64,000 nt of DNA from Bradyrhizobium betae. Lineage in GTDB: Bacteria > Pseudomonadota > Alphaproteobacteria > Rhizobiales > Xanthobacteraceae. The notes under the pieces are model-generated. The model saw nothing but the letters and a program-made list of their open reading frames with translations. It made no database searches and was not told the origin of the DNA. Positions 1 through 64,000 of the stretch are shown here, piece by piece (within the stretch, counting starts at the first letter, position 1; the number at the start of each line of letters is the position of its first letter). The stretch is taken from NCBI RefSeq assembly GCF_008932115.1, contig NZ_CP044544.1:186001-250000 (forward strand). The letters run 5' to 3'. The translations under genes and the position numbers were made by a program.

Positions 1-310
1 GCCGTCGGACGCGATGCCGTGTTGCTGGAGACGCGGCACGTGAAGGCGGCGCTGTCGGCCATGACGGTGAAGACCGACCGGAAAGATGCGCGCGGGATCG
101 CCCAGTTGCTGCGGATGGGGTGGTACCGCCCGGTTCACGCGAAATCGGTGCCTTGCAAGGATACCCGGGCTATTCTTATTGGACGCAAGCTTTTGCAGGG
201 CAAGCTTCTCGACGTCGAACTCAGCATCCGCGGCATTCTGCGTGGCTACGGGCTGAAGGTCGGCGAAGTGAGCCGTGGAAGGTTTGAGGCCCGTATCCGG
301 GAATTGATAG
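1..310 (+). pseudogene. IS110-family transposase fragment
   Basis: The frame is open from the first base and encodes the middle of an IS110-type (DEDD) transposase. The stretch KTDRKDARGIAQLLRMGW and the later GRKLLQGKLLDVELSIRG are typical of the N-terminal half of that family. The gene begins before the window and its coding sequence stops exactly where the left end of the IS3-family element begins (base 311). The C-terminal half does not resume on the far side of that element, so this is a dead remnant. Confidence 0.85.
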
Positions 311-372
311 TGATCTGCCCCCTTTGAAGTGGTCCTCCCTGAAGTATGGTTTTGCGGTGGAGGATAGGATCG

Positions 373-651
373 ATGGCAAGGAAGAGGCATACAGCTGAAG
401 AGATCGTTGCGAAGCTTCGACAGGTTGATGTGCTGATGGCACAGGGTCGGCAGGTGGCAGACGCAGTCCGAGCGATAGGCGTGACGGAAGTCACCTATTA
501 TCGATGGCGCAATGAGTATGGCGGCCTGAAGGGCGATCAGGTGAAGCGGCTGAAGGAACTGGAGACCGAGAACAATCGTCTCCGGCGAGCGGTGTCGGAT
601 CTGACGCTGGACAAGCTGATCCTGGCTGAGGCCGCAAAGGGAAACTTCTAA
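373..651 (+). CDS. IS3-family transposase OrfA
   Basis: A 92-residue protein, a normal length for OrfA of IS3 elements. It carries an N-terminal helix-turn-helix (start [17 protein letters not shown], recognition region near VTEVTYYRW) and a leucine-zipper-like tail ([18 protein letters not shown]). It binds the IS ends and is made alone or fused to OrfB by -1 frameshifting. I chose the ATG at 373 because family members start with MARKRHT; an in-frame ATG 27 bases upstream would add an unrelated extension. Confidence 0.85.
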
Positions 652-1514
652 GCCCCTCCCGACGCCGAGCGTGCGTCGATCATGTAACAGCTGAGCTTGA
701 CATCTCCGAGAGACGGGCGTGCCAGGTTCTGGGTCAACATCGATCGACGCAGCGCAAGATCCCAACGACACCCGATGATGAGGCGACTTTGACTGCCGAC
801 ATCATCGAGCTTGCTCGTCAATATGGTCGCTACGGATATCGCCGGATTACGGCGTTGCTTCGCAGGGCCGGCTGGACGGTGAACAAGAAGCGTGTCGAGC
901 GGATCTGGCGACGTGAGGGGCTGAAGGTCCCTGCCAAACAGCCTAAACGTGGGCGTCTGTGGCTAAATGACGGATCGTGCATCCGTCTGCGGCCGGAGCG
1001 GCCCAACCATGTCTGGTCTTATGACTTCGTCGCCGACCGCACCCACGATGGCAAGGCGTTCCGGATGCTGTGCGTCATCGACGAGTTCAGCCGTGAGAGC
1101 CTGGCCATCCGTGTCGCACGCAGGCTGAGAGCGACTGACGTGATTGAGGCCCTTTGCGAGCTGTTCGTCTCGCGGGGCATTCCAACACACATCAGATCGG
1201 ACAACGGACCTGAGTTTGTCGCCGAAGCACTTCGGGACTGGATCGCGGCTGTCGGAGCAAAGACTGCATATATCGAACCGGGCAGCCCCTGGGAGAACGG
1301 CTATTGCGAGAGCTTCAACGGTAAGCTGCGAGACGAACTGCTGAACGGCGAGATCTTCTACACATTGAAGGAAGCGCAGATCGTCATTGAAAACTGGCGA
1401 CACCACTACAACACGGTGCGTCCGCACTCATCGCTGGGATATCGACCACCGGCACCCGAGGCTCTCGTTTGGCCAGCACCAAAGGAGGTAGTCAAAATGC
1501 AATCTCTAAACTAA
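642..1514 (+). CDS. IS3-family transposase OrfB (DDE integrase core)
   Basis: The frame one base back from orfA continues from about 642 ([15 protein letters not shown]) without a start codon, as expected for a product made by -1 frameshifting near the AAAGGGAAAC run at the end of orfA. An ATG-like start is not needed. The protein contains the HTH_21 region ([15 protein letters not shown]) and the rve integrase core. The catalytic residues are visible as WSYDFV, then the D of SDNGPEF, then the E of [15 protein letters not shown]. It appears intact, so this element may still be active. Confidence 0.85.
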
Positions 1515-1574
1515 CATTCCAATCGGACCACTCAGTGGGGGCCGGTCACCCTTGGACGCGCTCGAAGGAGCCAC

Positions 1575-1991
1575 GTGGAGCGAATCATGAGAATGGTGGC
1601 CAACAAACCTGACTCGATTGAACTCAATATCCGACAGGCCGCGGACTTGATGCGAAGTCTGAGCAATCCCAATCGGTTAATGATTGCCTGCGCGCTGGTC
1701 GAGGGCGAACAATCTGTCTCGGAGCTCGAAGACAAGCTAGGCATCAAACAGCCGATTCTGTCGCAACAACTTGCTGACCTCAGAGAAGCGGGAGTCGTTC
1801 AGGCGCGGCGGGTCCTCCAAGTCCGTATTTATAGCGTCGCAGATGCCAAAGCTGGGCATTTGATTGCGGCTTTGCATCAGATTTTTTGCGAGGACTCGCA
1901 TTTGTCAGTGCCCTTCAAGATTCCCGTCCGGACGAAAGCTTCGGTACAGGCCGCCGTTTTCGCGCAGGTCGCACGGCGTTCCGGAAAATGA
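1575..1991 (+). CDS. ArsR-family repressor of the BigR/SqrR persulfide-sensing type
   Basis: A 138-residue winged-helix protein with the ArsR DNA-recognition helix near residues 58-70 (KQPILSQQLADLREAG). Two cysteines, Cys39 (MIACAL) and Cys105 (IFCED), lie 66 residues apart. That is the spacing of the dithiol pair that forms a tetrasulfide in SqrR/BigR, so this is probably a persulfide sensor and not a metal sensor. It precedes two YeeE/YedE genes and a tauE, matching the usual sulfur-transport regulon. Its natural promoter is gone: the IS3 element ends only 26 bases upstream. A GAAGGAG ribosome site precedes the start (GTG 1575; in-frame ATG codons at 1587 and 1593). Confidence 0.85.
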   Translation: MERIMRMVANKPDSIELNIRQAADLMRSLSNPNRLMIACALVEGEQSVSELEDKLGIKQPILSQQLADLREAGVVQARRVLQVRIYSVADAKAGHLIAALHQIFCEDSHLSVPFKIPVRTKASVQAAVFAQVARRSGK

Positions 1992-2003
1992 CTAGGAATT
2001 AAG

Positions 2004-2426
2004 ATGCAGCAGACTTATTTGCAGTCGTTGATCGGGGGAGAGCTGATCGGCTTATCCGCCGCGATCCTCTTGGTTCTTAACGGTCGCATCGCCGGCGTCA
2101 GCGGCATGGTCTCCGGTGCTATCCAGCATGTCAGTGCTGAAAGCATATCTCGCATCCTGTTTCTGGCGGGCCTGCTGTTTGGACCGCTGGTCTACCGGCA
2201 GTGGTTCGGCGTCTGGCCACAGATCGAAGTGACAACAACATTGGGTTTAATGGTCGTCGGCGGCTTGCTTGTCGGCTTTGGAACCCGCCTCGGATCGGGC
2301 TGCACCAGCGGACACGGCGTATGCGGCCTTGCACGCCTTTCGCCGCGGTCTTTCACGGCAGTCGTCGTGTTTCTGTGCACCGGGATCGCGACGGTATTCG
2401 TCATGAGAAAGTTCGGAATCACATGA
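2004..2426 (+). CDS. YeeE/YedE-family sulfur transporter, first half
   Basis: A 140-residue membrane protein with about four transmembrane segments and the family signature GSGCTSGHGVCG near residues 97-108. The cysteines there are those that relay thiosulfate in YeeE. Rhizobial and Xylella relatives occur as two half-size genes (PmpA/PmpB style), and the second half follows directly with a 4-base ATGA overlap at 2423-2426. Likely role: import of thiosulfate or related sulfur compounds through the inner membrane, controlled by the upstream BigR-like repressor. Confidence 0.85.
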   Translation: MQQTYLQSLIGGELIGLSAAILLVLNGRIAGVSGMVSGAIQHVSAESISRILFLAGLLFGPLVYRQWFGVWPQIEVTTTLGLMVVGGLLVGFGTRLGSGCTSGHGVCGLARLSPRSFTAVVVFLCTGIATVFVMRKFGIT

Positions 2427-2869
2427 ACCTTCTTGCGCGAAATTTGGTTTCTTTGGCGTCCGGTGTGATCTTCGGGTTCGGCTTGGCATTATCCGGTATG
2501 CTCGACCCCGCGCGCGTTCGCGGATTTCTCGATATCTTTGGCGCATGGGATCCCAGCCTTGCTTTTGTGCTTGGCGGTGCGGTCGCCGTTTCATCCATCG
2601 GCTATATCATTTCACGAACTATGACGGCGCCTGCATTGGATGTCGCGTTTCATTTGCCGACCACGACTTCAATCGATTCACCTCTCCTCATTGGTGCCGG
2701 ATTGTTTGGGATTGGCTGGGGAATTTCCGGTCTATGTCCCGGCCCTGCGATCGCATCGCTGAGCTTGGGCATCCCGGCGACCATTGTCTTCACGATTGCA
2801 ATGATCGCCGGTGTGGCCGCGCATGACCACCTGTTCAAGGCGCGTCAGAACCGGCAAGCAGCACAGTGA
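2423..2869 (+). CDS. YeeE/YedE-family sulfur transporter, second half
   Basis: A 148-residue membrane protein of about four segments starting MNLLARNLVSLASGVIFGFG. It has the second half-motif, GISGLCPGPAIASL near residues 100-113, with one cysteine in the pore motif. The ATG at 2423 overlaps the stop of the first half, which indicates translational coupling and joint assembly. The coding frame is open further upstream, but that part is only antisense-style read-through over the first gene. Confidence 0.85.
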   Translation: MNLLARNLVSLASGVIFGFGLALSGMLDPARVRGFLDIFGAWDPSLAFVLGGAVAVSSIGYIISRTMTAPALDVAFHLPTTTSIDSPLLIGAGLFGIGWGISGLCPGPAIASLSLGIPATIVFTIAMIAGVAAHDHLFKARQNRQAAQ

Positions 2870-2871
2870 CG

Positions 2872-3643
2872 ATGTGGTCAGGCGGTCTTGCGATTGGCTC
2901 CGGTAGCCTCGTTGGATTTTCATTGGGCCTCCGGCGGCGGTGGCTCTATCCTTGCTACGCCCCTGCTGCTTTATGTGGTCGGCTTGTCTCCGCCTCATCT
3001 GGCCATTGGCACCGGTGCCCTTGCTGTGGCGGCGAACGCGTTTCTGAATTTCACCAACTATGCGCGTAAAGGCACCGTTCGCTGGCGCAATGCGCTGATA
3101 TTCGCCGTCGTCGGCAGCATCGGCGCATTCGCGGGGTCGAGTGTAGGCAAGGCTATCAACGGTGACCGGCTGCTGTTTCTCTTCGGTCTGTTGATGCTCG
3201 TGGTCGGTGGCCTCATGTTACGGACGAAGCGATCCAATACGGTGTCAAATGCCAACGACAATGGCCGGCCGTGGTTGGCAGGCGCCACCGCCCTCGTCGT
3301 CGGCCTCGCCGCCGGGTTTTTCGGAATCGGCGGGGGATTTCTGATCGTGCCCGGGCTAATCTTCGCTACCGGTATGCCGATGATCAACGCGATAGGGACG
3401 TCGTTGCTGGCGGTTGGTGCTTTCGGGCTGACAACAGCGATCAACTATGCTTGGTCCGGCCTCATTGATTGGACAGTCGCGGCTGAGTTCACATGTGGCG
3501 GGTTTGTCGGAGGGTTGATCGGAATGCGACTTGCCGGCCATCTCTCGCAATTCAAGAGCGCCCTGAATATCGTATTTGCGTCTCTGATTTTTGTTGTGGC
3601 GGTCTACGTACTCTACAAAAGCGGGCAGTCGCTATTTTCATAG
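2872..3643 (+). pseudogene. TauE/SafE-family sulfite/sulfonate exporter, frameshifted near its N-terminus
   Basis: The protein begins in one frame (ATG 2872 or GTG 2866; SGSLVGFSLGL) and continues in another from about base 2932 (GGGGSILATPLLLYVVG), ending at 3643. The paralogue at 58202 reads LVLGLVGGGGSILAVP without interruption, which locates a 2-base loss (or 1-base gain) in the CTCCGGCGGC run. The rest is a full-length TauE permease of about eight segments with the repeated FFGIGGGFLIVPGL motif. TauE/SafE proteins export sulfite or related anions, so the gene fits the upstream sulfur set. A sequencing indel is possible. Confidence 0.75.
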
Positions 3644-3679
3644 CGAAGTCCGTTCCGAATGGCGACGACATCTTGCTTT

Positions 3680-5025
3680 CTATAAAGTTGACAATGAAAG
3701 AGTGACGCGAAGGCCGTTTTCATCACTCCGATTTTTCAGCGCGAGCTTCGCCCCAAGTTTGTCAGCCGCGAGTTGAACGATCGAAAGCCCCAAGCCGCTG
3801 CCATAAGGACTTTTGTGACGACCGCGAAAAAATCGCGATGTCACAAGTGGCAGTTCGGAATCTGGGATACCGGGGCCATCATCATCGACGGAAATCGTGA
3901 TGGAGGATCCGACGCGGACAGCGTCCCACTTCACGGTGCCGTTGTGCTTGATATGCTGAATTGCATTTTCATGAAGGTTTCGCAACGCCAACGACAGAAG
4001 ATCTCGATTTGTCGCGAAACCGAGATCGTAGAGCGCGAGACTTAAGACGACGTTGGCTGACCCTGAGGGCGGGTCGGTCGATATAATTTCGTCAAGAATT
4101 TGACCGAGGTTGACGTCGTCGGTCCGTCGGACGCCATCCTGTGCGTCGATTCGCGCAATTGCCAGCAATTGGCGCACCAGCCTGGAAGTTCGATCAACTG
4201 AAATCACAATGAGGCGCAACGCTCTTGTTCGCACCTCAGCATCTTGCGATGCAATGGCGACTTGCGCTTGCGTCTTCAGTCCGGCAAGCGGCGTGCGCAA
4301 TTCATGAGCGGCGAATGCCGTAATCTCGCGTTCGTGGCGTCGAGCGGTTTCCAGCTTTGAAAACAAAAAGTTCAGGGAGTTTACGAGCGGAGCCAGCTCC
4401 GGAGGCGTTCGGGTTACATCAAGGGGGTCATGTCATCGACGCTTCGATTTTTCAAATCCGCAGCCATGAGTTGAAGCGGTCGCAATCCCCGTCCCAAAAC
4501 CATCCAGATCAGAAGCCCGAGCAACGGAACGATCAACATCGCAGGCCAGAGCAAGCCTTTGATGAGGTCGGTGACAAGCCGTTCACGTAGCCCGAGGCGA
4601 TCTCCGACGAGCACGCGAATGCCTTTGGCCGAATCGGAAATGGCATAGACGCGCCACGTTTCGCGACCGACTTGCTGGTCGGAGAAGCCATCAGCCTCAT
4701 TACCCAAACTTTCGTTCGGTGCGCCGCTTGACCGTGCAACTAGCCGACCATCCAGCGACCAGATCTGGCACGATAATTGACGTTCATAGCTTGCGGTCTC
4801 AGGTAACGTTTGCACGTCGGATCGCGAGGTACGCGACGGAACCGCGTCACCGTTGATGGCCAGCGAGCTAACCATGCGGGCCGCTTCCTGGAGCCGAGTG
4901 TCAAGCACATGTTCAACCTCGCTGCGGGTCTGGAAAAATATCCATGCGCTTGCGAATAGCCAGATTATACCCGTTGCGACCGCGAGCACGATGAAAAGGC
5001 GACCTTTCATGGAACGGGTAATCAT
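3680..5025 (-). pseudogene. QseC-like sensor histidine kinase, frameshifted in the HAMP region
   Basis: The N-terminal part (start 5025, MITRSMKGRLFIVLAVATG) gives two transmembrane segments, a periplasmic sensor domain and the beginning of HAMP, then hits a stop near 4414. The kinase core continues in another frame: HELRTPLAGLKTQ (phospho-acceptor His), the N-box NLHENAIQHI, DDDGPGIP, and GSGLGLSIV. Adding one C to the five-C run near 4424-4428 restores a single frame reading DDMTPLDVTRTPPELAPLV. The gene overlaps the response regulator by 4 bases. Either a mutation or an assembly indel in a homopolymer explains the break. Confidence 0.8.
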
Positions 5026-5690
5026 GATTTGGCGTCTCGCATTCGATACCCTATGCCACGCACCGTCTCGATGATGTCGCGCCCGAGTTTGCTGCGAAGG
5101 TTGTGAATATGTACCTCGACGGCATTGCTTCCGATCTCGTCCTGCCAGCCGTATAGACGATCCTCAAGGTCGCTCTTGGAGCGGATCGCTCCGGGTCGCT
5201 CCATCAACGCGGAGAGAAGCGCAAATTCGCGACGTGACAGGCTTACGGTGCTTCCGGCCGCGGTCGCGGCAAGTGTCGCCGGATCAAGCGTGATCCCGTT
5301 GTATGCGAGATGCGGCGCGGCACGGCCTGCTTTTCTCCGCACGATGGCGCGTACTCTGGCGGCGAGTTCGTCCAGATCGAACGGTTTCCCCAAATAATCG
5401 TCTGCGCCTGCGTCCAGCCCTCTGATCCGGTCAACGACTTCGTCAAGGGCGGTCAGGAGAAGAACGGGCGTTGCGTTTCCTGCCGCGCGAATGCCAGACA
5501 GAAAATCAAGTCCGGAACCGTCCGGCAGCATCAGGTCCAATACCACGGCATCAAATGATGCCGTCGCCAAGGCCTCCAAGCCGTCAGCACAAGAGGTCAC
5601 CGCATCAACGGTGGCGCCCGCCAGGCTCAGGCCAGCTTTCAAGCCGTCCAGTAGGACGGGATCATCCTCGACAACCAGAATTCGCATCAC
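5022..5690 (-). CDS. OmpR/PhoB-family response regulator (QseB-like)
   Basis: A 222-residue regulator with a receiver domain (ILVVEDD acidic pocket, phospho-acceptor Asp in VLDLMLPDGSG, Lys in GKPFDLDEL) and a C-terminal winged helix (LSRREFALLSALMERPG; SNAVEVHIHNLRSKLG). It is the first gene of a two-gene unit with the overlapping kinase. It is divergent from dsbD across an 85-base gap, so periplasmic redox genes are candidate targets. A second ATG lies 3 bases downstream. Confidence 0.9.
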   Translation of the reverse strand: MMRILVVEDDPVLLDGLKAGLSLAGATVDAVTSCADGLEALATASFDAVVLDLMLPDGSGLDFLSGIRAAGNATPVLLLTALDEVVDRIRGLDAGADDYLGKPFDLDELAARVRAIVRRKAGRAAPHLAYNGITLDPATLAATAAGSTVSLSRREFALLSALMERPGAIRSKSDLEDRLYGWQDEIGSNAVEVHIHNLRSKLGRDIIETVRGIGYRMRDAKS

Positions 5691-5775
5691 GTCCTCGCTT
5701 CACCAAATCGGTACGTCACAGGCGAGCCTTAAGGCTGCCTTAAGGTAGGGCGGCGAAGCCAGACTCCACCTTTTT

Positions 5776-7614
5776 ATGTGGAATGTCATGCCAAACGCCT
5801 GCCTGAAAACGTTCTTCGGCTTTCTTCTGTTTACGGTCATGGCTGCCTCCGCGCAGGCGCAAAGCCCGCCGGCTGTTAACAAGGCTTTCCAGCTAAACGT
5901 TGCGCGCGGAGTGCAAGATACCTTGGTTCTTAATTGGGTGATCGCGCCAGGCAATTACCTCTATCGTGACAGAATCACTGTCACGAGCCAGCAAGGTGTT
6001 CCGATTAAGGTGAGTACTCCTGCCGGCGACATGAAAGACGACCCGTCTTTTGGTAGGACGGAAATATATCACCGGCAGGCGCGCGCTACCGTATCTGCGG
6101 AATCGGCAAGCGGTCTGAACACGCTTGTGGTCTCCTTTCAGGGGTGTGCAGAGCAAGGAATTTGCTATCCGCCGGTCACCAAGACTGTCGATTTGAAAAC
6201 GCTGTCGGTTGCCGAACCGGCCGCTCGGACGTCGGCGCCAGCACAGTTGAACAGCAATTGGATTTCCGATCCGGCTTTGGAACGTCCAAGCGTATCTCAT
6301 GCGAATGCCATCGATGCGGAGCCGGAACAGCCAGAGCTCGGCGGAAGTTTTATCTCCATGCTCGCCGCCTTTGTGGGGTTTGGTTTGCTGTTGGCCTTCA
6401 CGCCGTGTGTGTTTCCGATGATACCGATCCTGTCGGGGATGCTGGCGCAGTCTGGCGAGAAGCTGACGGCCCGACGCGGCTTTATGCTGTCAGCCGCCTA
6501 TGTCATGGCGATGGCGCTTGCCTACGCATCTCTGGGAGTGGTGGTCGCTTGGTCCGGACAGAACCTGCAGGCTGCGCTTCAAACGCCGCTCGCGCTTGGT
6601 GTAATGAGCGCAATTTTCGTCGTGCTCGCGCTGTCGATGTTCGGCCTCTTTGACCTGCAGCTTCCGCAGGCCTGGCAGAGCCGCATCGTCGGCGCCGGTA
6701 GCCGCCGCGCCGGATCACTTGGCGGGGCTGCGATCATGGGCTTCGGCTCTGCATTGATTGTCGGCCCGTGCGTAACGCCGCCCCTGGCCGCGGCCCTCGT
6801 CTATGTCGCTCAGACCGGAAACGCGTGGCGTGGAGCGTCAGCACTGTTCGCCCTGGGCATCGGGATGGGTTTGCCGTTGATGGCATTCGGGACGTTTGGC
6901 GCAAGCATTTTGCCCAGATCTGGCCCGTGGCTGGCACGTGTGAAGCACGTGTTTGGCTTCGTTTTCCTCGGAGTGGCGATCTGGGTGATCTCGCGCGTTC
7001 TTCCAACGTGGCTCATGCTAGCCCTGTGGGGCGTGGGCCTCGCCGGAACTGGCATCTACCTGGCGGCGCCACAGCTACGGGCCCGAACCCGAGGACAAGC
7101 ATGGCGCAAATGGACTGCCTTTGCGGGCGCGGCTTCAGTCGGCGTTGGTGCGTTTCTGATGGTTTCCCCCGGTCTAGGCTCGTTCGGTTTGCTGGGACAG
7201 CTCACCAGAATTCCCGCCTTCGCAACAATCACCGCCGCGCACGCGGCTAAATTCGAGACCGTCGCGACGTCGCAGGCGCTCGATGCGGCGATTGCAAGCG
7301 CGGGTCAGAGTGGCAAGCCCGTTGTGCTCGATTTCTCAGCCGAGTGGTGCGTCGAGTGCAAGGTCATGGATCGCACCGTCTTCTCAGACGCAGCCGTATT
7401 GGCGCGTTTGAACGACTTCACGCTGATCCGTGCGGACGCCACCAACTACAACGAAGATACACGATCATTGATGAAAAGGTTCGGCGTTGTCGGACCACCC
7501 ACGGTTGTTTTCCTTGGCGCGCGAGACAGCAAGGAAATTGCCGGGGCGAGAATCGTCGGCCCCGTCGATTCAGCCACGTTCCTGAAGCGGCTCAATCAGC
7601 TTCAACCGTCCTGA
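5776..7614 (+). CDS. dsbD: Protein-disulfide reductase DsbD
   Basis: A 612-residue protein with all three DsbD parts. After a signal peptide (cleavage near AQAQS, residue 30) comes the alpha domain with Cys124/Cys130 in QGCAEQGIC. The beta part has about eight segments and the cysteines of AFTPCVFPMIPI and VGPCVTPPL. The periplasmic thioredoxin-like gamma domain has WCVECK near residue 525. DsbD carries electrons from cytoplasmic thioredoxin to periplasmic thiols, for example for cytochrome c maturation or thiol recycling. Here it leads a run with a DsbA-like protein and sulfur genes, suggesting it keeps periplasmic sulfur-oxidation proteins reduced. Confidence 0.93.
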   Translation: MWNVMPNACLKTFFGFLLFTVMAASAQAQSPPAVNKAFQLNVARGVQDTLVLNWVIAPGNYLYRDRITVTSQQGVPIKVSTPAGDMKDDPSFGRTEIYHRQARATVSAESASGLNTLVVSFQGCAEQGICYPPVTKTVDLKTLSVAEPAARTSAPAQLNSNWISDPALERPSVSHANAIDAEPEQPELGGSFISMLAAFVGFGLLLAFTPCVFPMIPILSGMLAQSGEKLTARRGFMLSAAYVMAMALAYASLGVVVAWSGQNLQAALQTPLALGVMSAIFVVLALSMFGLFDLQLPQAWQSRIVGAGSRRAGSLGGAAIMGFGSALIVGPCVTPPLAAALVYVAQTGNAWRGASALFALGIGMGLPLMAFGTFGASILPRSGPWLARVKHVFGFVFLGVAIWVISRVLPTWLMLALWGVGLAGTGIYLAAPQLRARTRGQAWRKWTAFAGAASVGVGAFLMVSPGLGSFGLLGQLTRIPAFATITAAHAAKFETVATSQALDAAIASAGQSGKPVVLDFSAEWCVECKVMDRTVFSDAAVLARLNDFTLIRADATNYNEDTRSLMKRFGVVGPPTVVFLGARDSKEIAGARIVGPVDSATFLKRLNQLQPS

Positions 7615-7644
7615 AACAGTCCATTTTATCCGAGGAGAGACATC

Positions 7645-8283
7645 ATGTCCGCCACACGCCCGAACAATTTTGCAGCTCGTTTGATCCTCTCATTGGCTCT
7701 CTTGATGCCGATGGCCGTTTCTCACGCATTCGCGCAGGATGCCGACACGTCCGCCGAGGCCATCCAAAACGATCCGGCCACTCCCACCGCGGGAAATCCG
7801 AAAGGCGATCTGACGATCGTGACCTTCTTCGATTACAACTGCCCGTTCTGCAAGAAAGCCGAGCCGGCGTTGGAGCAGGTTGTGGAGGAAGATGGCCATA
7901 TTCGCCTTGTTTATAAGGACTGGCCGATCCTTACCAAAGCATCCGTTTATGGCGCGCAGCTCGCGCTGGCCGCCAAATATCAAGGCAAATACGCCGCCGT
8001 CCACGCCGCGCTGATGTCGATTCCCGGTCCGAAGATTCCCGAAGATCAGATGCTTGCGGCGATTCGCAAATCCGGCGTCGACATGGACAAGCTTGACGCT
8101 GATCTCAAAGCGCATGGCGATGAGATCACCGCGTTGCTTCGGCGTAACCTCGCCCAGGCCGATTCGTTGGGATTGCAGGGAACGCCAGCTTATCTTGTCG
8201 GTCACTACAGGGTGACGTCTGCCCTGACCTATGACGGTTTCAAGCGTGCGGTGGCGGACGCTCGTGCCCAGGCAAAAAAATAA
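7645..8283 (+). CDS. Exported DsbA-family thiol:disulfide protein
   Basis: A 212-residue protein with a clear signal peptide (hydrophobic core then SHAFAQD, residues 1-30) and a thioredoxin-fold DsbA domain. The active site CPFCKK is near residue 70 in the context FFDYNCPFCKKAEPAL, and a cis-Pro loop GTPAYLV lies near residue 180. It resembles the Com1/ScsC group more than classical DsbA. A GAGGAGAG ribosome site precedes ATG 7645. Lying 30 bases after dsbD and directly before an L,D-transpeptidase, it is probably a partner of DsbD. Confidence 0.9.
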   Translation: MSATRPNNFAARLILSLALLMPMAVSHAFAQDADTSAEAIQNDPATPTAGNPKGDLTIVTFFDYNCPFCKKAEPALEQVVEEDGHIRLVYKDWPILTKASVYGAQLALAAKYQGKYAAVHAALMSIPGPKIPEDQMLAAIRKSGVDMDKLDADLKAHGDEITALLRRNLAQADSLGLQGTPAYLVGHYRVTSALTYDGFKRAVADARAQAKK

Positions 8284-8970
8284 ATGTCACGACTTGTGAC
8301 GAACTCGCTCGCCCGCATCCGATGGGCCGGCAACGCCGCAATGGTTTTTGCCGGAATAGCATTATTGGCTGGATGTACCACAACGTCGTCTACGCCGGCG
8401 CCGGTGGCGTTTTCACCGCGGGCAAATCCGGCTGCTGCCCAGGCTTACGCCGCAACCACCAATGAACCGTACAAAGTGGATGCCATCGACGTCGCTGACA
8501 TCGATCCCAAATACCTTCGGCAGGTGGTCGATTTTCCGACCCGTGAGCAGGTCGGAACAATCGTCGTCGATCCGCACGAGCGCTTTGTTTACCTGGTGCG
8601 AGAACATGGAAAAGCGTTGCGCTACGGTGTCGGCGTCGGGAAAGCGGGTCTCGAATTCACGGGGACTGCGACGATCGAATACAAGAAGAAGTGGCCGCAC
8701 TGGACACCGACCAGCGACATGATCAAACGCGAACCTGCCCGCTACAAACCCTGGCAGAAAGGCATGGATGGGGGTGCCCGAAATCCGTTAGGCGCGCGCG
8801 CATTGTATCTTTTCAAGAATGGCAAGGATACGCTGTTTCGCATTCACGGCACGACCGAGCCTTGGAGCATCGGAAAAGCAGTTTCTTCCGGCTGCATTCG
8901 AATGGTCAATCAGGATATTATTGATCTTTACAGCCGGGTGCCTGACGGTTCGAAGGTCGTGGTTCGGTGA
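8284..8970 (+). CDS. L,D-transpeptidase lipoprotein (YkuD domain)
   Basis: A 228-residue protein whose start codon directly follows the previous stop. The N-terminus has a lipobox (LLAGCTTT, lipid Cys near residue 31). The YkuD domain ends with the catalytic motif HGTTEPWSIGKAVSSGCIRM near residues 188-207, containing the nucleophilic Cys and the conserved His. Such enzymes form 3-3 cross-links in peptidoglycan or attach proteins to it. The active-site Cys needs to be reduced, which fits its position after DsbD and the DsbA-like protein. Confidence 0.92.
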   Translation: MSRLVTNSLARIRWAGNAAMVFAGIALLAGCTTTSSTPAPVAFSPRANPAAAQAYAATTNEPYKVDAIDVADIDPKYLRQVVDFPTREQVGTIVVDPHERFVYLVREHGKALRYGVGVGKAGLEFTGTATIEYKKKWPHWTPTSDMIKREPARYKPWQKGMDGGARNPLGARALYLFKNGKDTLFRIHGTTEPWSIGKAVSSGCIRMVNQDIIDLYSRVPDGSKVVVR

Positions 8971-9005
8971 TGCGCCTCGGCCTTGGCGCCGGTTCGTTAG
9001 CAGGC

Positions 9006-9490
9006 ATGGAAGCCCAGATGATCGTGGATGAAAGTCAAAGTCCAAATTCTGTGCCGTGGCCGCCTCTCATTTTGGCGATAGCCATGGTTGCGAGTCTCGG
9101 ACTTGGTCTATTGTCCCTTTACCTGTCCGGAGCGATCTCTGGATACGGATTACAGGGTTCGTCGTTGCGTCCGTTGGCATCGCACTCGATCTATGCGCCA
9201 TTTTGACAATGAGACGGCGTCAAACCAACATTCTTCCTCATCGCGCCGCAGGCCGGCTTGTGACCACGGGGCCGTTCAGTTTCACCCGCAATCCTATTTA
9301 CGTCGGTAACGCGACTTTGATGGCGGGTGTCGGGGTCGCTTTCGGGAATCTCTGGTTTGTTCTTTTGGGCGTTGTTTCTGCGCTCGCCGTGGATCGACTG
9401 GCCATTCGCCGTGAAGAGCGTCATCTCGCGGCGCGTTTTGGTCAGGAGTGGATCGACTATGCATCTCGGGTCCCGAGATGGCTCATCTGA
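9006..9490 (+). pseudogene. Isoprenylcysteine carboxyl methyltransferase-like membrane protein, frameshifted
   Basis: The first part (from ATG 9006 or 9018; SVPWPPLILAIAMVASLGLGLL) and the rest (from about 9145; ITGFVVASVGIALDLCAIL) are in different frames. Losing one base near 9140-9150 explains the break. The C-terminal part has the family motif LVTTGPFSFTRNPIYVGN followed by EERHLAARFGQEWIDY, typical of ICMT/PEMT-like membrane methyltransferases. The substrate is unknown. It follows the L,D-transpeptidase closely. Confidence 0.7.
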
Positions 9491-9519
9491 ACGCCGTGTG
9501 GGGCTACTGGAGAATTAGA

Positions 9520-10314
9520 ATGACCATGATTGGACGACGAACCGCGATGCAAGCGTTGGGGCTGGGAACTATTGCCGGTGCCATGAGCCTCTCTGCAATA
9601 GATCAAGCGTCGGCGAAGGAGGCTGACGGGTCCGTTCTCGTTCCATCGGACGGGCATCATCTAAAAAAGTTATCGGATCAACTCGACAAGCTGACGAGGC
9701 GAAGGGATTTCAAGACCGTTCCCATGATTCTGACGGAGACCGATCAGTGGGATGCCGAGGCCCTTAACGCCGTTATTTCGTACAAGGCGCCGTACAAGCA
9801 GGTCTGGGACAACACGGAGATTGGCAGCCCCTGGCTCAACCTGATGCGCAATTCGATCAATGCGCAGGTGTGGTCCTTCAAGCATCCCGACTTCCTGGCG
9901 GTGTCGGCGACCCATGGAACGGCGCATTTAGCATTGTTTGACGACGCGACCTGGGAAAAATATCAACTGACGAAGCTTGCGGGACAGAAGTTCAAATCAA
10001 ACACCCTGATCAAGGAATCGTCTGCTGCCAAAGCGGATGCGAAGAATTTTGAGGACGCCAACGGCGTATTCTCACCGGCTGACAATTCAATTCCGATATT
10101 GATGAGACGGGGCGTCGTGTTTCTGTCCTGCCACAATGCAATATGGGAGGAGGCAGCCGCACTCCTCAAGGCCGAGAGTAACCCCGACAAGCTGAATCAC
10201 GAGCAACTCGCGGCGGAGCTAACGAATCATCTTCTACCCGGGGTGGTGCTCACGCCGGGCGCCGTTGGGACGCTACCCGAGTTGCAACGAGCCGGCTTCC
10301 ACTACGCCAAATAA
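9520..10314 (+). CDS. Tat-exported DsrE-like protein
   Basis: About 264 residues. The N-terminus has a twin-arginine signal (IGRRTAMQALGLGTIAGAM) ending near SAKEA. The C-terminal part resembles the periplasmic DsrE/F-like fold: ATHGTAHLALFDD, a cysteine in VFLSCHNAIWEEA, and a final segment LLPGVVLTPGAVGTLPELQRAGFHYAK in the position of the usual PGV-x-PAGVAEL motif. DsrE-type cysteines carry persulfide sulfur. It is the first gene before a substrate-binding protein and the SoxB-like/TsdBA set, so a sulfur-carrier role in the periplasm is an inference. The start could also be ATG 9526. Confidence 0.6.
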   Translation: MTMIGRRTAMQALGLGTIAGAMSLSAIDQASAKEADGSVLVPSDGHHLKKLSDQLDKLTRRRDFKTVPMILTETDQWDAEALNAVISYKAPYKQVWDNTEIGSPWLNLMRNSINAQVWSFKHPDFLAVSATHGTAHLALFDDATWEKYQLTKLAGQKFKSNTLIKESSAAKADAKNFEDANGVFSPADNSIPILMRRGVVFLSCHNAIWEEAAALLKAESNPDKLNHEQLAAELTNHLLPGVVLTPGAVGTLPELQRAGFHYAK

Positions 10315-10323
10315 GGAGCGACC

Positions 10324-11325
10324 ATGATTTTAAAAGCAATCGTTGCAAGCTTGGTTGCACTGGGCGCAGCAACACCAGTCATTTCGTTGGCCAGCGAGGG
10401 TTGGAGAGGGCAGGCCGAAACTCCGCACTACAAGGGAGATGTTTTCCCTCCGTGGCAAAAGGGCGAGAATAACGATGCCGTTAACCGGGGTTTCGAGTTC
10501 ACCATTCCGGAGGTTAACAGTCTGGCGGATTTTCACGGCGACATAACGGATCCCAAGCTGGTTCTGTATGTTGGCGGCAATTACTTTTTCGCGATGGCGC
10601 CACTTGTGAAGGCGTTTGAGGAGAAGCATCAGGAATACAAAGGCAAGATCTACTGGGAGACGATTCCACCGGGCTTACTCGTCAAGCAAATGAAGGCCGG
10701 CGGAACGATCACTTCGGGTAATATGACGTGGACCGCCAAGCCGGATGCCTATTTTGCCGGCCTTGTGAAGGTCAAGCAGTTAATCGATGACGGATTATTG
10801 GTCCCGCCTGCGGTGCCTTACGTGACCAACACGTTGACGATCATGGTGCCGAAAGACAACCCCGCTCAGGTGAAGAGTCTGGCTGATCTCGGGCAGCCCA
10901 AGGTCCGGCTGGCAATGCCCAATCCGGAGTTCGAGGGGATTGCCCGCCAGATCAAAGCGTCGTTGCAAAAGGCGGGTGGAGAAAAGCTGGTCAAATCCGT
11001 GTACGAGGACAAGGTGAAGGACGGCAGTACCGTGCTGACCCATATCCATCACCGGCAGACGCCGCTATTTCTGATCCAAGGCGTAGCTGACGCGGGCGTG
11101 ACCTGGCAATCCGAGGCCGTTTTTCAGGAGCAAGTCGGCCACCCGATCTCACACGTCGAAATTCCGGCGGAGCAGAACACAACGGCCATTTATGCTGGGG
11201 CGGAAGTTCACGGCGCGGCGCATCCTGACGCTGCCAAAGCATGGCTAGAGTTTATCAAATCGCCTGCAGCTCTCACCATTTTCGAGCGGTACGGATTCAA
11301 ACGCTATGAAGCAGCGGGCAAATGA
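10324..11325 (+). CDS. Periplasmic substrate-binding protein (ModA-like, SBP_bac_11 type)
   Basis: A 333-residue exported protein (signal peptide through about residue 23, ISLASEG). The fold is that of a type-II periplasmic binding protein: DPKLVLYVGGNYFFAMAPLV, then TLTIMVPKDNPAQVKSLADL, then VRLAMPNPEFEGIARQIKASL. No permease or ATPase gene accompanies it. It starts 9 bases after the DsrE-like gene and is translationally close to it. It could bind an oxyanion or sulfur oxyacid, or act as a sensor partner; the ligand cannot be read from sequence. Confidence 0.75.
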   Translation: MILKAIVASLVALGAATPVISLASEGWRGQAETPHYKGDVFPPWQKGENNDAVNRGFEFTIPEVNSLADFHGDITDPKLVLYVGGNYFFAMAPLVKAFEEKHQEYKGKIYWETIPPGLLVKQMKAGGTITSGNMTWTAKPDAYFAGLVKVKQLIDDGLLVPPAVPYVTNTLTIMVPKDNPAQVKSLADLGQPKVRLAMPNPEFEGIARQIKASLQKAGGEKLVKSVYEDKVKDGSTVLTHIHHRQTPLFLIQGVADAGVTWQSEAVFQEQVGHPISHVEIPAEQNTTAIYAGAEVHGAAHPDAAKAWLEFIKSPAALTIFERYGFKRYEAAGK

Positions 11326-11327
11326 GA

Positions 11328-11492
11328 TCAACCAGGAGCGCGACTGTGAAGCAGCATAAAATATAGGAAGATCATCATCGCCGCCGCGGCGATCGTGCCC
11401 CACAGAAACACATAGCGAACATTGTGACCGACGACAGCCCCTCTCGCCTCAACATCCGTTCGCTCAATGGGAGTCGTTTCGCGATCTGCCAT
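11328..11492 (-). CDS. Small single-pass membrane protein, 54 residues
   Basis: On the minus strand a GGAGGTCGGAG ribosome site precedes the ATG at 11492, and the 54-residue frame ends 3 bases past the stop of the convergent upstream gene. The protein has a charged N-terminus (MADRETTPIERTDVEARG) and one hydrophobic segment at about residues 27-48 (YVFLWGTIAAAAMMIFLYFML). I do not recognise the family. Good initiation context and convergent packing argue that it is a real gene. Confidence 0.6.
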   Translation of the reverse strand: MADRETTPIERTDVEARGAVVGHNVRYVFLWGTIAAAAMMIFLYFMLLHSRAPG

Positions 11493-11529
11493 ACCATCTC
11501 CGACCTCCCGCTATTCTCACCCTCTCATA

Positions 11530-11545
11530 TCGGAACTAGTTCCGA
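11530..11545. promoter_or_regulatory. Perfect 16-bp palindrome between divergent genes
   Basis: TCGGAACTAGTTCCGA reads identically on both strands. It lies between the divergent small membrane protein gene (start 11492) and the SoxB-like gene (start 11622). A dyad of this length in a divergent promoter region is a reasonable candidate operator. No regulator is assigned; the LysR-type regulator at 14978 is one nearby candidate. Confidence 0.5.
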
Positions 11546-11621
11546 CTGATCTCGTTTGAAATAACGTCTGACAAGAGCTCCCAGCCCAATCGTTTAACGT
11601 TTTTCAAAATGAAAGCTTTCC

Positions 11622-13067
11622 ATGGACGCCCGGAATCTGACGATCATCCAGGTCAACGACACCCATGGCTACCTGGAGGCTCACCCCGAACTGATGTGGC
11701 ATGGCGATACCGCCGCATATCCCATCATGGGAGGTTACGCGCGTATCGCGTCTATCTTAAAGGGCGCTCGGGCAGAGGGCCATGGATCGGTTCTTGCCTT
11801 GGACAACGGCGATACGTTCCACGGGACGTATCCTGTAGTGAGCAGCAAAGGTGCTGCACTCGTCCCGCTGGTCAATGCGTTGGGGTTCGATGCCATGACT
11901 GCGCATTGGGAGTTTGCATGGGGACCGCGCCATTGGCGCGCATTGTCTGCCCAGCTGAATCACCCGATGCTTGCGATCAATTGCTACGATGTAGAAACCG
12001 GCGAATTGTACTTTCCGGCATCGATTGTAATCGAACGAGGTGGCCTTCGCGTCGGCATAATCGGCATCGCCGCGACCATCATTGACAAGAGTATGCCGCC
12101 CTACTTCAGCGAGGGAGTGCGCTTTACGTCAGGGTGCGAAGAATTGCCCGCCGAAATCAGTCGCTTGCGCAACGACGAGGGCGCAGAACTGATTGTTGTC
12201 CTTTCCCACCTTGGCCTCCCGCAGGATATCCGCGTTGCTCATGTGGTGAAAGACATTGACGTGATCGTGAGCGGTCATACCCACAACCGTCTCGAACAGC
12301 CGGCCCGCATCGGAAATACGCTTATCATCCAGTCTGGGTGCCATGGATCATTCGTTGGTCGACTTGATCTGACTGTCGCGGATGGAAAAATTGCTGGTTG
12401 GCGACATCGCCTGATCCCTGTCGATCAGTCGATCGCAGACGATGCTGAGATGAGCGCGCGTATCGAAGGTGTGATGAAGCCGCATCGAGAGATGTTGAAT
12501 GAGGTCGTCGGGCAGACGGCCGTTGGCTTGCATCGGGACACTAATCTATATGCGCCGATGGACGATCTTCTACTCGCCGCGATAGCAACCGCTGGCGATA
12601 CGGATATCGCCTTTTCGAACGGGTGGCGATACGGCGCACCGATACCGCCTGGCCTCATTACGATGAATGATTTGTGGAACATCATCCCCACCAATCCACC
12701 GGTGTCGACGGTCGATCTGACGGGTACCGAGATTCAGGAAATGATGGAGAAAAACCTTGAGCGAACGTTTTCAGCGGATCCCTTCGGACAGATGGGAGGA
12801 TACCTCAAGCGATTTCGGGGGCTGACCATTTACGGCAAGCTGGAAAATCCGCCAGGTCAGCGGATCGAGCATATCTTCAGGCGAGGCGCGCCTGTCCTCG
12901 CTGGCGAGACCTATAGAGCGGCGTTCGTAACGGCGCAGGGCGTACCAAAGCAGTTCGGGCGCAATCGCAGGGACCTTCCCGTTCGGGCAATCCAGGCTCT
13001 CGTCGCTTACCTAAAAGAAAGCAAGGCCGGCACAAAAGAGGGAATCGGGCGTTTTATAGCTGCGTAA
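11622..13067 (+). CDS. SoxB-like metallophosphatase-fold hydrolase without signal peptide (copy 1)
   Basis: A 481-residue two-domain protein of the 5'-nucleotidase/SoxB superfamily. Metal-site motifs are NDTHG (residues 12-16), DNGDTFHG (61-68), a histidine motif TAHWEF (93-98) and SGHTHN. TAHWEF resembles the GHWEF of SoxB more than the GNHEF of nucleotidases. The C-terminal part has NGWRYGAPIPPG and DPFGQMGGYLKRFRG, matching the WRWG and QMGG motifs of SoxB. Unlike SoxB it has no Tat or Sec signal. It heads a set with TsdB- and TsdA-like genes, repeated at 61648. It may hydrolyse a sulfur-oxyacid conjugate, but a nucleotidase role is not excluded. Confidence 0.75.
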   Translation: MDARNLTIIQVNDTHGYLEAHPELMWHGDTAAYPIMGGYARIASILKGARAEGHGSVLALDNGDTFHGTYPVVSSKGAALVPLVNALGFDAMTAHWEFAWGPRHWRALSAQLNHPMLAINCYDVETGELYFPASIVIERGGLRVGIIGIAATIIDKSMPPYFSEGVRFTSGCEELPAEISRLRNDEGAELIVVLSHLGLPQDIRVAHVVKDIDVIVSGHTHNRLEQPARIGNTLIIQSGCHGSFVGRLDLTVADGKIAGWRHRLIPVDQSIADDAEMSARIEGVMKPHREMLNEVVGQTAVGLHRDTNLYAPMDDLLLAAIATAGDTDIAFSNGWRYGAPIPPGLITMNDLWNIIPTNPPVSTVDLTGTEIQEMMEKNLERTFSADPFGQMGGYLKRFRGLTIYGKLENPPGQRIEHIFRRGAPVLAGETYRAAFVTAQGVPKQFGRNRRDLPVRAIQALVAYLKESKAGTKEGIGRFIAA

Positions 13068-13103
13068 GGATGCCGTCTGCAAAGTTGATTCCAGATTATT
13101 TCA

Positions 13104-13919
13104 GTGCATGATCGCCTGCATGAGCAGGGCAAAACAACAACGGCCCGATACTACGGAGGAAGTAGCTTGCTTGGCACACCCTGGGTTGAGATGCATTTCC
13201 CGCATGCGTTGGACGGGCGCCAGGTTGCCGAAAAAGCGATCGTGCTGCCGGTGGTGATTGTCTGCATCACACTGCTCTTCCTGGCGCTACTGTACTCTGG
13301 TCCGGCGCGGGCATTCGACGGCAAGAATATCGCCGCGAATGGCAATGGCCGCGATGCGCCTGCGTGCTCCGCTTGCCATGGCGAGCAAGGAGAAGGCCGG
13401 CCCGACGCCGCATATCCGAGGTTAGCGGGTCTGGACAGCCAGTATCTTGTTCAACAACTCAATGCATTTGCGGAAGGGAAGCGCGACAATGAAACGATGC
13501 ATCCGATCGCAAAGGCGCTTACGCCGGACGAACGTCAGGCCGTCGCGAATTTTTATGCCGGACTCACAACGGCGGTGGTAGCGGAGCCGAAAAAGGCTGA
13601 CGACAAGGCAATTGCGATTGGCGCTGCTTTAGCGAGCCGCGGCGACTGGTCGAAGGGACTGCCGGGGTGCGGCCAATGTCACGGCGCTATGGGACAGGGT
13701 GTCGGCAAGACATTCCCGAAACTGGCGGGTCAATCGTCCGAATATATAACGAGCCAATTGAAGGCGTGGAAAGACGGAACGCGAACGAGCGATCCTTTGC
13801 ATCTTATGACAGGGATCGCCAGCAAGTTGGATGATAAGCAGGTTGCCGCCGTCGCAGCCTACTATGCAACTTTGCCGGCTGCTAAACCGTCAACAACGCC
13901 GCAAGGATCGAAGCTATGA
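13104..13919 (+). CDS. tsdB: Diheme c4-type cytochrome, TsdB-like (copy 1)
   Basis: Two heme-attachment sites, CSACH and CGQCH, each begin a cytochrome c domain. The repeated pattern YPRLAGLDSQYLVQQL and FPKLAGQSSEYITSQL is typical of cytochrome c4. A hydrophobic leader (about VLPVVIVCITLLFLALLYSG) precedes the mature part. The true start is uncertain; ATG 13191 (MHFPHALDG) is a good alternative to 13104. It overlaps tsdA by 4 bases. TsdB accepts electrons from TsdA and passes them toward the terminal oxidase. Confidence 0.85.
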   Translation: MHDRLHEQGKTTTARYYGGSSLLGTPWVEMHFPHALDGRQVAEKAIVLPVVIVCITLLFLALLYSGPARAFDGKNIAANGNGRDAPACSACHGEQGEGRPDAAYPRLAGLDSQYLVQQLNAFAEGKRDNETMHPIAKALTPDERQAVANFYAGLTTAVVAEPKKADDKAIAIGAALASRGDWSKGLPGCGQCHGAMGQGVGKTFPKLAGQSSEYITSQLKAWKDGTRTSDPLHLMTGIASKLDDKQVAAVAAYYATLPAAKPSTTPQGSKL

Positions 13920-14914
13920 GCGGGCATAAGCCAGATAAAGCCGCGTGGGCCGCAGGCATACTGTTCGTGGGGCTGGCGGGGTTCATCGGCTATACGCTGC
14001 CCAGAAACAGCGATACGCCCAAGAAAACTGAACCTGCGGTGGTGCAGGCAGCCAAGCCCGTCGCAAGCAGCGTCGCACAAAAACACGAAAGTCAAAAAGT
14101 GGTGTTCAAGCCGCCAGGCGAAGATGAAATTCCAAAAAATGAATTCGGCGACATGGTTCGGCTGGGCGAAAAGATTTTTCACGATACGCAAAGCAACGCA
14201 AAAGAATTCGTCGGCAACTCATTGCAGTGCTCAAACTGTCATCTTGATGCGGGGCGCCTAGCCAATGCCGCCCCACTCTGGGCGGCCTACGTGGCGTTTC
14301 CGACCTATCGTGCGAAGAATGGACATGTGAACACGTTCCAGGAGCGCATGCAGGGCTGCTTCATGTACAGCATGAACGGAAAGGCTCCCGCCTTGAATGA
14401 CAAGGTCTTGGTCGCATTGGAAAGCTACGCGTATTATCTTGCCAAGGGGGCACCAATCGGTGCGGAATTGCCTGGAAGAGGTTATCCTAAATTGGCTAAA
14501 CCCGCGAAGCTCGATTACGCACACGGGCAGCAGGTCTATGCGGAAAAATGTGCGCTCTGCCACGGCGCCGATGGTCAAGGGCAGAACGCGACGGACGGTT
14601 CGGTTGTTTTTCCGCCGCTGTGGGGCGCCAAGTCTTTCAACTGGGGCGCCGGCATGAGTTCAATCACCAACGCCGCTGGATTCGTCAAAGCGAATATGCC
14701 GTTCAGTCAGGGTAATACCCTCACCGATGAAGAGGCATGGGACGTCGCGTCTTACATCGATAGTCAGGAACGTCCTCAAGACCCCCGCTTCAAAGGTTCG
14801 GTCGCTGAGACTCGGAAGCAACATCACGATTCGCCGATGGATATGTACGGACAAACCGTCAACGGCATTGTTCTCGGGCAGAATTCGGTGCCTTCCGGAC
14901 CCGCTAAGAATTGA
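13916..14914 (+). CDS. tsdA: Thiosulfate dehydrogenase TsdA (copy 1)
   Basis: A 332-residue diheme enzyme that joins two thiosulfates to tetrathionate. An N-terminal anchor (WAAGILFVGLAGFIGYTL, residues 11-28) holds it at the membrane. The first heme site CSNCHLDAGR is at 105-114, followed by YRAKNGHVNTFQERMQGCFMYSMNG, in which Cys148 corresponds to the Cys ligand of the active-site heme. The second site CALCHGADGQG is at 212-222. It overlaps the diheme cytochrome gene upstream. Presence of both hallmarks makes the assignment firm at family level. Confidence 0.9.
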   Translation: MSGHKPDKAAWAAGILFVGLAGFIGYTLPRNSDTPKKTEPAVVQAAKPVASSVAQKHESQKVVFKPPGEDEIPKNEFGDMVRLGEKIFHDTQSNAKEFVGNSLQCSNCHLDAGRLANAAPLWAAYVAFPTYRAKNGHVNTFQERMQGCFMYSMNGKAPALNDKVLVALESYAYYLAKGAPIGAELPGRGYPKLAKPAKLDYAHGQQVYAEKCALCHGADGQGQNATDGSVVFPPLWGAKSFNWGAGMSSITNAAGFVKANMPFSQGNTLTDEEAWDVASYIDSQERPQDPRFKGSVAETRKQHHDSPMDMYGQTVNGIVLGQNSVPSGPAKN

Positions 14915-14977
14915 TCTGTATGGCGGCTATTATGCGCGAGGCTGCCAATTCGGTATCCAAGCCCGTTTCCGCGCCTC

Positions 14978-15856
14978 CTAGGCACGTAAGGAGGCAATGA
15001 ATGCCTTCTCCGCCTGACTCGCATATCGCTCTTTATGCCGTAACCAGAAAAACGACCGCCGCGGTAAATCAATCTCAACGCGGTGAAGCGTCCCGGCGGT
15101 AACCGAAGCTCTCACAACCAGGTCTGAAATTGCGGTGGCGCAGTCGCCGGCTTCAACCGCGGCGCGTACGGCTTCATTGGACGGAAGTTCTAGCGCGAGT
15201 CGAAGATCGGATAGCTTGATTTTGAATTTCCGAAGCGCTGTTTCGAACATCGATCTCGTGCCGGAGCCGGACTCTCGCAATACCCAATCGGCTGCCAAAA
15301 GGTCTTTCGGTGCAATTTTTGTTCGACCAACCCATGGATGTTTCGTTCCAACGACCACGATGAGCGAATCTCCATCCATTTTGCTGATAGTAAGGGAGGC
15401 ATCGTCGACTTCACCTTCCACAAACCCAAGATCTGCGTAACCCTGATGGACGGCACGTGCGACCTGCTCTGTATTTGCAATCGTCATGTTGAGATTAATA
15501 CCAGGATAAGACATGTGAAAAGTCTGGATGCGCGGCGGTAGCCAATAGTTTGCAACAGTCTGGCTGGCTGCGATGGCCAACGCGCCACGTTTGAGCCCGG
15601 CTAGGTCATTCAGTACCTGCGCTGCTGTTTTGGCTCGCGCCACGACAGCGCGGGCTTCGTCGAGGAAGTCGCGCCCGGTCTGCGTTAACACGATGCCTCG
15701 GCCGATACGGTCGAACAACTTGATACCATAACGCGATTCGAGCGCCGCGATCGCGGCGCTCGTTGCTGATTGGGTCAGGTTCAATTCGCTCGCTGCCTGT
15801 GTGACATGTTGCTTTTCCGCAACCGCGATGAAGATACGAAGCTGTTCCAGCGTCAT
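14978..15856 (-). CDS. LysR-family transcriptional regulator
   Basis: A 292-residue LysR protein: N-terminal winged helix (MTLEQLRIFIAVAEKQHVTQAASELNLTQ) and an effector domain starting about residue 90. It begins 7 bases after the yeiH-type gene on the same strand, so the two are probably cotranscribed. It resembles the YeiE/CysB/CbbR group, of which YeiE is linked to sulfite in enterobacteria. Regulation of the exporter and possibly of the convergent tsd genes is an inference. Confidence 0.88.
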   Translation of the reverse strand: MTLEQLRIFIAVAEKQHVTQAASELNLTQSATSAAIAALESRYGIKLFDRIGRGIVLTQTGRDFLDEARAVVARAKTAAQVLNDLAGLKRGALAIAASQTVANYWLPPRIQTFHMSYPGINLNMTIANTEQVARAVHQGYADLGFVEGEVDDASLTISKMDGDSLIVVVGTKHPWVGRTKIAPKDLLAADWVLRESGSGTRSMFETALRKFKIKLSDLRLALELPSNEAVRAAVEAGDCATAISDLVVRASVTAGTLHRVEIDLPRRSFFWLRHKERYASQAEKAFIASLRA

Positions 15857-15862
15857 GAACCG

Positions 15863-16966
15863 TTACCCAATCATTTTGATCAGCGCCAGACTGAAGCCTG
15901 CGATGAAAAGGAAGGCGAGGGCGCCCAGTATGGCAGGCCGAAAGCCCTTGGCCGTCAGCTTGCGAATGTCAGTCTCCAGCCCCATCGCCGCCAGCGCAAC
16001 GGAGAGCAGGAACGTCGTCACTGCTACAACCCAGACTTTTGCTTCGGCCGGAACGGTGATCAGGCTATTGACGCCGACCAGCGCCACGAAGCCGAGCACG
16101 AACCACGGCATCGGCGGCCGGGCCGATGACGCGCTCGCGGCCGGATCGTTCTTCTTGGCGGCGCGAGCCGCCATCAATCCCAGCGCGATCACCATGGGAG
16201 CGAGCAGCATGACACGCGACAGTTTTGCGATTGTTGCGAACTCGCCGGCCTTTTGTCCATCCTGGAAAGCTGCCGCGACGACTTGCGCAATTTCGTGAAT
16301 CGATGCGCCGGTCCATAATCCGAACGCGTGCGGATCGAGATGTAACAGCCCCGGCAATAGCGGATAGGCAAACATCGCCACCGACCCGAAGACTGTCACA
16401 CAGGCGACCGCGTAGGCAACGTCTTCATCATGAGCGTTGGTCACCGTGTTGGTCGCGATGACAGCCGAAGCGCCGCAGATGGATGTTCCGGCTGCGATCA
16501 ATTGCGCGAGTTTGCGGTCGACGCCCAGCAGTTTGCCTGTCCATACGGTAAAAGCAAAAGTGGCCAGCAACGTCGCCGCGATGATGCCGATGCCGCGTCC
16601 ACCGACCTCGATCACCTGTGTGATCGTTAATTGGAGCCCGAGCAAAATGATCGCGATGCGCAGCAGCCGTCGCAGGCTGAACGTTACTCCCGGCTTGGCG
16701 ATCGCCGGCGTGCCGGCGAGGTTATGGAAGGCGATGCCGATCAGGATGGCGAGGATCATTGGGCTGAACGTCGCCATTCCCGGCAGCTGCCGGAGCGCAT
16801 AAGCCGATGCCGCCACCGCCGACGTCAGGAGCAAGCCCGGCAGGACAGCCAAGGTTGCAGCGCCCAGCCCACGTTCCGGTCCTGAAGGCACGGGTCCGGC
16901 GGTATCGTTGTCGAGCGAGACGGTGACGTCGGCGCGTGAAACGATTGGCGAAGCTAGGGTGTTCAT
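15863..16966 (-). CDS. yeiH: YeiH-family putative sulfate/sulfite exporter
   Basis: About 367 residues with roughly ten transmembrane segments and the UPF0324 signatures [29 protein letters not shown] and [18 protein letters not shown] chose ATG 16966 (MNTLASPIV) because GGAG precedes it by 8 bases; the frame is open further upstream without a better start. The family is thought to export sulfur oxyanions and usually pairs with a LysR regulator, as here. This suits a neighbourhood that oxidises thiosulfate and sulfite. Confidence 0.85.
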
Positions 16967-17052
16967 GAGTTGGCTCCATTGGCTTACCAACCCAATATCG
17001 GCATCTTTAATCAATCAATCCAACAGATTATAAGTGTCAAATCAATCGATTT

Positions 17053-17853
17053 TTACGATTTATTGTTTAGCGGTTTTGACTTTTCGATCTGATGATGGAC
17101 CGCGTCCACGATCGGCAACAATCTCTCGCGGCTGGCCGCAGCCGAGAGCGCAAATCCAAGCCCACGATCGATCCAGTAGAACGCCGAAATGTTACCCTCG
17201 CGAACGAAGCGATAGGCGGTCTCGCCACTTTCGCCATTTCGGAGGTAGAGCGTCAGGCGAGTTCCGTGATCATCGTCATACATCAACATAGCGGCGACGC
17301 CGTTGGTTGCTGCAGGCAGCACACGACCGCCCATCAAGCGGAAACCAAATCCGGTCAGGTCTGGCGTCTTGATGGGCTGACCCAGCCGGTTGGACAGCCA
17401 TTGAACCAGATGATCCTGTTCGGTCGCCTTCACCTCGACCGGATGGGCAGCATCAACAACGAAGGTTCGATAGGCAGAGATGGCGTCACTGACCATCACG
17501 CCTTGAACACCGCTGCTGGCCGGCCATTCGGTCTTTGCGATCCAGCCGGTGGCGCCCCCTGCGACAAGCAAGAGCACGGATGCAGCCATCAAGTTGAGTT
17601 GGCGAAGACGACCCTGCCGTCTGATGGCGCGAATGTTCGAGATGCGATGACGGGCCGGAATAGGTTCGGCGGCTTTCGACGCCAATTGATCGCGCAAGGT
17701 CTCGCGCTGCGTCCGCCATGCGGATATCTGGGCGGCAACGTCCGGGTTTGACTTCAGATACGCTTCGACCTTCTCAAGGCGATCCTGCGGCAGACGCCGG
17801 TCGACGTAGGCGTGCAGATCGTCCTCGCCGATTGGGCTCTCGTGGTTGGTCAT
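17053..17853 (-). CDS. Anti-sigma factor (transmembrane)
   Basis: A 266-residue protein. The N-terminal cytoplasmic part (residues 1-80) has the zinc-less anti-sigma pattern DDLHAYVDRRLPQDRLEKVEAYL. It is followed by one transmembrane segment (LMAASVLLLVAGGATGWIA, about 87-105) and a periplasmic domain ending FYWIDRGLGFALSA. Start overlaps the ECF sigma stop by 4 bases (ATGA). It should hold the sigma factor inactive until an envelope signal arrives. A paralogous pair is at 23027-24351. Confidence 0.88.
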   Translation of the reverse strand: MTNHESPIGEDDLHAYVDRRLPQDRLEKVEAYLKSNPDVAAQISAWRTQRETLRDQLASKAAEPIPARHRISNIRAIRRQGRLRQLNLMAASVLLLVAGGATGWIAKTEWPASSGVQGVMVSDAISAYRTFVVDAAHPVEVKATEQDHLVQWLSNRLGQPIKTPDLTGFGFRLMGGRVLPAATNGVAAMLMYDDDHGTRLTLYLRNGESGETAYRFVREGNISAFYWIDRGLGFALSAAASRERLLPIVDAVHHQIEKSKPLNNKS

Positions 17854-18359
17854 TTTACCCTCCGCAACACGGCGGTGCGGCCGGTTTCCATATATTCCCG
17901 CAGCTTCTCACGGCCACGGCTGAGGCGTGACATGACCGTGCCCACGGGCAGGCCGAGTACACGCGCGGCCTCATCGTAAGATAAATCCTCCACACCCACG
18001 AGCAGGATCACCGACTTTTGGTCCTCCGGCAACGTTTCCAGACCGGCGAGAATGTCGCGAACCGCCGTACTGCTATCGGGCGCGCCGTCCGACGTTGGCG
18101 GCTCGGTCACATCCTCCCAGGCAAAATGAATCCCGCGGCGGCGCTTTTGACGATAGGTGTTGATGAACTGGTTACGCAGGATGGTGAGAAGCCATGCCTT
18201 CAGGTCGCCATCGTGATGCCGCAGATGCCATCGGCCAATCGCACGTTCGAGACAGTCCTGAACGAGATCGTCAGCGGCATCGTGCTGCCGCACCAGCGCG
18301 AACGCATACCGGCGCAGTGCGGGAATGTGCTGTTCCAGAAAAACCGCGGTTTCGTCCAA
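17850..18359 (-). CDS. ECF RNA polymerase sigma factor
   Basis: A 169-residue sigma factor with region 2 (ALVRQHDAADDLVQDCLERAI, then WLLTILRNQFINTYR) and region 4 (LPEDQKSVILLVGVEDLSYDEAARVLGLPVGTVMSRLSRGREKLREY). It is followed by its overlapping anti-sigma gene. It lies 66 bases after the SnoaL-like gene on the same strand, so these three may form one operon. Confidence 0.92.
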   Translation of the reverse strand: MDETAVFLEQHIPALRRYAFALVRQHDAADDLVQDCLERAIGRWHLRHHDGDLKAWLLTILRNQFINTYRQKRRRGIHFAWEDVTEPPTSDGAPDSSTAVRDILAGLETLPEDQKSVILLVGVEDLSYDEAARVLGLPVGTVMSRLSRGREKLREYMETGRTAVLRRVK

Positions 18360-18425
18360 GACAAAGCCTCTCGCCCGTCTTCTCCAGCCGGGATGAGGCG
18401 TTCATCCCAGCCAGAGTTATGAAGC

Positions 18426-18845
18426 TTAAAAAGTTGCGTTCGGATCGACCTGCCAGATTTCGTCGCCCAGCTTGCCGTCACGATAGACCATCACATAGCG
18501 AACCTTGACGGTATTCTTGCCGGCGAACGCCACATTCGCAGTAACCGTGGACCCCTTCGGGTTTGCAGATTCGGCAATCGCCGCGACCGTGGCTTTTTGA
18601 TCGCCCTGGGCCTTGGTGAATTTGCCCCAGACTTCCTTGAGCTTGTCGGCGCCGGTGTATTGGCCGTCCAGCGGACCGCCAACCCAATGCAAGGTTGCCC
18701 CATCGGCATAGGATGACGTAACGGCGGCAACGTCGCCCTTGGCAATGGCGTCGATACGGGCCTTGGCCATATCCTCGGCCGGGCCAGCAAAAGCAGCACC
18801 CGTCAGCAGCGTAAGTGCGACGGTCGAAAGCAGGAAAGTCTTCAC
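18426..18845 (-). CDS. Exported NTF2/SnoaL-like protein
   Basis: About 139 residues. The start is GTG 18845, preceded by AAGGAG at 7 bases; upstream ATGs lack such a site. A signal peptide (KTFLLSTVALTLLTGAAFAG) precedes an NTF2-like alpha+beta domain (MAKARIDAIAKGDVAAVTSSYADGATLHWVGGPLDGQ). The function of such periplasmic NTF2 proteins is usually unknown. It precedes the ECF/anti-sigma genes and could be part of their response. Confidence 0.75.
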   Translation of the reverse strand: MKTFLLSTVALTLLTGAAFAGPAEDMAKARIDAIAKGDVAAVTSSYADGATLHWVGGPLDGQYTGADKLKEVWGKFTKAQGDQKATVAAIAESANPKGSTVTANVAFAGKNTVKVRYVMVYRDGKLGDEIWQVDPNATF

Positions 18846-19011
18846 GGCGATCTCCTTGTGAATGGTGTCAGCCTGCAGAAGACGCTGGTTCGACGACTTT
18901 ATTCCGATGCCCACCTTGTTTTCTGTCACGCTATCGTGACGCGCATTCTCGGATACCACGGAATTTTCTCGTCTGCAGGGCGTCCCCGCATGACCTGTAA
19001 GCGAGGAGCAC

Positions 19012-19431
19012 ATGTCAAAATACATCATGACCACGGCACTTGGTGCCGCTCTCATCGTCGGCACCGCTGTCTTTGCTCATGATGGGCAGATGCATCATTT
19101 GCCGACGAGTTCCACCACCGACAATTCGTTCGACGCCCAGATGGGTCGCGCCATGGAGCTCATGAATCGCGACATGATGGTTGCGCCTTCGGGCGATCCT
19201 GATCGTGACTTCGCGGCGATGATGATTCCGCATCATCAGGGTGCTGTCGATATGGCGCGCATCCAGTTGCAATTCGGGAAGGATCCGGTGCTGCGGCGTC
19301 TGGCACAGGGCATCATCGTCGAGCAATTGCAGGAGATAGACGTCATGAAACGCGCGTTGACGCAGCTCCCGGCCCACTTATCGCAGCCAACCGAACCGGC
19401 AACATTCAATCTCAACCACAAGGATTTTTGA
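19012..19431 (+). CDS. Exported DUF305 protein
   Basis: A 139-residue protein with a signal peptide (through VFAHDGQ, about residue 23) and the DUF305 core FAAMMIPHHQGAVDMARIQL near residues 66-85. It is rich in His and Met (MNRDMM, HDGQMHH). DUF305 proteins of the CopM type bind copper or silver in the periplasm. It starts 1 base before the beta-propeller gene's upstream spacer and is very likely cotranscribed with it. Confidence 0.85.
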   Translation: MSKYIMTTALGAALIVGTAVFAHDGQMHHLPTSSTTDNSFDAQMGRAMELMNRDMMVAPSGDPDRDFAAMMIPHHQGAVDMARIQLQFGKDPVLRRLAQGIIVEQLQEIDVMKRALTQLPAHLSQPTEPATFNLNHKDF

Positions 19432-19432
19432 C

Positions 19433-20866
19433 ATGAAAGCCCAACTATCGATTTGTGTGCTGCTTGCGACGACACTGTCGGCGACGGCTGGCCAAGCGCC
19501 CGGCGCAGCGGAAAAGCCTGACATTGCCATTAATTCGCGTGATCGCTTTTACACATCGGACCAATTCTCGAACACCGTCTCGGTGATTGATCCCATGAGC
19601 AATAAGCTGCTCGGTGTCATCAAGCTCGGCGATCCAGCGCCCGGCAATCTCAGTCCGCTTTATAAAGGCCAGTTGCTGGTTCACGGCATGGGGTTTTCGC
19701 CCGACCACAAAACCCTCGCAGTAATTTCGATTGGCTCCAATTCCGTCAGTTTCATCGACACCGCGACCAATACTGTGAAACACGTCACCTATGTTGGACG
19801 CTCGCCGCACGAGGCGTTCTTCACGCCCGATGCCAAGGAAATCTGGGTCGCGGTGCGCGGCGAAAACTACATCGCTGTACTCGATGGCAAAACCTACAAG
19901 GAAACGCGCCGGATTGAAGTTCCGAACGGTCCCGGCATGACGATTTTCTCGCCCGACGGCAAATACGGCTACATCTGTTCGAGCTTCAGTCCGGAGACGG
20001 TCGTTGTCGCCACCGACAGCCACAAAATTGTTGGCCGCGTCAAACAGGAAAGCCCATTCTGTCCGGATATCGCAGCAACCCCGGATGGCAAGCAGGTCTG
20101 GCTCACGTTGAAGGACGTCGGCAAAACCATGGTTTTCAATGCAAAGCCGCCATTCGATGTCATCAAAACGATCGATACCGGTCCGATCACCAACCATGTC
20201 AATATTGTCCGTAACCGCAACGGCCAATTCGCCTATGTGACTGTCGGCGGACTCAATTCGGTCAAGGTATTTCGGACCGATACGTTCGAGCAAGTAGCCA
20301 TGATAGAAACCGGCGCGCTTCCGCACGGCATCTGGCCGTCCGGTGACGGCACGCGGGTCTATGTCGGACTCGAAAACGCCGACGCGGCGGCAGCGATCGA
20401 CACGATCGAGAACAAGCTGATCGCGACTATCCCGCTCGGACAAGCGCCACAGGGCGTTGCCTATGTACCCAACGCGGTGCCATCAGGCGACGGCATTGCC
20501 AATTTACAGCCCCTCGCGGCAGCATCCGAATCCGCGCAGCTTAAGCTCGCTGCACCCGGCGGAAAAACTGCGACGCAAGTAACGTTGTTCAATCAGGGGC
20601 TGGTGCAAGTCGTACAAGCTGCGGTGACCGGGCTTGAACCGAAGAAGGCATACACGTTGGCGTTATCAAGCAGCGCTAATGGCGAAGGCCCGCTTCAGCC
20701 TTTGGCCGCATTCATGACCAATCCAGCCGGCGCCGCCATCGTCAACACAGTGGGACCCATTCGCCAATTGATCGAGGCAAAGCAGGATGACGCTCGGCGT
20801 TACCTGGTAATTGCGGCAGGATCGGCGAGCGACCTCAGCGCTGCTGTACAAGTTCAAATGCCTTGA
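19433..20866 (+). CDS. Exported YncE-like beta-propeller protein
   Basis: A 477-residue protein with a signal peptide (residues 1-20) and about seven repeats of the pattern NTVSVIDPMSNKLLGVIKLG, FIDTATNTVKHVTYVG, VAVLDGKTYKETRRIEVP. These form a 7-bladed propeller like YncE or surface-antigen PGF-type proteins. The last 110 residues form a separate beta domain after the propeller. It follows the DUF305 gene by 1 base. Such pairs are found in metal and respiratory clusters; a scaffold or metal-binding role is an inference. Confidence 0.82.
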   Translation: MKAQLSICVLLATTLSATAGQAPGAAEKPDIAINSRDRFYTSDQFSNTVSVIDPMSNKLLGVIKLGDPAPGNLSPLYKGQLLVHGMGFSPDHKTLAVISIGSNSVSFIDTATNTVKHVTYVGRSPHEAFFTPDAKEIWVAVRGENYIAVLDGKTYKETRRIEVPNGPGMTIFSPDGKYGYICSSFSPETVVVATDSHKIVGRVKQESPFCPDIAATPDGKQVWLTLKDVGKTMVFNAKPPFDVIKTIDTGPITNHVNIVRNRNGQFAYVTVGGLNSVKVFRTDTFEQVAMIETGALPHGIWPSGDGTRVYVGLENADAAAAIDTIENKLIATIPLGQAPQGVAYVPNAVPSGDGIANLQPLAAASESAQLKLAAPGGKTATQVTLFNQGLVQVVQAAVTGLEPKKAYTLALSSSANGEGPLQPLAAFMTNPAGAAIVNTVGPIRQLIEAKQDDARRYLVIAAGSASDLSAAVQVQMP

Positions 20867-20888
20867 AATCTTCGGCGCTCTTTCATTC

Positions 20889-20923
20889 CATGGTCGTGCT
20901 GCTAGAAACGCGGCACGACCATG
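20889..20923 (+). terminator. Hairpin after the beta-propeller gene
   Basis: CATGGTCGTGC and GCACGACCATG form a perfect 11-bp stem with a 13-base loop, 22 bases after the stop. There is no clear T-run after it, so it may act as an mRNA-stabilising hairpin or as a weak terminator. Confidence 0.5.
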
Positions 20924-21002
20924 ACAGGTCGGACTCATTGATCGTAGCTGTCGATTGGAAGCACACGAACAATGAATTGGATCAATGGATTGGCTCTGCT
21001 TA

Positions 21003-21020
21003 CGTTCATTATAACGAACG
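21003..21020. promoter_or_regulatory. Interrupted dyad upstream of membrane protein gene
   Basis: CGTTC and GAACG flank the 8-base AT-rich centre ATTATAAC, 48 bases before the next start codon. It could be an operator overlapping a -10 region. The evidence is the symmetry alone. Confidence 0.3.
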
Positions 21021-21067
21021 GTGGAAGGCGACATGCCCCATCGAAGCTGTGAACGATAAGGAGCCAG

Positions 21068-21550
21068 ATGATGGCACAAGTAGCGTTACAAGCACCCAAA
21101 GGTGCGTTTCAAGCGAATTCCCTTCCAGTCGCGCGGCGATCAACGTCGGTTGCCAGGATCCCGCTAACCCAGCCGCTTCTGAAGCAATCGACCGCTGTTC
21201 ATCCAGCTGCAATCTGGATTTCAATCGGAGCTTTTGCCTGGTTCGTGATAGCAGCCTGGATTGGCTTTGCTGGAGACCGCGAAGCCGCTGTCTCGATCGT
21301 CATGGTTGGATTCATCAATGTGATGCTCATCGGCCTGCTGGCAGGAGGCGGATGGTATTCTCGCAACATGACGCCGGAACGATCTATGACGCGGTCGTTT
21401 GGCGCCTTTGTCAGAGGTCCGGTTGATACGGCAACCGGCAGGATCACCGGCCGTGAAGCTCTGCTGCAGATCGCTGCGTTGCCCGTGATTCTTTCGATGG
21501 GTGGAACCATTATCGTGATGCTCGCTGTGTGGTGCGGAGTCGGCGGATAG
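21068..21550 (+). CDS. Hypothetical membrane protein
   Basis: A 160-residue protein with a polar N-terminus of about 45 residues and three hydrophobic segments: AIWISIGAFAWFVIAAWIGF, AVSIVMVGFINVMLIGLLAG and ILSMGGTIIVMLAVWCGVG. A GAGCCAG ribosome site precedes the start. I do not recognise a named family. It stands alone between two hairpins. Confidence 0.6.
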   Translation: MMAQVALQAPKGAFQANSLPVARRSTSVARIPLTQPLLKQSTAVHPAAIWISIGAFAWFVIAAWIGFAGDREAAVSIVMVGFINVMLIGLLAGGGWYSRNMTPERSMTRSFGAFVRGPVDTATGRITGREALLQIAALPVILSMGGTIIVMLAVWCGVGG

Positions 21551-21645
21551 AGAAGCGTCTGTCGAGCGATCGTAGTTACGCCCACAGGCATGCAATGTCA
21601 GCCAAGCGAAGTCCGTGGATTCCTTATCATGCTGGAATGAAACGA

Positions 21646-21667
21646 AGGCCGCCTGTAAAGGCGGCCT
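21646..21667 (-). terminator. Rho-independent terminator of the 27-residue peptide gene
   Basis: AGGCCGCC and GGCGGCCT form an 8-bp stem around a 6-base loop. On the minus strand it starts 11 bases after the stop codon of the small peptide gene and is followed by TTCGTTTC. It may also stop transcription from the plus-strand gene ending at 21550. Confidence 0.65.
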
Positions 21668-21677
21668 CCTTCTTGAG

Positions 21678-21761
21678 TTACGGACACAATGGGCAAGCAG
21701 CGGCCACTGTACCGCCAAAGACAGCGAGAGCGAAAACTGCTGTCATCAACCGAACGATCAT
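21678..21761 (-). CDS. 27-residue exported peptide ending in CPLCP
   Basis: A minute gene with every part of a transcription unit. A MerR-type promoter lies upstream, AAGGAG sits 7-8 bases before ATG 21761, and a hairpin terminator follows the stop. The peptide MIVRLMTAVFALAVFGGTVAAA is a textbook signal peptide followed only by CPLCP. After cleavage it would leave a cysteine pentapeptide in the periplasm. It may be a thiol or metal-binding micro-peptide, or the truncated start of a MerP/MerT-like gene. Its complete signals argue for a functional unit. Confidence 0.6.
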   Translation of the reverse strand: MIVRLMTAVFALAVFGGTVAAACPLCP

Positions 21762-21802
21762 TTTTTTCTCCTTGTCGAGCCACTAGGTTTTGACTCGATG
21801 TT

Positions 21803-21833
21803 ATCCTAGAACCTGTAGCAACTACAGATACAA
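21803..21833 (-). promoter_or_regulatory. MerR-type promoter with 19-bp spacer and dyad
   Basis: On the minus strand TTGTAT (-35) and TAGGAT (-10) are separated by exactly 19 bases, the overlong spacing typical of MerR-controlled promoters. The spacer contains the dyad CTGTAG-TTG-CTACAG. It points toward the 27-residue peptide gene, and merR is transcribed divergently from 21848. Confidence 0.7.
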
Positions 21834-21847
21834 GGGGATTTTGAGGA

Positions 21848-22266
21848 ATGAGCAAAAAGTCTGCTGGACCGATGTTGATCGGTGGTCTCGCCGGAGAAAC
21901 TGGCACCAACATTGAAACGATCCGCTACTACGAGCGCGAAGGGCTTATCGCTGTCCCACCCCGCACAAGAGGGGGCATCGAGCTTATGAACAGCAGCACG
22001 TACAGCGGCTTTCATTCGTCCGGCGCAGCCGCGAGCTTGGCTTTTCTCTGAACGATATACGGAAATTGCTGCAGTTGGCGGACAGCGGCACGATGTGTAC
22101 GACCGCTGCAAAAGAATTGACCGCGCGTCATCTGGACGATGTACGCGGGAAAATTGGGAGTCTCAAAAAGCTGGAAAAAGCGCTGGCGGCGTTGGCGAAA
22201 GCCTGCGCGCCGGGCGAGTCCGTTCCTTGTCCAATTTTGGAAGCGCTGTCGTCGCCCGCATCGTAA
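21848..22266 (+). pseudogene. merR: MerR-family regulator (mercury-type), frameshifted
   Basis: The N-terminus (GGLAGETGTNIETIRYYEREGLI) and first wing are in one frame. After RTRGG near base 21976 the remainder continues in another: RAYEQQHVQRL, LGFSLNDIRKLLQL. Restoring one T (GGC-TAT-CGA) gives one 139-residue protein. It has cysteines in DSGTMC, KACAPG and SVPCPI, the positions of the Hg-binding triad of MerR. The protein would control the adjacent 19-bp-spaced promoter. The single missing base may be mutation or a read error. Confidence 0.78.
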
Positions 22267-22319
22267 GCTTGTGGGCCGGCGATTCAAAGCAATGTCCGGA
22301 AAGAAGCGGAATCAATTTG

Positions 22320-22796
22320 TTATTGCGTGCTCTGGTCGCTGGCCTCGGCAAGGAATTTCTCGAGTCTCTTGGCGGCTTCCTCCGGAACGGCGAGACCATG
22401 GCGAGGAGAGATCACCTTTGCGCCGTACTCGCTGGAATTATACGTCAGCCAGACCTTGTCCTGATCGTCTTGCCAGACCAACGCCTTCATCGGCAGGTCA
22501 ATGGCGAGCGTGGCGCTCTTGGTCATCGGAGGCGTTCCAGCTTTTGGATTGCCGAAAACGATGACGGTTCGCGGACGCATTTCCAATCCGGCTTCCTTTG
22601 CCGCGGCGGCGTGGTCGATGCGACTGAAGATAACCCATCCTCCCGCAGCCTTCGCCTTGATGGCGGCTTCAAACTTCTCGATAGTGTCTTTGACGGAGTA
22701 TTTGCTTGGCTTTGTGATCAAACCATCGTCTGCGAAGGCGAACGTAGACGATATTGCTATCAGGCCTGCTGCGATAACCATGCTTTTCGATATCAC
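22320..22796 (-). CDS. Exported DUF302 protein (copy 1)
   Basis: About 158 residues. I chose GTG 22796 because GGAGG precedes it by 6-7 bases. A signal peptide (SMVIAAGLIAISSTFAFAD) leads a DUF302 domain: TIEKFEAAIKAKAAGGWVIFSRIDHAAAAKEAGLEMRPRTVIVFGNPKAGT. DUF302 folds as a TT1751-like alpha/beta protein and often appears in sulfur-oxidation and stress clusters. Its biochemical role is not established. A second, leaderless DUF302 gene is at 61227. Confidence 0.85.
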   Translation of the reverse strand: MISKSMVIAAGLIAISSTFAFADDGLITKPSKYSVKDTIEKFEAAIKAKAAGGWVIFSRIDHAAAAKEAGLEMRPRTVIVFGNPKAGTPPMTKSATLAIDLPMKALVWQDDQDKVWLTYNSSEYGAKVISPRHGLAVPEEAAKRLEKFLAEASDQSTQ

Positions 22797-23026
22797 GTCG
22801 AACCCTCCTTGCGTTGGCACTCTCGGATCCACTGATCCGCTTGCCGGAGTGCAATGTATCAGCCTCCGCACAACACCGCTCTGGCGAATGACGGATAGCG
22901 TTTAGGCCAGGATGAAAACATCGTGATTAAACGTCAGGTAACATTGGAGATTTCTGCTTGGCAGAAGGATGAAGGCGACACGCCGGCCATTTGGCAAGGT
23001 GGCGAAAGTTCATTAGGCTGGCCGGC

Positions 23027-23554
23027 ATGCGCAAGTCGAGACGCACCGTGGAAGCCGCTCTTGAGCTGAATTGGAGCCGTTTGTTCGGCTATGCATTGAG
23101 TTTGACCGGCGATACCGACAACGCACGCGATTTGATTCAGCAGAGCGCGCTTAATGCTCTCGCAAGCAAAAATGCTCCGGATGACCCTGAAGCCGCTCGC
23201 GCCTGGCTTTTCAAAATTGTCAGAAATGCCTCGATAGACCAATACCGGCGTAAGAAGGTCCGCGCCGATGACGCGTTCGCTGACGAATTCCAAAACGGAG
23301 GATGGGGATATGACGATCGGGTGATTGCGGAGATCACCATTAGGCAAGGGCTGGGTAAGATCGATCCGGCCTACCGTGAAATTATTGAACTGGTCGATAT
23401 CTGGGGTTTCCAGTATGCCGATGTTTCTACGGTGCTCGATATCCCTGTCGGGACTGTCATGAGCCGTTTGAGTCGCGCGCGGTTAGCATTACTGGAAATC
23501 GTTGCAGAAGATAACTTGAGGCCGATGCGGTCGTTGCGAAGCCAGCAGAAATGA
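23027..23554 (+). CDS. ECF RNA polymerase sigma factor (second pair)
   Basis: About 175 residues from ATG 23027 (MRKSRRTVEAALELNW). Region 2 reads LFGYALSLTGDTDNARDLIQQSALNAL and WLFKIVRNASIDQYRRKK. Region 4 reads IDPAYREIIELVDIWGFQYADVSTVLDIPVGTVMSRLSRARLALLE. It overlaps the anti-sigma gene by 4 bases and precedes the sulfite dehydrogenase genes. A role in sulfite or sulfur-compound stress is an inference. Confidence 0.92.
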   Translation: MRKSRRTVEAALELNWSRLFGYALSLTGDTDNARDLIQQSALNALASKNAPDDPEAARAWLFKIVRNASIDQYRRKKVRADDAFADEFQNGGWGYDDRVIAEITIRQGLGKIDPAYREIIELVDIWGFQYADVSTVLDIPVGTVMSRLSRARLALLEIVAEDNLRPMRSLRSQQK

Positions 23555-24351
23555 CGACAGATGATATCGAGATGAGCTGGGACTTGCTGAACGCTTATGT
23601 GGACGGCGAACTCGACCGTTTCATGTCGGCAAAGGTGGCTGCGGCCGTTGCACAAGACGCAACGCTAGCGGCGCGGGTCGCAACGTTGTCGAAATTGAAA
23701 GCGGGCGTGCACCAGCTTGAATTTTCCGCAGGTCAACTGCCTCCGCTTCCAATCGGATTGCAGGGCCGCCGGTTTGCGGCGTGGCGCATCTACGCCGCCG
23801 CTGCGAGCCTTGTCGCGGTCTTGGCTGCCGGTCTGTTGATCCATTCTCACCCTGCTCCGAAAGCGGCTCAAGCCTGGCTGGACGGCGCGTTGGCCGCGCA
23901 ACAGCAATGGCTTGCATCCGCTTCGCGGAATAATCCCGACGATCGAACCATCGTGACAATTGACGCTGCCGCAGCGGCCCGTCCGCTGGACCTTTCCGAT
24001 GCCCAACTCAAGCTGGTTTACGTCGCACAGATGCCCTCATCAATCGGCGGCGAGACAGCGTTCCTGGGCTATCGCGGCCCGCATGGCTGCATGGTCGGCT
24101 TCTGGATCGGTACTCCGCCAGCAGGCCTTGAGTCGGCGCCGAAGTCGCTCGATGCGGGAGATTTTCGCGTGCGTGCGTGGCGCGATCGGGTGGCGGGCTA
24201 CGCTTTGATAGCCAAGGGAATGGACCCCACCCGTATTGATCGTCTTGCCGAAGCTGTCGCACGGCTTGTCGACCCCGGCCAGATCGTCGATGACGGCATT
24301 CGTACCGCATTGCGGAATGTAACACGGACCGGAACCGCCTGTCGGGTCTAG
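23551..24351 (+). CDS. Anti-sigma factor (second pair)
   Basis: A 266-residue protein: cytoplasmic anti-sigma part (SWDLLNAYVDGELDRFMSAKVAAAVAQD), one transmembrane segment (IYAAAASLVAVLAAGLLIHS, residues about 90-109) and a periplasmic domain. A long paralogue with the same layout and length lies at 17053. The gene overlaps its sigma factor and ends 77 bases before sorA. Confidence 0.88.
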   Translation: MTTDDIEMSWDLLNAYVDGELDRFMSAKVAAAVAQDATLAARVATLSKLKAGVHQLEFSAGQLPPLPIGLQGRRFAAWRIYAAAASLVAVLAAGLLIHSHPAPKAAQAWLDGALAAQQQWLASASRNNPDDRTIVTIDAAAAARPLDLSDAQLKLVYVAQMPSSIGGETAFLGYRGPHGCMVGFWIGTPPAGLESAPKSLDAGDFRVRAWRDRVAGYALIAKGMDPTRIDRLAEAVARLVDPGQIVDDGIRTALRNVTRTGTACRV

Positions 24352-24428
24352 GCAAAAAACTTTGGAATAAATTGGGCCAGTGATGCGTTTCATCTCCTTG
24401 GCGGGAATATGTCCCCTGGGAGAGACTA

Positions 24429-25640
24429 ATGATGAACCGAAGGACCGCCCTCAAGGGCGGAGCGGCTTTGCTGGCCGGAAGCGGCATGATCGGTGGATCG
24501 TCGCTCGCAAGCTTCGCAGCCGAAACTGTGACGCTGCCGTTCGAGAATGGCGAGCGGCCGCTCGTCAAATATCCTCAGAAGCGCACGATGATCGGCCTCA
24601 CCAGCCGGCCGCCCCAGCTTGAAACACCGTTTTCCGTGTTCAATGAAAATATCATCACGCCGAACGACGCGTTCTTCGTGCGGTACCACCTGGCCGATGT
24701 GCCGCTGGATATCGATCCCGACAAATTTTCCGTCGATATCAAGGGCAAGATCGACAAGCCAATGAAGCTGTCGCTTGCCGACATCAAAAAAATGCCGGCG
24801 ATGGAATTGATTGCGGTCAATCAATGCTCCGGCAACAGCCGCGGGTTTTTCAACCCGCGCGTCGCCGGTGGTCAGCTTGGTAATGGGGCCATGGGCAATG
24901 CGCGCTGGAAAGGCGTACCGCTCAAGACGGTGCTCGACAAGGCCGGTGTCCAGTCAGGCGCCAAGCAAGTCGTGTTCGGCGGCATGGATGGGCCTGTGAG
25001 CGACAAGACCCCGGACTTTGCCAAGGCGCTCGAGATTGACCATGCCCGCGACGGCGAGGTGATGCTGGCCTATGCCATGAACGGCCAGGATTTGCCTGTA
25101 CTAAATGGATTTCCGCTGCGGCTGATCGTGCCGGGATACTACGGCACCTATTGGGTCAAGCACCTCAACGAAATTAACGTCGTCGATAACGTGTTCGACG
25201 GCTTCTGGATGAAGACCGCTTATCGCATCCCCGATACCGACTGCGGTTGTGTCGAGCCTGGCACGGCGCCGAAGGCGACGATCCCCATCAACAAGTTCAC
25301 GGTGCGATCGTTCATCACGAATGTCGCCGATGGAGCCAAGGTAAAAGCTGGCGCGGAAACGCCGCTGAAGGGTATCGCGTTCGACGGCGGCACGGGCATC
25401 AAGATGGTGGAAGTCTCGATCGACGGAGGCAAGACATGGACAACGGGAACGCTGGACAAGGACCTTGGCAAATACTCATTCCGCGAATGGCGGTTGCCGG
25501 TGAAATTGGCCGCAGGAGCGCATGAGTTAAAGGTTCGTGCAACCAGCAACGACGGCAAGACGCAACCGATGGAAGCGCTCTGGAATCCAGCGGGCTATCT
25601 GCGCAACGTGGTCGAGACCGTCCGCGTCACGGCGGCTTGA
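24429..25640 (+). CDS. sorA: Periplasmic sulfite dehydrogenase molybdenum subunit SorA
   Basis: A 403-residue molybdopterin enzyme of the sulfite oxidase family, oxidising sulfite to sulfate. A Tat signal (NRRTALKGGAALLAGSGM) precedes the mature chain. The molybdenum-ligating Cys133 lies in NQCSGNSRGFF. The dimerisation domain ends with VSIDGGKTWTTG and WNPAGY, as in the family. The start may be ATG 24432. It overlaps the sorB region and completes oxidation of sulfite released by neighbouring pathways. Confidence 0.93.
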   Translation: MMNRRTALKGGAALLAGSGMIGGSSLASFAAETVTLPFENGERPLVKYPQKRTMIGLTSRPPQLETPFSVFNENIITPNDAFFVRYHLADVPLDIDPDKFSVDIKGKIDKPMKLSLADIKKMPAMELIAVNQCSGNSRGFFNPRVAGGQLGNGAMGNARWKGVPLKTVLDKAGVQSGAKQVVFGGMDGPVSDKTPDFAKALEIDHARDGEVMLAYAMNGQDLPVLNGFPLRLIVPGYYGTYWVKHLNEINVVDNVFDGFWMKTAYRIPDTDCGCVEPGTAPKATIPINKFTVRSFITNVADGAKVKAGAETPLKGIAFDGGTGIKMVEVSIDGGKTWTTGTLDKDLGKYSFREWRLPVKLAAGAHELKVRATSNDGKTQPMEALWNPAGYLRNVVETVRVTAA

Positions 25641-25651
25641 GGATGATGACC

Positions 25652-25975
25652 ATGAAGCGATTAGCACTCACGTTCGCAGGCGTCGTTGCACTCGCCGTTG
25701 CCGGTTCCGGTCTTGCTGTGGTCAGCGCCAAGCCCGTATCTTACAAGCTTCCCGATGAGACTGCGGCGTTTAAGCCTGGTCCCAACCTAGAAGTTGTCCA
25801 GAACAACTGCACGGCCTGCCACTCCGCTGACTACGTTAAGACCCAACCGCAGGGTCCAAAGTTCAAGAAGGATTTTTGGCAGGCGGAGGTGACAAAAATG
25901 ATAAAGGTCTACGGCGCGCCGATTGAAGATGCCGACGTTGGCAAAATCGTGGACTATCTCGCCGCGACTTATTGA
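25652..25975 (+). CDS. sorB: Sulfite dehydrogenase monoheme cytochrome subunit SorB
   Basis: About 107 residues with a signal peptide (through SAKPV) and one heme site CTACH in NNCTACHSADYVKTQPQGP. An axial Met is probable in VTKMIKVYGAPI. I chose ATG 25652 because GAGG lies about 10 bases before it. SorB takes electrons from SorA and passes them to cytochrome c. It directly follows sorA. Confidence 0.9.
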   Translation: MKRLALTFAGVVALAVAGSGLAVVSAKPVSYKLPDETAAFKPGPNLEVVQNNCTACHSADYVKTQPQGPKFKKDFWQAEVTKMIKVYGAPIEDADVGKIVDYLAATY

Positions 25976-26955
25976 TGAGCGGCGCAGTTGCCGCGGCGTG
26001 CCGATCGGCAACGGAACGCAGGAGGCGGCGTCAGTCGGGCTCGCGATGGCGGCGGCGCCTGGCGGCCGTCGCCACAATTCTAGCGCTGGCAGTTCCGCTC
26101 AAAGCCTTCGCCGCGTGTTCCGCACCTGTCGCTGTTCAGGTTCTCGGCTCGGGCGGCCCGGACTCAAACGACGCCCGGGCGAGTTCAGGGTATCTGTTGT
26201 GGGTGGATGGCGAAGCGCGGCTTCTGGTCGATGCTGGGGGAGGCGTTTTCCTGCGTTTCGGCGAGGCCAAAGCAAAGTTCGAGTCGCTCGATGCCATCGC
26301 CATCACGCATCTGCATGCCGATCACGTCTCCGACCTTCCGGCACTGCTCAAGAGCGGCTTTTTCGGTGAGCGGCAGCGCCCGTTACCGATCGTCGGCCCC
26401 AGCGGCGGCAGTGCATTTCCCGGCATGAAGGAATTTATGCGCGCGCTGTTCGATCCAAAACGAGGGGCGTTCCGATATCTGTCGGGTTATCTCGACGGGA
26501 GCGGAGGGATGGTTCGCGCTGATATCATCGAAATGAATGCCGCCGCGGCGACGCCAAAAGCTGCCTTTGGAAACGACCGGTTCAAATTGACGGCCATCGG
26601 CGTCAAACATGGCCCGGTCCCCGCACTTGGTTATTTGGTCGAGGTCCGCGGTCGCCGCATTGCCTTCGCCGGTGACCAGAATGGCGACAATTCCGCTTTC
26701 GCCGCCATGATCAAGGGTGCAGACATCCTCGTAATGGATCACGCTGTGCCAGAAATGGCGGACCCGGTTTCGCGTCAGTTGCATGCGAGGCCGAGTGAAA
26801 TCGGATTACTCGCCGCCAAGAGCGGCGTGGCTCAACTCGTATTGTCGCACAACATGGCGCGCAGCCTTGGCCCGCTACAGGAAAATCTTGCCATCATACG
26901 ACAACATTACGATGGACCTACCAAAGTCGCCGAAGATTTGATGTGCTTCGATTGA
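25972..26955 (+). CDS. Exported MBL-fold metallo-hydrolase
   Basis: A 327-residue protein with a basic N-terminus and hydrophobic leader (AAVATILALAVPLKAFAACS), then an MBL-fold domain of the RNase Z/arylsulfatase-like type. Metal motifs are THLHADHVSD, GVKHGPVPALGY, FAGDQNGDN and LVLSHNM. It overlaps the stop of sorB by 4 bases and is likely in the sor operon. A periplasmic sulfatase or sulfur-ester hydrolase is plausible; substrate unknown. Confidence 0.82.
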   Translation: MMSGAVAAACRSATERRRRRQSGSRWRRRLAAVATILALAVPLKAFAACSAPVAVQVLGSGGPDSNDARASSGYLLWVDGEARLLVDAGGGVFLRFGEAKAKFESLDAIAITHLHADHVSDLPALLKSGFFGERQRPLPIVGPSGGSAFPGMKEFMRALFDPKRGAFRYLSGYLDGSGGMVRADIIEMNAAAATPKAAFGNDRFKLTAIGVKHGPVPALGYLVEVRGRRIAFAGDQNGDNSAFAAMIKGADILVMDHAVPEMADPVSRQLHARPSEIGLLAAKSGVAQLVLSHNMARSLGPLQENLAIIRQHYDGPTKVAEDLMCFD

Positions 26956-27066
26956 GCTAAGCGACATTGACAGTAGACGCACGAAGCGATGCAGAACGGC
27001 GATATTCCTGACACCAGGAACGGGTCGATTAAAGAATCTAAAGATCACTTCGAGAAATTTTGAAAC

Positions 27067-27855
27067 TCAATACGCGAGCAAGGCGCCTACAACCGCGCCC
27101 AGCATATTGAGCGCGTCACGCGTGCCATCAGCCTCTCCCTTTTCGAAGTCATCGTCAGTCTGTCCCATAGTATTAGTGACATGGGCCAAACATAGCAGCC
27201 GAACACCCGCAATCCGGGCGAAAGTGTAAAGCGCTGCGGCCTCCATCTCGACGGCAAGGATCCCCTTCTCGCGTGCAGCTTCAATAGCTTCAGCGGTTTC
27301 GCGAAACGGGGCGTCCGTCGTCCAGCTTGAGCCAACGACCGCCTGCAGCGTTGTTTCGAGTATCGCATCGGCCGCCACTTTCACCATCTGCGGATCGGCC
27401 TCTGCAAATTCAGAAGGGGTCGCATAGTGATAGCTCGTTCCCTCATCGCGGAGCGCTCGATCAATAATGACAAAATACGGCGGAGTTTTTGATGGCAGGA
27501 TCTGGCCCGCCGACGTTAGGCTCACTAGCAAACGGCAACCACTTGCGAACAATTCTTCTGCCACGAGCACCGCGAATGGGGCTCCCACAACGCGGCCAAT
27601 AATTCCTACCTGCTGCCCCGCAAGCAGGAATGTGTCGAGCTCGGTATGGTAACAGGGCCAACCTGCAAATGGCTTGGCTCGCCCCGTCTCGCGTAGGACA
27701 CGCACGAGGTCTCCATCGGGGTCCAGTAGACATACCGAGGGCACCTGAACCGCTGCTATATTCTTTTGGCGTCTTGCCTCGCGCAGCAGCGTCGAAGGTA
27801 CGAATACTGACGGCGACGAGGCGTGCTTATTGTCGAGTATCGGGGGCGTAACCAT
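27067..27855 (-). CDS. Nucleoside phosphorylase-family protein
   Basis: A 262-residue protein of the PNP/UDP family: GRVVGAPFAVLVAEELFASG (phosphate/base region), ALRDEGTSYHYATPS, and the purine/ribose motif GILAVEMEAAALYTFA followed by CLAHVTN. It would split nucleosides with phosphate. It is divergent from the methyltransferase gene at 27898. Substrate preference (purine or uridine) is not clear. Confidence 0.85.
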   Translation of the reverse strand: MVTPPILDNKHASSPSVFVPSTLLREARRQKNIAAVQVPSVCLLDPDGDLVRVLRETGRAKPFAGWPCYHTELDTFLLAGQQVGIIGRVVGAPFAVLVAEELFASGCRLLVSLTSAGQILPSKTPPYFVIIDRALRDEGTSYHYATPSEFAEADPQMVKVAADAILETTLQAVVGSSWTTDAPFRETAEAIEAAREKGILAVEMEAAALYTFARIAGVRLLCLAHVTNTMGQTDDDFEKGEADGTRDALNMLGAVVGALLAY

Positions 27856-27897
27856 TTTGGGTCAACCTTACATCACCGGTGATGAATGGGAGTTTTC

Positions 27898-28455
27898 ATG
27901 AGCGACGAGAATCGTCAAGCGCATTGGGATGAAGTCTATACCAGCAAGGGTGAGAATGCGGGTAGCTGGTTTCAGGAGAACCCGGCTCTATCGCTCGAAC
28001 TGATTAAGCTCGCTGGAGTAACTTCGGCCTCAGCCATCGTGGATATCGGAGGAGGTGCGTCACGTGTTGTTGATGGTCTGATTGCCAACGGGTTCGAGCG
28101 TGTAACAGTGCTCGAATGGGTGACGGTGGATGTGACAAAATGGGAGCCGTCAGAAAATTACGATATTTGGCACGATCGCGCAGCGTTTCATTTTCTCACG
28201 GAGGCTGCCGATCGCATCGCCTACACGCGCCGACTCAAAACGGCACTCAGATCAGGCGGCCACATTATCATTGGAACGTTTGCTCTAGACGGCCCGGAGC
28301 GATGCAGTGGTTTACCAGTCATTCGTTATGATGCGGCAGGTCTGTCAGAAGAGATTGGACCGGAATTTGAATTAATCGCCACCCAGCCGCATGAACATAT
28401 CACGCCGCGCGGTGCAACGCAGCGATTCCAATTCAGCACTTTCCGAAGAACATAA
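27898..28455 (+). CDS. Class I SAM-dependent methyltransferase with an internal gap
   Basis: A 185-residue protein; GGGAG precedes ATG 27898. Motif I is IVDIGGGASRVVDGL. Later parts are DIWHDRAAFHFL, GGHIIIGTFALDGPERCSGLPV and TPRGATQRFQFSTF. Relatives have about 20 more residues between VTVL and the DVTKWEP segment, covering the strand that binds the SAM ribose. Here VTVLEWVTVDVTKWEP joins them directly with no frame change. An in-frame deletion seems likely, so activity is doubtful. Confidence 0.78.
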   Translation: MSDENRQAHWDEVYTSKGENAGSWFQENPALSLELIKLAGVTSASAIVDIGGGASRVVDGLIANGFERVTVLEWVTVDVTKWEPSENYDIWHDRAAFHFLTEAADRIAYTRRLKTALRSGGHIIIGTFALDGPERCSGLPVIRYDAAGLSEEIGPEFELIATQPHEHITPRGATQRFQFSTFRRT

Positions 28456-29041
28456 CCGTACTCAATGACATTGCAATTGATCCGAGCGTGATGTTTGTGC
28501 GCCTGCACTGAATATCGAAGCAAGCGAAAACCTCTATGTCGTCTCGTCTCGCGGCTCTGCGCTGATGCAGGCCATATACAATGACTATCCGTCAGAGACG
28601 TGTCTCCCATAAACGCCGCGCGTTGGCGACGACACAAATTGATCGCCAGCTCTAGGGCACACTCAAGAGCTGGCGGAAATCCGCAGAGCTGCGCTGCCAT
28701 CGGTTCGACAGTGCTGTACCGTAAGCGTCGGGAATGCGCTGAGCGCAAAAAGTTTTAAGATGTTGATAAGAGCAAGAAATGCTACGCAAAGATTAAAGCT
28801 GTGAAAGGTCCGATGGACGTTCTAAATGGGCTCGATTCAATCGACCTCATGGTTTGTAAGATGAGACTGTCAAGGGCGTCAGGATAAAGCGACGTCCGAG
28901 CGAATGAACCACGTCCTGTTCGCGCACAAGTCTTGGACCGAAGATTGGCACCATTCTATTGTAATGGAAAAGCCATCGAGTGGGCGCGGCGGTTTCCCTA
29001 AGTAGCGTGGCCTTTTGCCCCGGGATGTGAGTGAATTGGCG
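28456..29041. other. 586-base stretch without a recognised gene
   Basis: No reading frame here has a recognisable product. A hairpin with a 10-bp stem is visible at 28644-28675 (CGCCAGCTCT paired with AGAGCTGGCG). It could end transcription of the methyltransferase gene or belong to a degraded element. The last 60-80 bases presumably hold the promoter of the two-component system at 29042. Confidence 0.5.
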
Positions 29042-29701
29042 ATGCGCGTTCTGCTCTTGGAAGACGACGCGATGATCGGCGAGGGCCTTTCCCGGACGCT
29101 TGCGGAGGAAGGCATGTCGGTAGATTGGGTGCGCGCCGGCGGAGAGGCGGAAGCCGCGCTCGCCGATGGCGGACATGCGATTGTGCTGCTCGACCTCGGG
29201 CTGCCTGGCGTTGAAGGTCTCGATCTTTTGAAGGCGGCGCGGAGCCGGGGGTTCGATACACCTGTGCTGATCATCACGGCGCGCGAAGGGCTTGATTCTC
29301 GGGTGGCCGGGCTCGATCTCGGCGCGGACGACTATCTCGTCAAACCGTTCGAGACACGGGAGTTGCTCGCCAGAATGCGCGCGGTCCTTCGCCGTCGGGC
29401 GGGCAGCGCGACATCCTATCTGGTGACGGGCACGATTGAGCTCAACACCGAGACCCATGAGTTGTCGCATGCCGACATCGTGCAGGTATTGCCTGCCCGC
29501 GAGTACGCTTTGATGCACGCCTTGATGGAGCGCCCGGGTCGTATTCTTTCCCGCGCGCAGGTGGAGGAGCGTATTTACGGCTGGGGAGAAGAGGTGGAAA
29601 GCAACGCGGTCGATGCCCTGATCTACTCGATACGGCGCAAGTTTGGGAAGGACATCATCTTCAATGTGAGGGGGGCGGGCTGGATGGTACAAAAATCATG
29701 A
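29042..29701 (+). CDS. OmpR-family response regulator (module 1)
   Basis: About 219 residues from ATG 29042 (MRVLLLEDDAMIGEGL). The receiver has the Asp in LLDLGLPGVEG and the Lys in VKPFETREL. The winged helix reads LPAREYALMHALMERPG and SNAVDALIYSIRRKFG. It overlaps the kinase start by 4 bases. It is about as close to the regulator at 51229 as paralogues usually are, and the two head similar gene sets. Confidence 0.93.
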   Translation: MRVLLLEDDAMIGEGLSRTLAEEGMSVDWVRAGGEAEAALADGGHAIVLLDLGLPGVEGLDLLKAARSRGFDTPVLIITAREGLDSRVAGLDLGADDYLVKPFETRELLARMRAVLRRRAGSATSYLVTGTIELNTETHELSHADIVQVLPAREYALMHALMERPGRILSRAQVEERIYGWGEEVESNAVDALIYSIRRKFGKDIIFNVRGAGWMVQKS

Positions 29702-31011
29702 CGACGGTATCGCTCCGGCGAGCAACCCTTGTCTCGATGACCGTTCTTCTGACCTTGGTCGGCGCCGCCGCGATGTTGCTCGCCTACAAGCTTGCGCGTG
29801 ACGAAGCCGCTGATTTTCTTGACGGGCAGCTACGCCAGGTTGCACTCAACGCCGGTTTGGGTCTTCCCGATGCTGACGCGCCGCCGGCCAGCGATCAGGA
29901 TCCGGAAGATCAGATTGCGGTAACGATCTGGAAGGGTGGCGTCGTTGTCCATACCACGCTTCGCGGTCTCAATATCGCGCGGCCGAGGAAACCTGGCTTT
30001 GAAAATGTCGTCATCGCCGGCGAACCTTGGCGGGTTTATTCAACGGACAACGACACCTGGACCGTGCTGGTCGCGCAGCGCGACAAGGTTCGTCAGGAGT
30101 TTGCCCGAAGCGCCGCCGTGGGGGCCGCGGCGCCGATCCTGATCGTCATACCGCTGTCCTGGCTCGTCGTCGGCTGGGCGCTGAACCGGATGCTTGGACG
30201 GTTGGACACCTTGGCGCGAGATATCGCCAATCGAAGTGCGGTAGCGGCCGCAGCCATTCCCCTCACCGGAATTCCGGTCGAAGTGGCGCCTCTGGTCGAA
30301 AGCATGAACGGCCTGATCGAGCGCCTGCGCGCCGCCGTCGAAGCGCAGAAGCGGTTTCTCTCCGACGCGGCGCATGAACTCCGCACCCCGCTCGCCGCGA
30401 TGCAAATCCAGGTAGATAACCTCAAGATCAACAGTTCCGGTTCGGTCGGAGCGGAATTCGAGGCTGGCAAGGCGGCACTTGCGCAGGGCGTAAGGCGCGC
30501 GAGCGCCCTCGTCGGTCAACTGCTGCGACTGGCTCGCCTCGATGAACCCGTAGCACCCCTCAGCGAAACGGTTGAGGTGGGTCCGCTGCTGCTCGACTGC
30601 GTCGGCGATCATGTGGTGCTGGCCGAACACAAGGGCATCGATCTCGGGGCCCGGATGGAGACGTCCGCGACGCTGCATGGTTCGGTCGAGGAATTGCGCG
30701 TTCTATTCGCAAACCTGATCGATAACGCCGTGCGGTACACGCCCTCCGGCGGGCAGGTGGACGTTTCCCTGACTCTGCGCGACGGGCGAAGCGTTGTCGA
30801 GGTTCTGGATACGGGTACCGGTTTGCCGCCCGGCGCCGTTTCCCGCATCTTCGATCGGTTCTATCGCGCGTCGCCGCCGGACGTCGAGGGAACCGGTCTG
30901 GGGCTGGCGATCGCGCGGCGAATTGCCGAGCGCAACGGTCTTGTCCTGACCGTCGAGAATCGCCCCGACGGGGCCGCCGGCGTTCTCGCGCGCGTCACAT
31001 TACCGGCATAG
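29698..31011 (+). CDS. Sensor histidine kinase (module 1)
   Basis: A 437-residue kinase: two transmembrane segments around a periplasmic sensor domain (residues about 35-150), HAMP, HisKA with phospho-acceptor in DAAHELRTPLAAMQIQ, and HATPase with N-box LIDNAVRYTP, LDTGTGLP and GTGLGLAIA. It overlaps its response regulator and is followed by PepSY and DUF347 genes. A kinase of the same layout, but broken, lies at 49918-51228. Confidence 0.93.
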   Translation: MTTVSLRRATLVSMTVLLTLVGAAAMLLAYKLARDEAADFLDGQLRQVALNAGLGLPDADAPPASDQDPEDQIAVTIWKGGVVVHTTLRGLNIARPRKPGFENVVIAGEPWRVYSTDNDTWTVLVAQRDKVRQEFARSAAVGAAAPILIVIPLSWLVVGWALNRMLGRLDTLARDIANRSAVAAAAIPLTGIPVEVAPLVESMNGLIERLRAAVEAQKRFLSDAAHELRTPLAAMQIQVDNLKINSSGSVGAEFEAGKAALAQGVRRASALVGQLLRLARLDEPVAPLSETVEVGPLLLDCVGDHVVLAEHKGIDLGARMETSATLHGSVEELRVLFANLIDNAVRYTPSGGQVDVSLTLRDGRSVVEVLDTGTGLPPGAVSRIFDRFYRASPPDVEGTGLGLAIARRIAERNGLVLTVENRPDGAAGVLARVTLPA

Positions 31012-31144
31012 CGCTCTTTTTTCTTCTCGCCCCACCCAGGCTCATTTTGTCCTCAGTCTCCGGGGCCATGGTCATCTCATCGGAGCGGGCCGTCGCCGAC
31101 GCGTCGCGCATCCGTTCGCAAGCGGGGGCGAATTGGAGAGACAC

Positions 31145-31462
31145 ATGATCAGGACTACCCCGTATCGCCTGGGCGCCTTGGGCGCCGCAGGTATCTTGCT
31201 GGCGCTCGCGGCGCCAGCGCTGGCCTACACCGGTCAAAAGCTTGCCGGTCAAGCGAAGGTCACCATTACGCAGGCCCGGGAAACCGCCCTCAAGGCCCAT
31301 CCCGGGAAAGTCACCGACGAAGAGCTTGAGCGCGAATCCGGAGGCAGCGGCCTGCGTTATTCGTTCGACATCAAGAACGGCTCGCGGACGCAGGAAGTCG
31401 GCGTCGATGCCGCGAGCGGCAAGGTGCTCGAAAACAAGACAGAAGGTCCTCATCCGGACTGA
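31145..31462 (+). CDS. Exported PepSY-domain protein (module 1)
   Basis: A 105-residue protein; GGAGAG precedes ATG 31145. The signal peptide ends near ALAYTG. The PepSY domain is visible as VTITQARETALKAHPG, EERESGGSGLRYSFDIK-like and VGVDAASGKVLENK. PepSY domains often inhibit or bind partners in the periplasm. It sits between the kinase and the DUF347 genes, suggesting a link to signal input. A paralogue is at 48493. Confidence 0.9.
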   Translation: MIRTTPYRLGALGAAGILLALAAPALAYTGQKLAGQAKVTITQARETALKAHPGKVTDEELERESGGSGLRYSFDIKNGSRTQEVGVDAASGKVLENKTEGPHPD

Positions 31463-31541
31463 CCCGCAGCATGGTCCCACGAACAAACCCGGTGCGTCCT
31501 CGCACGCGCCGGGTGGCCGGCTACATAACGGAAATGCAATC

Positions 31542-32300
31542 ATGACCCCAGCCCAGAAATTCGCATTGAGCAAAGTCCCTGAAGTCACGCTCGGCTTCTG
31601 GATCATCAAAATTCTTGCCACAACGCTCGGCGAGACCGGCGGTGACACCGTCACCATGACGCTGAACTGGGGTTATTTGGCGGGAACAGCCTTGTTCGCG
31701 GTGCTGCTCATCGCGTTCGTGATCGCACAGATCGTCGCGAAGCGCTTTCACCCGTTTCTCTACTGGGCGACCATCGTGGCCTCGACCACCTTTGGCACCA
31801 CGATGGCCGACTTCGCCGACCGATCGCTCGGGATCGGTTATACCGGCGGCTCATCGCTGCTGTTTCTCTGCCTCGTGAGCGTCCTCGGGCTTTGGTATTG
31901 GTCGGAGGGAACGGTATCGGTCAACACTGTCTCTACGCCGAAGGTCGAGGCGTTTTACTGGGGAGCGATCACGTTCTCGCAAACCCTCGGCACTGCGCTC
32001 GGCGACTGGCTGGCCGACACCGGCGGCCTTGGTTATGAAGGGGGCGCTCTCGTCTTTGCGGCCGGGCTGGCCGTCGTTGTCGCACTCTATTATCGCACAA
32101 ACGTGTCGCGGGTGCTGCTGTTCTGGGCGGCCTTCATTCTGACCCGTCCGCTCGGCGCGACGGTCGGCGACTTCCTCGATAAACCGGTCGCTGCCGGGGG
32201 TCTCAGTCTCAGCAGACCGCTCGCATCGGCGGTGATCGCAGCCTTCATCCTTGCGTGCCTGATCCTGTTGCCGCAGCGCGCGGGCAAGCATCCGGCATGA
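31542..32300 (+). CDS. DUF347/COG4705 membrane protein A
   Basis: A 252-residue protein made of four DUF347 repeats, each with two predicted membrane segments. Each repeat has the motif G-[ETSA]-x-x-x-D in a hydrophobic context: GETGGD (residues 30-35), GTTMAD, GTALGD and GATVGD. Aromatic residues (FWIIK, LYWAT, FYWGA, LFWAA) precede each one. Four intramembrane Asp residues suggest an ion pathway, but no function is established for the family. Starts ATG 31542, 80 bases after the PepSY gene. Confidence 0.85.
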   Translation: MTPAQKFALSKVPEVTLGFWIIKILATTLGETGGDTVTMTLNWGYLAGTALFAVLLIAFVIAQIVAKRFHPFLYWATIVASTTFGTTMADFADRSLGIGYTGGSSLLFLCLVSVLGLWYWSEGTVSVNTVSTPKVEAFYWGAITFSQTLGTALGDWLADTGGLGYEGGALVFAAGLAVVVALYYRTNVSRVLLFWAAFILTRPLGATVGDFLDKPVAAGGLSLSRPLASAVIAAFILACLILLPQRAGKHPA

Positions 32301-32461
32301 CGCTACTGCGTCGGCAAGCGATGGCGATCCTCATGAGCGTTCGCAAATTTTCAAGCGTGGCGCGTCGAGCGATGCAGGATCCGTAGCCGTCGGAGAGCGG
32401 CTCCCATGTTCAATTTGTCAATTTGTCGTTCAATCAGCAATCGTTGTTCGGAGAAAGCCGC

Positions 32462-33238
32462 ATGTACAGAATCGTCAGCACAGAAGCCAGCAAGGTGCCG
32501 GCAATCACGCTCGGATTCTGGGTCATCAAGATATTCGCGACCACCCTGGGCGAGGTGGGCGGCAACGCGGTAACATTGACGTTGGGTCTCGGTTATCTGA
32601 TCGGCACTGCAATCTTTGCCACCGTATTGATTGCGGCCGTGAGTGCTCAGATTAGGGCGAAGCGATTTCAGCCCTTCCTGTACTGGGCCGCCATCACGGC
32701 GACCACGCTCGCCGGAACGACGCTTGCCGACTTGGTCGATCGTTCGCTCGGCATTGGCTATCTCGGCGGCTCCCTGTCGCTCTTCACGATGGTCATGGCG
32801 ACACTGGGCTTGTGGTACTGGTCGCTCGGCTCCGTCTCCGTCGAAACCGTTACGTCGCCCAAAGTCGAAGCGTTCTACTGGGCGACCATCATGTTCTCGC
32901 AGACCCTCGGCACGGCGCTCGGCGACTGGATGGCAGATGACACCGGGCTCGGTTACAACGGCAGTGCGCTTGTGATCGCCGTCGTCTTGGCAATCGTCGC
33001 TGTTCTTTACTTCTTTACGACGATGTCTCGCACCACGTTGTTCTGGGCCGCTTTCATCCTGACGCGCCCGCTGGGCGCCACGATCGCCAACTCACTTGAC
33101 AAGCCGATCGCCGCCGGGGGGCTTGCCATTGGAGATTTTTCCGTCTCGGCGGCCCTCATCGTTGTCATTACCGTTTGTATCCTCGTTATTCCGCAGCGGC
33201 CGGGACCGCATCCCGCGGCATTTTCGCCGCGTCCCTGA
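32462..33238 (+). CDS. DUF347/COG4705 membrane protein B (D-to-N variant)
   Basis: A 258-residue tandem paralogue of protein A with the same four-repeat layout. The acidic motif is changed in the outer repeats: GEVGGN and GATIAN replace the Asp by Asn in repeats 1 and 4, while GTTLAD and GTALGD keep it. This looks like specialisation, possibly for a heteromeric partner of protein A. Start ATG 32462; GGAG is found 10-15 bases upstream. Confidence 0.85.
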   Translation: MYRIVSTEASKVPAITLGFWVIKIFATTLGEVGGNAVTLTLGLGYLIGTAIFATVLIAAVSAQIRAKRFQPFLYWAAITATTLAGTTLADLVDRSLGIGYLGGSLSLFTMVMATLGLWYWSLGSVSVETVTSPKVEAFYWATIMFSQTLGTALGDWMADDTGLGYNGSALVIAVVLAIVAVLYFFTTMSRTTLFWAAFILTRPLGATIANSLDKPIAAGGLAIGDFSVSAALIVVITVCILVIPQRPGPHPAAFSPRP

Positions 33239-33278
33239 GATTAGGCGTTGGTTGAAGACTACATCATGGAGTTCTCAA

Positions 33279-33527
33279 ATGGAGGAACATCGTTCAACAC
33301 CGCGTCGCGGGGTCTCCTTTGGTGGAGGTGCGATCAGTTGCTCAATTCGAAATCTTTCCGAGTACGGCGCCTAGCTTGACGTGACATCACCCATCGGAAT
33401 TCCTGACGTCTTTTCCCTGGTAATGGAGAACGGCGCGCATCAGTGCCGGGTTATCTGGCGCAAGGAGAAGCGTATCGGTGTTCGCTTCACCGCATCGCAT
33501 TCCGATGACCAAAAACGGGAAACATAG
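33279..33527 (+). pseudogene. PilZ-domain protein with in-frame amber codon
   Basis: From ATG 33279 (MEEHRSTPRRGVSFGGGAIS) the frame reads a PilZ domain: CSIRNLSEYGA, then TAG at 33372, then LDVTSPIGIPDVFSLVME and CRVIWRKEKRIGVRF to 33527. The intact paralogue at 48951 reads KTGAALEVESPVGIP at the same place, so one codon of the normal frame has become a stop. PilZ proteins bind cyclic-di-GMP; the second half of this copy would not be translated unless the stop is suppressed. Confidence 0.8.
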
Positions 33528-33594
33528 CCTTGATCGTATTCCGAAGGTGGTCGTCAGACGGTCGATAGGATCGGTCGTGTCGGAGGAGATCCAC

Positions 33595-33798
33595 CTACGT
33601 CCGATGCCGCCAGACACTCTCGGTGAGAATCACGGCAAGACCGGCGAACAGGATTGCGCCGCCCCAGGCCGAGCCCGGAATCAGCCATGGCAGCACAAGC
33701 CACGCGACGCCAAGCCATACAACGATTGTGATTGCAAAGCTGCCGTCATCCACGAACAGGCCGTAAAGCTCCAGAATGATCGTCTTGAACCAGCGCAT
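33595..33798 (-). CDS. Small membrane protein, 67 residues
   Basis: From ATG 33798 (MRWFKTIILELYGLFVDDGS) two hydrophobic segments follow (FAITIVVWLGVAWLVLPWLI and AWGGAILFAGLAVILTESV). It begins 10 bases after the COG4280 gene on the same strand and is probably coexpressed. I do not recognise a named family. Confidence 0.7.
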   Translation of the reverse strand: MRWFKTIILELYGLFVDDGSFAITIVVWLGVAWLVLPWLIPGSAWGGAILFAGLAVILTESVWRHRT

Positions 33799-33808
33799 GC
33801 ATGAGCTC

Positions 33809-34570
33809 CTATCGTTTCGCGGCATCGCGCGCGGCAAACCGGGCCCGGCAAAGCGAGGTTGCGATCAATGCGATGATCAGAAAGCCAGCGACGAGACCAA
33901 GGATCGACCAGTCCTGCCCCGGCCATCGAAGTCCCATGCCTTCGCCAACCCAGAAAGCCCCAAAGGCGGAGAGCAATACACCGACCATGAACTTCAAGGT
34001 ATTCTCCGGAATGGATGCCAAAGGTTTGTGAACGACAAAGCCAAGCAGGACGACGACAAGCAGCGCGGCCAGCGCCCCCACGCTCGCCGGAACAAGCAAG
34101 CCCACGCCGCCGGAACCGACAGCGATAACAATGAAGACTACCTCTGTGCCCTCGAGCATCGTGATTTTGAAAGCTGTTGCGATGGCGACCTTGTCCCATC
34201 CTCGCCCACGCTGCGCGAGCTTGCGCAGCGATTCCGTTTGCCTGGAATAGATCGCGTTCTCGTCATGCAAAGGAATAACTCCGGCCGAACGCAGGATTGC
34301 CTTGCGCAGCCATCGCATTCCGAAGAGGAGCAGAAGCAGTCCGACGGCGAGCTGGACGACATCCAGCGGGATACGCGTGAGCGCCGGACCGATAGCCACG
34401 ACGATGGCCAGCAGCACGCCAAGCGCGGCCCCACTTCCGATCAGTGCACCGCTCCAGCCGCGGACCGCGCCCACGGCCAGAACCACGGTCAGAGCTTCGA
34501 CGAACTCGACGAGTGAGGCCAGAAATGCGGCAATCGCCGGCGGCCAAGCATGCGCCCAATTAACGATCAT
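33809..34570 (-). CDS. COG4280 membrane protein
   Basis: A 253-residue protein with about six to seven transmembrane segments. It has two related acidic motifs, LASLVEFVEALTVVLAVG near residue 20 and ITMLEGTEVVFIVIAVG near residue 142, forming an inverted-repeat layout typical of small cation transporters. The paired E-x-x-E/E-G-x-E motifs suggest metal binding. The family has no assigned substrate. It precedes the 67-residue membrane protein. Confidence 0.75.
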   Translation of the reverse strand: MIVNWAHAWPPAIAAFLASLVEFVEALTVVLAVGAVRGWSGALIGSGAALGVLLAIVVAIGPALTRIPLDVVQLAVGLLLLLFGMRWLRKAILRSAGVIPLHDENAIYSRQTESLRKLAQRGRGWDKVAIATAFKITMLEGTEVVFIVIAVGSGGVGLLVPASVGALAALLVVVLLGFVVHKPLASIPENTLKFMVGVLLSAFGAFWVGEGMGLRWPGQDWSILGLVAGFLIIALIATSLCRARFAARDAAKR

Positions 34571-34864
34571 GTTACTTCTTCCGATGAGAATTTGAGACAG
34601 CGCACCGACGCGAACCGGTGATGCAAGATGAATTTAGGTACACCGAGTATTGTATCATTGTCGGCGAGCGAATCCTCCGTGAAGGAAACCGACACTTGCC
34701 GAATACGGAAAATGGGACGACCTATCTTTCCGCAGAATGGTGGGTCTGCGTTGAAAGCGCCAACATTGAGTGTCGATTTTGTTTCCGCCCCGACCGCGCC
34801 CAATTCAGACGCGATGGTCCTAACCTTCCTCCCGCGCCGATGCGGACGTATTGCTGAGAGAACG

Positions 34865-35479
34865 ATGGAAACCTGGAATACCGCACTTTTTCTGGCCCTC
34901 AATGCCCCGGCTTCAGCGAATGTCGTAACGATAGCGTTCGCCAAGGTAGCCGCGGAATATCTCGTTTATGTGGCCGCCGTTCTGGCGGTATGCTTGTGGA
35001 TTCGAGGCGTGCGCGACCAACGGGATGCGTTGATTTCGATCGGGACCGGGCTCCTGACCGCGTTTGTACTGAGCTGGACCATTGGCCTTCTCTGGTATCA
35101 TCCACGCCCCTTCGCGATAGGCTTGGGCCACACCCTTCTCGCCCACTCGCCCGACAGCTCTTTTCCGAGCGATCACACCACATTCCTTTGGACCTTCGGC
35201 TTCGGTCTCCTCGTCACGCGAGTACAGCGCGGGTGGGGATGGGTATTGGTTCTCGCCGGTCTTGCGACGGCCTTGGCTCGAATCTACGTGGGCGTTCACT
35301 TTCCTCTCGATATGGTCGGATCCGCCGTTGTCGCGGCCACAGGTGCTGCTGTGGCATGGGCTGTTCATCTTCACGTTGCAGACCGTATTCTGCCGCTGAT
35401 AGAGCGGTCTTACGAATTTTTGCTACATGCCCTCCGTTTGCCCAAGGGGATTTTCCCCCGCCGCGTCGCTGATCGATGA
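34865..35479 (+). CDS. PAP2-family phosphatase, undecaprenyl-diphosphatase-like (module 1)
   Basis: A 204-residue membrane phosphatase from ATG 34865. The three PAP2 motifs are present: WYHPRPF, PDSSFPSDHTT and RIYVGVHFPLDMVG. It resembles BcrC-type undecaprenyl-pyrophosphate phosphatases. A paralogue lies at 49272 beside the second DUF347 set. The 294 bases before it (34571-34864) contain no recognised gene. Confidence 0.9.
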   Translation: METWNTALFLALNAPASANVVTIAFAKVAAEYLVYVAAVLAVCLWIRGVRDQRDALISIGTGLLTAFVLSWTIGLLWYHPRPFAIGLGHTLLAHSPDSSFPSDHTTFLWTFGFGLLVTRVQRGWGWVLVLAGLATALARIYVGVHFPLDMVGSAVVAATGAAVAWAVHLHVADRILPLIERSYEFLLHALRLPKGIFPRRVADR

Positions 35480-35591
35480 AGCGTTTTGAGATAACGCTCG
35501 TCACGGGCAGGTGCCAGCCGTTCAAAAACTTCGATCTCAGCAATCATCTTTCCTGTCGTTTGCTCGTTTCTTTCGGGTCGCTTTCGATACA

Positions 35592-36257
35592 TTACTCAGT
35601 CTTCGGCAAGCCACCGGTCGAAAGCTTCCAATATGTTCGGTCCATGGCAATTGACCGGCTTCCGAGCCACGGAAAATGCCCGTACCGGAAGGAAATTTGA
35701 TGAGCTGCAATATCGGTAGGGCGCCTTTCGACAAAACGCTCAAACAAAGCTGCGGCCAATCCGGTCCGATCGGCCCCGCTTTGACAGTGGATCAGCATCG
35801 GCCGAGGGGCGGTGCGCATCGTCTCAATCAGTTGGGCGATCGTCGCGTCCTCCGGGTCCCGTAAGGCCGACATTCGAACGTCCAGATGAGAGGCTCCATG
35901 CGCGGTCGTCACCTCCACTTCGTTGTCGTACCACCAAGACCCGCTATTTTTTCCGCGCAGGTTGATCACCGACTTGATGCCGTAGGCAGCCATCACATCG
36001 GCCAACTTCTGCCCGTTCAACTGGGCGGAGCGGTAAAGCACCCCGGGTTCGACGACGTGAATATTCCCAACCAGTTGCAGGCCGATGGCCCACCCGCCGG
36101 CAAGACCAACGCAGATGAGAAGCGCATTTGTCGTATATGTCACGGCGCGGCCAATCGGGTGAGACTTCAAAAACCGGTTCGTTGTCGCAAAGAAAGCGAG
36201 ACAGGACCTCCCGACATTTGATTGGCGACCTCGGTCGTTCGCCGTTCCTTCGGTCAT
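35592..36257 (-). CDS. Dual-specificity/tyrosine-type phosphatase
   Basis: A 221-residue protein with an N-terminal membrane segment (AVTYTTNALLICVGLAGGWAIGL, about 38-60) and a cysteine-phosphatase domain: VLYRSAQLNGQKLADVM, SVINLRGKNSG, and the catalytic loop IHCQSGADRTGLAAAL (Cys-x5-Arg). It is the last gene of the fluoride-riboswitch operon, overlapping a 57-residue frame at 36254. The substrate is not known. Confidence 0.85.
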   Translation of the reverse strand: MTEGTANDRGRQSNVGRSCLAFFATTNRFLKSHPIGRAVTYTTNALLICVGLAGGWAIGLQLVGNIHVVEPGVLYRSAQLNGQKLADVMAAYGIKSVINLRGKNSGSWWYDNEVEVTTAHGASHLDVRMSALRDPEDATIAQLIETMRTAPRPMLIHCQSGADRTGLAAALFERFVERRPTDIAAHQISFRYGHFPWLGSRSIAMDRTYWKLSTGGLPKTE

Positions 36258-36427
36258 TGCGAGTTTCCAATATGTGCTATCGGAGGCGCCGCGCGATCGA
36301 GCTCGACCTCCTGATTACGAAACCATGCGATGGCATCGAGCCGCCTGCCGCTGATCGGGCGCGCCCACCGGATGGTTTTTATCGCTTTGGCGGCTTCGCC
36401 CATCCACCAGTATTCCTTCACGACCAT
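36254..36427 (-). CDS. Short frame coupled to the phosphatase gene, 57 residues
   Basis: An ATG at 36427 (in-frame ATG 6 bases earlier) opens a 57-residue frame, MVVKEYWWMGEAAKAIKTIR through APPIAHIGNSQ, whose stop overlaps the phosphatase ATG (ATGA). It has no recognised domain. The coupling suggests it may be translated, or it may be the end of a longer degraded gene. Bases 36428-36623 upstream show no convincing gene. Confidence 0.4.
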   Translation of the reverse strand: MVVKEYWWMGEAAKAIKTIRWARPISGRRLDAIAWFRNQEVELDRAAPPIAHIGNSQ

Positions 36428-36623
36428 GAGCATCCATCCCCGACGACCGGACCGCTAAGAGTAAAAGCTTCGACAACGAAGCCATTCGTCGGGCCGCTAT
36501 AACTGTGCCTCTCTCTCGCGCACTCGACGCCGTCCAACGTCCAATGCGATCGCTTCGAACCCGGATTGTGGGTGCTCATCAAAAGATCGAACAGCCGAAA
36601 GAAAGATGGACTGACAAAATTCT

Positions 36624-36983
36624 TCATGCGGCTGCTCTCCGACGAGCAATTCCGAACGGATGATGACGCCGATGGATGCCATTTCGCCCGCAGTTCACTT
36701 TGGTGCACCCGAAGCCGTTCTCTGGAATGATGAGCGGCGCGAATCCGGATACGCCGGGTGGATCGGGATCGCGCAGCGCACGAAACCCGTGAACCAGGGT
36801 ATCGCTGTTGTTGACGCCTGGGGTTGGGCGGCCCTTGCCGTTCTTCAGCGGCTCGATGGAAAAGTAATGATTGTCGCCGTGAATCAGCAAAACGGGCTTG
36901 CCGAAAGCGGTCGCGCTCTTCTCGATGGCATCGAGGGCGAAGCATTGGATCGGTATTGCCGGTACGAATGTGGGAAATGTCAT
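36624..36983 (-). pseudogene. Metallophosphoesterase C-terminal fragment
   Basis: Residues 8-90 of this frame (PAIPIQCFALDAIEKSAT, GKPVLLIHGDNHYFSIEPL, GVSGFAPLIIPENG) match the C-terminal part of calcineurin-like phosphoesterases, including the GDNH motif. The N-terminal catalytic motifs are missing, and after IIPENG the reading turns into unrelated sequence. Start overlaps the gpmA stop (ATGA at 36980-36983), so it is a truncated gene left in the operon. Confidence 0.65.
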
Positions 36984-37645
36984 GTTTCACCTGATGCCAG
37001 TGAGACTTGCCTTTGCGCGACGGTCGTATCGGCAGCGAGGCGATAAAGATGAATATCGCCGGTCGCAAACTCGACCGAGGTGACTGTTTCGGGCGACAAT
37101 CTGTCCAGAACCATGACCAGGGAGCGCAGACTATTCCCGTGGGCAACCACTAACGTCCTGTCGCCGCGCATGACTGCGGGCAAGATCGTTTGGATGAAGA
37201 ATGGCAATACCCGTGCGGACGTATCCTTCAGGCTCTCTCCGCCCGGCGGCGAAACATCATACGAGCGGCGCCACAGATGAACTTGATCGTCGCCCCAACG
37301 CGTTCGAGCCTCATCCTTGTTCAGACCAGTGAGATCGCCGTAGTCTCGCTCGTTGAGTGCGGCATTGCGACACTGCCGGACATTGGCTTGTCCCATGTTC
37401 TCCAGGACGATCGAACACGATTGCCATGCCCGTCGAAGCCTTGAGGTGAAGGCGATATCGAACCGAACATCCAACGCTTGCAACCGTTGCGCAACACTGC
37501 CGGCTTCGGCAATTCCCTGTTCCGTCAGACCGAGATCGCGCGAGCCAGTGAAGATGTTCTTCAGATTTCCCTCGCTTTGGCCGTGCCGGACGAGGACGAG
37601 ACGCCGGTCGATCGATGGCTGCGTAGCAGGATTGTCAAAGGACAT
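36980..37645 (-). CDS. gpmA: 2,3-bisphosphoglycerate-dependent phosphoglycerate mutase
   Basis: About 221 residues from ATG 37645, preceded by AAAGGAG. Family motifs: [19 protein letters not shown] (phospho-His), [37 protein letters not shown] and [16 protein letters not shown]. It interconverts 2- and 3-phosphoglycerate, feeding enolase, which is the classic fluoride-inhibited enzyme. Lying between crcB and phosphatase genes under a fluoride riboswitch, it is probably a backup copy used under fluoride stress. Confidence 0.92.
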
Positions 37646-37708
37646 GCGCGCTCCTTTGCGTCGGCCAAACGGCGTCCCTCGCGACATGCCTTTGCCGATG
37701 TAACCCTT

Positions 37709-38089
37709 TCAAGAAATTAAACTCCGCGTCGCCCAGAGTCCGATGAACAACGCCGTAGCAGACGCCAACACCGAAGCCAGAACGTAAAAGGCGAGGACCA
37801 CCAACTCGCCGCGCTCATAAAGCAGGGCGACGTCGAGCGAGAACGACGAAAAGGTAGTGAAGCCGCCAAGAATGCCGGTCGCGAGAAACAACCGCCAGTG
37901 CTGGGAGGCGCTTCCGCTCGCCATGAAATAGCCGGCGATCAAACCCATCGCCAGCGACCCCACGATGTTGACGATCAATGTGCCGTAGGGAAAATTCAGA
38001 CCGAAGACGCGAGCGGACCAGACGTTGACTCCATGTCGGAAAGCACCGCCGATGCCAGCGCCAAGGAACACGATCAGATACGCTTGCAT
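37709..38089 (-). CDS. crcB: Fluoride channel CrcB/Fluc
   Basis: A 126-residue membrane protein with four segments and Fluc hallmarks: GAGIGGAFRHGVNVW, FPYGTLIVNIVGSLAMGL (Asn of the pore) and TGILGGFTTFSSFSLD (the TFSSF Phe-box). Dual-topology dimers export fluoride. It is the second gene after the riboswitch, 4 bases behind the small membrane protein. Confidence 0.95.
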   Translation of the reverse strand: MQAYLIVFLGAGIGGAFRHGVNVWSARVFGLNFPYGTLIVNIVGSLAMGLIAGYFMASGSASQHWRLFLATGILGGFTTFSSFSLDVALLYERGELVVLAFYVLASVLASATALFIGLWATRSLIS

Positions 38090-38093
38090 CGCG

Positions 38094-38300
38094 CTATCTT
38101 CGATTCTTCGCGCGCGACCGCGCTTCGAAGATAGCGGTGACTAGTCCGAGGACAAGCAGGCCGCCGACGAGGTCGTAGGCCACGCCCAATCCGAACGCGA
38201 GAAAACAGACCGCGGCGACGGCAGCAAGAATTGACGCGGCAAAGCCATCGCCCGCGATCAATTTAAGCCATTCGCGCAATTGCCTGGTAAGAATGTCCAT
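38094..38300 (-). CDS. Small membrane protein, first gene of the fluoride operon
   Basis: A 68-residue protein from ATG 38300 (MDILTRQLREWLKLIAGDGF). It has an amphipathic start and two hydrophobic segments (AASILAAVAAVCFLAFGLGVAYDLVG and GLLVLGLVTAIFE). I do not recognise a family. As the first gene after the riboswitch it may be a fluoride-response protein. Confidence 0.7.
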   Translation of the reverse strand: MDILTRQLREWLKLIAGDGFAASILAAVAAVCFLAFGLGVAYDLVGGLLVLGLVTAIFEARSRAKNRR

Positions 38301-38331
38301 GCGGCTGCCCTTGCAATCATCGAAGGGCAAC

Positions 38332-38383
38332 AAAAAACCCGCCTATGGCGGGTTAAACAAAGCTCCCGCCATGACGGAGCTTT
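38332..38383 (-). terminator. Riboswitch expression platform: two hairpins, second with U-run
   Basis: Reading on the minus strand, AAAGCTCC/GGAGCTTT (38359-38383) is followed by AACCCGCC-ATA-GGCGGGTT and TTTTTTG (38332-38354). The second hairpin with its T-run is a standard rho-independent terminator. It lies between the fluoride aptamer and the first start codon, so it is the expected switch of a transcription-control riboswitch. Confidence 0.8.
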
Positions 38384-38391
38384 GCAGCCCC

Positions 38392-38452
38392 ATCCCAGCA
38401 GGAGTCATCAGCCCACGACGGGCGGGTATCGGGGGACTCCATCCCCATCTGT
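38392..38452 (-). ncRNA. Fluoride riboswitch (crcB motif)
   Basis: The minus-strand transcript contains the two conserved blocks of the fluoride aptamer: GGGGATGGAGTCCCCC near the 5' side and GCTGATGACTCCT near the 3' side. They are separated by the short helix CCCGCCCGTCGTGGG. It lies directly before a terminator and an operon containing crcB. Fluoride binding should allow read-through into crcB and gpmA. Confidence 0.88.
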
Positions 38453-38465
38453 ACTCCAACACTAG

Positions 38466-38825
38466 TCGCTCCGACCAAATCGGTCAACGATCGATCCGAG
38501 TTCGATGCTCGACGCGCCGTCCGGCCATCGTCCCAGTGAAAGCATAAAGTTCCTAGAAGAGCGGTCGACGCTCCACGCCGCCGTCGCACGGGTTTGCGAA
38601 CGGTCGGAGGATGGGTGTGATGACCGAAACGTGACCTCGTTCGGATCGCGTCGATATTGTCGTTATATTCAGAGGACGGGTAGCCGCCGGAATGTTTGGC
38701 CTTTTCATCCGGCTCGACGTGGCTCGACAATGCATCGATCGCGCTCATTGCGGGGGTCGAGAGCACCAGATGGCCGATGAGTTCGCTCGTTCCGGAAACA
38801 TTCGGCTGCGGGTACTGGTAAGATA
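38466..38825. other. 360-base region between CusA-like gene and fluoride riboswitch
   Basis: No confident gene. A minus-strand frame continues from just after the efflux gene stop (YQYPQPNVSGTSELIGHLVL, then SAIDALSSHVEPDEKAKHSG), with no good start codon and no family I know. It may be a remnant. The left end presumably carries the promoter of the riboswitch operon. Confidence 0.4.
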
Positions 38826-41800
38826 TTAGCTCGAGTTTTGTTTCGCCAATTCAGGCGAACCGCCGCCGAGTTCATCGACGGCCGACTCGAACCGCCCGAA
38901 GCGCAGGGCTAGGGTGGGTAAGACAAGCAAATTCAGGGCCATCGAGGTCAGCAGGCCTCCCAGGATCACGAGCGCCATGGGGCCTTCTATCTCACGGCCT
39001 GGATCTCCCATTCCGATCACGAGAGGCAGGAGACCGAGCGCAGTAACGAGCGAGGTCATCAGGATCGGCGTCAGCCGGTCGCCGGCGCCTTTGATTGCAG
39101 CTTCGAGACCCCAAAGCATGCCGTCAGTTTCGACCAGATGCTCATAGTGGGAGATCATCATGATCGAGTTGCGCAGCGTGATTCCGAACAGTGTCACGAA
39201 ACCAACCATCGAACCGAGTGAGAGTACGCCTCCGGTCGCAAATACCGCCAGCACGCCACCAACGAGCGCGAAGGGCAGATTGACGAGAACGAGCAGCAGG
39301 TTTCGCCAGTTGCGCGTTACGATCGACAGCAGCAGCACCACGCCGATTGCGGCGATCGACGAATGAATCAGCAGGTCGCGCCGGGATTGCGCCTGCGCCT
39401 GCGCCGAACCGGCGAATTCCACGTAGCCCCCGCTCGGGAGTTCTACGTTGGCAGAGACCGCGGCCTGAGCATCCCGCACGAACGAGGCGACGTCACGGCC
39501 GGCAACGTTCGCCGTCACCGTTTGGAGACGTCGGCCGCCGAGATGAGATACCTGATAGCGCCCGGCGGTTTCGTATATGTCCGCGATTTGCTTGAGAAGC
39601 ACATAGCTGCCGCTCGGGGCGCGTAGCGCGAGGTCACCGACCTTGGTGATACTATTGCGGCTCTCGGCGTCAAGCACCGTGATGACGTTGAAAACCCGGT
39701 TGCCATCATAGCTCTGGCCCACAACATCGCCCTGATAGGCGGTGCGGACCAAATCGAGGACGTCCACCGCATCGAAGCCCCAGCGCTCCACGTCCTTTTT
39801 CCGGAGTCGAATGGTCAACTGCGGCATGCCAGGCGGCGATTGCAATTGCACGTCCGCCGCACCCTGGATACCCCCAACGGTACGCGCGACGTCCCGTGCC
39901 GCGCGATCGAGCGTGTCGAGATCGTCGCCGAAGATGTTGACGACGACGGCAGCCGTGTAGCCCGACAAGGTTTCCTCTACGCGCTCGGTCAGGAATGGCG
40001 TTACCGCGAAATTGACTCCCGCGAACCCGCGGAGCGCTTTATGTACGTCGGCCTGCGCTCCTTCCGTCTGGTCGCCCGATAATCCGGATTTGAGGTCGAC
40101 TTCGAACTCGCTTTCATGCGTGCCTGCGGTGTCGTCGGCTTTCTCGGCGCGGCCGATGTGCTGGGCGACCGAGCGCACCACCGGCAGAGCGATCAGAGCC
40201 TTGGTCACAAGCGCGCCGAGGCGCTCGGATTCGGCAATCGAGGTGCCGGGCACAGCCGACATGTGAAGAATGAAATGCCCTTCCTTGAGTTCGGGCAGGA
40301 AGGCGCTACCAAAGAACGGAAGGGCGGCACAACCGGCCACGGTAAAAACCAGAGCGGCGGCGATCGCCGTCCGCGGATGGATGGCGATACCGCGCAAAAT
40401 TCGCTCATAACGCCCGCGCGTCCAGCGAACGACGGGCGGCTCTCTATCATGCGCGACCGCACCCGCGCCTTCGCCTCCTCGTCCGCGGCCGGTGAGCAGC
40501 AGCATCGAGAGCGCCGGCGTCACCGTCAGTGCCACGACAAGCGATGCGAGAATGGCGAAGATATAGGCCATGCCGAGCGGCGCAAAGAACCGGCCGGCGA
40601 GACCTGGCAACGTCAGCACGGGCAAGAAGACAAGGATAACCGCGAAGGTCGCATAAATGACAGCGCCGCGCACTTCGAGCGAGGCGTCGAGTACGACCCG
40701 GCCCACCGGTCGAGGTTCCGGCAAACGCCTGTTCTCGCGTAAACGCCGGACGATGTTCTCAACGCCGATTACCGCATCATCAACCACTTCGCCGATGGCG
40801 ATCGCGAGCCCGCCCAAGGTCATTGTGTTCAGGCTCTGCCCCAAAGCGTCGAGGATAATGACGGCGGCAAGCAGCGACAGCGGGATCGCCGTGCAGGCGA
40901 TCGCTGCGCTGCGTAGATCGAACAGGAACAGAAACAGCACCACAATGACGAGGATGCCACCAAGAACCAGCGAGTCCCGGACATTGTTGGTGGCCGTATC
41001 GATGAAGTTGGCCGGGCGAAAAAGATCGCCGTGAAATTTAATACCGGCCTTCTCCAGCCCCGGCCGCAAGCTCGCCAGCGCCTCTTCGACGCGCTGGGTC
41101 ACCTCGACCGTATTGGCCCCGTATTGCCCCGAGACATTCAACATTACGCCGGGCTGGCCCATAATCGTCGCGCCGCCGATCGGCGGCTCCGGCGCATAGA
41201 CCACCTCGGCGACGTCGCCGAGAAGCACGCTCGAAGCGCCCTGGTTCAGCAGAACAGTGTGAGCAACATCCTCCACCTGGAGTGACTGGCCCTCGGTCTG
41301 GAAGACGATGCGTTGATTGGTTGTGTCGATAAAGCCCGCACCGCGCACGCCGGTCGCCTTCTTCGCCGCGGTCAGAACGTCGGTGAGGGTGAGATTATAG
41401 CGAATGAGCTGGTCCGGATGGACCTGAACCTGAAGCGAACGAAGATCGCCGCCGAACACCGCGACCTTGGCGACGCCCGGCACGGCGAGAAGCCGCAGGC
41501 GCAGCGTCCAATCGGCGATAGTGCGTAAATCCATCAGCGAGTGTGTGTCGGAGGTGAGCCCGGCGACAAGGATGGTACTCGTCGAGGAGGTCAGCGGCGT
41601 CATTCCCGGCGGCCCCGTCCCCGCCGGGAGCTGTTGTGCGGCGACCGCCAGACGCTCGGCCACCACTTGCCGATCCCGATAGATGTCACTTCCGGGCGCG
41701 AAGATAACTGTGATGACGGAGAGCCCCTGGATCGAGGTGGACCGCAACGATTGCACGCCGGGGACACCATTGATGGCATTCTCGATCGGCTGGGTGACGA

Positions 41801-42029
41801 GGACCTCGATCTGTTCTGGCGTAAGGCCGGGCGCCTCGGTCTGGATGCCGACCTGGGGCGGTGCGAACTCCGGGAAAACGTCATATTTCGCGCGAATAAC
41901 CGAGAGGATGCCGTAGCCGAGCAGCAGCAACGCCAACGCCACGACGATGCCGCGGAAGCGGATCGCGAAGCCGATCACATTCGCTTGCAAGCCCGACGGG
42001 GCTGAGGGACCGGGGGTTGCCGGCGTCAT
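38826..42029 (-). CDS. Heavy-metal RND efflux pump inner-membrane subunit (CusA/CzcA-like)
   Basis: About 1067 residues from ATG 42029, which overlaps the adaptor gene stop by 4 bases. RND layout with twelve segments: GFAIRFRGIVVALALLLLGYG at the N-terminus, and the proton-relay region LGGLAIAIGEVVDDAVIGVENIVRRL. TLFGITLRNSIMMISHYEHL and LVIGMGDPGREIEGPMA lie in the second half. This is the heavy-metal branch (HME). The substrate metal is not obvious; with the chrB and MFS genes it forms one efflux operon. Confidence 0.88.
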   Translation of the reverse strand: MTPATPGPSAPSGLQANVIGFAIRFRGIVVALALLLLGYGILSVIRAKYDVFPEFAPPQVGIQTEAPGLTPEQIEVLVTQPIENAINGVPGVQSLRSTSIQGLSVITVIFAPGSDIYRDRQVVAERLAVAAQQLPAGTGPPGMTPLTSSTSTILVAGLTSDTHSLMDLRTIADWTLRLRLLAVPGVAKVAVFGGDLRSLQVQVHPDQLIRYNLTLTDVLTAAKKATGVRGAGFIDTTNQRIVFQTEGQSLQVEDVAHTVLLNQGASSVLLGDVAEVVYAPEPPIGGATIMGQPGVMLNVSGQYGANTVEVTQRVEEALASLRPGLEKAGIKFHGDLFRPANFIDTATNNVRDSLVLGGILVIVVLFLFLFDLRSAAIACTAIPLSLLAAVIILDALGQSLNTMTLGGLAIAIGEVVDDAVIGVENIVRRLRENRRLPEPRPVGRVVLDASLEVRGAVIYATFAVILVFLPVLTLPGLAGRFFAPLGMAYIFAILASLVVALTVTPALSMLLLTGRGRGGEGAGAVAHDREPPVVRWTRGRYERILRGIAIHPRTAIAAALVFTVAGCAALPFFGSAFLPELKEGHFILHMSAVPGTSIAESERLGALVTKALIALPVVRSVAQHIGRAEKADDTAGTHESEFEVDLKSGLSGDQTEGAQADVHKALRGFAGVNFAVTPFLTERVEETLSGYTAAVVVNIFGDDLDTLDRAARDVARTVGGIQGAADVQLQSPPGMPQLTIRLRKKDVERWGFDAVDVLDLVRTAYQGDVVGQSYDGNRVFNVITVLDAESRNSITKVGDLALRAPSGSYVLLKQIADIYETAGRYQVSHLGGRRLQTVTANVAGRDVASFVRDAQAAVSANVELPSGGYVEFAGSAQAQAQSRRDLLIHSSIAAIGVVLLLSIVTRNWRNLLLVLVNLPFALVGGVLAVFATGGVLSLGSMVGFVTLFGITLRNSIMMISHYEHLVETDGMLWGLEAAIKGAGDRLTPILMTSLVTALGLLPLVIGMGDPGREIEGPMALVILGGLLTSMALNLLVLPTLALRFGRFESAVDELGGGSPELAKQNSS

Positions 42030-43135
42030 TTGTTGTCCTCGCCGACCTGGATCTGCGCGCGGAATTCTTCGGACAACAAGATCTGTGCTCCCTGGGTCAC
42101 AATCTCCGGAGTGGGTGGGAGGCTCTTGACGGAAACGATGAAGCCGCCTCCGGGCGCGGGCATATCGGTTGGAATTTCGTGGCGCGTGAACGTGTCCGCG
42201 CCAGTGCGCAGATAGATCCATGCCCGCCCCGTCCACCACACCACGGCCGAGGCTGAAATTTCAATTCCATCGATGGGAGCACCGGACGGCAGGAACGCAA
42301 GGACGTTCATTCCTGGCAACAGATTGCTCGCGGCATCGGCCGCATAATAAAAACTCAGGCCTTGGATCTTTGGGTCCGTTTGCGTGGCGGGCGAGACAAA
42401 ATCGACTTGATGGCGCGAGGCGCTTGCGCCGAATTGAACCGTCGCCTTCGGTGCCGCCGTTATGAACGTCCCAGGCGGCAGCGTGATCTGGAGGAGGAAA
42501 GTCTGACGTTCGATCAGACGCGTCACCAGCGGGCCGCCCTCGATGAGTGCCTTGCCGATGACCGTTCCCCACTCCTGCAGCGCCGTTGCTTTTAGCGTTT
42601 TGACCTGGGCTTCTGCCGTTGCGACTCCGGCTTGATCCGCACCGAATGTGGCCTGGGCCGATTGTAGCTGCGCCACAGTTGTGATGTTGTCCTTGGAAAG
42701 GGCCTGCGCGCGCTCGAAAGCCGCCTTCGATGCAACGATCCTGGCCTGAGCGCTCTGAAGCTGGGCGACGGCGGTTACATAATTGTTGTCCAGCGTAACC
42801 AGCTTGTCGAGGTCAAGCACTGTTCCGTAGGCGCGGACTTGCTCCTGGTATTGCGTCGGCTTTGGTTTGGTGACATCGACTCCGCTCTGCCTACGCGTTG
42901 CGGCGTCGAGGGTCACGACGGGCTGACCCCGGCCGTCGGTCGACACGCGTAAGGGCGCTTTGACCGGACGTTCTCGCTCGGCTTCCATCGTTGCCTCGCC
43001 GCGTCCGGCGAGGAAACCCCAGACCACAAGCACGCCAACACCTCCGATCGCCGCCAGAATAGCCAGAAGCCGGACGATTCGACGCCTAGGTCCACTGGGA
43101 TTCTTGTGCTCGCTACCGGCCATGCTCACATCCAT
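42026..43135 (-). CDS. RND periplasmic adaptor (HlyD/CusB-like)
   Basis: A 369-residue adaptor with an N-terminal membrane segment (IVRLLAILAAIGGVGVLVVWGFL), an alpha-hairpin (NNYVTAVAQLQSAQARIVASKAAFERAQALSKDN), lipoyl and beta-barrel parts, and a C-terminal domain ending ILLSEEFRAQI. It links the RND pump to an outer-membrane channel; no channel gene is present here. Starts inside the MFS gene end (overlap of about 23 bases). Confidence 0.85.
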   Translation of the reverse strand: MDVSMAGSEHKNPSGPRRRIVRLLAILAAIGGVGVLVVWGFLAGRGEATMEAERERPVKAPLRVSTDGRGQPVVTLDAATRRQSGVDVTKPKPTQYQEQVRAYGTVLDLDKLVTLDNNYVTAVAQLQSAQARIVASKAAFERAQALSKDNITTVAQLQSAQATFGADQAGVATAEAQVKTLKATALQEWGTVIGKALIEGGPLVTRLIERQTFLLQITLPPGTFITAAPKATVQFGASASRHQVDFVSPATQTDPKIQGLSFYYAADAASNLLPGMNVLAFLPSGAPIDGIEISASAVVWWTGRAWIYLRTGADTFTRHEIPTDMPAPGGGFIVSVKSLPPTPEIVTQGAQILLSEEFRAQIQVGEDNK

Positions 43136-44375
43136 CGACAGTTTCCGATTGCTCTAAGCTGATGAAGTGTTGTCTGAACCGGAATTGCTTTCGTAGAGCG
43201 AGCAGGCCGGCCAAAGCGATGGCGGTGAAAGTCGCGCCGGCCAGGAAAGTCGCGATCGGTCCGTAGACATCCCAGAGCGCTCCGGCGACCACGCTGGCGA
43301 CGAGCATGGCCACCCCGCTCGCGAGGTTGAACACTCCAAACGCGGTTCCGCGCAGATCGGCAGGCGCGGTGTCCGCCACCAGCGTTGCAAGCAGCCCTTG
43401 GGTCAGGCCCATGTGCAGGCCCCAAAACACCGCGCCGAACAAAAGGATGGGCACTGACGTCGTGAGTGCCAGGAGCAGATCGGCGACCACGAGTGTGGCG
43501 ACGCCGACGATCAGGACGCCCTGACGCCCGAACCGATCGGACAGTACGCCGGCGGGGTAAGCCGCGAATGCGTAAGCAATGTTCATAACGACCATGACGA
43601 CGGGTACGATCGCAATCGCGAGACCTACATTCTGAGCCCGCAGAACCAGAAAGGCTTCGCTGAACCGGGCCAGTGTCAGCACCACCGCAACCGCTACCAC
43701 GGCCCAGAATGGCCCTGAGAGCCGCCAGACATCGGCGAAGTGCGGCTTGGGTCTTGCCGCAGCGTCAATGGCGCGTTCCGGCTCCTTCACCCCGAACGCC
43801 ATCAGGCCAAACGCGATGAACGCGGAGATGACCGCGATCCAGAACACCGCGGTGTAATTATCGCCGGTGAAAAGCATAAGCCCGATTGCGGCGAGGGGAC
43901 CGAGGAAGGCCCCGATCGTGTCGAGGGATTGTCTCAAGCCGAAGCTTGCTCCTCGCAACGGAGCGGGCGCGAGATCGGCCACCAACGCGTCGCGCGGTGC
44001 CCCGCGAATACCCTTTCCCACGCGGTCGAGGAAGCGAGCAGTCACGACCCACTCAATCGTAGTCGCGAGCGGGAAGATTGGCTTGGTAAGGGCGGCAAGC
44101 CCGTAGCCGATAACGGCCAGCAGCTTGCGGCGGCCCAACCAATCAGACAGCGCGCCGGAGAAGATTTTGGTGATCATCGCCGTCGCTTCGGTAAGACCCT
44201 CGATGAGCCCGACCGTGAGCGCCGAGGCTCCGAGCATGGTGACGAGATAGACGGGAAGCAGAGCGTGGATCATCTCGGATGAGAGGTCCATGAACATCGA
44301 TACGAACCCGAGCGCCCAGATTCCGCGCGGCAGGTTTCGAAGCGCCATCGAGGTCGTCAGAACGTGGTCAGCCAT
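43113..44375 (-). CDS. MFS transporter of the ChrB-associated type
   Basis: A 420-residue transporter with twelve segments and MFS motifs (FSGALSDWLGRRKLL in loop 2-3, DRVGKGIRGAPRDALVADL). It overlaps the end of the chrB gene by 8 bases. MFS genes paired with chrB-type regulators are common in chromate-resistance loci of alphaproteobacteria. Export of an oxyanion is plausible. Confidence 0.87.
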   Translation of the reverse strand: MADHVLTTSMALRNLPRGIWALGFVSMFMDLSSEMIHALLPVYLVTMLGASALTVGLIEGLTEATAMITKIFSGALSDWLGRRKLLAVIGYGLAALTKPIFPLATTIEWVVTARFLDRVGKGIRGAPRDALVADLAPAPLRGASFGLRQSLDTIGAFLGPLAAIGLMLFTGDNYTAVFWIAVISAFIAFGLMAFGVKEPERAIDAAARPKPHFADVWRLSGPFWAVVAVAVVLTLARFSEAFLVLRAQNVGLAIAIVPVVMVVMNIAYAFAAYPAGVLSDRFGRQGVLIVGVATLVVADLLLALTTSVPILLFGAVFWGLHMGLTQGLLATLVADTAPADLRGTAFGVFNLASGVAMLVASVVAGALWDVYGPIATFLAGATFTAIALAGLLALRKQFRFRQHFISLEQSETVDGCEHGR

Positions 44376-44964
44376 GCCGGGGTCTCTCGCGCTTCTTGAG
44401 AGAAGAATTCGGAATGTCGGAATCCAGCGAACCAGTGCTGACCTCAGTCGCGTCTACAACGCCCTCTTGCGCATAGACCTCGTCGGCAAAGGTTCGCAAG
44501 GTGGCGCCACAGGTTTCTAGCGTTTCCTTCGCCGCCTGTATCCGAGCATTGGGAAAAAAGTCGCGCGCCTTGATCTTGGCGAGCCACGCAGAAAGCTTGT
44601 CGAGGTCGTCCTCGATCTCTTCAAGTTCTGCAAACGTGAATTTCCGACGACGCGTCTCCTTTTCGATCTCGGCAAAAAATTCGCCGGAGCGCTCGGAGAA
44701 CTCGTCGTATTCGCGTGCTCGGTCCGCCTGAAACCGGGCAACGATGGCTTGCTCTTCTTCTTCGCTGGTTGCAGTGGTTGCAAAGACGGTGGCGCTGCCG
44801 CCCTGCGCGCGTACTATCTCGACGAGCTGGGCATAAAGCAGTTTGTGCTCGTCCGTAACAGGTAGGACCCACGCCCCATTCAGCACGCTGGCAGCACCGG
44901 CAGCGCGAAGGCGTCTCCACAGCGCAACCCGCCCGCTGGACGGAGCGGCAGGAAGTTGCCCCAA
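44368..44964 (-). CDS. chrB: Chromate resistance protein ChrB, N-terminal-domain type
   Basis: About 198 residues or slightly more: the conserved N-terminus WLLFLGQLPAAPSSGRVALWRRLRAAGA continues upstream of TTG 44964 without an ATG. The true start is therefore an uncommon codon near 44985, or the start region is damaged. The body has GAWVLPVTDE, a long coiled-coil region (EFSERSGEFFAEIEKETRRRKFTFAELEEIEDDL) and a short tail. ChrB-type proteins repress chromate-efflux genes. Two palindromic sites upstream fit autoregulation. Confidence 0.75.
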   Translation of the reverse strand: MGQLPAAPSSGRVALWRRLRAAGAASVLNGAWVLPVTDEHKLLYAQLVEIVRAQGGSATVFATTATSEEEEQAIVARFQADRAREYDEFSERSGEFFAEIEKETRRRKFTFAELEEIEDDLDKLSAWLAKIKARDFFPNARIQAAKETLETCGATLRTFADEVYAQEGVVDATEVSTGSLDSDIPNSSLKKRERPRHG

Positions 44965-45002
44965 GAAAAGAAGCCATTGAATTGGAATGAGATATCTCTC
45001 CG

Positions 45003-45056
45003 CTGAAACACCTGTTGCATATCTGAGTAGTCAGTTCAATGCAACACCTGTTGCAT
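45003..45056 (-). promoter_or_regulatory. Twin operator upstream of chrB
   Basis: ATGCAACACCTGTTGCAT (45039-45056) is a near-perfect dyad (ATGCAACA and TGTTGCAT around CC). A second, less perfect copy at 45003-45020 shares the block AACACCTGTTGCAT, 36 bases apart. The two copies lie directly before chrB, and are the obvious candidates for the repressor's binding sites. Confidence 0.7.
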
Positions 45057-45099
45057 TCATAGCTCTTCAAGTGATGTCTAGCGACCGCGTTTTCACTGC

Positions 45100-45222
45100 T
45101 GGCGCGGTATATCTTCGCCGCAATGCGCGTCGACGCTCGCCATCTGGCGTGAAACGGCAGGCTGGCGGTGGATGCCGGTCACGTTCGCCTCTATGTTTGC
45201 GCTGGCCTATGTGGTGAGCGTG
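45100..45222 (+). pseudogene. feoB: FeoB ferrous-iron transporter, C-terminal fragment
   Basis: The plus-strand frame reads ISSPQCASTLAIWRETAGW then MPVTFASMFALAYVVSVLTT. This is the C-terminal end of FeoB (PQC...TLA...RETxSWRW). No start and no rest of the gene are present. The fragment ends inside the decayed ABC permease. It marks a deletion junction between an iron-uptake locus and the chr operon. Confidence 0.75.
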
Positions 45223-45951
45223 CTGACAACGCCGCGATGGCGAGCGCGAAACCGACTGCGGCCGCCAGAGCGAAGTAGGGCGCGATAAGGCGCGCGTCCG
45301 TCACCCGCCATGAGGTCCAGGCCACGAGACCGGCGAGAGCGATGCCGAGGACCACTCCGACGGTTCCGATGGTCAGCGCTTCGGCGCCTGCCAACCGCAA
45401 TATCTGCGCCAGCGATGCGCCCGGGTTCGCAAAAGCGCCTGCTCGCGCTGCCGCAGCTCCGTCCCCGACATCGCCACCGCCAGAGTCAAAAGGATTGCGA
45501 GCGTGACCCCCGGAAGACCAAGAAACAGGAACAGCACCTTGGCGTAGAGGGCGTCACTGCGCGCGCCATCCAATCGAGCGACGAGATTGTTGGCGACGCG
45601 CGCCTCGAAATTATTGGCGGTTTGCTGCGCCTGAATGAAGGCGGCGCCCGGATCGGGCGGCAAAGCGTCGTGCGCGATAAGGCCCGGCGTTTGAAACACC
45701 ATTCCGATCCGTCTCGGGCGCAGCCCGCTGCGCGTACCGAGTTCAGGCCAGGCCAGCTTTCCGCCAGTCGTTGTGTCGAGTCCCGCCATCAGGTGCAGCA
45801 GCGTTGACTTCCCGCTGCCGGAGGGACCGACGAGGGCAATCCGGTCGCCAGACCGGACGACGAATGAGGCAGGAAGCAGGGCTTCGACAGTTCTGTTGGC
45901 CTGCCGAAACTGCCTGGCGACGTCGATCGCTTGGATGAATGATTTAGACAT
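45191..45951 (-). pseudogene. ABC ATPase N-terminus fused to FtsX-type permease remnant
   Basis: From ATG 45951 the protein starts as an ABC ATPase with a Walker A (LVGPSGSGKSTLLHLMAG). It reads on to RRIGMVFQTPGLI, then passes directly into a permease-like segment (FEARVANNLVARLDGARSDALYAKVLFLFLGLPGVTLAILL). Signature, Walker B and the first permease segments are missing. The C-terminal permease part continues in another frame near 45400 (AEALTIGTVGVVLGIALAGLVAW). A large in-frame deletion plus a frameshift explain this. Confidence 0.72.
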
Positions 45952-46609
45952 CGACAATACGTCCGTCTTCGAGGCGAATGACCCGGTCCGCCCGTCCGGC
46001 GAGCGCCTGGCTATGTGTCGCAATCAAAATTGCAGTCCCGGCCGCGCGTTGTCTGCCAAGAAGATCCAGCACGCGCTCCTCTGCCGCGGCGTCGACTTGC
46101 CCTGTGGGCTCATCGGCAAAAAGAACGCGCGGGGAGGTGGCCAGAGCGACGGCCAATCCGGCTCGCGCCGCTTCGCCACCTGACAAATGGCCTGGACGGG
46201 CATGCTGGCGGTCTGTGAGGTCGACGTCATGCAAGAGCGCTCCAATCCTTGCCGCGTTCGGTTTGCCGATCATGGCCATCGGCAGCCTGACGTTGTCGGC
46301 AATGGACAAAGTCGGAAACAAGTTTCCGGGCTGCATCAGAATGCCGATGCCCTCCGCTCGGCGGCTCGCCCGCACGGCTTCGGGCCGGAGTGTTGTGAGG
46401 CGCTCGCCGGAGAGCTCGACGTATCCGCCGTCTGGCTCGTCGAGCCCCGCGAGACAGGACAGCAACGTCGACTTTCCGCTCCCGGAGGGCCCGACCATGG
46501 CAATCATCTCTCCTGCCTCGATCCGCAAGTTTACGCCGCGCAAAGCCAACGTTTCGGAGTCGCGCGTGTGAAAGAAGCGATAGAGGTCGAAGGCCTGAAT
46601 AGCCGCCAT
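45944..46609 (-). CDS. ABC transporter ATP-binding protein (LolD/MacB type)
   Basis: About 221 residues from ATG 46609, preceded by GGAGG. Walker A is MVGPSGSGKSTLLSCLAG, the signature HLSGGEAARAG, Walker B VLFADEPTG and the H-loop ATHSQ. It overlaps the fused ATPase/permease remnant. The usual arrangement is two ATPases with one FtsX-like permease; because the partner genes are broken, the transporter is probably not functional. Confidence 0.85.
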   Translation of the reverse strand: MAAIQAFDLYRFFHTRDSETLALRGVNLRIEAGEMIAMVGPSGSGKSTLLSCLAGLDEPDGGYVELSGERLTTLRPEAVRASRRAEGIGILMQPGNLFPTLSIADNVRLPMAMIGKPNAARIGALLHDVDLTDRQHARPGHLSGGEAARAGLAVALATSPRVLFADEPTGQVDAAAEERVLDLLGRQRAAGTAILIATHSQALAGRADRVIRLEDGRIVDV

Positions 46610-46929
46610 CAAAGCCCTCCTCCGGCGGTCGTTCTGACCTTTTGGATGCACCATTGGCGCGATCCGGATTCACATTGTTTTTGAGACATGTCGGTTTCTC
46701 GTGCGAGGTGCCCGTTCGAAAACATAATCGTCGGGACTTAGTGGCGAATAAGGGGTTCGGCTGCTCGCAGACTCCCGTCTGTCTCTGATCGCGGATGGAT
46801 CGCGGAATCCGACCCATACTCAAGCCAATGGCTATCGCCGGAGGACACGAACACCAGGCCCTGCACGAATCCGGCGACCTCCAAACGAACTTGTGCTCGT
46901 TTGAAGGTCGCCGGATCTGAATGCAAACT
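46610..46929. other. 320-base intergenic region
   Basis: I see no convincing gene. Frames present lack ribosome sites and family similarity. It should contain the promoter of the ABC ATPase gene on the minus strand and the end of the DUF347 transcript. A direct-repeat-like block (GGTCGCCGGA / GGCGACCTCC) near 46870-46915 hints at a hairpin. Confidence 0.4.
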
Positions 46930-47724
46930 TCAGCTTTTACCGGATGCTTTATAGGACGATCCGCGATTGCCATGTCTGATAGTCATAAAAACAATGAGGC
47001 CGAAAATGCATACGAAGAAGATCACGCTGGTGAGCGTCGTGCCGAGCCCCAGTCCGCCCTTGTCGAGCGGCTGCGAAAGCAGATCGCCGAACGAAGCTCC
47101 CAACGGGCGGGTCAGAATATAGGCGAGCCAGAATGACAGAACCGCATCCATCTTCAGGAAATAGTAGGCGAATGCGACGACCGCGATTAGCGCGCCGAAT
47201 ATGAGTCCCGCCTGTGCGTAACCCAGCCCCAGCCCTTCTGCTGTGAGATCCCCGCCCGCCGTGCCGAGAGCGAAGGTGAGCAAAATAGCGAGCCAGTAGA
47301 ACGCTTCGCGGCGCGTCGTATAGATTGTATGGATCGACAGTGTTCGCTCAACCGCATACCACACGGCGAATGTGACGAGCAGCGCCATGCCGAAAAAGAG
47401 CGTGGTCGCCTTGAGACTGATGCCGAGGTTGTCGACGAGATTGTCTGTAATCAAGGTGCCGACGACGCTGATGAGCACGACGGAGATCCAGTAGATCGAC
47501 GGGACATATTTTTTGCGCGCGAACTGTACGATCAGTGCGACGGCAAGAAACGCACTCATAATCCACGAGGTGACCGTGAGTCCAAAACCCAGATTTGTGT
47601 TCAGGAAATCGGCGGCCGTCTCGCCGACGGTCACGGCCAGGGCCTTGATGATCCAGAACGAGATAGTGATTTCCGGAACCTTGTTGAGCATGGTCGAAAC
47701 ACGCTGATTTTCCATCGCGATCAT
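46930..47724 (-). CDS. DUF347/COG4705 membrane protein C (module 2)
   Basis: A 264-residue protein with four DUF347 repeats; motifs GETAAD, GTLITD, GTAGGD and GASFGD keep all four acidic residues. It is more divergent from proteins A and B than they are from each other (start region MLNKVPEITISFWIIKALAVTVGETAAD). It follows PepSY and a secreted protein on the same strand. The ATG could be 47724 or 47715. Confidence 0.82.
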   Translation of the reverse strand: MIAMENQRVSTMLNKVPEITISFWIIKALAVTVGETAADFLNTNLGFGLTVTSWIMSAFLAVALIVQFARKKYVPSIYWISVVLISVVGTLITDNLVDNLGISLKATTLFFGMALLVTFAVWYAVERTLSIHTIYTTRREAFYWLAILLTFALGTAGGDLTAEGLGLGYAQAGLIFGALIAVVAFAYYFLKMDAVLSFWLAYILTRPLGASFGDLLSQPLDKGGLGLGTTLTSVIFFVCIFGLIVFMTIRHGNRGSSYKASGKS

Positions 47725-47866
47725 AGGATGCGCCCCATTGATTGTTCAGTTTGCAGCTCTCTCATCGCGCGGCGAACGGCCAGCGTCGCGAAGCCTTGCG
47801 GTCGCCAAACGACGCAGACGATGTTGCAACGATATTCGCAGCTTTGCGTCGTCGTGGTCGTTATCA

Positions 47867-48460
47867 TCAGAGCCACCTAAAGCTCTTCGCCATCAGGAGC
47901 CACTGATCGGCGTCGTCCGCGCCGTATGGCGCCGACAGAGTCAAGGTGGTAAGCTTACCGCCCTTCCAGAAGAAGTAACGTTCGTTCTCCAGGCGGATCG
48001 CCTTGTTGGTCACCGGATTTGCATCCGAATTCGAAGCGTATGAGATGACGATGGCCGGCCCCGAAGGAACACTCGTTAATGTGACCCCCGAGATTCGTAC
48101 CGCCTTACCGGACATCTCGAGTTGAGCCGTCAATTCGTTTTTCACAACGGCAATCGTGAGCGGTTCAACGTGTTCTTCAATTGTCGTCCGCACCGTGTTG
48201 TACTTGTCGCTGAACGTGACGCCGCTTTTTGTCTCACGACGCGCCCAACCCTCCGGTACCTTGATGGTGAACCCGAGCGGCGAGCGATATTCGATGAACA
48301 CCTGACTGTCTGGAATGTCGCCCGGGGGATTCTTCTCCGGAGCGATCACGGTATCCTCCGCCATCGCAGTTGTCATAATATGTGGTCCCAGGCCCAGGCT
48401 CGCGGCGAGAATGCCGGCTATAGCGAGGGAATGGGGCCGTGAGGGGCTTGCACGGGTCAT
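47867..48460 (-). CDS. Hypothetical secreted protein
   Basis: A 197-residue protein with a signal peptide (residues 1-34, ending MTTAMAED) and a beta-rich domain like those that start GFTIKVPEGWARRETKSGVTF and end LTTLTLSAPYGADDADQWLLMAKSF. This resembles PsbP/lipid-binding-like secreted proteins but I do not assign it. It lies between the PepSY and DUF347 genes of module 2. Confidence 0.65.
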   Translation of the reverse strand: MTRASPSRPHSLAIAGILAASLGLGPHIMTTAMAEDTVIAPEKNPPGDIPDSQVFIEYRSPLGFTIKVPEGWARRETKSGVTFSDKYNTVRTTIEEHVEPLTIAVVKNELTAQLEMSGKAVRISGVTLTSVPSGPAIVISYASNSDANPVTNKAIRLENERYFFWKGGKLTTLTLSAPYGADDADQWLLMAKSFRWL

Positions 48461-48492
48461 GATCCTGTCTCCGAATGGTCGACCGCGTCACA

Positions 48493-48828
48493 TCATCGCT
48501 TTTCAGCCGAGTTCTGCAGAACGGTTCCGGTTTTGGCGTCGATGCCAACTTCGTGGGTGATCGCCCCGACCTTGATGTCGAAGGAGTAACGCAAGCCGGA
48601 GCCGCCCTTGCGGTGCTCGAGCTCCTGATCGAGAATTGTGCCCGGCTGCGCCTTCGTCGCGGCGGCGCGGGCCTGATCGAGGGTGATCGCAGCTTCCTTT
48701 GCGAAGCTGCTGCCGCCCATGGCGGACGAAGCGGTCGCGGTCAGAAGAGTAAGTCCGATCAAGGTCGCGCGGGATAGATTGTTCGCAAGCTGTGACGTGT
48801 GGATTTCCTGGATGCCGTAAGTCGCCAC
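48493..48828 (-). CDS. Exported PepSY-domain protein (module 2)
   Basis: A 111-residue protein with a signal segment (SRATLIGLTLLTATASSAMG) and a PepSY domain (ITLDQARAAATKAQPG, GGSGLRYSFDIKVGAITHEVGIDAKTG). It is clearly a paralogue of the protein at 31145. It precedes a secreted protein and the DUF347 gene. Confidence 0.88.
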   Translation of the reverse strand: MATYGIQEIHTSQLANNLSRATLIGLTLLTATASSAMGGSSFAKEAAITLDQARAAATKAQPGTILDQELEHRKGGSGLRYSFDIKVGAITHEVGIDAKTGTVLQNSAEKR

Positions 48829-48950
48829 CGTCAGGGATCTGTAGCCATCAATTGTTAGGAGAAAATGAGGGACTCATCGAAAAGGCATTTAGACATTGCT
48901 TGAAATTCAACTTTGTTCCACACGGCAAGGGCTTCCGCGCGAACCATATT

Positions 48951-49205
48951 TCAGTTTTCCGGGTCGTTGTGGAACATGACGCCAATGCGCCGCTCCTTCC
49001 GCCAAACGACATGGCAACCCCGCCGGATGCGATCCGATTCGATCACCACGGTGAATTTGTGAGGAATGCCGACGGGGCTCTCGACTTCCAACGCCGCGCC
49101 GGTTTTTGAAAGGTTGCGAACGGTGCAATCGATCACACCACCATCAAATGCTATTTTCCCCGCTTTGAAAACGCGATGTCGCGATGCAGTCCGCTTATCG
49201 TTCAT
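48951..49205 (-). CDS. PilZ-domain protein (module 2)
   Basis: About 84 residues from ATG 49205 (MNDKRTASRHRVFKAGKIAF). PilZ core: RHRVFKAG, DCTVRNLSKTGAALEVESP and CHVVWRKERRIGV. It probably binds cyclic-di-GMP. The paralogue at 33279 carries an in-frame stop. Confidence 0.85.
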   Translation of the reverse strand: MNDKRTASRHRVFKAGKIAFDGGVIDCTVRNLSKTGAALEVESPVGIPHKFTVVIESDRIRRGCHVVWRKERRIGVMFHNDPEN

Positions 49206-49271
49206 TTGACATGCCAAACAGTTTCAGATCGAAGACGGGACGTCGATTTTTAAAAGCGTTGCCGTAGATTC

Positions 49272-49865
49272 TTAGCGATCGACCAGCCAAAAAGATGCTC
49301 CCCCCCAAACGGTCAGGCGTGCGCCAATTGTGCGGCCCCCGGGCGATGCAACGACCAATACGGCTATCGCGGCTACCACGGCAGCGCCAACAATATCCAA
49401 TGGATAGTGAGCGCCGAGAAAGATTCGAGCCCAGCCCACCGAGACGCCCAGAACCACAGCCAGAGATCCAAACTGACGACCTGGCCTGGATGTGGATATC
49501 AAGAGTGCGAAGCCCAGTGCGAATAACAGGGTGCCGTGATCGCTTGGAAAGGAACTGTCCGGAGTGTGATTGAGATAGTTGCGGATTGGCAGAACCGTGA
49601 AGGGACGAGGATGCATCCATACGGACGAGACGATGACCGCCGTCGTCAACGCCAGAAGCGACGAAAAGCCGGCATCGACGGCAGCCCGCCGCTCGGCGTG
49701 CGCCCCAAAATCCAGAGGAGGACGAGCAGGGCACGGACCGAGATACACAGCAGATTGAGCCCACAACATTGCGAAGGTGAGGCTCCCTCCTGCAAGCGTT
49801 GACGCTGCCGCGATTGCGTCGAAAAGGCGATCGGTCAACGCTTCGAACATCACGGAGAATTCCAA
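49272..49865 (-). CDS. PAP2-family phosphatase (module 2)
   Basis: A 197-residue membrane phosphatase with the three motifs MHPRPFTVLP, PDSSFPSDHGT and RIFLGAHYPLDIVG. It may start at ATG 49850 (MFEALTDRLFD) instead of 49865. Relative of the gene at 34865; both belong to repeated DUF347 modules. Confidence 0.87.
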   Translation of the reverse strand: MEFSVMFEALTDRLFDAIAAASTLAGGSLTFAMLWAQSAVYLGPCPARPPLDFGAHAERRAAVDAGFSSLLALTTAVIVSSVWMHPRPFTVLPIRNYLNHTPDSSFPSDHGTLLFALGFALLISTSRPGRQFGSLAVVLGVSVGWARIFLGAHYPLDIVGAAVVAAIAVLVVASPGGRTIGARLTVWGGASFWLVDR

Positions 49866-49917
49866 TAGCGATCCATCAGCAAGGATGGACTTACTGGCCC
49901 AAAGTAGTCGCGAAGAC

Positions 49918-51228
49918 TTAGGAGGGAATGAGGAAGCCTGGCCCGGTGACCCGCGCGATCATGCCCGATCGATCGGTCCGGTTTTCGACCGTCACGACCC
50001 ATCCGTGACGCCTGGCGATCGCGTGCACGATCGCAAGCTCCAATCCGCTGCCATCGATTTCAGCCGGAGCCGCCCGAAAAGATCGATCGAAAAGGCGAGG
50101 CAAATCGCTCTCCGCCACCCCGTAGTCGGAATCCACAAACTCCACAACGGCGTTGCCATGCGCAAATCGCACCGAGACGTCGATCATCCCGCCGCGCGGA
50201 GTGTAGCGGACTGCGTTGTTCAGAAGGTTTCCAAAAAGAATCTTCAGTCGCTCGGCGCGCCCGAGATTTCAACGGGATCCCGCGCAACGATGCCTAGATC
50301 GATCTCCTTGCCGGTCGCGATCGCCATCTGGTCGGCCACGCATTCGGTTATGAGGCCCGACAAGCTGATCCGTGCCCAATGCTCCAGCCCGACAGGTGCT
50401 TCGAACCTCGCCATCCGGAGAAGTTGTTCCAGCAGGACCGAGGCGCGGCGGATCCCGTTGCCCAATTCCAAAGCTGCCTGCCCGGTTTTGCCAACGGGGG
50501 CATCGTTCCACAAGTTCTCGATCTGAAGCTGTAGTGCCGTCAGGGGCGTCCGCAATTCATGGGCGGCATCGGAAACGAAGCGCCGCTGTTGATCGAGCGC
50601 GATTTGCAAACGCCCAATCAAAATATTCATCGCGTCAACCAGGGGCCTCACCTCCCTCGGCACTCCCTCGACGGAGAGAGGTTCCTTGCTATCGCCGCCG
50701 CGATCGGCGATCGCCTGCGCAAGCTGCGCCAACTTCCCATTACGCCGCCAAGCGACTAGCCAATAACGAGCCAGGTCAACGGAATAACGGTCAGGATCGG
50801 CGCGGCCGCGGGCGATCGCAGCGCTCTCGGCGAGCTCCTGTCGAACGACCATGCGCTGTGCGACCTGCACGGTACGTCGGGCATCGCCCAATGTAGACTC
50901 GCCACTCTTCGCCGCTTGCCGAAATTGTCGCAAAGCCCGGACTTGCCTGAAGAGGCACCTCTATTCCGCCGGAAGAATTTCTGATCTTCTTTGCCGGAGC
51001 GTCCCATATCTGAATAGCGAAGTCGTCCTCCGGATCGTAGACTGCCGGGGGTGCCGCGTCGGCGACCAATCCCTGGCCGGCGTTGAGTGCGATCTGACGT
51101 AGCTGGCTGTCGAGGAAGCCTGCGGCCTCGTTTCGCGCCAGTTGATACGAAATCACGACTGCTAATATCCCCACGACTGTCAGGAGCGAGGTCATCCACA
51201 CAAGCGCAGTGTTTCGTAAGGAGTTCAT
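49918..51228 (-). pseudogene. Sensor histidine kinase (module 2), multiply frameshifted
   Basis: Kinase parts are read in three frames. N-terminus MNSLRNTALVWMTSLLTVVG is in frame with the regulator. A part DARRTVQVAQRMVVRQEL is next, the transmembrane part AAPILTVIPLTWLVIG lies in another frame, and HAMP/HisKA (SDAAHELRTPLTALQLQ) is in the second frame. The N-box region NNAVRYTPRGGMIDVSV and DGSGLELAIV are in yet another. At least four indels relative to the intact paralogue at 29698 are needed. The G2 box also departs from the usual GTGLGLAIV. It is a real pseudogene or a badly assembled stretch. Confidence 0.8.
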
Positions 51229-51882
51229 GGCGAGGTCTTGATGATCATCCCCCCGGACATTCTGGATGATGTCTTTGTCAAATTTTTTGCGGACCGAGTG
51301 GATCAAGACATCGACCGCATTGCTTTCCGCTTCCTCGCCCCAGCCGTAGAGCCGCTTCTCGATCTGTTCGCGAGACAGGATAGCGCCGGGTCTGTCCATC
51401 AGAGCTCGCATCAGCGCGAATTCGCGAGCGGGAAGCAGGACGTGGTTGCCTCGGAAGGCCACTTCATGAGTCTCCATATCTAATGTAATCCCACCTGCTT
51501 CGAGCACCGATCTGGCGGAACCGCTTTGCCTTCGCATGACGGCGCGCATTCGTGCGACGAGTTCGCGTACTTCAAATGGTTTGGTGATATAGTCGTCGGC
51601 TCCCAGGTCCAGACCAGCGATCCTGTTGTCCAGGTCGTCGCGAGCCGTCAGCACGACGACAGGAATTTTGTTTCCGGCCGCTCGCGCGGTCCTGAGAACA
51701 TCCAGTCCTGATTTGCCAGGCAGCCCCAGATCCAGCAGCACCAGCGCGTGGCCTCCGACGGCCAATGCTTCTTCGCCCTCAATGTCGCTCGTTGTCCAAT
51801 CAACGGACATGCCTTGATCGCGCAACGCACGGACCAGGCTTTTGCCGATCATCGGGTCGTCCTCAATTAGCAGAATTCGCAT
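51229..51882 (-). CDS. OmpR-family response regulator (module 2), fused in frame to the kinase start
   Basis: Receiver and winged helix of the same type as at 29042 (LLIEDDPMIGKSL, LDLGLPGKSG, TKPFEVREL, SNAVDVLIHSVRKKF). After NVRG the frame goes through DDHQDLA into the kinase ATG at 51228 without a stop. A run of six G at 51250-51256 is where the frame was shifted; other G counts would give an early stop overlapping the kinase ATG, as in module 1. The regulator could be functional with an extended tail, or the indel could be a read error. Confidence 0.75.
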
Positions 51883-52122
51883 ATGCTGCTTCCGTCAAAC
51901 GACAAACCGTCGATAGCGATTAGAGGCATCTGATTGCTGTCAATCAAGCTGGAGATGCGTCCGCGACCAATCTCGCGAACAAACCCTGTGTCACACGGCA
52001 CCCGCCACCAGGCTTTGGACGATTTCCGTCCTTGATCGCCGCTTAAATGCCGCGGCGGCTATCGCCCGAGCGTCTTCACCCGTGCTGACGAGGGTGGCGG
52101 GTATGCTCACTTCACGCCGACA

Positions 52123-53094
52123 CTAGGCGGCTCCGATAAGAATGCCGACCGCAAGCACAATCGCGCCTCCGAGCACAATCTGGAAAACGGCTTGGAGGAA
52201 CGGCGTGTCCATGTATCGGGCCCGGATGTATGCGATCGCCCAAAGCTCGAAGAATACGACGACACCGGCGATGGCGGTTGCGATCCAAAACGCGTTCTGC
52301 CAGGAGTCGGGAACGAGATAGGGGATCGTGTGACCCAGTCCTCCCAGCGTCGTCATTAGCCCGCAGATCCCCCCGCGCAACCATGGCGAGCCGCGCCCGG
52401 TCAATGAGCCGTCGTCCGACAGCGCTTCCGCAAAGCCCATGCTGATACCGGCTCCGATTGATGCCGCCAAACCTACCAGGAACGTCTGCCAGTTGTGATG
52501 GGTGGCGAAGGCTGCAGCGAAAAGCGGCGCCAAAGTCGAGACCGAACCATCCATCAGACCGGCGAGGCCGGGCTGCACATATTGAAGGACGAACATGCGT
52601 TTGCGTGTCCTGTCCTCCTCCTCGCGGACATTCGGCGTGAGAATCTTGTCGGTAAGCTTTGCCGCCAGGCTTACGTGGCTTTTCTCGATTTCCGCCAGGT
52701 CCCCCAAGAGCTTTCGGACTCCCACGTTGGTAGCCTGCTCCGCTGCCTTGGAATAGAAGCGCTGCGCTTCGAACTCCATGATCTCCGCCTCCTTGCGGAC
52801 GACGTCGAGCGACAAGTTCTTCGTCAACCAAACCGGACGGCGTCTCAGGAAGCCTTTCACGTCGGTGCGCCGAATAGGGGGCAGATTCGGCCCAAAGCTC
52901 TTTTCGTACATTTCGAGCAGCAGATGACGATGGCCTTTTTCCTCCTCTGCCATCACCTCGAACAGCTTGGCAGACTCCGGATAGCGCTCGCTGAGATCTT
53001 CGGCGAAGCTCATATAAATGCGGCTGTCCTCTTCTTCGCCGGAAATGGCGACGGCCAAAACTTCGCGCTCAGACAGATCGGAAAATTTCTTCAC
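52123..53094 (-). CDS. mbfA: Membrane-bound ferritin-like iron/manganese exporter MbfA
   Basis: A 323-residue protein with an N-terminal ferritin-like domain ([63 protein letters not shown]) holding the diiron ligands. A C-terminal VIT1/CCC1 transporter domain follows ([36 protein letters not shown]). MbfA of rhizobia exports iron, and mbfA is repressed by Irr at low iron. A perfect Irr-type box lies 20 bases before the start. Confidence 0.93.
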
Positions 53095-53113
53095 GACGCA
53101 CCCATTTTTTCTA

Positions 53114-53130
53114 TTTAGAATGATTCTAAA
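53114..53130 (-). promoter_or_regulatory. Irr iron control element (ICE) before mbfA
   Basis: TTTAGAATGATTCTAAA is a perfect 17-bp dyad (TTTAGAA-N3-TTCTAAA), the motif bound by the iron-responsive Irr protein in Bradyrhizobium and relatives. It lies between mbfA and the ferritin-like gene, so it may control both. The presence of such a box is evidence for the alphaproteobacterial origin. Confidence 0.85.
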
Positions 53131-53269
53131 TCGTGTATAGGGGGTACGCCGCTGCGATCAATCCCTCTTTTCAGCGTTACGGCACGCCGTCTTCGCGGAT
53201 CTGCATAAACCAATGCAACCCCTGATGCGGCCAAAAATCGACTCCAACGAACAATCATAGGAACAGAGT

Positions 53270-53584
53270 ATGGCCACCGAACAATATCATGAGCCCGCTG
53301 CCGAACTCTCCTCGGAGATACGCACCTTTGCGCGGATGATCACCGGGCTGGTCGAAGAAGCCGAGGCAATCGGCTGGTATGAGCAGCGAATTTCACTTGA
53401 GAAGGACAAGGAAGCCCGTGCGATCATGGAAAATGCTCAAAAGGAGGAGTTCAAGCATTTCGGCATGGACCTGGAATTTCTACTTCGACGCAAGAAGGAG
53501 TGGCGAGAGATTCTCAAGGGCATTCTGTTCACCGACGGGGATATCGTCGAAGCGGCGGAGAAGGCCGAGAAGAAGGCAGACTGA
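53270..53584 (+). CDS. Encapsulated-ferritin-like (EncFtn) protein without shell-targeting tail
   Basis: A 104-residue protein with the EncFtn core: RTFARMITGLVEEAEAIGWYEQRISLEKDKEA, IMENAQKEEFKHFGMDLEFLLRR. It has the Glu and His residues that bind iron in half-ferritins. Known EncFtn genes lie next to an encapsulin gene and end with a targeting peptide; here the end is GDIVEAAEKAEKKAD and the next gene is cytochrome b561. No encapsulin is in the window. It sits next to mbfA and an Irr box, so a soluble iron-oxidising partner of MbfA is plausible. Confidence 0.8.
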   Translation: MATEQYHEPAAELSSEIRTFARMITGLVEEAEAIGWYEQRISLEKDKEARAIMENAQKEEFKHFGMDLEFLLRRKKEWREILKGILFTDGDIVEAAEKAEKKAD

Positions 53585-53625
53585 GACTGCGATCCATTCC
53601 TTCTCATTGAGACTTAGATTGCCGA

Positions 53626-54159
53626 ATGACAAAACAACTCAGCTACGGAAATACCGCCAAGGTCTTCCATTGGATGATCGTGGCGCTCCTCCTGGTCCAG
53701 TTCCCGATCGGTTGGCTGATGCCCGACATTCGGCGGGGCGCGACGCCCGGAAAAGCCATGACTTTGCACATCTCGATCGGGCTTATCATCCTGATGCTGA
53801 TCGTCTTGCGCTTTGTATGGCGTCTGTTCCACCCTGTCGCACCGGCGGATACGCTGCCGCGCTGGCAGCGTCTCATGTCAGAGAACGTTCATTGGCTTCT
53901 CTATGGATTGGTCTTTACAACCACCGTGACAGGCTGGTTCTTTGCATCGTTTAGGGGCTGGCAGATATCATTCTTTTTCGCTGTGCCGCTGCCGATGCTG
54001 ACCGCTCCCGAATCCGTCGCTGGCCGCCTGATCGGTGGCTGGCATCAAACAGCCGAATGGGGACTGCTCATCGCCATCGGCATTCACGTTATTGCAGCCC
54101 TCATACATGTCTTCGTCTTGCGCGACCGGATCATGCAGCGAATGCTTCCCGGGTCATGA
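53626..54159 (+). CDS. Cytochrome b561-type membrane protein
   Basis: A 177-residue protein with four segments and the YodB/CybB pattern: VFHWMIVALLLVQFPIGW (heme His), TLHISIGLIILMLIVLRFVWR, NVHWLLYGLVFTTTVTGW and LIAIGIHVIAALIH. It moves electrons within or across the membrane using two hemes b. It lies next to the ferritin-like gene, and it may supply electrons for iron release or for superoxide defence. Confidence 0.85.
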   Translation: MTKQLSYGNTAKVFHWMIVALLLVQFPIGWLMPDIRRGATPGKAMTLHISIGLIILMLIVLRFVWRLFHPVAPADTLPRWQRLMSENVHWLLYGLVFTTTVTGWFFASFRGWQISFFFAVPLPMLTAPESVAGRLIGGWHQTAEWGLLIAIGIHVIAALIHVFVLRDRIMQRMLPGS

Positions 54160-54335
54160 TCACTTCGGGCTCCTGTCAAGGCGGCGGGCTAATTCGCTCC
54201 TAACTCTGTCGGGCTAACTGTTCTCAGGCACTTGCATCCAGACGTTCGCGCTTCGGTTAGTCACGTTGCGCAGCGGAATAGGTGCGACAAAATTTGGCCT
54301 ACGGTTCCCGGATTAACGACAAGGTTGATCAAATA

Positions 54336-55085
54336 ATGGAAGCTCCTCGCAAAACAGTCAGTGTTATCGATCTTCATGCAAGCAAAGTTCCGGTAGTCAC
54401 TTTGGGTTTTTGGATCATCAAGGTCGCCGCCACGACGCTCGGCGAAACTGCCGGTGATGCCGTCTTAATGTCGATGCATCTTGGCTACGCAATCGGCAGC
54501 GCGATTTTTATCAGCATCTTCGTTGCAGCCATCGCCGCACAGGTATCCGCGAAGAAATTCCACCCGTTCCTTTATTGGCCGTAATCGTTGCAACCACGAC
54601 CGCGGGGTCCACCATGGCCGATTTTGCGGACCGATCGCTCGGCATCGGTTATGCCGGCGGCGCATCGATCCTTTTCCTGTTCCTCATGGCAGCCCTAGGC
54701 GTTTGGTATTGGTCGGCCGGCTCGGTATCCGTCGACACCGTGAATTTCGCCGAAGATCGAGATGTTCTACTGGGGCGCTATTCTGTTTTCTCAAACCTGG
54801 GTACGGCGCTCGGTGATTGGATGGCTGACACGACCGGGCTCGGTTATGAAAGGGGTGCGCTCGTATTCGGTGCCGGTCTTGTCGTGATTGCTGGAGCTTA
54901 TTTCTATACAAATGTATCACGCACCCTGCTGTTCTGGAGTGCGTTCATCCTTACGCGGCCACTGGGAGCCACCGTGGGCGACCTGCTCGATAAGCCGCTT
55001 GCTGACGGCGGCATGGCCTTTAGCCGCTTCTATCTCGGCAATTCTCGCGGCGTTTATCGTCGCCTGCATACTGCTGCTGCCGTAG
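54336..55085 (+). pseudogene. DUF347/COG4705 membrane protein D, several frameshifts
   Basis: From ATG 54336 (MEAPRKTVSVIDLHASKVPV) the first repeat ends with GETAGD, and the frame breaks near 54583 (PFLYWP). The next frame holds GSTMAD and SLGIGYAGGAS. Two compensating shifts near 54755-54800 scramble the AFYWGAILFSQ region, and another near 55030 moves the last segment to frame LAAFIVACILLLP. Motifs GTALGD and GATVGD are intact. The gene is dead or poorly assembled, and closest in sequence to protein A. Confidence 0.75.
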
Positions 55086-55159
55086 AGGGCTGGCAGGCAT
55101 CCAGGCGAGAGCCGAATAGAGGTAGGAACATAAACGTAATCGAGCAGCTTGCCCTGTCG

Positions 55160-55420
55160 GACCAGCCCTGTCAAAAACACCTCAGCCGGATCGAAGGCTA
55201 GGTGCGCGGCCTTTCCAGGATGGTGGAGGAGGAGCGTTACTGCATCGACATCGTCACGCAGATTTCAGCGGTCCGTGCCGCGCTGCGGCGGGTCGAGGAA
55301 GAAGTCCTGAAAGACCATGTCTCCCACTGGGTCGAACACGCCATCGCGAGTGGCGACAAAGTAGACCAGCGAAAGAAGGTCGCCGAATTGATGGCCGTCA
55401 TTGGCCGGACGGAACGATGA
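55160..55420 (+). pseudogene. CsoR/FrmR-family metal-responsive repressor with in-frame amber
   Basis: Frame: HLSRIEG, then TAG at 55199, then VRGLSRMVEEERYCIDIVTQISAVRAALRRVEEEVLKDHVSHWVEHAIASGD to 55420. The family normally has Gln (CAG) at the stop position, so one base change made TAG. The third metal ligand, normally Cys in HC-x-EHA, is Trp here (SHWVEHA). No start codon is visible upstream. The gene appears inactive; a relic of a copper or formaldehyde-type repressor next to a multicopper oxidase. Confidence 0.72.
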
Positions 55421-55517
55421 GCGGCGATGCAAGTTCCATCTTGGCGGGTAAGGGCTTCTATGCACTCCCTGCCAAGAGGGATCGAATGGAACGGCGGTTG
55501 CAGCTATTCGATCGATG

Positions 55518-57020
55518 TCAGATTGTGCGAAACTGTCCCATCATGCCGTTGTCCTCGTGCTCCAGGATATGACAGTGATACATGAATGGCGCTATTTCGG
55601 CAGGCTGATTGAAATGCACGAGCAATTCCACCGGCGCTCTAATGACTACAGTGTCACGAGTACCGGCGTCGCGAAGAATCGGCTTGCCGCCGTTGCGACT
55701 AAGGACCTCGAACTGCACTCCGTGAATATGGAAGGGGTGGGACATCATCTCTCCCGATACTTCCCAGATTTCAGTATCACCCAGCCGGACTTTTTCGTCG
55801 ATGCGGTTCATATCGAACGGACGGCCGTTGATGACCATGCCGCCACCCGAGTCCGTCCCTCCGCCCATCATACCCCCCATGCCCATTCCACCCATCCCCA
55901 TATTCAGAACAAATCGGCGTCGTGTGTTGGCTTTCGACGGATCCGCACGCGGCCGTTCCACAAGGCGCTCTGGAATCTTGCTAGGCGCGCCATGGCCTCC
56001 AACGGGGTCAAACTGCAAAACTGTCTCGCCCTGACCGCCAAGAATTTCCTTCGCGAAATTGCGTGCTTTTGCCAGCGGTCCCGTCATCATCGGCATGTTG
56101 GTGTCCGGAGCCGTCTTGAGGGACACGGCTTGGCCATTCGAAAAGTCCACCAACACCTCGGCGCGCTCGCCCGGCGCAAGTGTGAGCGAGCTGACGCTGA
56201 TGGGGCGATCGAGAAGACCGCCCTCGCTTGCGATCCAGTGAAACGTTCGATTGTCGCTGAACGAAAGGTCATAGATTCTGGCATTAGACCCATTTACGAG
56301 CCGCAGACGCACCAATCGATTTGGAACACGCGCCGTGGCGTTCGGGGTGCCATTGGACAAGATGGTATTGCCACGACGTCCCTGCATCATCGTCATCATT
56401 CCTTGCGGGACCACCATTAGCCCGTCCGCGAACTGCCTGTCTTGAATGACCACGGGAAGGTCATCGACACCGTACTCAGAGGGTAAAGCAAGAGCCCGCT
56501 CGGCCTCATCGGTAACAAGCAGCAAGCCTGCCAGCCCGGAATACACCTGCACTCCAGTCCGCCCGTGAACGTGGGAATGATAGAACAGCGTGGCGGCTGG
56601 CTGGCGAATAGGCAGCGCCGGACGCCAAACGTTACCAGCGGTGATGATCCGGTGGGGTCCGCCATCGAGTTCGGCTGGAATGAGAAGGCCGTGCCAATGA
56701 ACCGTGGTGTCTTCGTTCAGCGTGTTGGTCACGGCAATCTCAACGTCGTCCCCCTGATAGACACGGATTGAAGGACCAAGGTAGCTCCCACTGTACCCGA
56801 GACTAGCGCTCGCTCGTCCCGGAAAGAATTCAGTCGTGCCCGCTTGCACGTGTAGCGCAACCGCGTTGCCTTCTTTCCGCGCGTCAATAAGTGGAGGCAT
56901 CCGCAGGGGCTGCCGTTCCGCTGCCGCATCCGCCGCGGTCCAATCGGCATAATAGGACGTGAAGGCGCCTGCGCCGATAACCCCAGCACCGGCAAGAAAG
57001 GATCGGCGGTTGAATTTCAT
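55518..57020 (-). CDS. Multicopper oxidase (CueO-like)
   Basis: A 500-residue exported protein (NRRSFLAGAGVIGAGAF, Tat-type signal) with three cupredoxin domains. Copper ligands: HWHGLLIP, HSHVHG, HPFHIHGVQFE and HCHILEHEDNGMM. A Met-rich loop MGMGGMGMGGMM near residues 383-395 resembles the substrate-binding loop of copper oxidases. It probably oxidises cuprous ion. It is divergent from the BigR-type repressor gene with an AT-rich operator between them. Confidence 0.92.
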   Translation of the reverse strand: MKFNRRSFLAGAGVIGAGAFTSYYADWTAADAAAERQPLRMPPLIDARKEGNAVALHVQAGTTEFFPGRASASLGYSGSYLGPSIRVYQGDDVEIAVTNTLNEDTTVHWHGLLIPAELDGGPHRIITAGNVWRPALPIRQPAATLFYHSHVHGRTGVQVYSGLAGLLLVTDEAERALALPSEYGVDDLPVVIQDRQFADGLMVVPQGMMTMMQGRRGNTILSNGTPNATARVPNRLVRLRLVNGSNARIYDLSFSDNRTFHWIASEGGLLDRPISVSSLTLAPGERAEVLVDFSNGQAVSLKTAPDTNMPMMTGPLAKARNFAKEILGGQGETVLQFDPVGGHGAPSKIPERLVERPRADPSKANTRRRFVLNMGMGGMGMGGMMGGGTDSGGGMVINGRPFDMNRIDEKVRLGDTEIWEVSGEMMSHPFHIHGVQFEVLSRNGGKPILRDAGTRDTVVIRAPVELLVHFNQPAEIAPFMYHCHILEHEDNGMMGQFRTI

Positions 57021-57094
57021 CGGTACGCCTGCGGTTCAATGGATGTCATTCGAACGCCTACGTGCTGATGAGAAACAGATATGGCGGCCGAAAA

Positions 57095-57110
57095 ATTAGC
57101 AATATCTAAT
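57095..57110. promoter_or_regulatory. Operator-like dyad (site 1) between oxidase and BigR-type gene
   Basis: ATTAG-CAATAT-CTAAT: inverted ATTAG arms with a 6-base centre, 75 bases before the multicopper oxidase start. A second site with identical arms and spacing lies at 57296-57311 immediately before the repressor. Confidence 0.6.
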
Positions 57111-57295
57111 ATTATATCAGAACCCTGGGCTCAATCGCGGGAGAAGAACCCAACGGTCATCCGAGATATCGACCGGGCGTCCCTTTGCGGCTAACGCGCA
57201 TTTAAGGCCTGTTTCGGCCACCTTCCGTGACGCGAATAGAGTATCCGGACTGGCATCTGCACGAGGCCTCTTGAATTAATATCATAACACACTAA

Positions 57296-57311
57296 ATTAG
57301 CAACTACTAAT
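57296..57311. promoter_or_regulatory. Operator-like dyad (site 2) before the BigR-type gene
   Basis: ATTAG-CAACTA-CTAAT has the same arms and spacing as site 1. It lies 18 bases before the start of the persulfide-sensing repressor. The repetition and AT-richness are what is expected for binding sites of BigR-type proteins. Confidence 0.65.
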
Positions 57312-57328
57312 GCAATGCAAGTGACATA

Positions 57329-57664
57329 GTGACGACTATGCTGAATCTCGCGGACTTTGAGAAAAGCGCCATGGAAGTGGCGGGCATTCTCCGTGCGCTC
57401 GCGAACGAGCGTCGGTTGATGATTCTTTGCCAGCTGGTCGAATACGGCGAAGCGACCGTGGGTTCCCTCGTCGATGCAGTCGGCATTAGCCAATCCGCGC
57501 TGTCTCAACATCTTGCGAAAATGCGCGACGAGGGAATCGTCACGTTTCGACGAGATTCCCACACGGTTTGGTACCGAATCGCGGACGGGCGGATTGAAGA
57601 GCTTTTTGCGACGCTTCATCGGCTGTTTTGTAAGCCGGTCAGAAAATCAGGAAAACACAAATGA
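57329..57664 (+). CDS. ArsR-family repressor of the BigR/SqrR type
   Basis: A 111-residue winged-helix protein; recognition helix QSALSQHLAKMRDEG near residues 55-69. The dithiol pair is Cys34 (MILCQL) and Cys101 (RLFCKP), 67 residues apart, nearly the same as in SqrR/BigR. It heads an operon of a rhodanese, TauE and MBL-rhodanese, overlapping the next start by 4 bases. Start ATG or GTG near 57329, downstream of the dyad site 2. Confidence 0.88.
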   Translation: MTTMLNLADFEKSAMEVAGILRALANERRLMILCQLVEYGEATVGSLVDAVGISQSALSQHLAKMRDEGIVTFRRDSHTVWYRIADGRIEELFATLHRLFCKPVRKSGKHK

Positions 57665-58182
57665 CCACACATCATGATCCACAGGAAGCATTGCGCTTGA
57701 TCAATGAAGAGGGGGCCTTGCTCATCGACGTGCGCGAACCGGACGAACATGCGCGCGAGCGTATCCCAAATGCCAAGCTTGTTCCATTGTCCCGCCTTAC
57801 CGTTCCGCTGGATCGGCACGAGGCGCAGCTGCTGATCTTTCACTGCCGGTCAGGAAGCCGAACCGGTGCAGCGGCGGAAAAGCTCGCGGTCGCTGCCGGC
57901 GGCGACGCACACATTCTACGTGGCGGACTGAACGCCTGGAAAGCGGCCGGGCTGCCGGTTCTCAAGGATACCCGCCGGCCGATCGAAATAATGCGGCAGG
58001 TGCAGATCGCGGCAGGCAGTCTCGTGATTCTTGGCGTTGGTTTGGGCGCGCTGCTGCATCCGGGATTCTACGCCCTATCGGGATTCGTCGGCGCCGGTCT
58101 GGTCATCGCCGGGAGCACCGGCACCTGCGTTATGGCCCGAATTCTCGCGTTTGCTCCGTGGAATCGAATGGCTCAGGCGTAA
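57661..58182 (+). CDS. Rhodanese-domain membrane protein
   Basis: A 173-residue protein: a rhodanese domain with active-site Cys in FHCRSGSRTGAAAEKL near residue 62, then two membrane segments (VQIAAGSLVILGVGLGALL and GFVGAGLVIAGSTGTCVMA) of the DUF2892 type. It moves sulfane sulfur at the membrane, and in BigR regulons it hands persulfide to the dioxygenase. Overlaps the repressor by 4 bases. Confidence 0.88.
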   Translation: MTTHHDPQEALRLINEEGALLIDVREPDEHARERIPNAKLVPLSRLTVPLDRHEAQLLIFHCRSGSRTGAAAEKLAVAAGGDAHILRGGLNAWKAAGLPVLKDTRRPIEIMRQVQIAAGSLVILGVGLGALLHPGFYALSGFVGAGLVIAGSTGTCVMARILAFAPWNRMAQA

Positions 58183-58201
58183 CAGGGAGCGTTGCTGAGC
58201 C

Positions 58202-59002
58202 ATGATGGACTTTCCCGTCGGCATTTCGACAACGATTTCGGGCGGAATTGTTGGTCTGGTGCTCGGCCTTGTCGGGGGCGGCGGTTCTATCCTCGCAGTT
58301 CCTCTTCTGGTTTACGCTGTCGGGGTCACGTCGCCACATGTCGCTATCGGCACAAGTGCTATTGCGGTCTCACTGAGCGCACTCGGCAACGTGGTGAGCC
58401 ATGCCCGCGCCGGAAATGTGAAGTGGCGCTGTGCGGCCGTCTTTGCGTCAGCCGGCGTGTTCGGGGCGGTTGCGGGCTCTACGGTGGCCAAAGCGCTCGA
58501 TGGGCAGAAACTCCTGGTCCTGTTCGGCGCGCTGATGATCATCGTGGGAATCACCATGCTGCGCAGCCGCAGTACGGCGGGGAATCCGGAGGTGCGATTG
58601 TCGATGACAACGGCACGCGAGCTTTTACCGCTGCTGCTGGGCATCGGTTTTGCGGTCGGACTGTTGTCGGGTTTCTTCGGAATTGGAGGCGGTTTCCTGA
58701 TCGTGCCCGGCCTCATGCTTGCGACCGGGATGCCCCTGACGATGGCGATCGGCACCTCTCTCGTTGCCGTCGCAGCATTCGGGGCAGCAACTGCAGCGAG
58801 CTATGCAATCTCCGGAATGATCGACTGGCCGATTGCCAGCCTGTTCGTTCTCGGCGGCCTGGTTGGCGGCGTCGCCGGTGTGGCGTTCGGAAAAGCGCTC
58901 GCAGCAAGGAAGCGGTCACTCAATCTGACGTTCGCTGGCCTGGTTATTCTGGTCGGCCTCTACGTCGTCGCGCGCGGAACGGTGACGCTGTTCGCGGCTT
59001 GA
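58202..59002 (+). CDS. TauE/SafE-family sulfite exporter (intact copy)
   Basis: A 266-residue permease with about eight segments, motifs VLGLVGGGGSILAVPLLVYAVG and GFFGIGGGFLIVPGLML. It exports sulfite produced by persulfide oxidation. The intact gene gives the reference for the frameshift in the copy at 2872. It lies 19 bases after the rhodanese gene. Confidence 0.9.
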   Translation: MMDFPVGISTTISGGIVGLVLGLVGGGGSILAVPLLVYAVGVTSPHVAIGTSAIAVSLSALGNVVSHARAGNVKWRCAAVFASAGVFGAVAGSTVAKALDGQKLLVLFGALMIIVGITMLRSRSTAGNPEVRLSMTTARELLPLLLGIGFAVGLLSGFFGIGGGFLIVPGLMLATGMPLTMAIGTSLVAVAAFGAATAASYAISGMIDWPIASLFVLGGLVGGVAGVAFGKALAARKRSLNLTFAGLVILVGLYVVARGTVTLFAA

Positions 59003-59033
59003 ACATCTCTTATCTCCAGGAAAGGACGGTTGC

Positions 59034-60332
59034 ATGGTGAAGTCAGCGTTGCAGGGGCGTCCAATCGTCAAGGGGTTCTTCGACAAACGCACCTTCAGTG
59101 TGCAGTACGTTGTCGCGGATCCCGAGACCCGGCACTGCGCCATCATCGACCCTGTTCTCGATTTTGATGAAAAGTCCGGTTCAACAGCTACGTGGTCGAC
59201 CGATGAGCTACTCGATCATGTGCGGAACGAGGGCTACACGCTCGAATGGATTCTCGACACGCATCCGCATGCCGACCATTTCTCGGCAGCGGCCTATCTC
59301 AGGGGCAAAACGGGCGTCCAGACCGCGATCGGCGAAAAGGTCGTCGAAGTGCAGAAGCTCTGGAAAGAAATCTACAATTACTCCGACACCTTCCCGACCG
59401 ACGGCTCGCAATGGGACAAGCTGTTCGTCGACGGCGAGCGGTTCAAAATCGGCAGTTGTGATGTCGAGGTGATGTTTACGCCGGGGCATACGCTTGCCTC
59501 GATCGCCTACGGTGTCGGAGATGCAATCTTCGTTCATGACACCCTGTTCCAACCAGACTTCGGAACGGCACGCGCCGATTTTCCGGGTGGGGATGCGCAC
59601 GCACTTTGGAGAAGTATCCATAGGATTCTTGCGTTGCCAGAGGACACCAAGGTTTTCACCGGACACGACTACATGCCAGGCGGGCGCCAGCCCGCCTGGG
59701 AAAGTACGGTGGGACAGCAGAAATCCGAAAACATTCACCTTAGAGAGGCGAAGACCGAAGCTGAGTTCGTGGCGCTTCGGCAGACTCGTGACAAGAAACT
59801 GCCTATGCCGAAACTGATATTGCAATCCCTGCAAGTGAACATTCGAGGCGGTCGGCTGCCCGATCCAGAGTCGAACGGCCGGCGTTATCTCAAAATCCCC
59901 TTGGGGCGCTCGAAAGCGCGCCCTGGAATGAAGGAGACCTCCATGAACATTAAGAGCGCAAAAGAACTCGTCGCCGAGGCCACGGCGGAGGTCGAGACGC
60001 TTTCGGCGGACGCCGCCGTGAAACTGATGGACGACCCGAATGTGGTATTCGTCGATGTCCGGGAAACCAACGAGCGACGCAAGACTGGCGTTCTCAAGGG
60101 ATCGGTGCATGCCTCACGCGGATTCCTAGAATTCCATGCCGACCCCAACAGCCCAACCCATGTCAAGCCGTTGAGCAGCGGCAAGCGGCTGGTGCTCTAT
60201 TGTGCTTCCGGCAACCGATCAGCGCTGGCTGCGAAGACGCTCAAGAGCATCGGTATCGCCAACGTCTCGCATGTAGCCGGTGGATTCCCGGCGATGCAAA
60301 AGGCGGGCGGCGAAACCGAAAGCGCGGCGTGA
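59034..60332 (+). CDS. Persulfide-dioxygenase-like MBL protein fused to a rhodanese
   Basis: A 432-residue chain. The MBL domain (about 1-285) has THPHADHFSAA, TPGHTLASIAYG, FVHDTLFQPDFGTAR and TGHDYMPGGRQPA, as in persulfide dioxygenase-type Blh proteins. The rhodanese (from about 300) has VVFVDVRETNERRKTG and the active-site Cys in LYCASGNRSALA. A GAAGGAG ribosome site and ATG at 59943 (MNIKSAKELV) lie inside the linker, and the end of the MBL domain does not match the family. The two were probably separate genes joined by loss of a stop or a shift. Confidence 0.87.
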   Translation: MVKSALQGRPIVKGFFDKRTFSVQYVVADPETRHCAIIDPVLDFDEKSGSTATWSTDELLDHVRNEGYTLEWILDTHPHADHFSAAAYLRGKTGVQTAIGEKVVEVQKLWKEIYNYSDTFPTDGSQWDKLFVDGERFKIGSCDVEVMFTPGHTLASIAYGVGDAIFVHDTLFQPDFGTARADFPGGDAHALWRSIHRILALPEDTKVFTGHDYMPGGRQPAWESTVGQQKSENIHLREAKTEAEFVALRQTRDKKLPMPKLILQSLQVNIRGGRLPDPESNGRRYLKIPLGRSKARPGMKETSMNIKSAKELVAEATAEVETLSADAAVKLMDDPNVVFVDVRETNERRKTGVLKGSVHASRGFLEFHADPNSPTHVKPLSSGKRLVLYCASGNRSALAAKTLKSIGIANVSHVAGGFPAMQKAGGETESAA

Positions 60333-60380
60333 GTCGGATCGTGACGTACTAGTGCAATCTAAACAGAAGGACCCAAGACA

Positions 60381-60500
60381 ATGATGGACGGTACAGGCGG
60401 AGGAATGATGTTTGGCATGGGCCTCACATGGATTGTCGTCATCGTGGTGCTGGTGTTGGCAGGTGCAGCGCTCGCCAAGTACCTGTCCTCTGGCCGATAA
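60381..60500 (+). CDS. Small membrane protein, 39 residues
   Basis: A gene too short for most annotations: MMDGTGGGMMFGMGLTWIVV continues through a single hydrophobic helix (IVVIVVLVLAGAALAKYL) to LSSGR. A Met/Gly-rich start followed by one helix resembles small proteins found beside copper genes. AGAAGGACCC precedes ATG 60381; ATG 60384 is an alternative. Function unknown. Confidence 0.6.
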   Translation: MMDGTGGGMMFGMGLTWIVVIVVLVLAGAALAKYLSSGR

Positions 60501-60552
60501 ACGAGAGCGTTAATTGGCGTGCGCCTGGGCCGTTCATCTCAAAGATTGAAGA

Positions 60553-61038
60553 GTGACATTTATTGCGCAATTACAGCGGTTCTCGAAAACAAACTCAAGC
60601 TTCTCGGACCTCATTTTTCGCGGTTGCCTCAGCCTCATTTTCATCGTTGGCGGGCTCGGACATTTCGTGGAGCATCGTCAGATGCTTGAGCGGATAGCTG
60701 AATCGCCGTGGGCAAATACAATCAACACGATCGGCAATCCATCTGTTTTGCTCTGGGTTTCCGGAGCTATTTTCGTTCCGGCCGGGGTCGCGCTTGCTAT
60801 CGGTTTTATGACCCGGCTGTCGTCCGTCGCGCTTTTCATGACTCTGGTGCCGATTACGATTACGCTGCACGTGGCTCCCGGCCACGCCGGGCCGTTGTTC
60901 AAGAATATAGCTATCCTTGGCGCGTTGATTCATTTCGCCTTTAACGGATCGGGTGCGATTGCAATCGACCGCGCGTTAGCTTTAGCCGTTGAACCTACTG
61001 TGGACGGGAGTGCTACGAATCGTGCGAAGGCGAGCTAG
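60553..61038 (+). CDS. DoxX-family membrane protein
   Basis: A 161-residue protein from GTG 60553, with four segments: LIFRGCLSLIFIVGGLGHFVEH, VLLWVSGAIFVPAGVALAIGF, SSVALFMTLVPITI and LFKNIAILGALIHFAFNGSG. DoxX members include subunits of thiosulfate:quinone oxidoreductase (DoxD/DoxA). In this sulfur-oxidation neighbourhood a link to thiosulfate oxidation is possible but not shown. Confidence 0.8.
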   Translation: MTFIAQLQRFSKTNSSFSDLIFRGCLSLIFIVGGLGHFVEHRQMLERIAESPWANTINTIGNPSVLLWVSGAIFVPAGVALAIGFMTRLSSVALFMTLVPITITLHVAPGHAGPLFKNIAILGALIHFAFNGSGAIAIDRALALAVEPTVDGSATNRAKAS

Positions 61039-61051
61039 GAAATAGCTCTCG

Positions 61052-61074
61052 GTCGCGGCTGGAGTCACCGCGAC
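61052..61074 (+). terminator. Hairpin after the DoxX gene
   Basis: GTCGCGG and CCGCGAC form a 7-bp stem with a 9-base loop, 14 bases after the stop. There is no T-run. It may end or stabilise the DoxX transcript. Confidence 0.4.
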
Positions 61075-61226
61075 GGCCGGTGCTGCTGCCGCCGACTGAA
61101 CGCGGCTAGTGGTAGGCGTGCTGTCGTTCGACCCGAGCCATTCGCGATGTCAGTGAACCTTAGCTGTCGAACGGCGTTAACAGCGAAGCTAACCCCGCAT
61201 ATTTTACCGCGCCTGGAGAAACGCTC

Positions 61227-61637
61227 ATGAGCTACCATTTTTCTAAGACTGTCGATTTGCCGATGGAAGCCGCCGTTTCTGCGACTACCGAAGCCTTGAA
61301 GAAACATGGTTTTGGTGTGCTCACCGAGATTGATGTGCAGCAAACATTAAAGAAGAAGCTGGATGTGGACTTTCATCCTTACCGTATCCTGGGCGCTTGC
61401 AACCCAAAAATGGCGTACCAAGCGCTCCAGGCTGAGGATAAAATCGGCACCATGCTTCCTTGCAATGTTGTCCTGCAAGAGCGTGATTCGGGTCGTACTG
61501 AAATTTCAGCTGTGGATCCGGTAGCGTCTATGCAAGCAATCGAGAACCCCAAGCTCGCTGGAATTGCAGCAAGCGTCCGCGCTGCGCTGCAGGAAGTAAT
61601 TGCAGACATTGGAGCCAAGCAAGCTCCGCCAGCGTAG
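61227..61637 (+). CDS. Cytoplasmic DUF302 protein (copy 2)
   Basis: A 136-residue protein without signal peptide. The DUF302 core reads MEAAVSATTEALKKHGFGVLTEIDVQQTLKKKL, YRILGACNPKMAYQALQAEDKIGTMLPCNVVLQE. It lies 10 bases before the SoxB-like gene, which has no room for its own promoter, so they are cotranscribed. A role related to sulfur oxidation is inferred from this coupling. Confidence 0.88.
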   Translation: MSYHFSKTVDLPMEAAVSATTEALKKHGFGVLTEIDVQQTLKKKLDVDFHPYRILGACNPKMAYQALQAEDKIGTMLPCNVVLQERDSGRTEISAVDPVASMQAIENPKLAGIAASVRAALQEVIADIGAKQAPPA

Positions 61638-61647
61638 CGGAGGTCGA

Positions 61648-63096
61648 ATGACACAATCCTGCAATCTGACAGTTATTCAGATCAACGACACACATGGCTA
61701 CCTGGAACCCCATCCAGAGCTTGTCTGGAGCGGAAGCAAAGCGTCTTACCCCACGCTCGGAGGATACGCGCGAATCGCTTCGCTGTTAAATTCCGCGCGT
61801 CGTGAAAATCCTGGCAATGTCTTGGTTCTCGACAATGGTGATACGTTTCATGGGACATACCCCGCCGCCGTAAGTCGCGGTGAAGCTTTGATCCCGCTCG
61901 TCAACGCGCTGAAACTCGACGCTATGACGGCGCATTGGGAGTTTGCCTGGGGCCCCGCGCACTTCCGCAAGGTGGTCGATCGGCTTGACCACCCGATGCT
62001 CGCCATCAACTGCTACGACAAGGCGACCGGTGATCGAGCTTTTCCCGCATCCGTGGCTCTCGAGTGCGCCGGACTGCGCGTCGGCGTGATCGGAATCGCA
62101 GCTACAATCCTTGACAAAAGCATGCCGCCACATTTCAGCGAGGGCCTCCGCTTCACCTTGGGTCTAGATGAGCTACCTGCAGAGATCAATCGGCTAAAGT
62201 GCGCCGAGAGAGTCGACCTGATTGTCGTATTGTCGCATTTGGGTTTTCCTCAAGATGTCAAACTCGCGGCCTCCGTTAAGGGCATCGACATCCTCGTCAG
62301 CGGTCACACGCACAACCGGCTCGAACGCCCCGCCCGGATCGGGAACACACTCATCATTCAGTCCGGTTGCCATGGATCCTTTGTTGGACGGCTGGACCTG
62401 AACGTAACCGACGGAAGGATTTCTGATGTACAGCATCAGCTTATTTCCGTCAGCGATGCTATAGAGCCGGACCCGGTGATGCAGCGCCTTGTTGACGAAG
62501 TAATGAGTCCCCATCGCGCCATGTTGGCAGAGATTGTCGGCAATACACCTATCGGATTGCACCGCGACACGATCCTTTCCGCGTCGATGGACGATGTGCT
62601 CCTTGCGGCCGCTGCGAAAGCCGGGGAAACGGATATCGCATTTTCAAATGGTTGGCGATATGGTGCACCGGTCCCACCAGGCCCGGTTACCATGAACGAT
62701 CTCTGGAATATCATTCCGAGCAATCCGCCGATCTCGACCGTAGACCTTACCGGCGTGGAAATCCAAGAGATGATGGAGGAGAGCCTAGAGCGGACATTTT
62801 CAGCCGATCCTTTCGGGCAGATGGGCGGCTACCTCAAGCGCTTCAGGGGATTGACCATCTACGGCAAGCTTGAAAATCCTCCGGGCCATCGAATCGAGCA
62901 CATCTTTACGGCAGACGCGGCCCTAGCGGCGGACCACAGCTACAAAGCAGCCTTCGTGACCGCCCAAGGTGTGCCTCAGAAATTTGGTCGGAATCGGCAA
63001 GACTTGCCGGTCAAGGCGATCAATGCACTACAAGACTATTTTCGGAGGCAATCAACTCATCCGAACGAGGGTCTGGGGCGGTTTATTCCTGTGTGA
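61648..63096 (+). CDS. SoxB-like metallophosphatase-fold hydrolase without signal peptide (copy 2)
   Basis: A 482-residue paralogue of the gene at 11622, matching along its whole length: NDTHGYLEPHPELVWSG, DNGDTFHGTYPA, TAHWEFAWGP, SGHTHNRLERP, NGWRYGAPVPPG and GQMGGYLKRFRG. It starts at ATG 61648 (AGGAGG-like ribosome site at 61639), only 10 bases after the DUF302 stop. No signal peptide is possible. It precedes a TsdB-like and a TsdA gene, as in copy 1. Cellular location and reaction are unknown. Confidence 0.76.
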   Translation: MTQSCNLTVIQINDTHGYLEPHPELVWSGSKASYPTLGGYARIASLLNSARRENPGNVLVLDNGDTFHGTYPAAVSRGEALIPLVNALKLDAMTAHWEFAWGPAHFRKVVDRLDHPMLAINCYDKATGDRAFPASVALECAGLRVGVIGIAATILDKSMPPHFSEGLRFTLGLDELPAEINRLKCAERVDLIVVLSHLGFPQDVKLAASVKGIDILVSGHTHNRLERPARIGNTLIIQSGCHGSFVGRLDLNVTDGRISDVQHQLISVSDAIEPDPVMQRLVDEVMSPHRAMLAEIVGNTPIGLHRDTILSASMDDVLLAAAAKAGETDIAFSNGWRYGAPVPPGPVTMNDLWNIIPSNPPISTVDLTGVEIQEMMEESLERTFSADPFGQMGGYLKRFRGLTIYGKLENPPGHRIEHIFTADAALAADHSYKAAFVTAQGVPQKFGRNRQDLPVKAINALQDYFRRQSTHPNEGLGRFIPV

Positions 63097-63126
63097 TGAA
63101 ATCGCAGGACTTACGGGACATACATT

Positions 63127-63906
63127 TTGGCATTCCAGTCGCTACCACCATCCGGGGATCAAAGGGCAGCGGAATGCGCGGAAGCTCCCGAGAACTTGCC
63201 TGCTCGGTCGACGACGTCTGTCAACCTTCTCGCGCTAGTCTCGGCTGGCTGTTTCATGATCTTGCTGGCAAGACTGTTCATCGCGACCGCGATTGCGGCG
63301 GACGGCAGCGGCATAGCAGCGAATGGCAACGATAAGGGGGCGCCTGCCTGTTCCGCCTGCCATGGCAATCAAGGCGAGGGGCGGCTCGATGCCGCTTATC
63401 CGAGGCTTGCCGGACTTGATAGCGGATATCTTCTGCGCCAGCTCAACGATTTTGCCGACAGAAAACGCGAAAGTGAAACCATGCACCCCATCGCCAAGGC
63501 GCTTGGCGCGGACGAGCGCGGAGCGGTGGCGTCCTTTTACGGCGCATTGTCGGCCCCCAAAGTGCAGGAGCCGAAAAAGCCGGATGACAAGACCCTCGCC
63601 ATAGGTGCTGCTCTCGCGCTGCGAGGAGATTGGTCCAAGGGCTTGCCGGGCTGTGGGCAATGTCACGGCCGGGCCGGACAAGGTGTTGGTGATTCGTTTC
63701 CGAAGCTGGCCGCCCAATCCGCCGAATATATCGTAAAAGAGCTGAAAGCGTGGAAGGAAGGAAAGCGCGGCAACGATCCGTTGAATTTGATGACGGGGAT
63801 CGCGAGCAAGCTCGATGAAGCGCAGATGGCCGCGGTCGGCGCATACTATGCCAGCCTGCCAGTAGTCGCTTCGGCATCTGCAGGGCAGAAAGGAACGAAG
63901 CCATGA
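63127..63906 (+). CDS. tsdB: Diheme c4-type cytochrome, TsdB-like (copy 2)
   Basis: About 259 residues with heme sites CSACH and CGQCH and the c4-type repeats YPRLAGLDSGYLLRQL and FPKLAAQSAEYIVKEL. The leader is LLALVSAGCFMILLARLFIATAIAAD. The upstream ATG 63127 gives a polar extension without family similarity, so an internal start near TTG 63193 (LPARSTTSV) is likely. It overlaps the following tsdA start by 4 bases. Confidence 0.85.
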   Translation: MAFQSLPPSGDQRAAECAEAPENLPARSTTSVNLLALVSAGCFMILLARLFIATAIAADGSGIAANGNDKGAPACSACHGNQGEGRLDAAYPRLAGLDSGYLLRQLNDFADRKRESETMHPIAKALGADERGAVASFYGALSAPKVQEPKKPDDKTLAIGAALALRGDWSKGLPGCGQCHGRAGQGVGDSFPKLAAQSAEYIVKELKAWKEGKRGNDPLNLMTGIASKLDEAQMAAVGAYYASLPVVASASAGQKGTKP

Positions 63907-64000
63907 GCGAAAGCCGACCCAACCCGCAAACCTGGGCAGCGGGCTTGCTCTTTCTCGGGCTGGCCGGATTTGTCGGCTATTCGCTTCCGCGGCCAGAAAA
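63903..64000 (+). CDS. tsdA: Thiosulfate dehydrogenase TsdA (copy 2), cut by window end
   Basis: The first 32 codons are present: MSESRPNPQTWAAGLLFLGL then AGFVGYSLPRPE. This matches the N-terminal anchor of the copy at 13916 (WAAGILFVGLAGFIGYTLPR), including its 4-base overlap with the diheme cytochrome gene. The heme domains lie beyond the window. Confidence 0.8.
   Translation, partial: MSESRPNPQTWAAGLLFLGLAGFVGYSLPRPE

Follow-up and report, generated by a model that had tools for sequence, protein, structure and literature searches.

The two SoxB-like hydrolases encoded in the window (the whole stretch of 64,000 nucleotides that was analysed) fell by sequence comparison into a clade apart from true SoxB and from 5'-nucleotidases. 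The clade is called cSoxB here, a label of this analysis, and its members came from Pseudomonadota, Bacteroidota, Chloroflexi, Bacillota and methanogens. cSoxB probably represents a cytoplasmic branch of SoxB-type sulfohydrolases (probability about 0.6), predicted to free sulfate from carrier-bound thiosulfonate or polythionate. This reading was drawn from the lack of an export signal, the SoxB-type active-site residues, the frequent cytoplasmic sulfur-gene neighbours and the lack of a gene link to SoxYZ. The comparisons suggest that a known enzyme family has a branch that has received little study, and no account of a signal-less or cytoplasmic SoxB was found among the papers listed by searches of openly accessible literature.

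Gene sets on the plasmid

The sequence-only reading had described a SoxB-like gene, a diheme c4 cytochrome gene and tsdA in the same order twice, and both sets were found. The first set, on the + strand, consisted of cSoxB copy 1 (11622–13067, 481 aa), a TsdB-like diheme c4-type cytochrome (13104–13919; two CxxCH motifs, Cytochrom_C and Cytochrome_CBB3 domains) and a TsdA-like thiosulfate dehydrogenase (13916–14914), whose gene overlapped the preceding cytochrome gene by 4 bases. The second set, also on the + strand, consisted of cSoxB copy 2 (61648–63096, 482 aa), a TsdB-like diheme c4-type cytochrome (63127–63906) and the 5' part of TsdA copy 2 (63903–64000), again with a 4-base overlap. The latter gene ran past the window, and its rest occupied the first 883 bases beyond. 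Identity between the copies was 71% for cSoxB, 64% for the cytochromes and 75% over 282 residues for the remainder of TsdA copy 2 against copy 1 TsdA. The motifs HWEF, WRYG and QMGG reported for the SoxB-like proteins were seen in both. TsdA copy 1 had two CxxCH motifs and matched PF21342, the SoxA/TsdA cytochrome domain, at 31.6 bits (cut-off 27), as expected of a diheme TsdA. The plasmid TsdA contained the stretch GCFMYSMNGK, whose cysteine is presumably the ligand of the catalytic heme; TsdA enzymes have a His/Cys-ligated catalytic heme and form tetrathionate.

Several other genes on the + strand surrounded the two copies. Two YeeE/YedE-type half-transporters (2004–2869, coordinates from the SK17 record) preceded copy 1 by about 9 kb, the first with a weak match to TsuA NF052577 (28 of 400 bits). 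A thiosulfate dehydrogenase with a Tat signal, NCBIfam NF052225 (9520–10314; 417 bits, cut-off 300), was annotated in the SK17 record, which its gene start follows; the longest frame begins at 9448. It was followed by a stand-alone substrate-binding protein of the SBP_bac_11 family (10324–11325, 333 aa; PF13531, 177 bits), a family that also adjoins cSoxB in Bosea vaviloviae, Sphingobium, Novosphingobium and Sulfitobacter. The gene block of copy 2 contained a rhodanese-domain protein (57661–58182) and a TauE/SafE-type exporter (58202–59002), both also annotated in the SK17 record, and a persulfide-dioxygenase-like protein with a metallo-beta-lactamase fold and a rhodanese domain (59034–60332; Lactamase_B, Rhodanese), which scored 526 bits with NF040641, below the cut-off of 625. 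A DoxX-family membrane protein (60553–61038; PF07681) and a DUF302 protein (61227–61637; PF03625, 98 bits) completed the block. The 10-base gap noted between the DUF302 gene and copy 2 was confirmed, with the DUF302 stop ending at 61637 and the copy 2 ATG at 61648. The two DUF302 cysteines were kept in 8/8 cSoxB-linked copies compared, several of them close kin, and the protein is a candidate cytoplasmic carrier. The row comparison, which also included DsrE frames, comprised 19 rows and left out one of the two DsrE frames of locus L058.

Contig C2 begins and ends with nearly the same 26.5 kb: the two stretches were 99.66% identical, differing by 91 gaps and 0 mismatches. This is the pattern expected if a circular plasmid of about 243 kb was left unclosed and its contig ends are error-prone. 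The SoxB-like gene at C2:4873-6223, a seeming third copy, and the broken true SoxB at C2:263359-265042 were accordingly rejected as duplicates. This leaves two genes for cSoxB and a single true SoxB on the plasmid.

Active site and export signal

The tree was built from 132 proteins, reduced to 88 by removing near-copies above 78% identity, the truncated nucl_L173 and the fragment cSoxB_L097. Both copies had the two-domain fold of metallophosphatase and 5_nucleotid_C. Their scores with the SoxB model TIGR04486 were 326.3 (copy 1) and 322.3 bits (copy 2), short of the cut-off of 550. The Asn-His pair of 5'-nucleotidases (GNHEF) has a metal and catalytic role. This pair, typical of UshA/CD73-type enzymes, was replaced in cSoxB by the His-Trp pair of SoxB, and the SoxB-specific Arg, Gln and Asp of the active-site region were also found. 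The C-terminal domain had W-R-x-G, where nucleotidases have a G-G-x-R stretch. The column count excluded the two Bacillota rows with Asn-Trp as well as nucl_L164, L176 and L180.

The sequence-only reading had stated that neither SoxB-like protein has a Tat or Sec signal, and inspection of start codons and frames bore this out. Copy 1 had no in-frame start codon further upstream, its frame beginning 9 bases before the ATG. Copy 2 could be lengthened only by starting from the TTG at 61600, which would add 16 residues, most of them polar. The lack of a signal extended across the family: the stretch from stop codon to first strand was shorter than 25 residues in 37/50 non-redundant cSoxB relatives vs 0/14 true SoxB, as judged from alignment positions with a lower threshold in place of a strict hydrophobicity test. 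The strict test did not separate the groups (1/12 SoxB vs 0/88 cSoxB), and the motif could not be placed in 6 SoxB and 15 nucleotidase rows. Archaeal and Bacillota cSoxB were likewise signal-less. The export signal of periplasmic SoxB (TIGR04486) thus appears to be missing from cSoxB, and we infer a cytoplasmic location.

Gene neighbourhoods and alternative explanations

A sulfur gene lay within 3 kb of 53/71 cSoxB loci vs 1/19 nucleotidase control loci, the latter being the author's choice of 19 nucleotidase matches, none above the nucleotidase family cut-off. Partners within 3 kb at the 71 loci were persulfide dioxygenase (25), DsrE (19), TsdA (13) and YeeE (9); in 40 loci thinned to 78% identity the counts were 17, 4, 6 and 6, respectively. 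YeeE-type genes lay within 8 kb of 8/58 loci with sufficient flank. No single neighbour gene is universal to cSoxB. The statistics left out loci with less than 60% of the flank and also the plasmid loci L009-L017, because many reference proteins came from them; reference proteins also came in part from loci kept in the count (L026, L029, L034, L037, L066 and L077), so the counts carry some bias from the choice of references.

A scan of the window gave no SoxY or SoxZ match, in agreement with the sequence-only reading. The host chromosome (C1) had three SoxY-like and three SoxZ-like loci, with one SoxY and two SoxZ above the cut-offs, so soxYZ is missing from the window but not from the cell. 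SoxY, SoxZ, SoxA or SoxX lay within 8 kb of 0/89 cSoxB loci, some with short flanks, vs 17/18 SoxB loci (15 SoxB matches chosen by the author, two loci of the host and a Paracoccus cluster). The search for soxYZ absence across genomes gave no SoxY match in 36/50 cSoxB genomes. Together with the signal-less clade, these counts support the earlier suggestion that the enzyme may act on something other than SoxYZ.

The proposed tie to TsdA and tetrathionate was not general. TsdA was present in 16/50 cSoxB genomes and lay within 8 kb in 19/80 loci; no TsdA match (E 1e-20) was found in 34/50, including the three Methanoculleus tested. The order cSoxB, c4 cytochrome, TsdA did recur in 6/80 loci but was restricted to kin of this plasmid, the six stemming from four Bradyrhizobium/Afipia-like or Hyphomicrobiales MAGs. 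Outside Alphaproteobacteria, TsdA was within 5 kb of 1/33 cSoxB loci. The TsdA link of cSoxB is local. A TsdA and SoxB tetrathionate pathway without SoxYZ has already been published for Erythrobacter (Qipengyuania) flavus 21-3, where deletion of tsdA or soxB (D0Y83_01365) nearly stopped sulfur globule formation and the induced cluster held three SoxB-domain proteins and a dioxygenase, according to PMC7608252. In a pathway of the type proposed for that strain, TsdA would form tetrathionate and the SoxB-like enzyme would split it into sulfate and zero-valent sulfur. The E. flavus phenotypes and induced cluster, the adjacency of the three genes in both sets and the genomes with TsdA favour such a pathway here; it is nevertheless rather unlikely, given the 34 genomes without a TsdA match and the tetrathionate import that a cytoplasmic enzyme would require, for which no importer was identified.

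The sequence-only reading had also held that nucleotidases without a tsdA link would tell against it; most relatives indeed lacked tsdA, but their active-site motifs were not nucleotidase-like. That cSoxB is a cytoplasmic nucleotidase or other phosphohydrolase, present in sulfur islands by chance or for house-cleaning, would fit the two-domain 5'-nucleotidase fold, the nucleotidase-type names in the plasmid records, the loci without sulfur neighbours and one Hymenobacter copy close to purine-degradation genes. The exchanged His-Trp and W-R-x-G motifs and the local enrichment of sulfur genes speak against it, and from the motif, tree and neighbourhood tests it was ranked low, as improbable. Export without an own signal, for example by a Tat-exported partner, with action on host SoxYZ in the periplasm, is highly improbable. 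The Tat-signal NF052225 protein encoded two genes upstream of copy 1 and the chromosomal soxYZ are consistent with it, but the SoxY-less genomes, the lack of Sox genes at the 89 loci, the signal-less archaeal and Bacillota members and perhaps also the absence of a SoxB insert of about 40 residues argue against it.

Proposed reaction and comparison with known systems

In the cytoplasmic SoxB-branch reading, thiosulfate or sulfur derived from it would enter the cytoplasm, and YeeE-type transporters would provide the route in some genomes. A Cys-S-S-SO3- adduct would form on a cytoplasmic carrier (TusA/YeeD, DsrE or possibly DUF302), or a small polythionate would arise. The dinuclear metal site of cSoxB would then cleave the terminal sulfonate, releasing sulfate and leaving a persulfide to be passed to persulfide dioxygenase or sulfurtransferases; sulfite may exit via TauE or be oxidised. 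TsdA, the c4 cytochrome and the NF052225 enzyme of the plasmid could convert periplasmic thiosulfate to tetrathionate, a putative host-specific add-on outside the core of the system. A broader version can be offered tentatively: cSoxB may be a widespread cytoplasmic sulfohydrolase of bacteria and archaea, including methanogens, that releases sulfate from thiosulfonate on TusA/YeeD, DsrE and DUF302, as a Sox-free intracellular counterpart of SoxB-SoxYZ and a missing acceptor step after thiosulfate uptake.

SoxB is a marker gene for periplasmic Sox thiosulfate oxidation, and records name members of the clade "5'-nucleotidase" or "SoxB". If cSoxB is a cytoplasmic sulfohydrolase, surveys based on the SoxB marker miscount Sox, imported thiosulfate has one more fate, and methanogen genomes contain part of a route for cleaving thiosulfate. 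cSoxB would be a concrete enzyme for probing how cytoplasmic thiosulfonate adducts are resolved.

The E. flavus 21-3 system, likened here by its published description, resembles the plasmid in combining tsdA with SoxB-domain genes and a dioxygenase, and is reported to be SoxYZ-independent (PMC7608252, PMC9426585). On this plasmid tsdA lies in the same cluster, but the host genome, unlike that pathway, contains soxYZ, and most cSoxB genomes differ in giving no TsdA match. No Erythrobacter or Qipengyuania name occurred among the 120 relatives listed, few of which carried names. YeeE/YeeD (TsuA/TsuB) thiosulfate uptake is similar in the YeeE-type genes near some cSoxB loci. According to PMC11073785, the YeeD cysteine bears -S-S2O3 and the proteins accepting S or SO3 from YeeD are still to be found; its main text has 0 occurrences of SoxB.

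cSoxB shared with SoxB (TIGR04486; Thermus thermophilus 2WDC, 4UWQ) the fold over 475 residues and the metal-site residues, and with the Thermus enzyme the His-Trp pair, Arg336, Arg397, Gln390 and Asp314. It differed in lacking the insert, which lies between the DxH and GG motifs in SoxB, and in its missing signal, sub-cut-off score, own clade and lack of SoxYZ neighbours. The exported Bacteroidota SoxB-like proteins of Pontibacter (P0121) and Runella (P0123), a branch of two rows only, were sister to cSoxB in the tree and occupied sulfur islands of the same type, in which a c-type cytochrome gene accompanied those for YeeE and DsrE. Unlike cSoxB, they had an Asn-Trp motif and an N-terminal extension resembling an export signal.

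Two sulfur gene sets on the plasmid

As the sequence-only reading had described, a SoxB-like gene, a diheme c4 cytochrome gene and tsdA occurred twice in the same order: set 1 at 11622–14914, and set 2 starting at 61648 and continuing past the end of the window. The SoxB-like genes (11622–13067, copy 1; 61648–63096, copy 2) belonged to a clade, here called cSoxB, apart from true SoxB and 5'-nucleotidases. Pairwise identity between the sets was 71% for the SoxB-like proteins, 64% for the cytochromes and 75% for TsdA, and in both the cytochrome gene and tsdA overlapped by four bases. Set 1 was preceded by genes for a thiosulfate dehydrogenase with a Tat signal, which scored 417 bits against NF052225 (cut-off 300), and for a stand-alone binding protein. 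Binding proteins of this SBP_bac_11 type (10324–11325; also 9472–10254 of the compared locus L011) adjoined cSoxB in several Alphaproteobacteria. Genes 5' of set 2 encoded rhodanese, TauE, a persulfide-dioxygenase-like protein, DoxX and DUF302. A sulfite dehydrogenase-like gene (24384–25637) and a second persulfide-dioxygenase-like gene (25927–26952) lay between the sets, and YeeE and TauE genes at 1992–3640; the plasmid thus carries several sulfur gene blocks.

The window covers positions 186001–250000 of contig C2 (NZ_CP044544.1), in a two-contig genome of 7.42 Mb. The ends of the contig repeated each other over 26.5 kb (1–26458 and 242823–269307, window 56823–64000 included) with gaps and zero mismatches. 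The plasmid is probably circular, about 243 kb long and left unclosed in the assembly, so that its duplicated genes and apparent pseudogenes would be assembly artefacts. The first 22 kb of the window gave a 100% match to the Bradyrhizobium sp. SK17 plasmid, which is typed as conjugative (MOBP/MPF_T). In the SK17 record, NZ_CP025114.1:179504–180945 matched copy 1 in two pieces over 1442 rather than 1443 bases and had no gene listed, which is consistent with a frameshift, possibly a sequencing error. A true SoxB gene was also present on the plasmid (C2:20496–22187; 830 bits, above the family cut-off), and its region, C2:1–40000, gave no SoxY, SoxZ, SoxA or SoxX match.

Export signal and distribution of cSoxB

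Copy 1 had no upstream room for an export signal, and copy 2 could gain at most 16 upstream residues, mostly polar. Fewer than 25 residues preceded the first strand in 37/50 non-redundant cSoxB relatives, compared with 0/14 true SoxB and 1/19 nucleotidases. A hydrophobic stretch there was found in 3/50, 12/14 and 18/19, respectively. The proposed lack of an export signal was therefore borne out for both copies and extended to most relatives. We infer a cytoplasmic location; export by other means may occur and is compatible with the sequences.

A genome scan with two short peptide patterns, one containing GWRYGA and hence selecting for that motif, gave 399 relatives. The best 80 of these came from Alphaproteobacteria, Polaromonas, Chloroflexi, Clostridia, Bacilli, Methanoculleus and other Methanomicrobiales, Methanosarcina, Methanoperedens and one Asgard-labelled MAG, among others; many were MAGs, in which binning errors are possible. 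In a sample of 398 genomes of the window's phylum, a match at E 1e-60 was obtained from 64. The listed matches, the window's own two genes and duplicated end aside, were read either as nucleotidases or as true SoxB, the latter with match positions starting at about 30 and most frames longer than 560; one match, G296, was nearly full-length and carried GNHEF. The distribution of cSoxB in this phylum is thus patchy. Eight plasmid records besides that of SK17 also carried cSoxB, and a Runella plasmid record carried an exported relative. Bacteroidota plasmids also carried a sister group of SoxB-like proteins (loci L012:4150–5802 and L018:7866–9542), which show an Asn-Trp motif and what looks like an export signal; their islands included DsrE and a c-type cytochrome gene, the latter TsdA-like in L012.

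Gene neighbourhood of cSoxB

Open frames around 89 cSoxB, 18 true SoxB and 19 nucleotidase loci were compared with reference proteins, taken mostly from annotated cSoxB plasmid loci, with some cSoxB genome loci and one true Sox cluster. For neighbour statistics, nine plasmid loci were excluded and a flank was required. A core sulfur gene lay within 3 kb of 53/71 cSoxB loci versus 1/19 nucleotidase loci. After thinning, the counts were 38/54 (≤90% identity) and 24/40 (≤78%). For Alphaproteobacteria alone, within 5 kb, the counts were 17/22 and 12/17. At 28 full-flank loci, sulfur-gene matches per kb fell from 0.46 (0–1 kb) to 0.21 (1–3 kb) and 0.04 (3–9 kb).

Persulfide dioxygenase was the commonest of four partners counted within 3 kb (25 of 71 loci; 17 of the thinned 40), and DsrE (19; 4) and YeeE (9; 6) were not commoner than TsdA (13; 6) once kin were thinned. 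A DsrE frame lay directly downstream on the same strand at 17 loci (15 with Methanomicrobiales-type titles, Methanoperedens and Paludibacter), and a cysteine was kept in 18/19 compared DsrE rows. Two further Methanomicrobiales loci, L053 and L075, had no DsrE within 8 kb. YeeE-type genes occurred at one locus each from Clostridia, Firmicutes, Verrucomicrobia, Bryobacter and an Asgard-labelled genome. Among 33 non-alphaproteobacterial loci with flank, eight lacked any core gene within 5 kb; TsdA was present at one.

No SoxY, SoxZ, SoxA or SoxX was found within 8 kb of any of the 89 cSoxB loci, whereas 17/18 true SoxB loci had such a neighbour; the one without was the SoxB of this plasmid (C2:20496). 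The host's SoxY and SoxZ matches were all chromosomal. Among 50 cSoxB genomes, drawn from the 77 loci first chosen, SoxY was matched in 14, each with a record title that places it in Pseudomonadota. The other 36 gave no match; some of the genomes may be incomplete. TsdA was matched in 16 of the 50 genomes and lay within 8 kb of 19/80 loci, 15 of them also with a c4 cytochrome. The exact order cSoxB–c4 cytochrome–TsdA occurred at 6/80 loci, in four genomes that are kin of this plasmid. Of the earlier proposal, a tetrathionate-linked set whose SoxB relative acts on something other than SoxYZ, the separation from SoxYZ stood, and the TsdA linkage is local.

Proposed function and known systems

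Lacking a signal, with SoxB-type residues, a sulfur neighbourhood and independence of SoxYZ, cSoxB is a real, widespread, little-described variant of the SoxB family. Its dinuclear metal site would hydrolyse a terminal sulfonate, with sulfate and persulfide as predicted products and a carrier of putative identity. The tetrathionate-forming enzymes of this host look exported and would be joined to cSoxB only via import of tetrathionate or thiosulfate. A widespread cytoplasmic sulfohydrolase freeing sulfate from thiosulfonate on cytoplasmic carriers, with no Sox system, is a tentative reading with a probability of about 0.3, lowered from 0.35 because YeeE and DsrE were not commoner than TsdA after thinning.

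In published work, the YeeD cysteine carries -S-S2O3, persulfide or -S-SO3 after thiosulfate, and the acceptors of S or SO3 were deferred by the authors to future study (PMC11073785). Thiosulfate was excluded as a substrate of Hyphomicrobium SoxT1A (PMC11582611), so not every YeeE relative should be assumed to import it. SoxB was active on trithionate, but the isolated enzyme showed no turnover of its SoxYZ-bound substrates (PMC5336275). A TsdA–SoxB idea is already in print: Erythrobacter flavus 21-3 is reported to have TsdA plus a SoxB without SoxYZ, and deletion of two more SoxB-domain proteins left its sulfur globules unaffected (PMC7608252). Follow-ups described two SoxB homologues (PMC12172448, PMC10267684) and the pathway in situ (PMC9426585). 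The word start 'cytoplasm' was absent from all four E. flavus texts and 'signal peptide' from the two checked for it; one of the four placed sulfur accumulation in the periplasm. In a sediment survey, SoxB genes were reported from scaffolds that carried no other sox gene, with TsdA in some genomes (PMC12345210); orphan SoxB had thus already been noticed.
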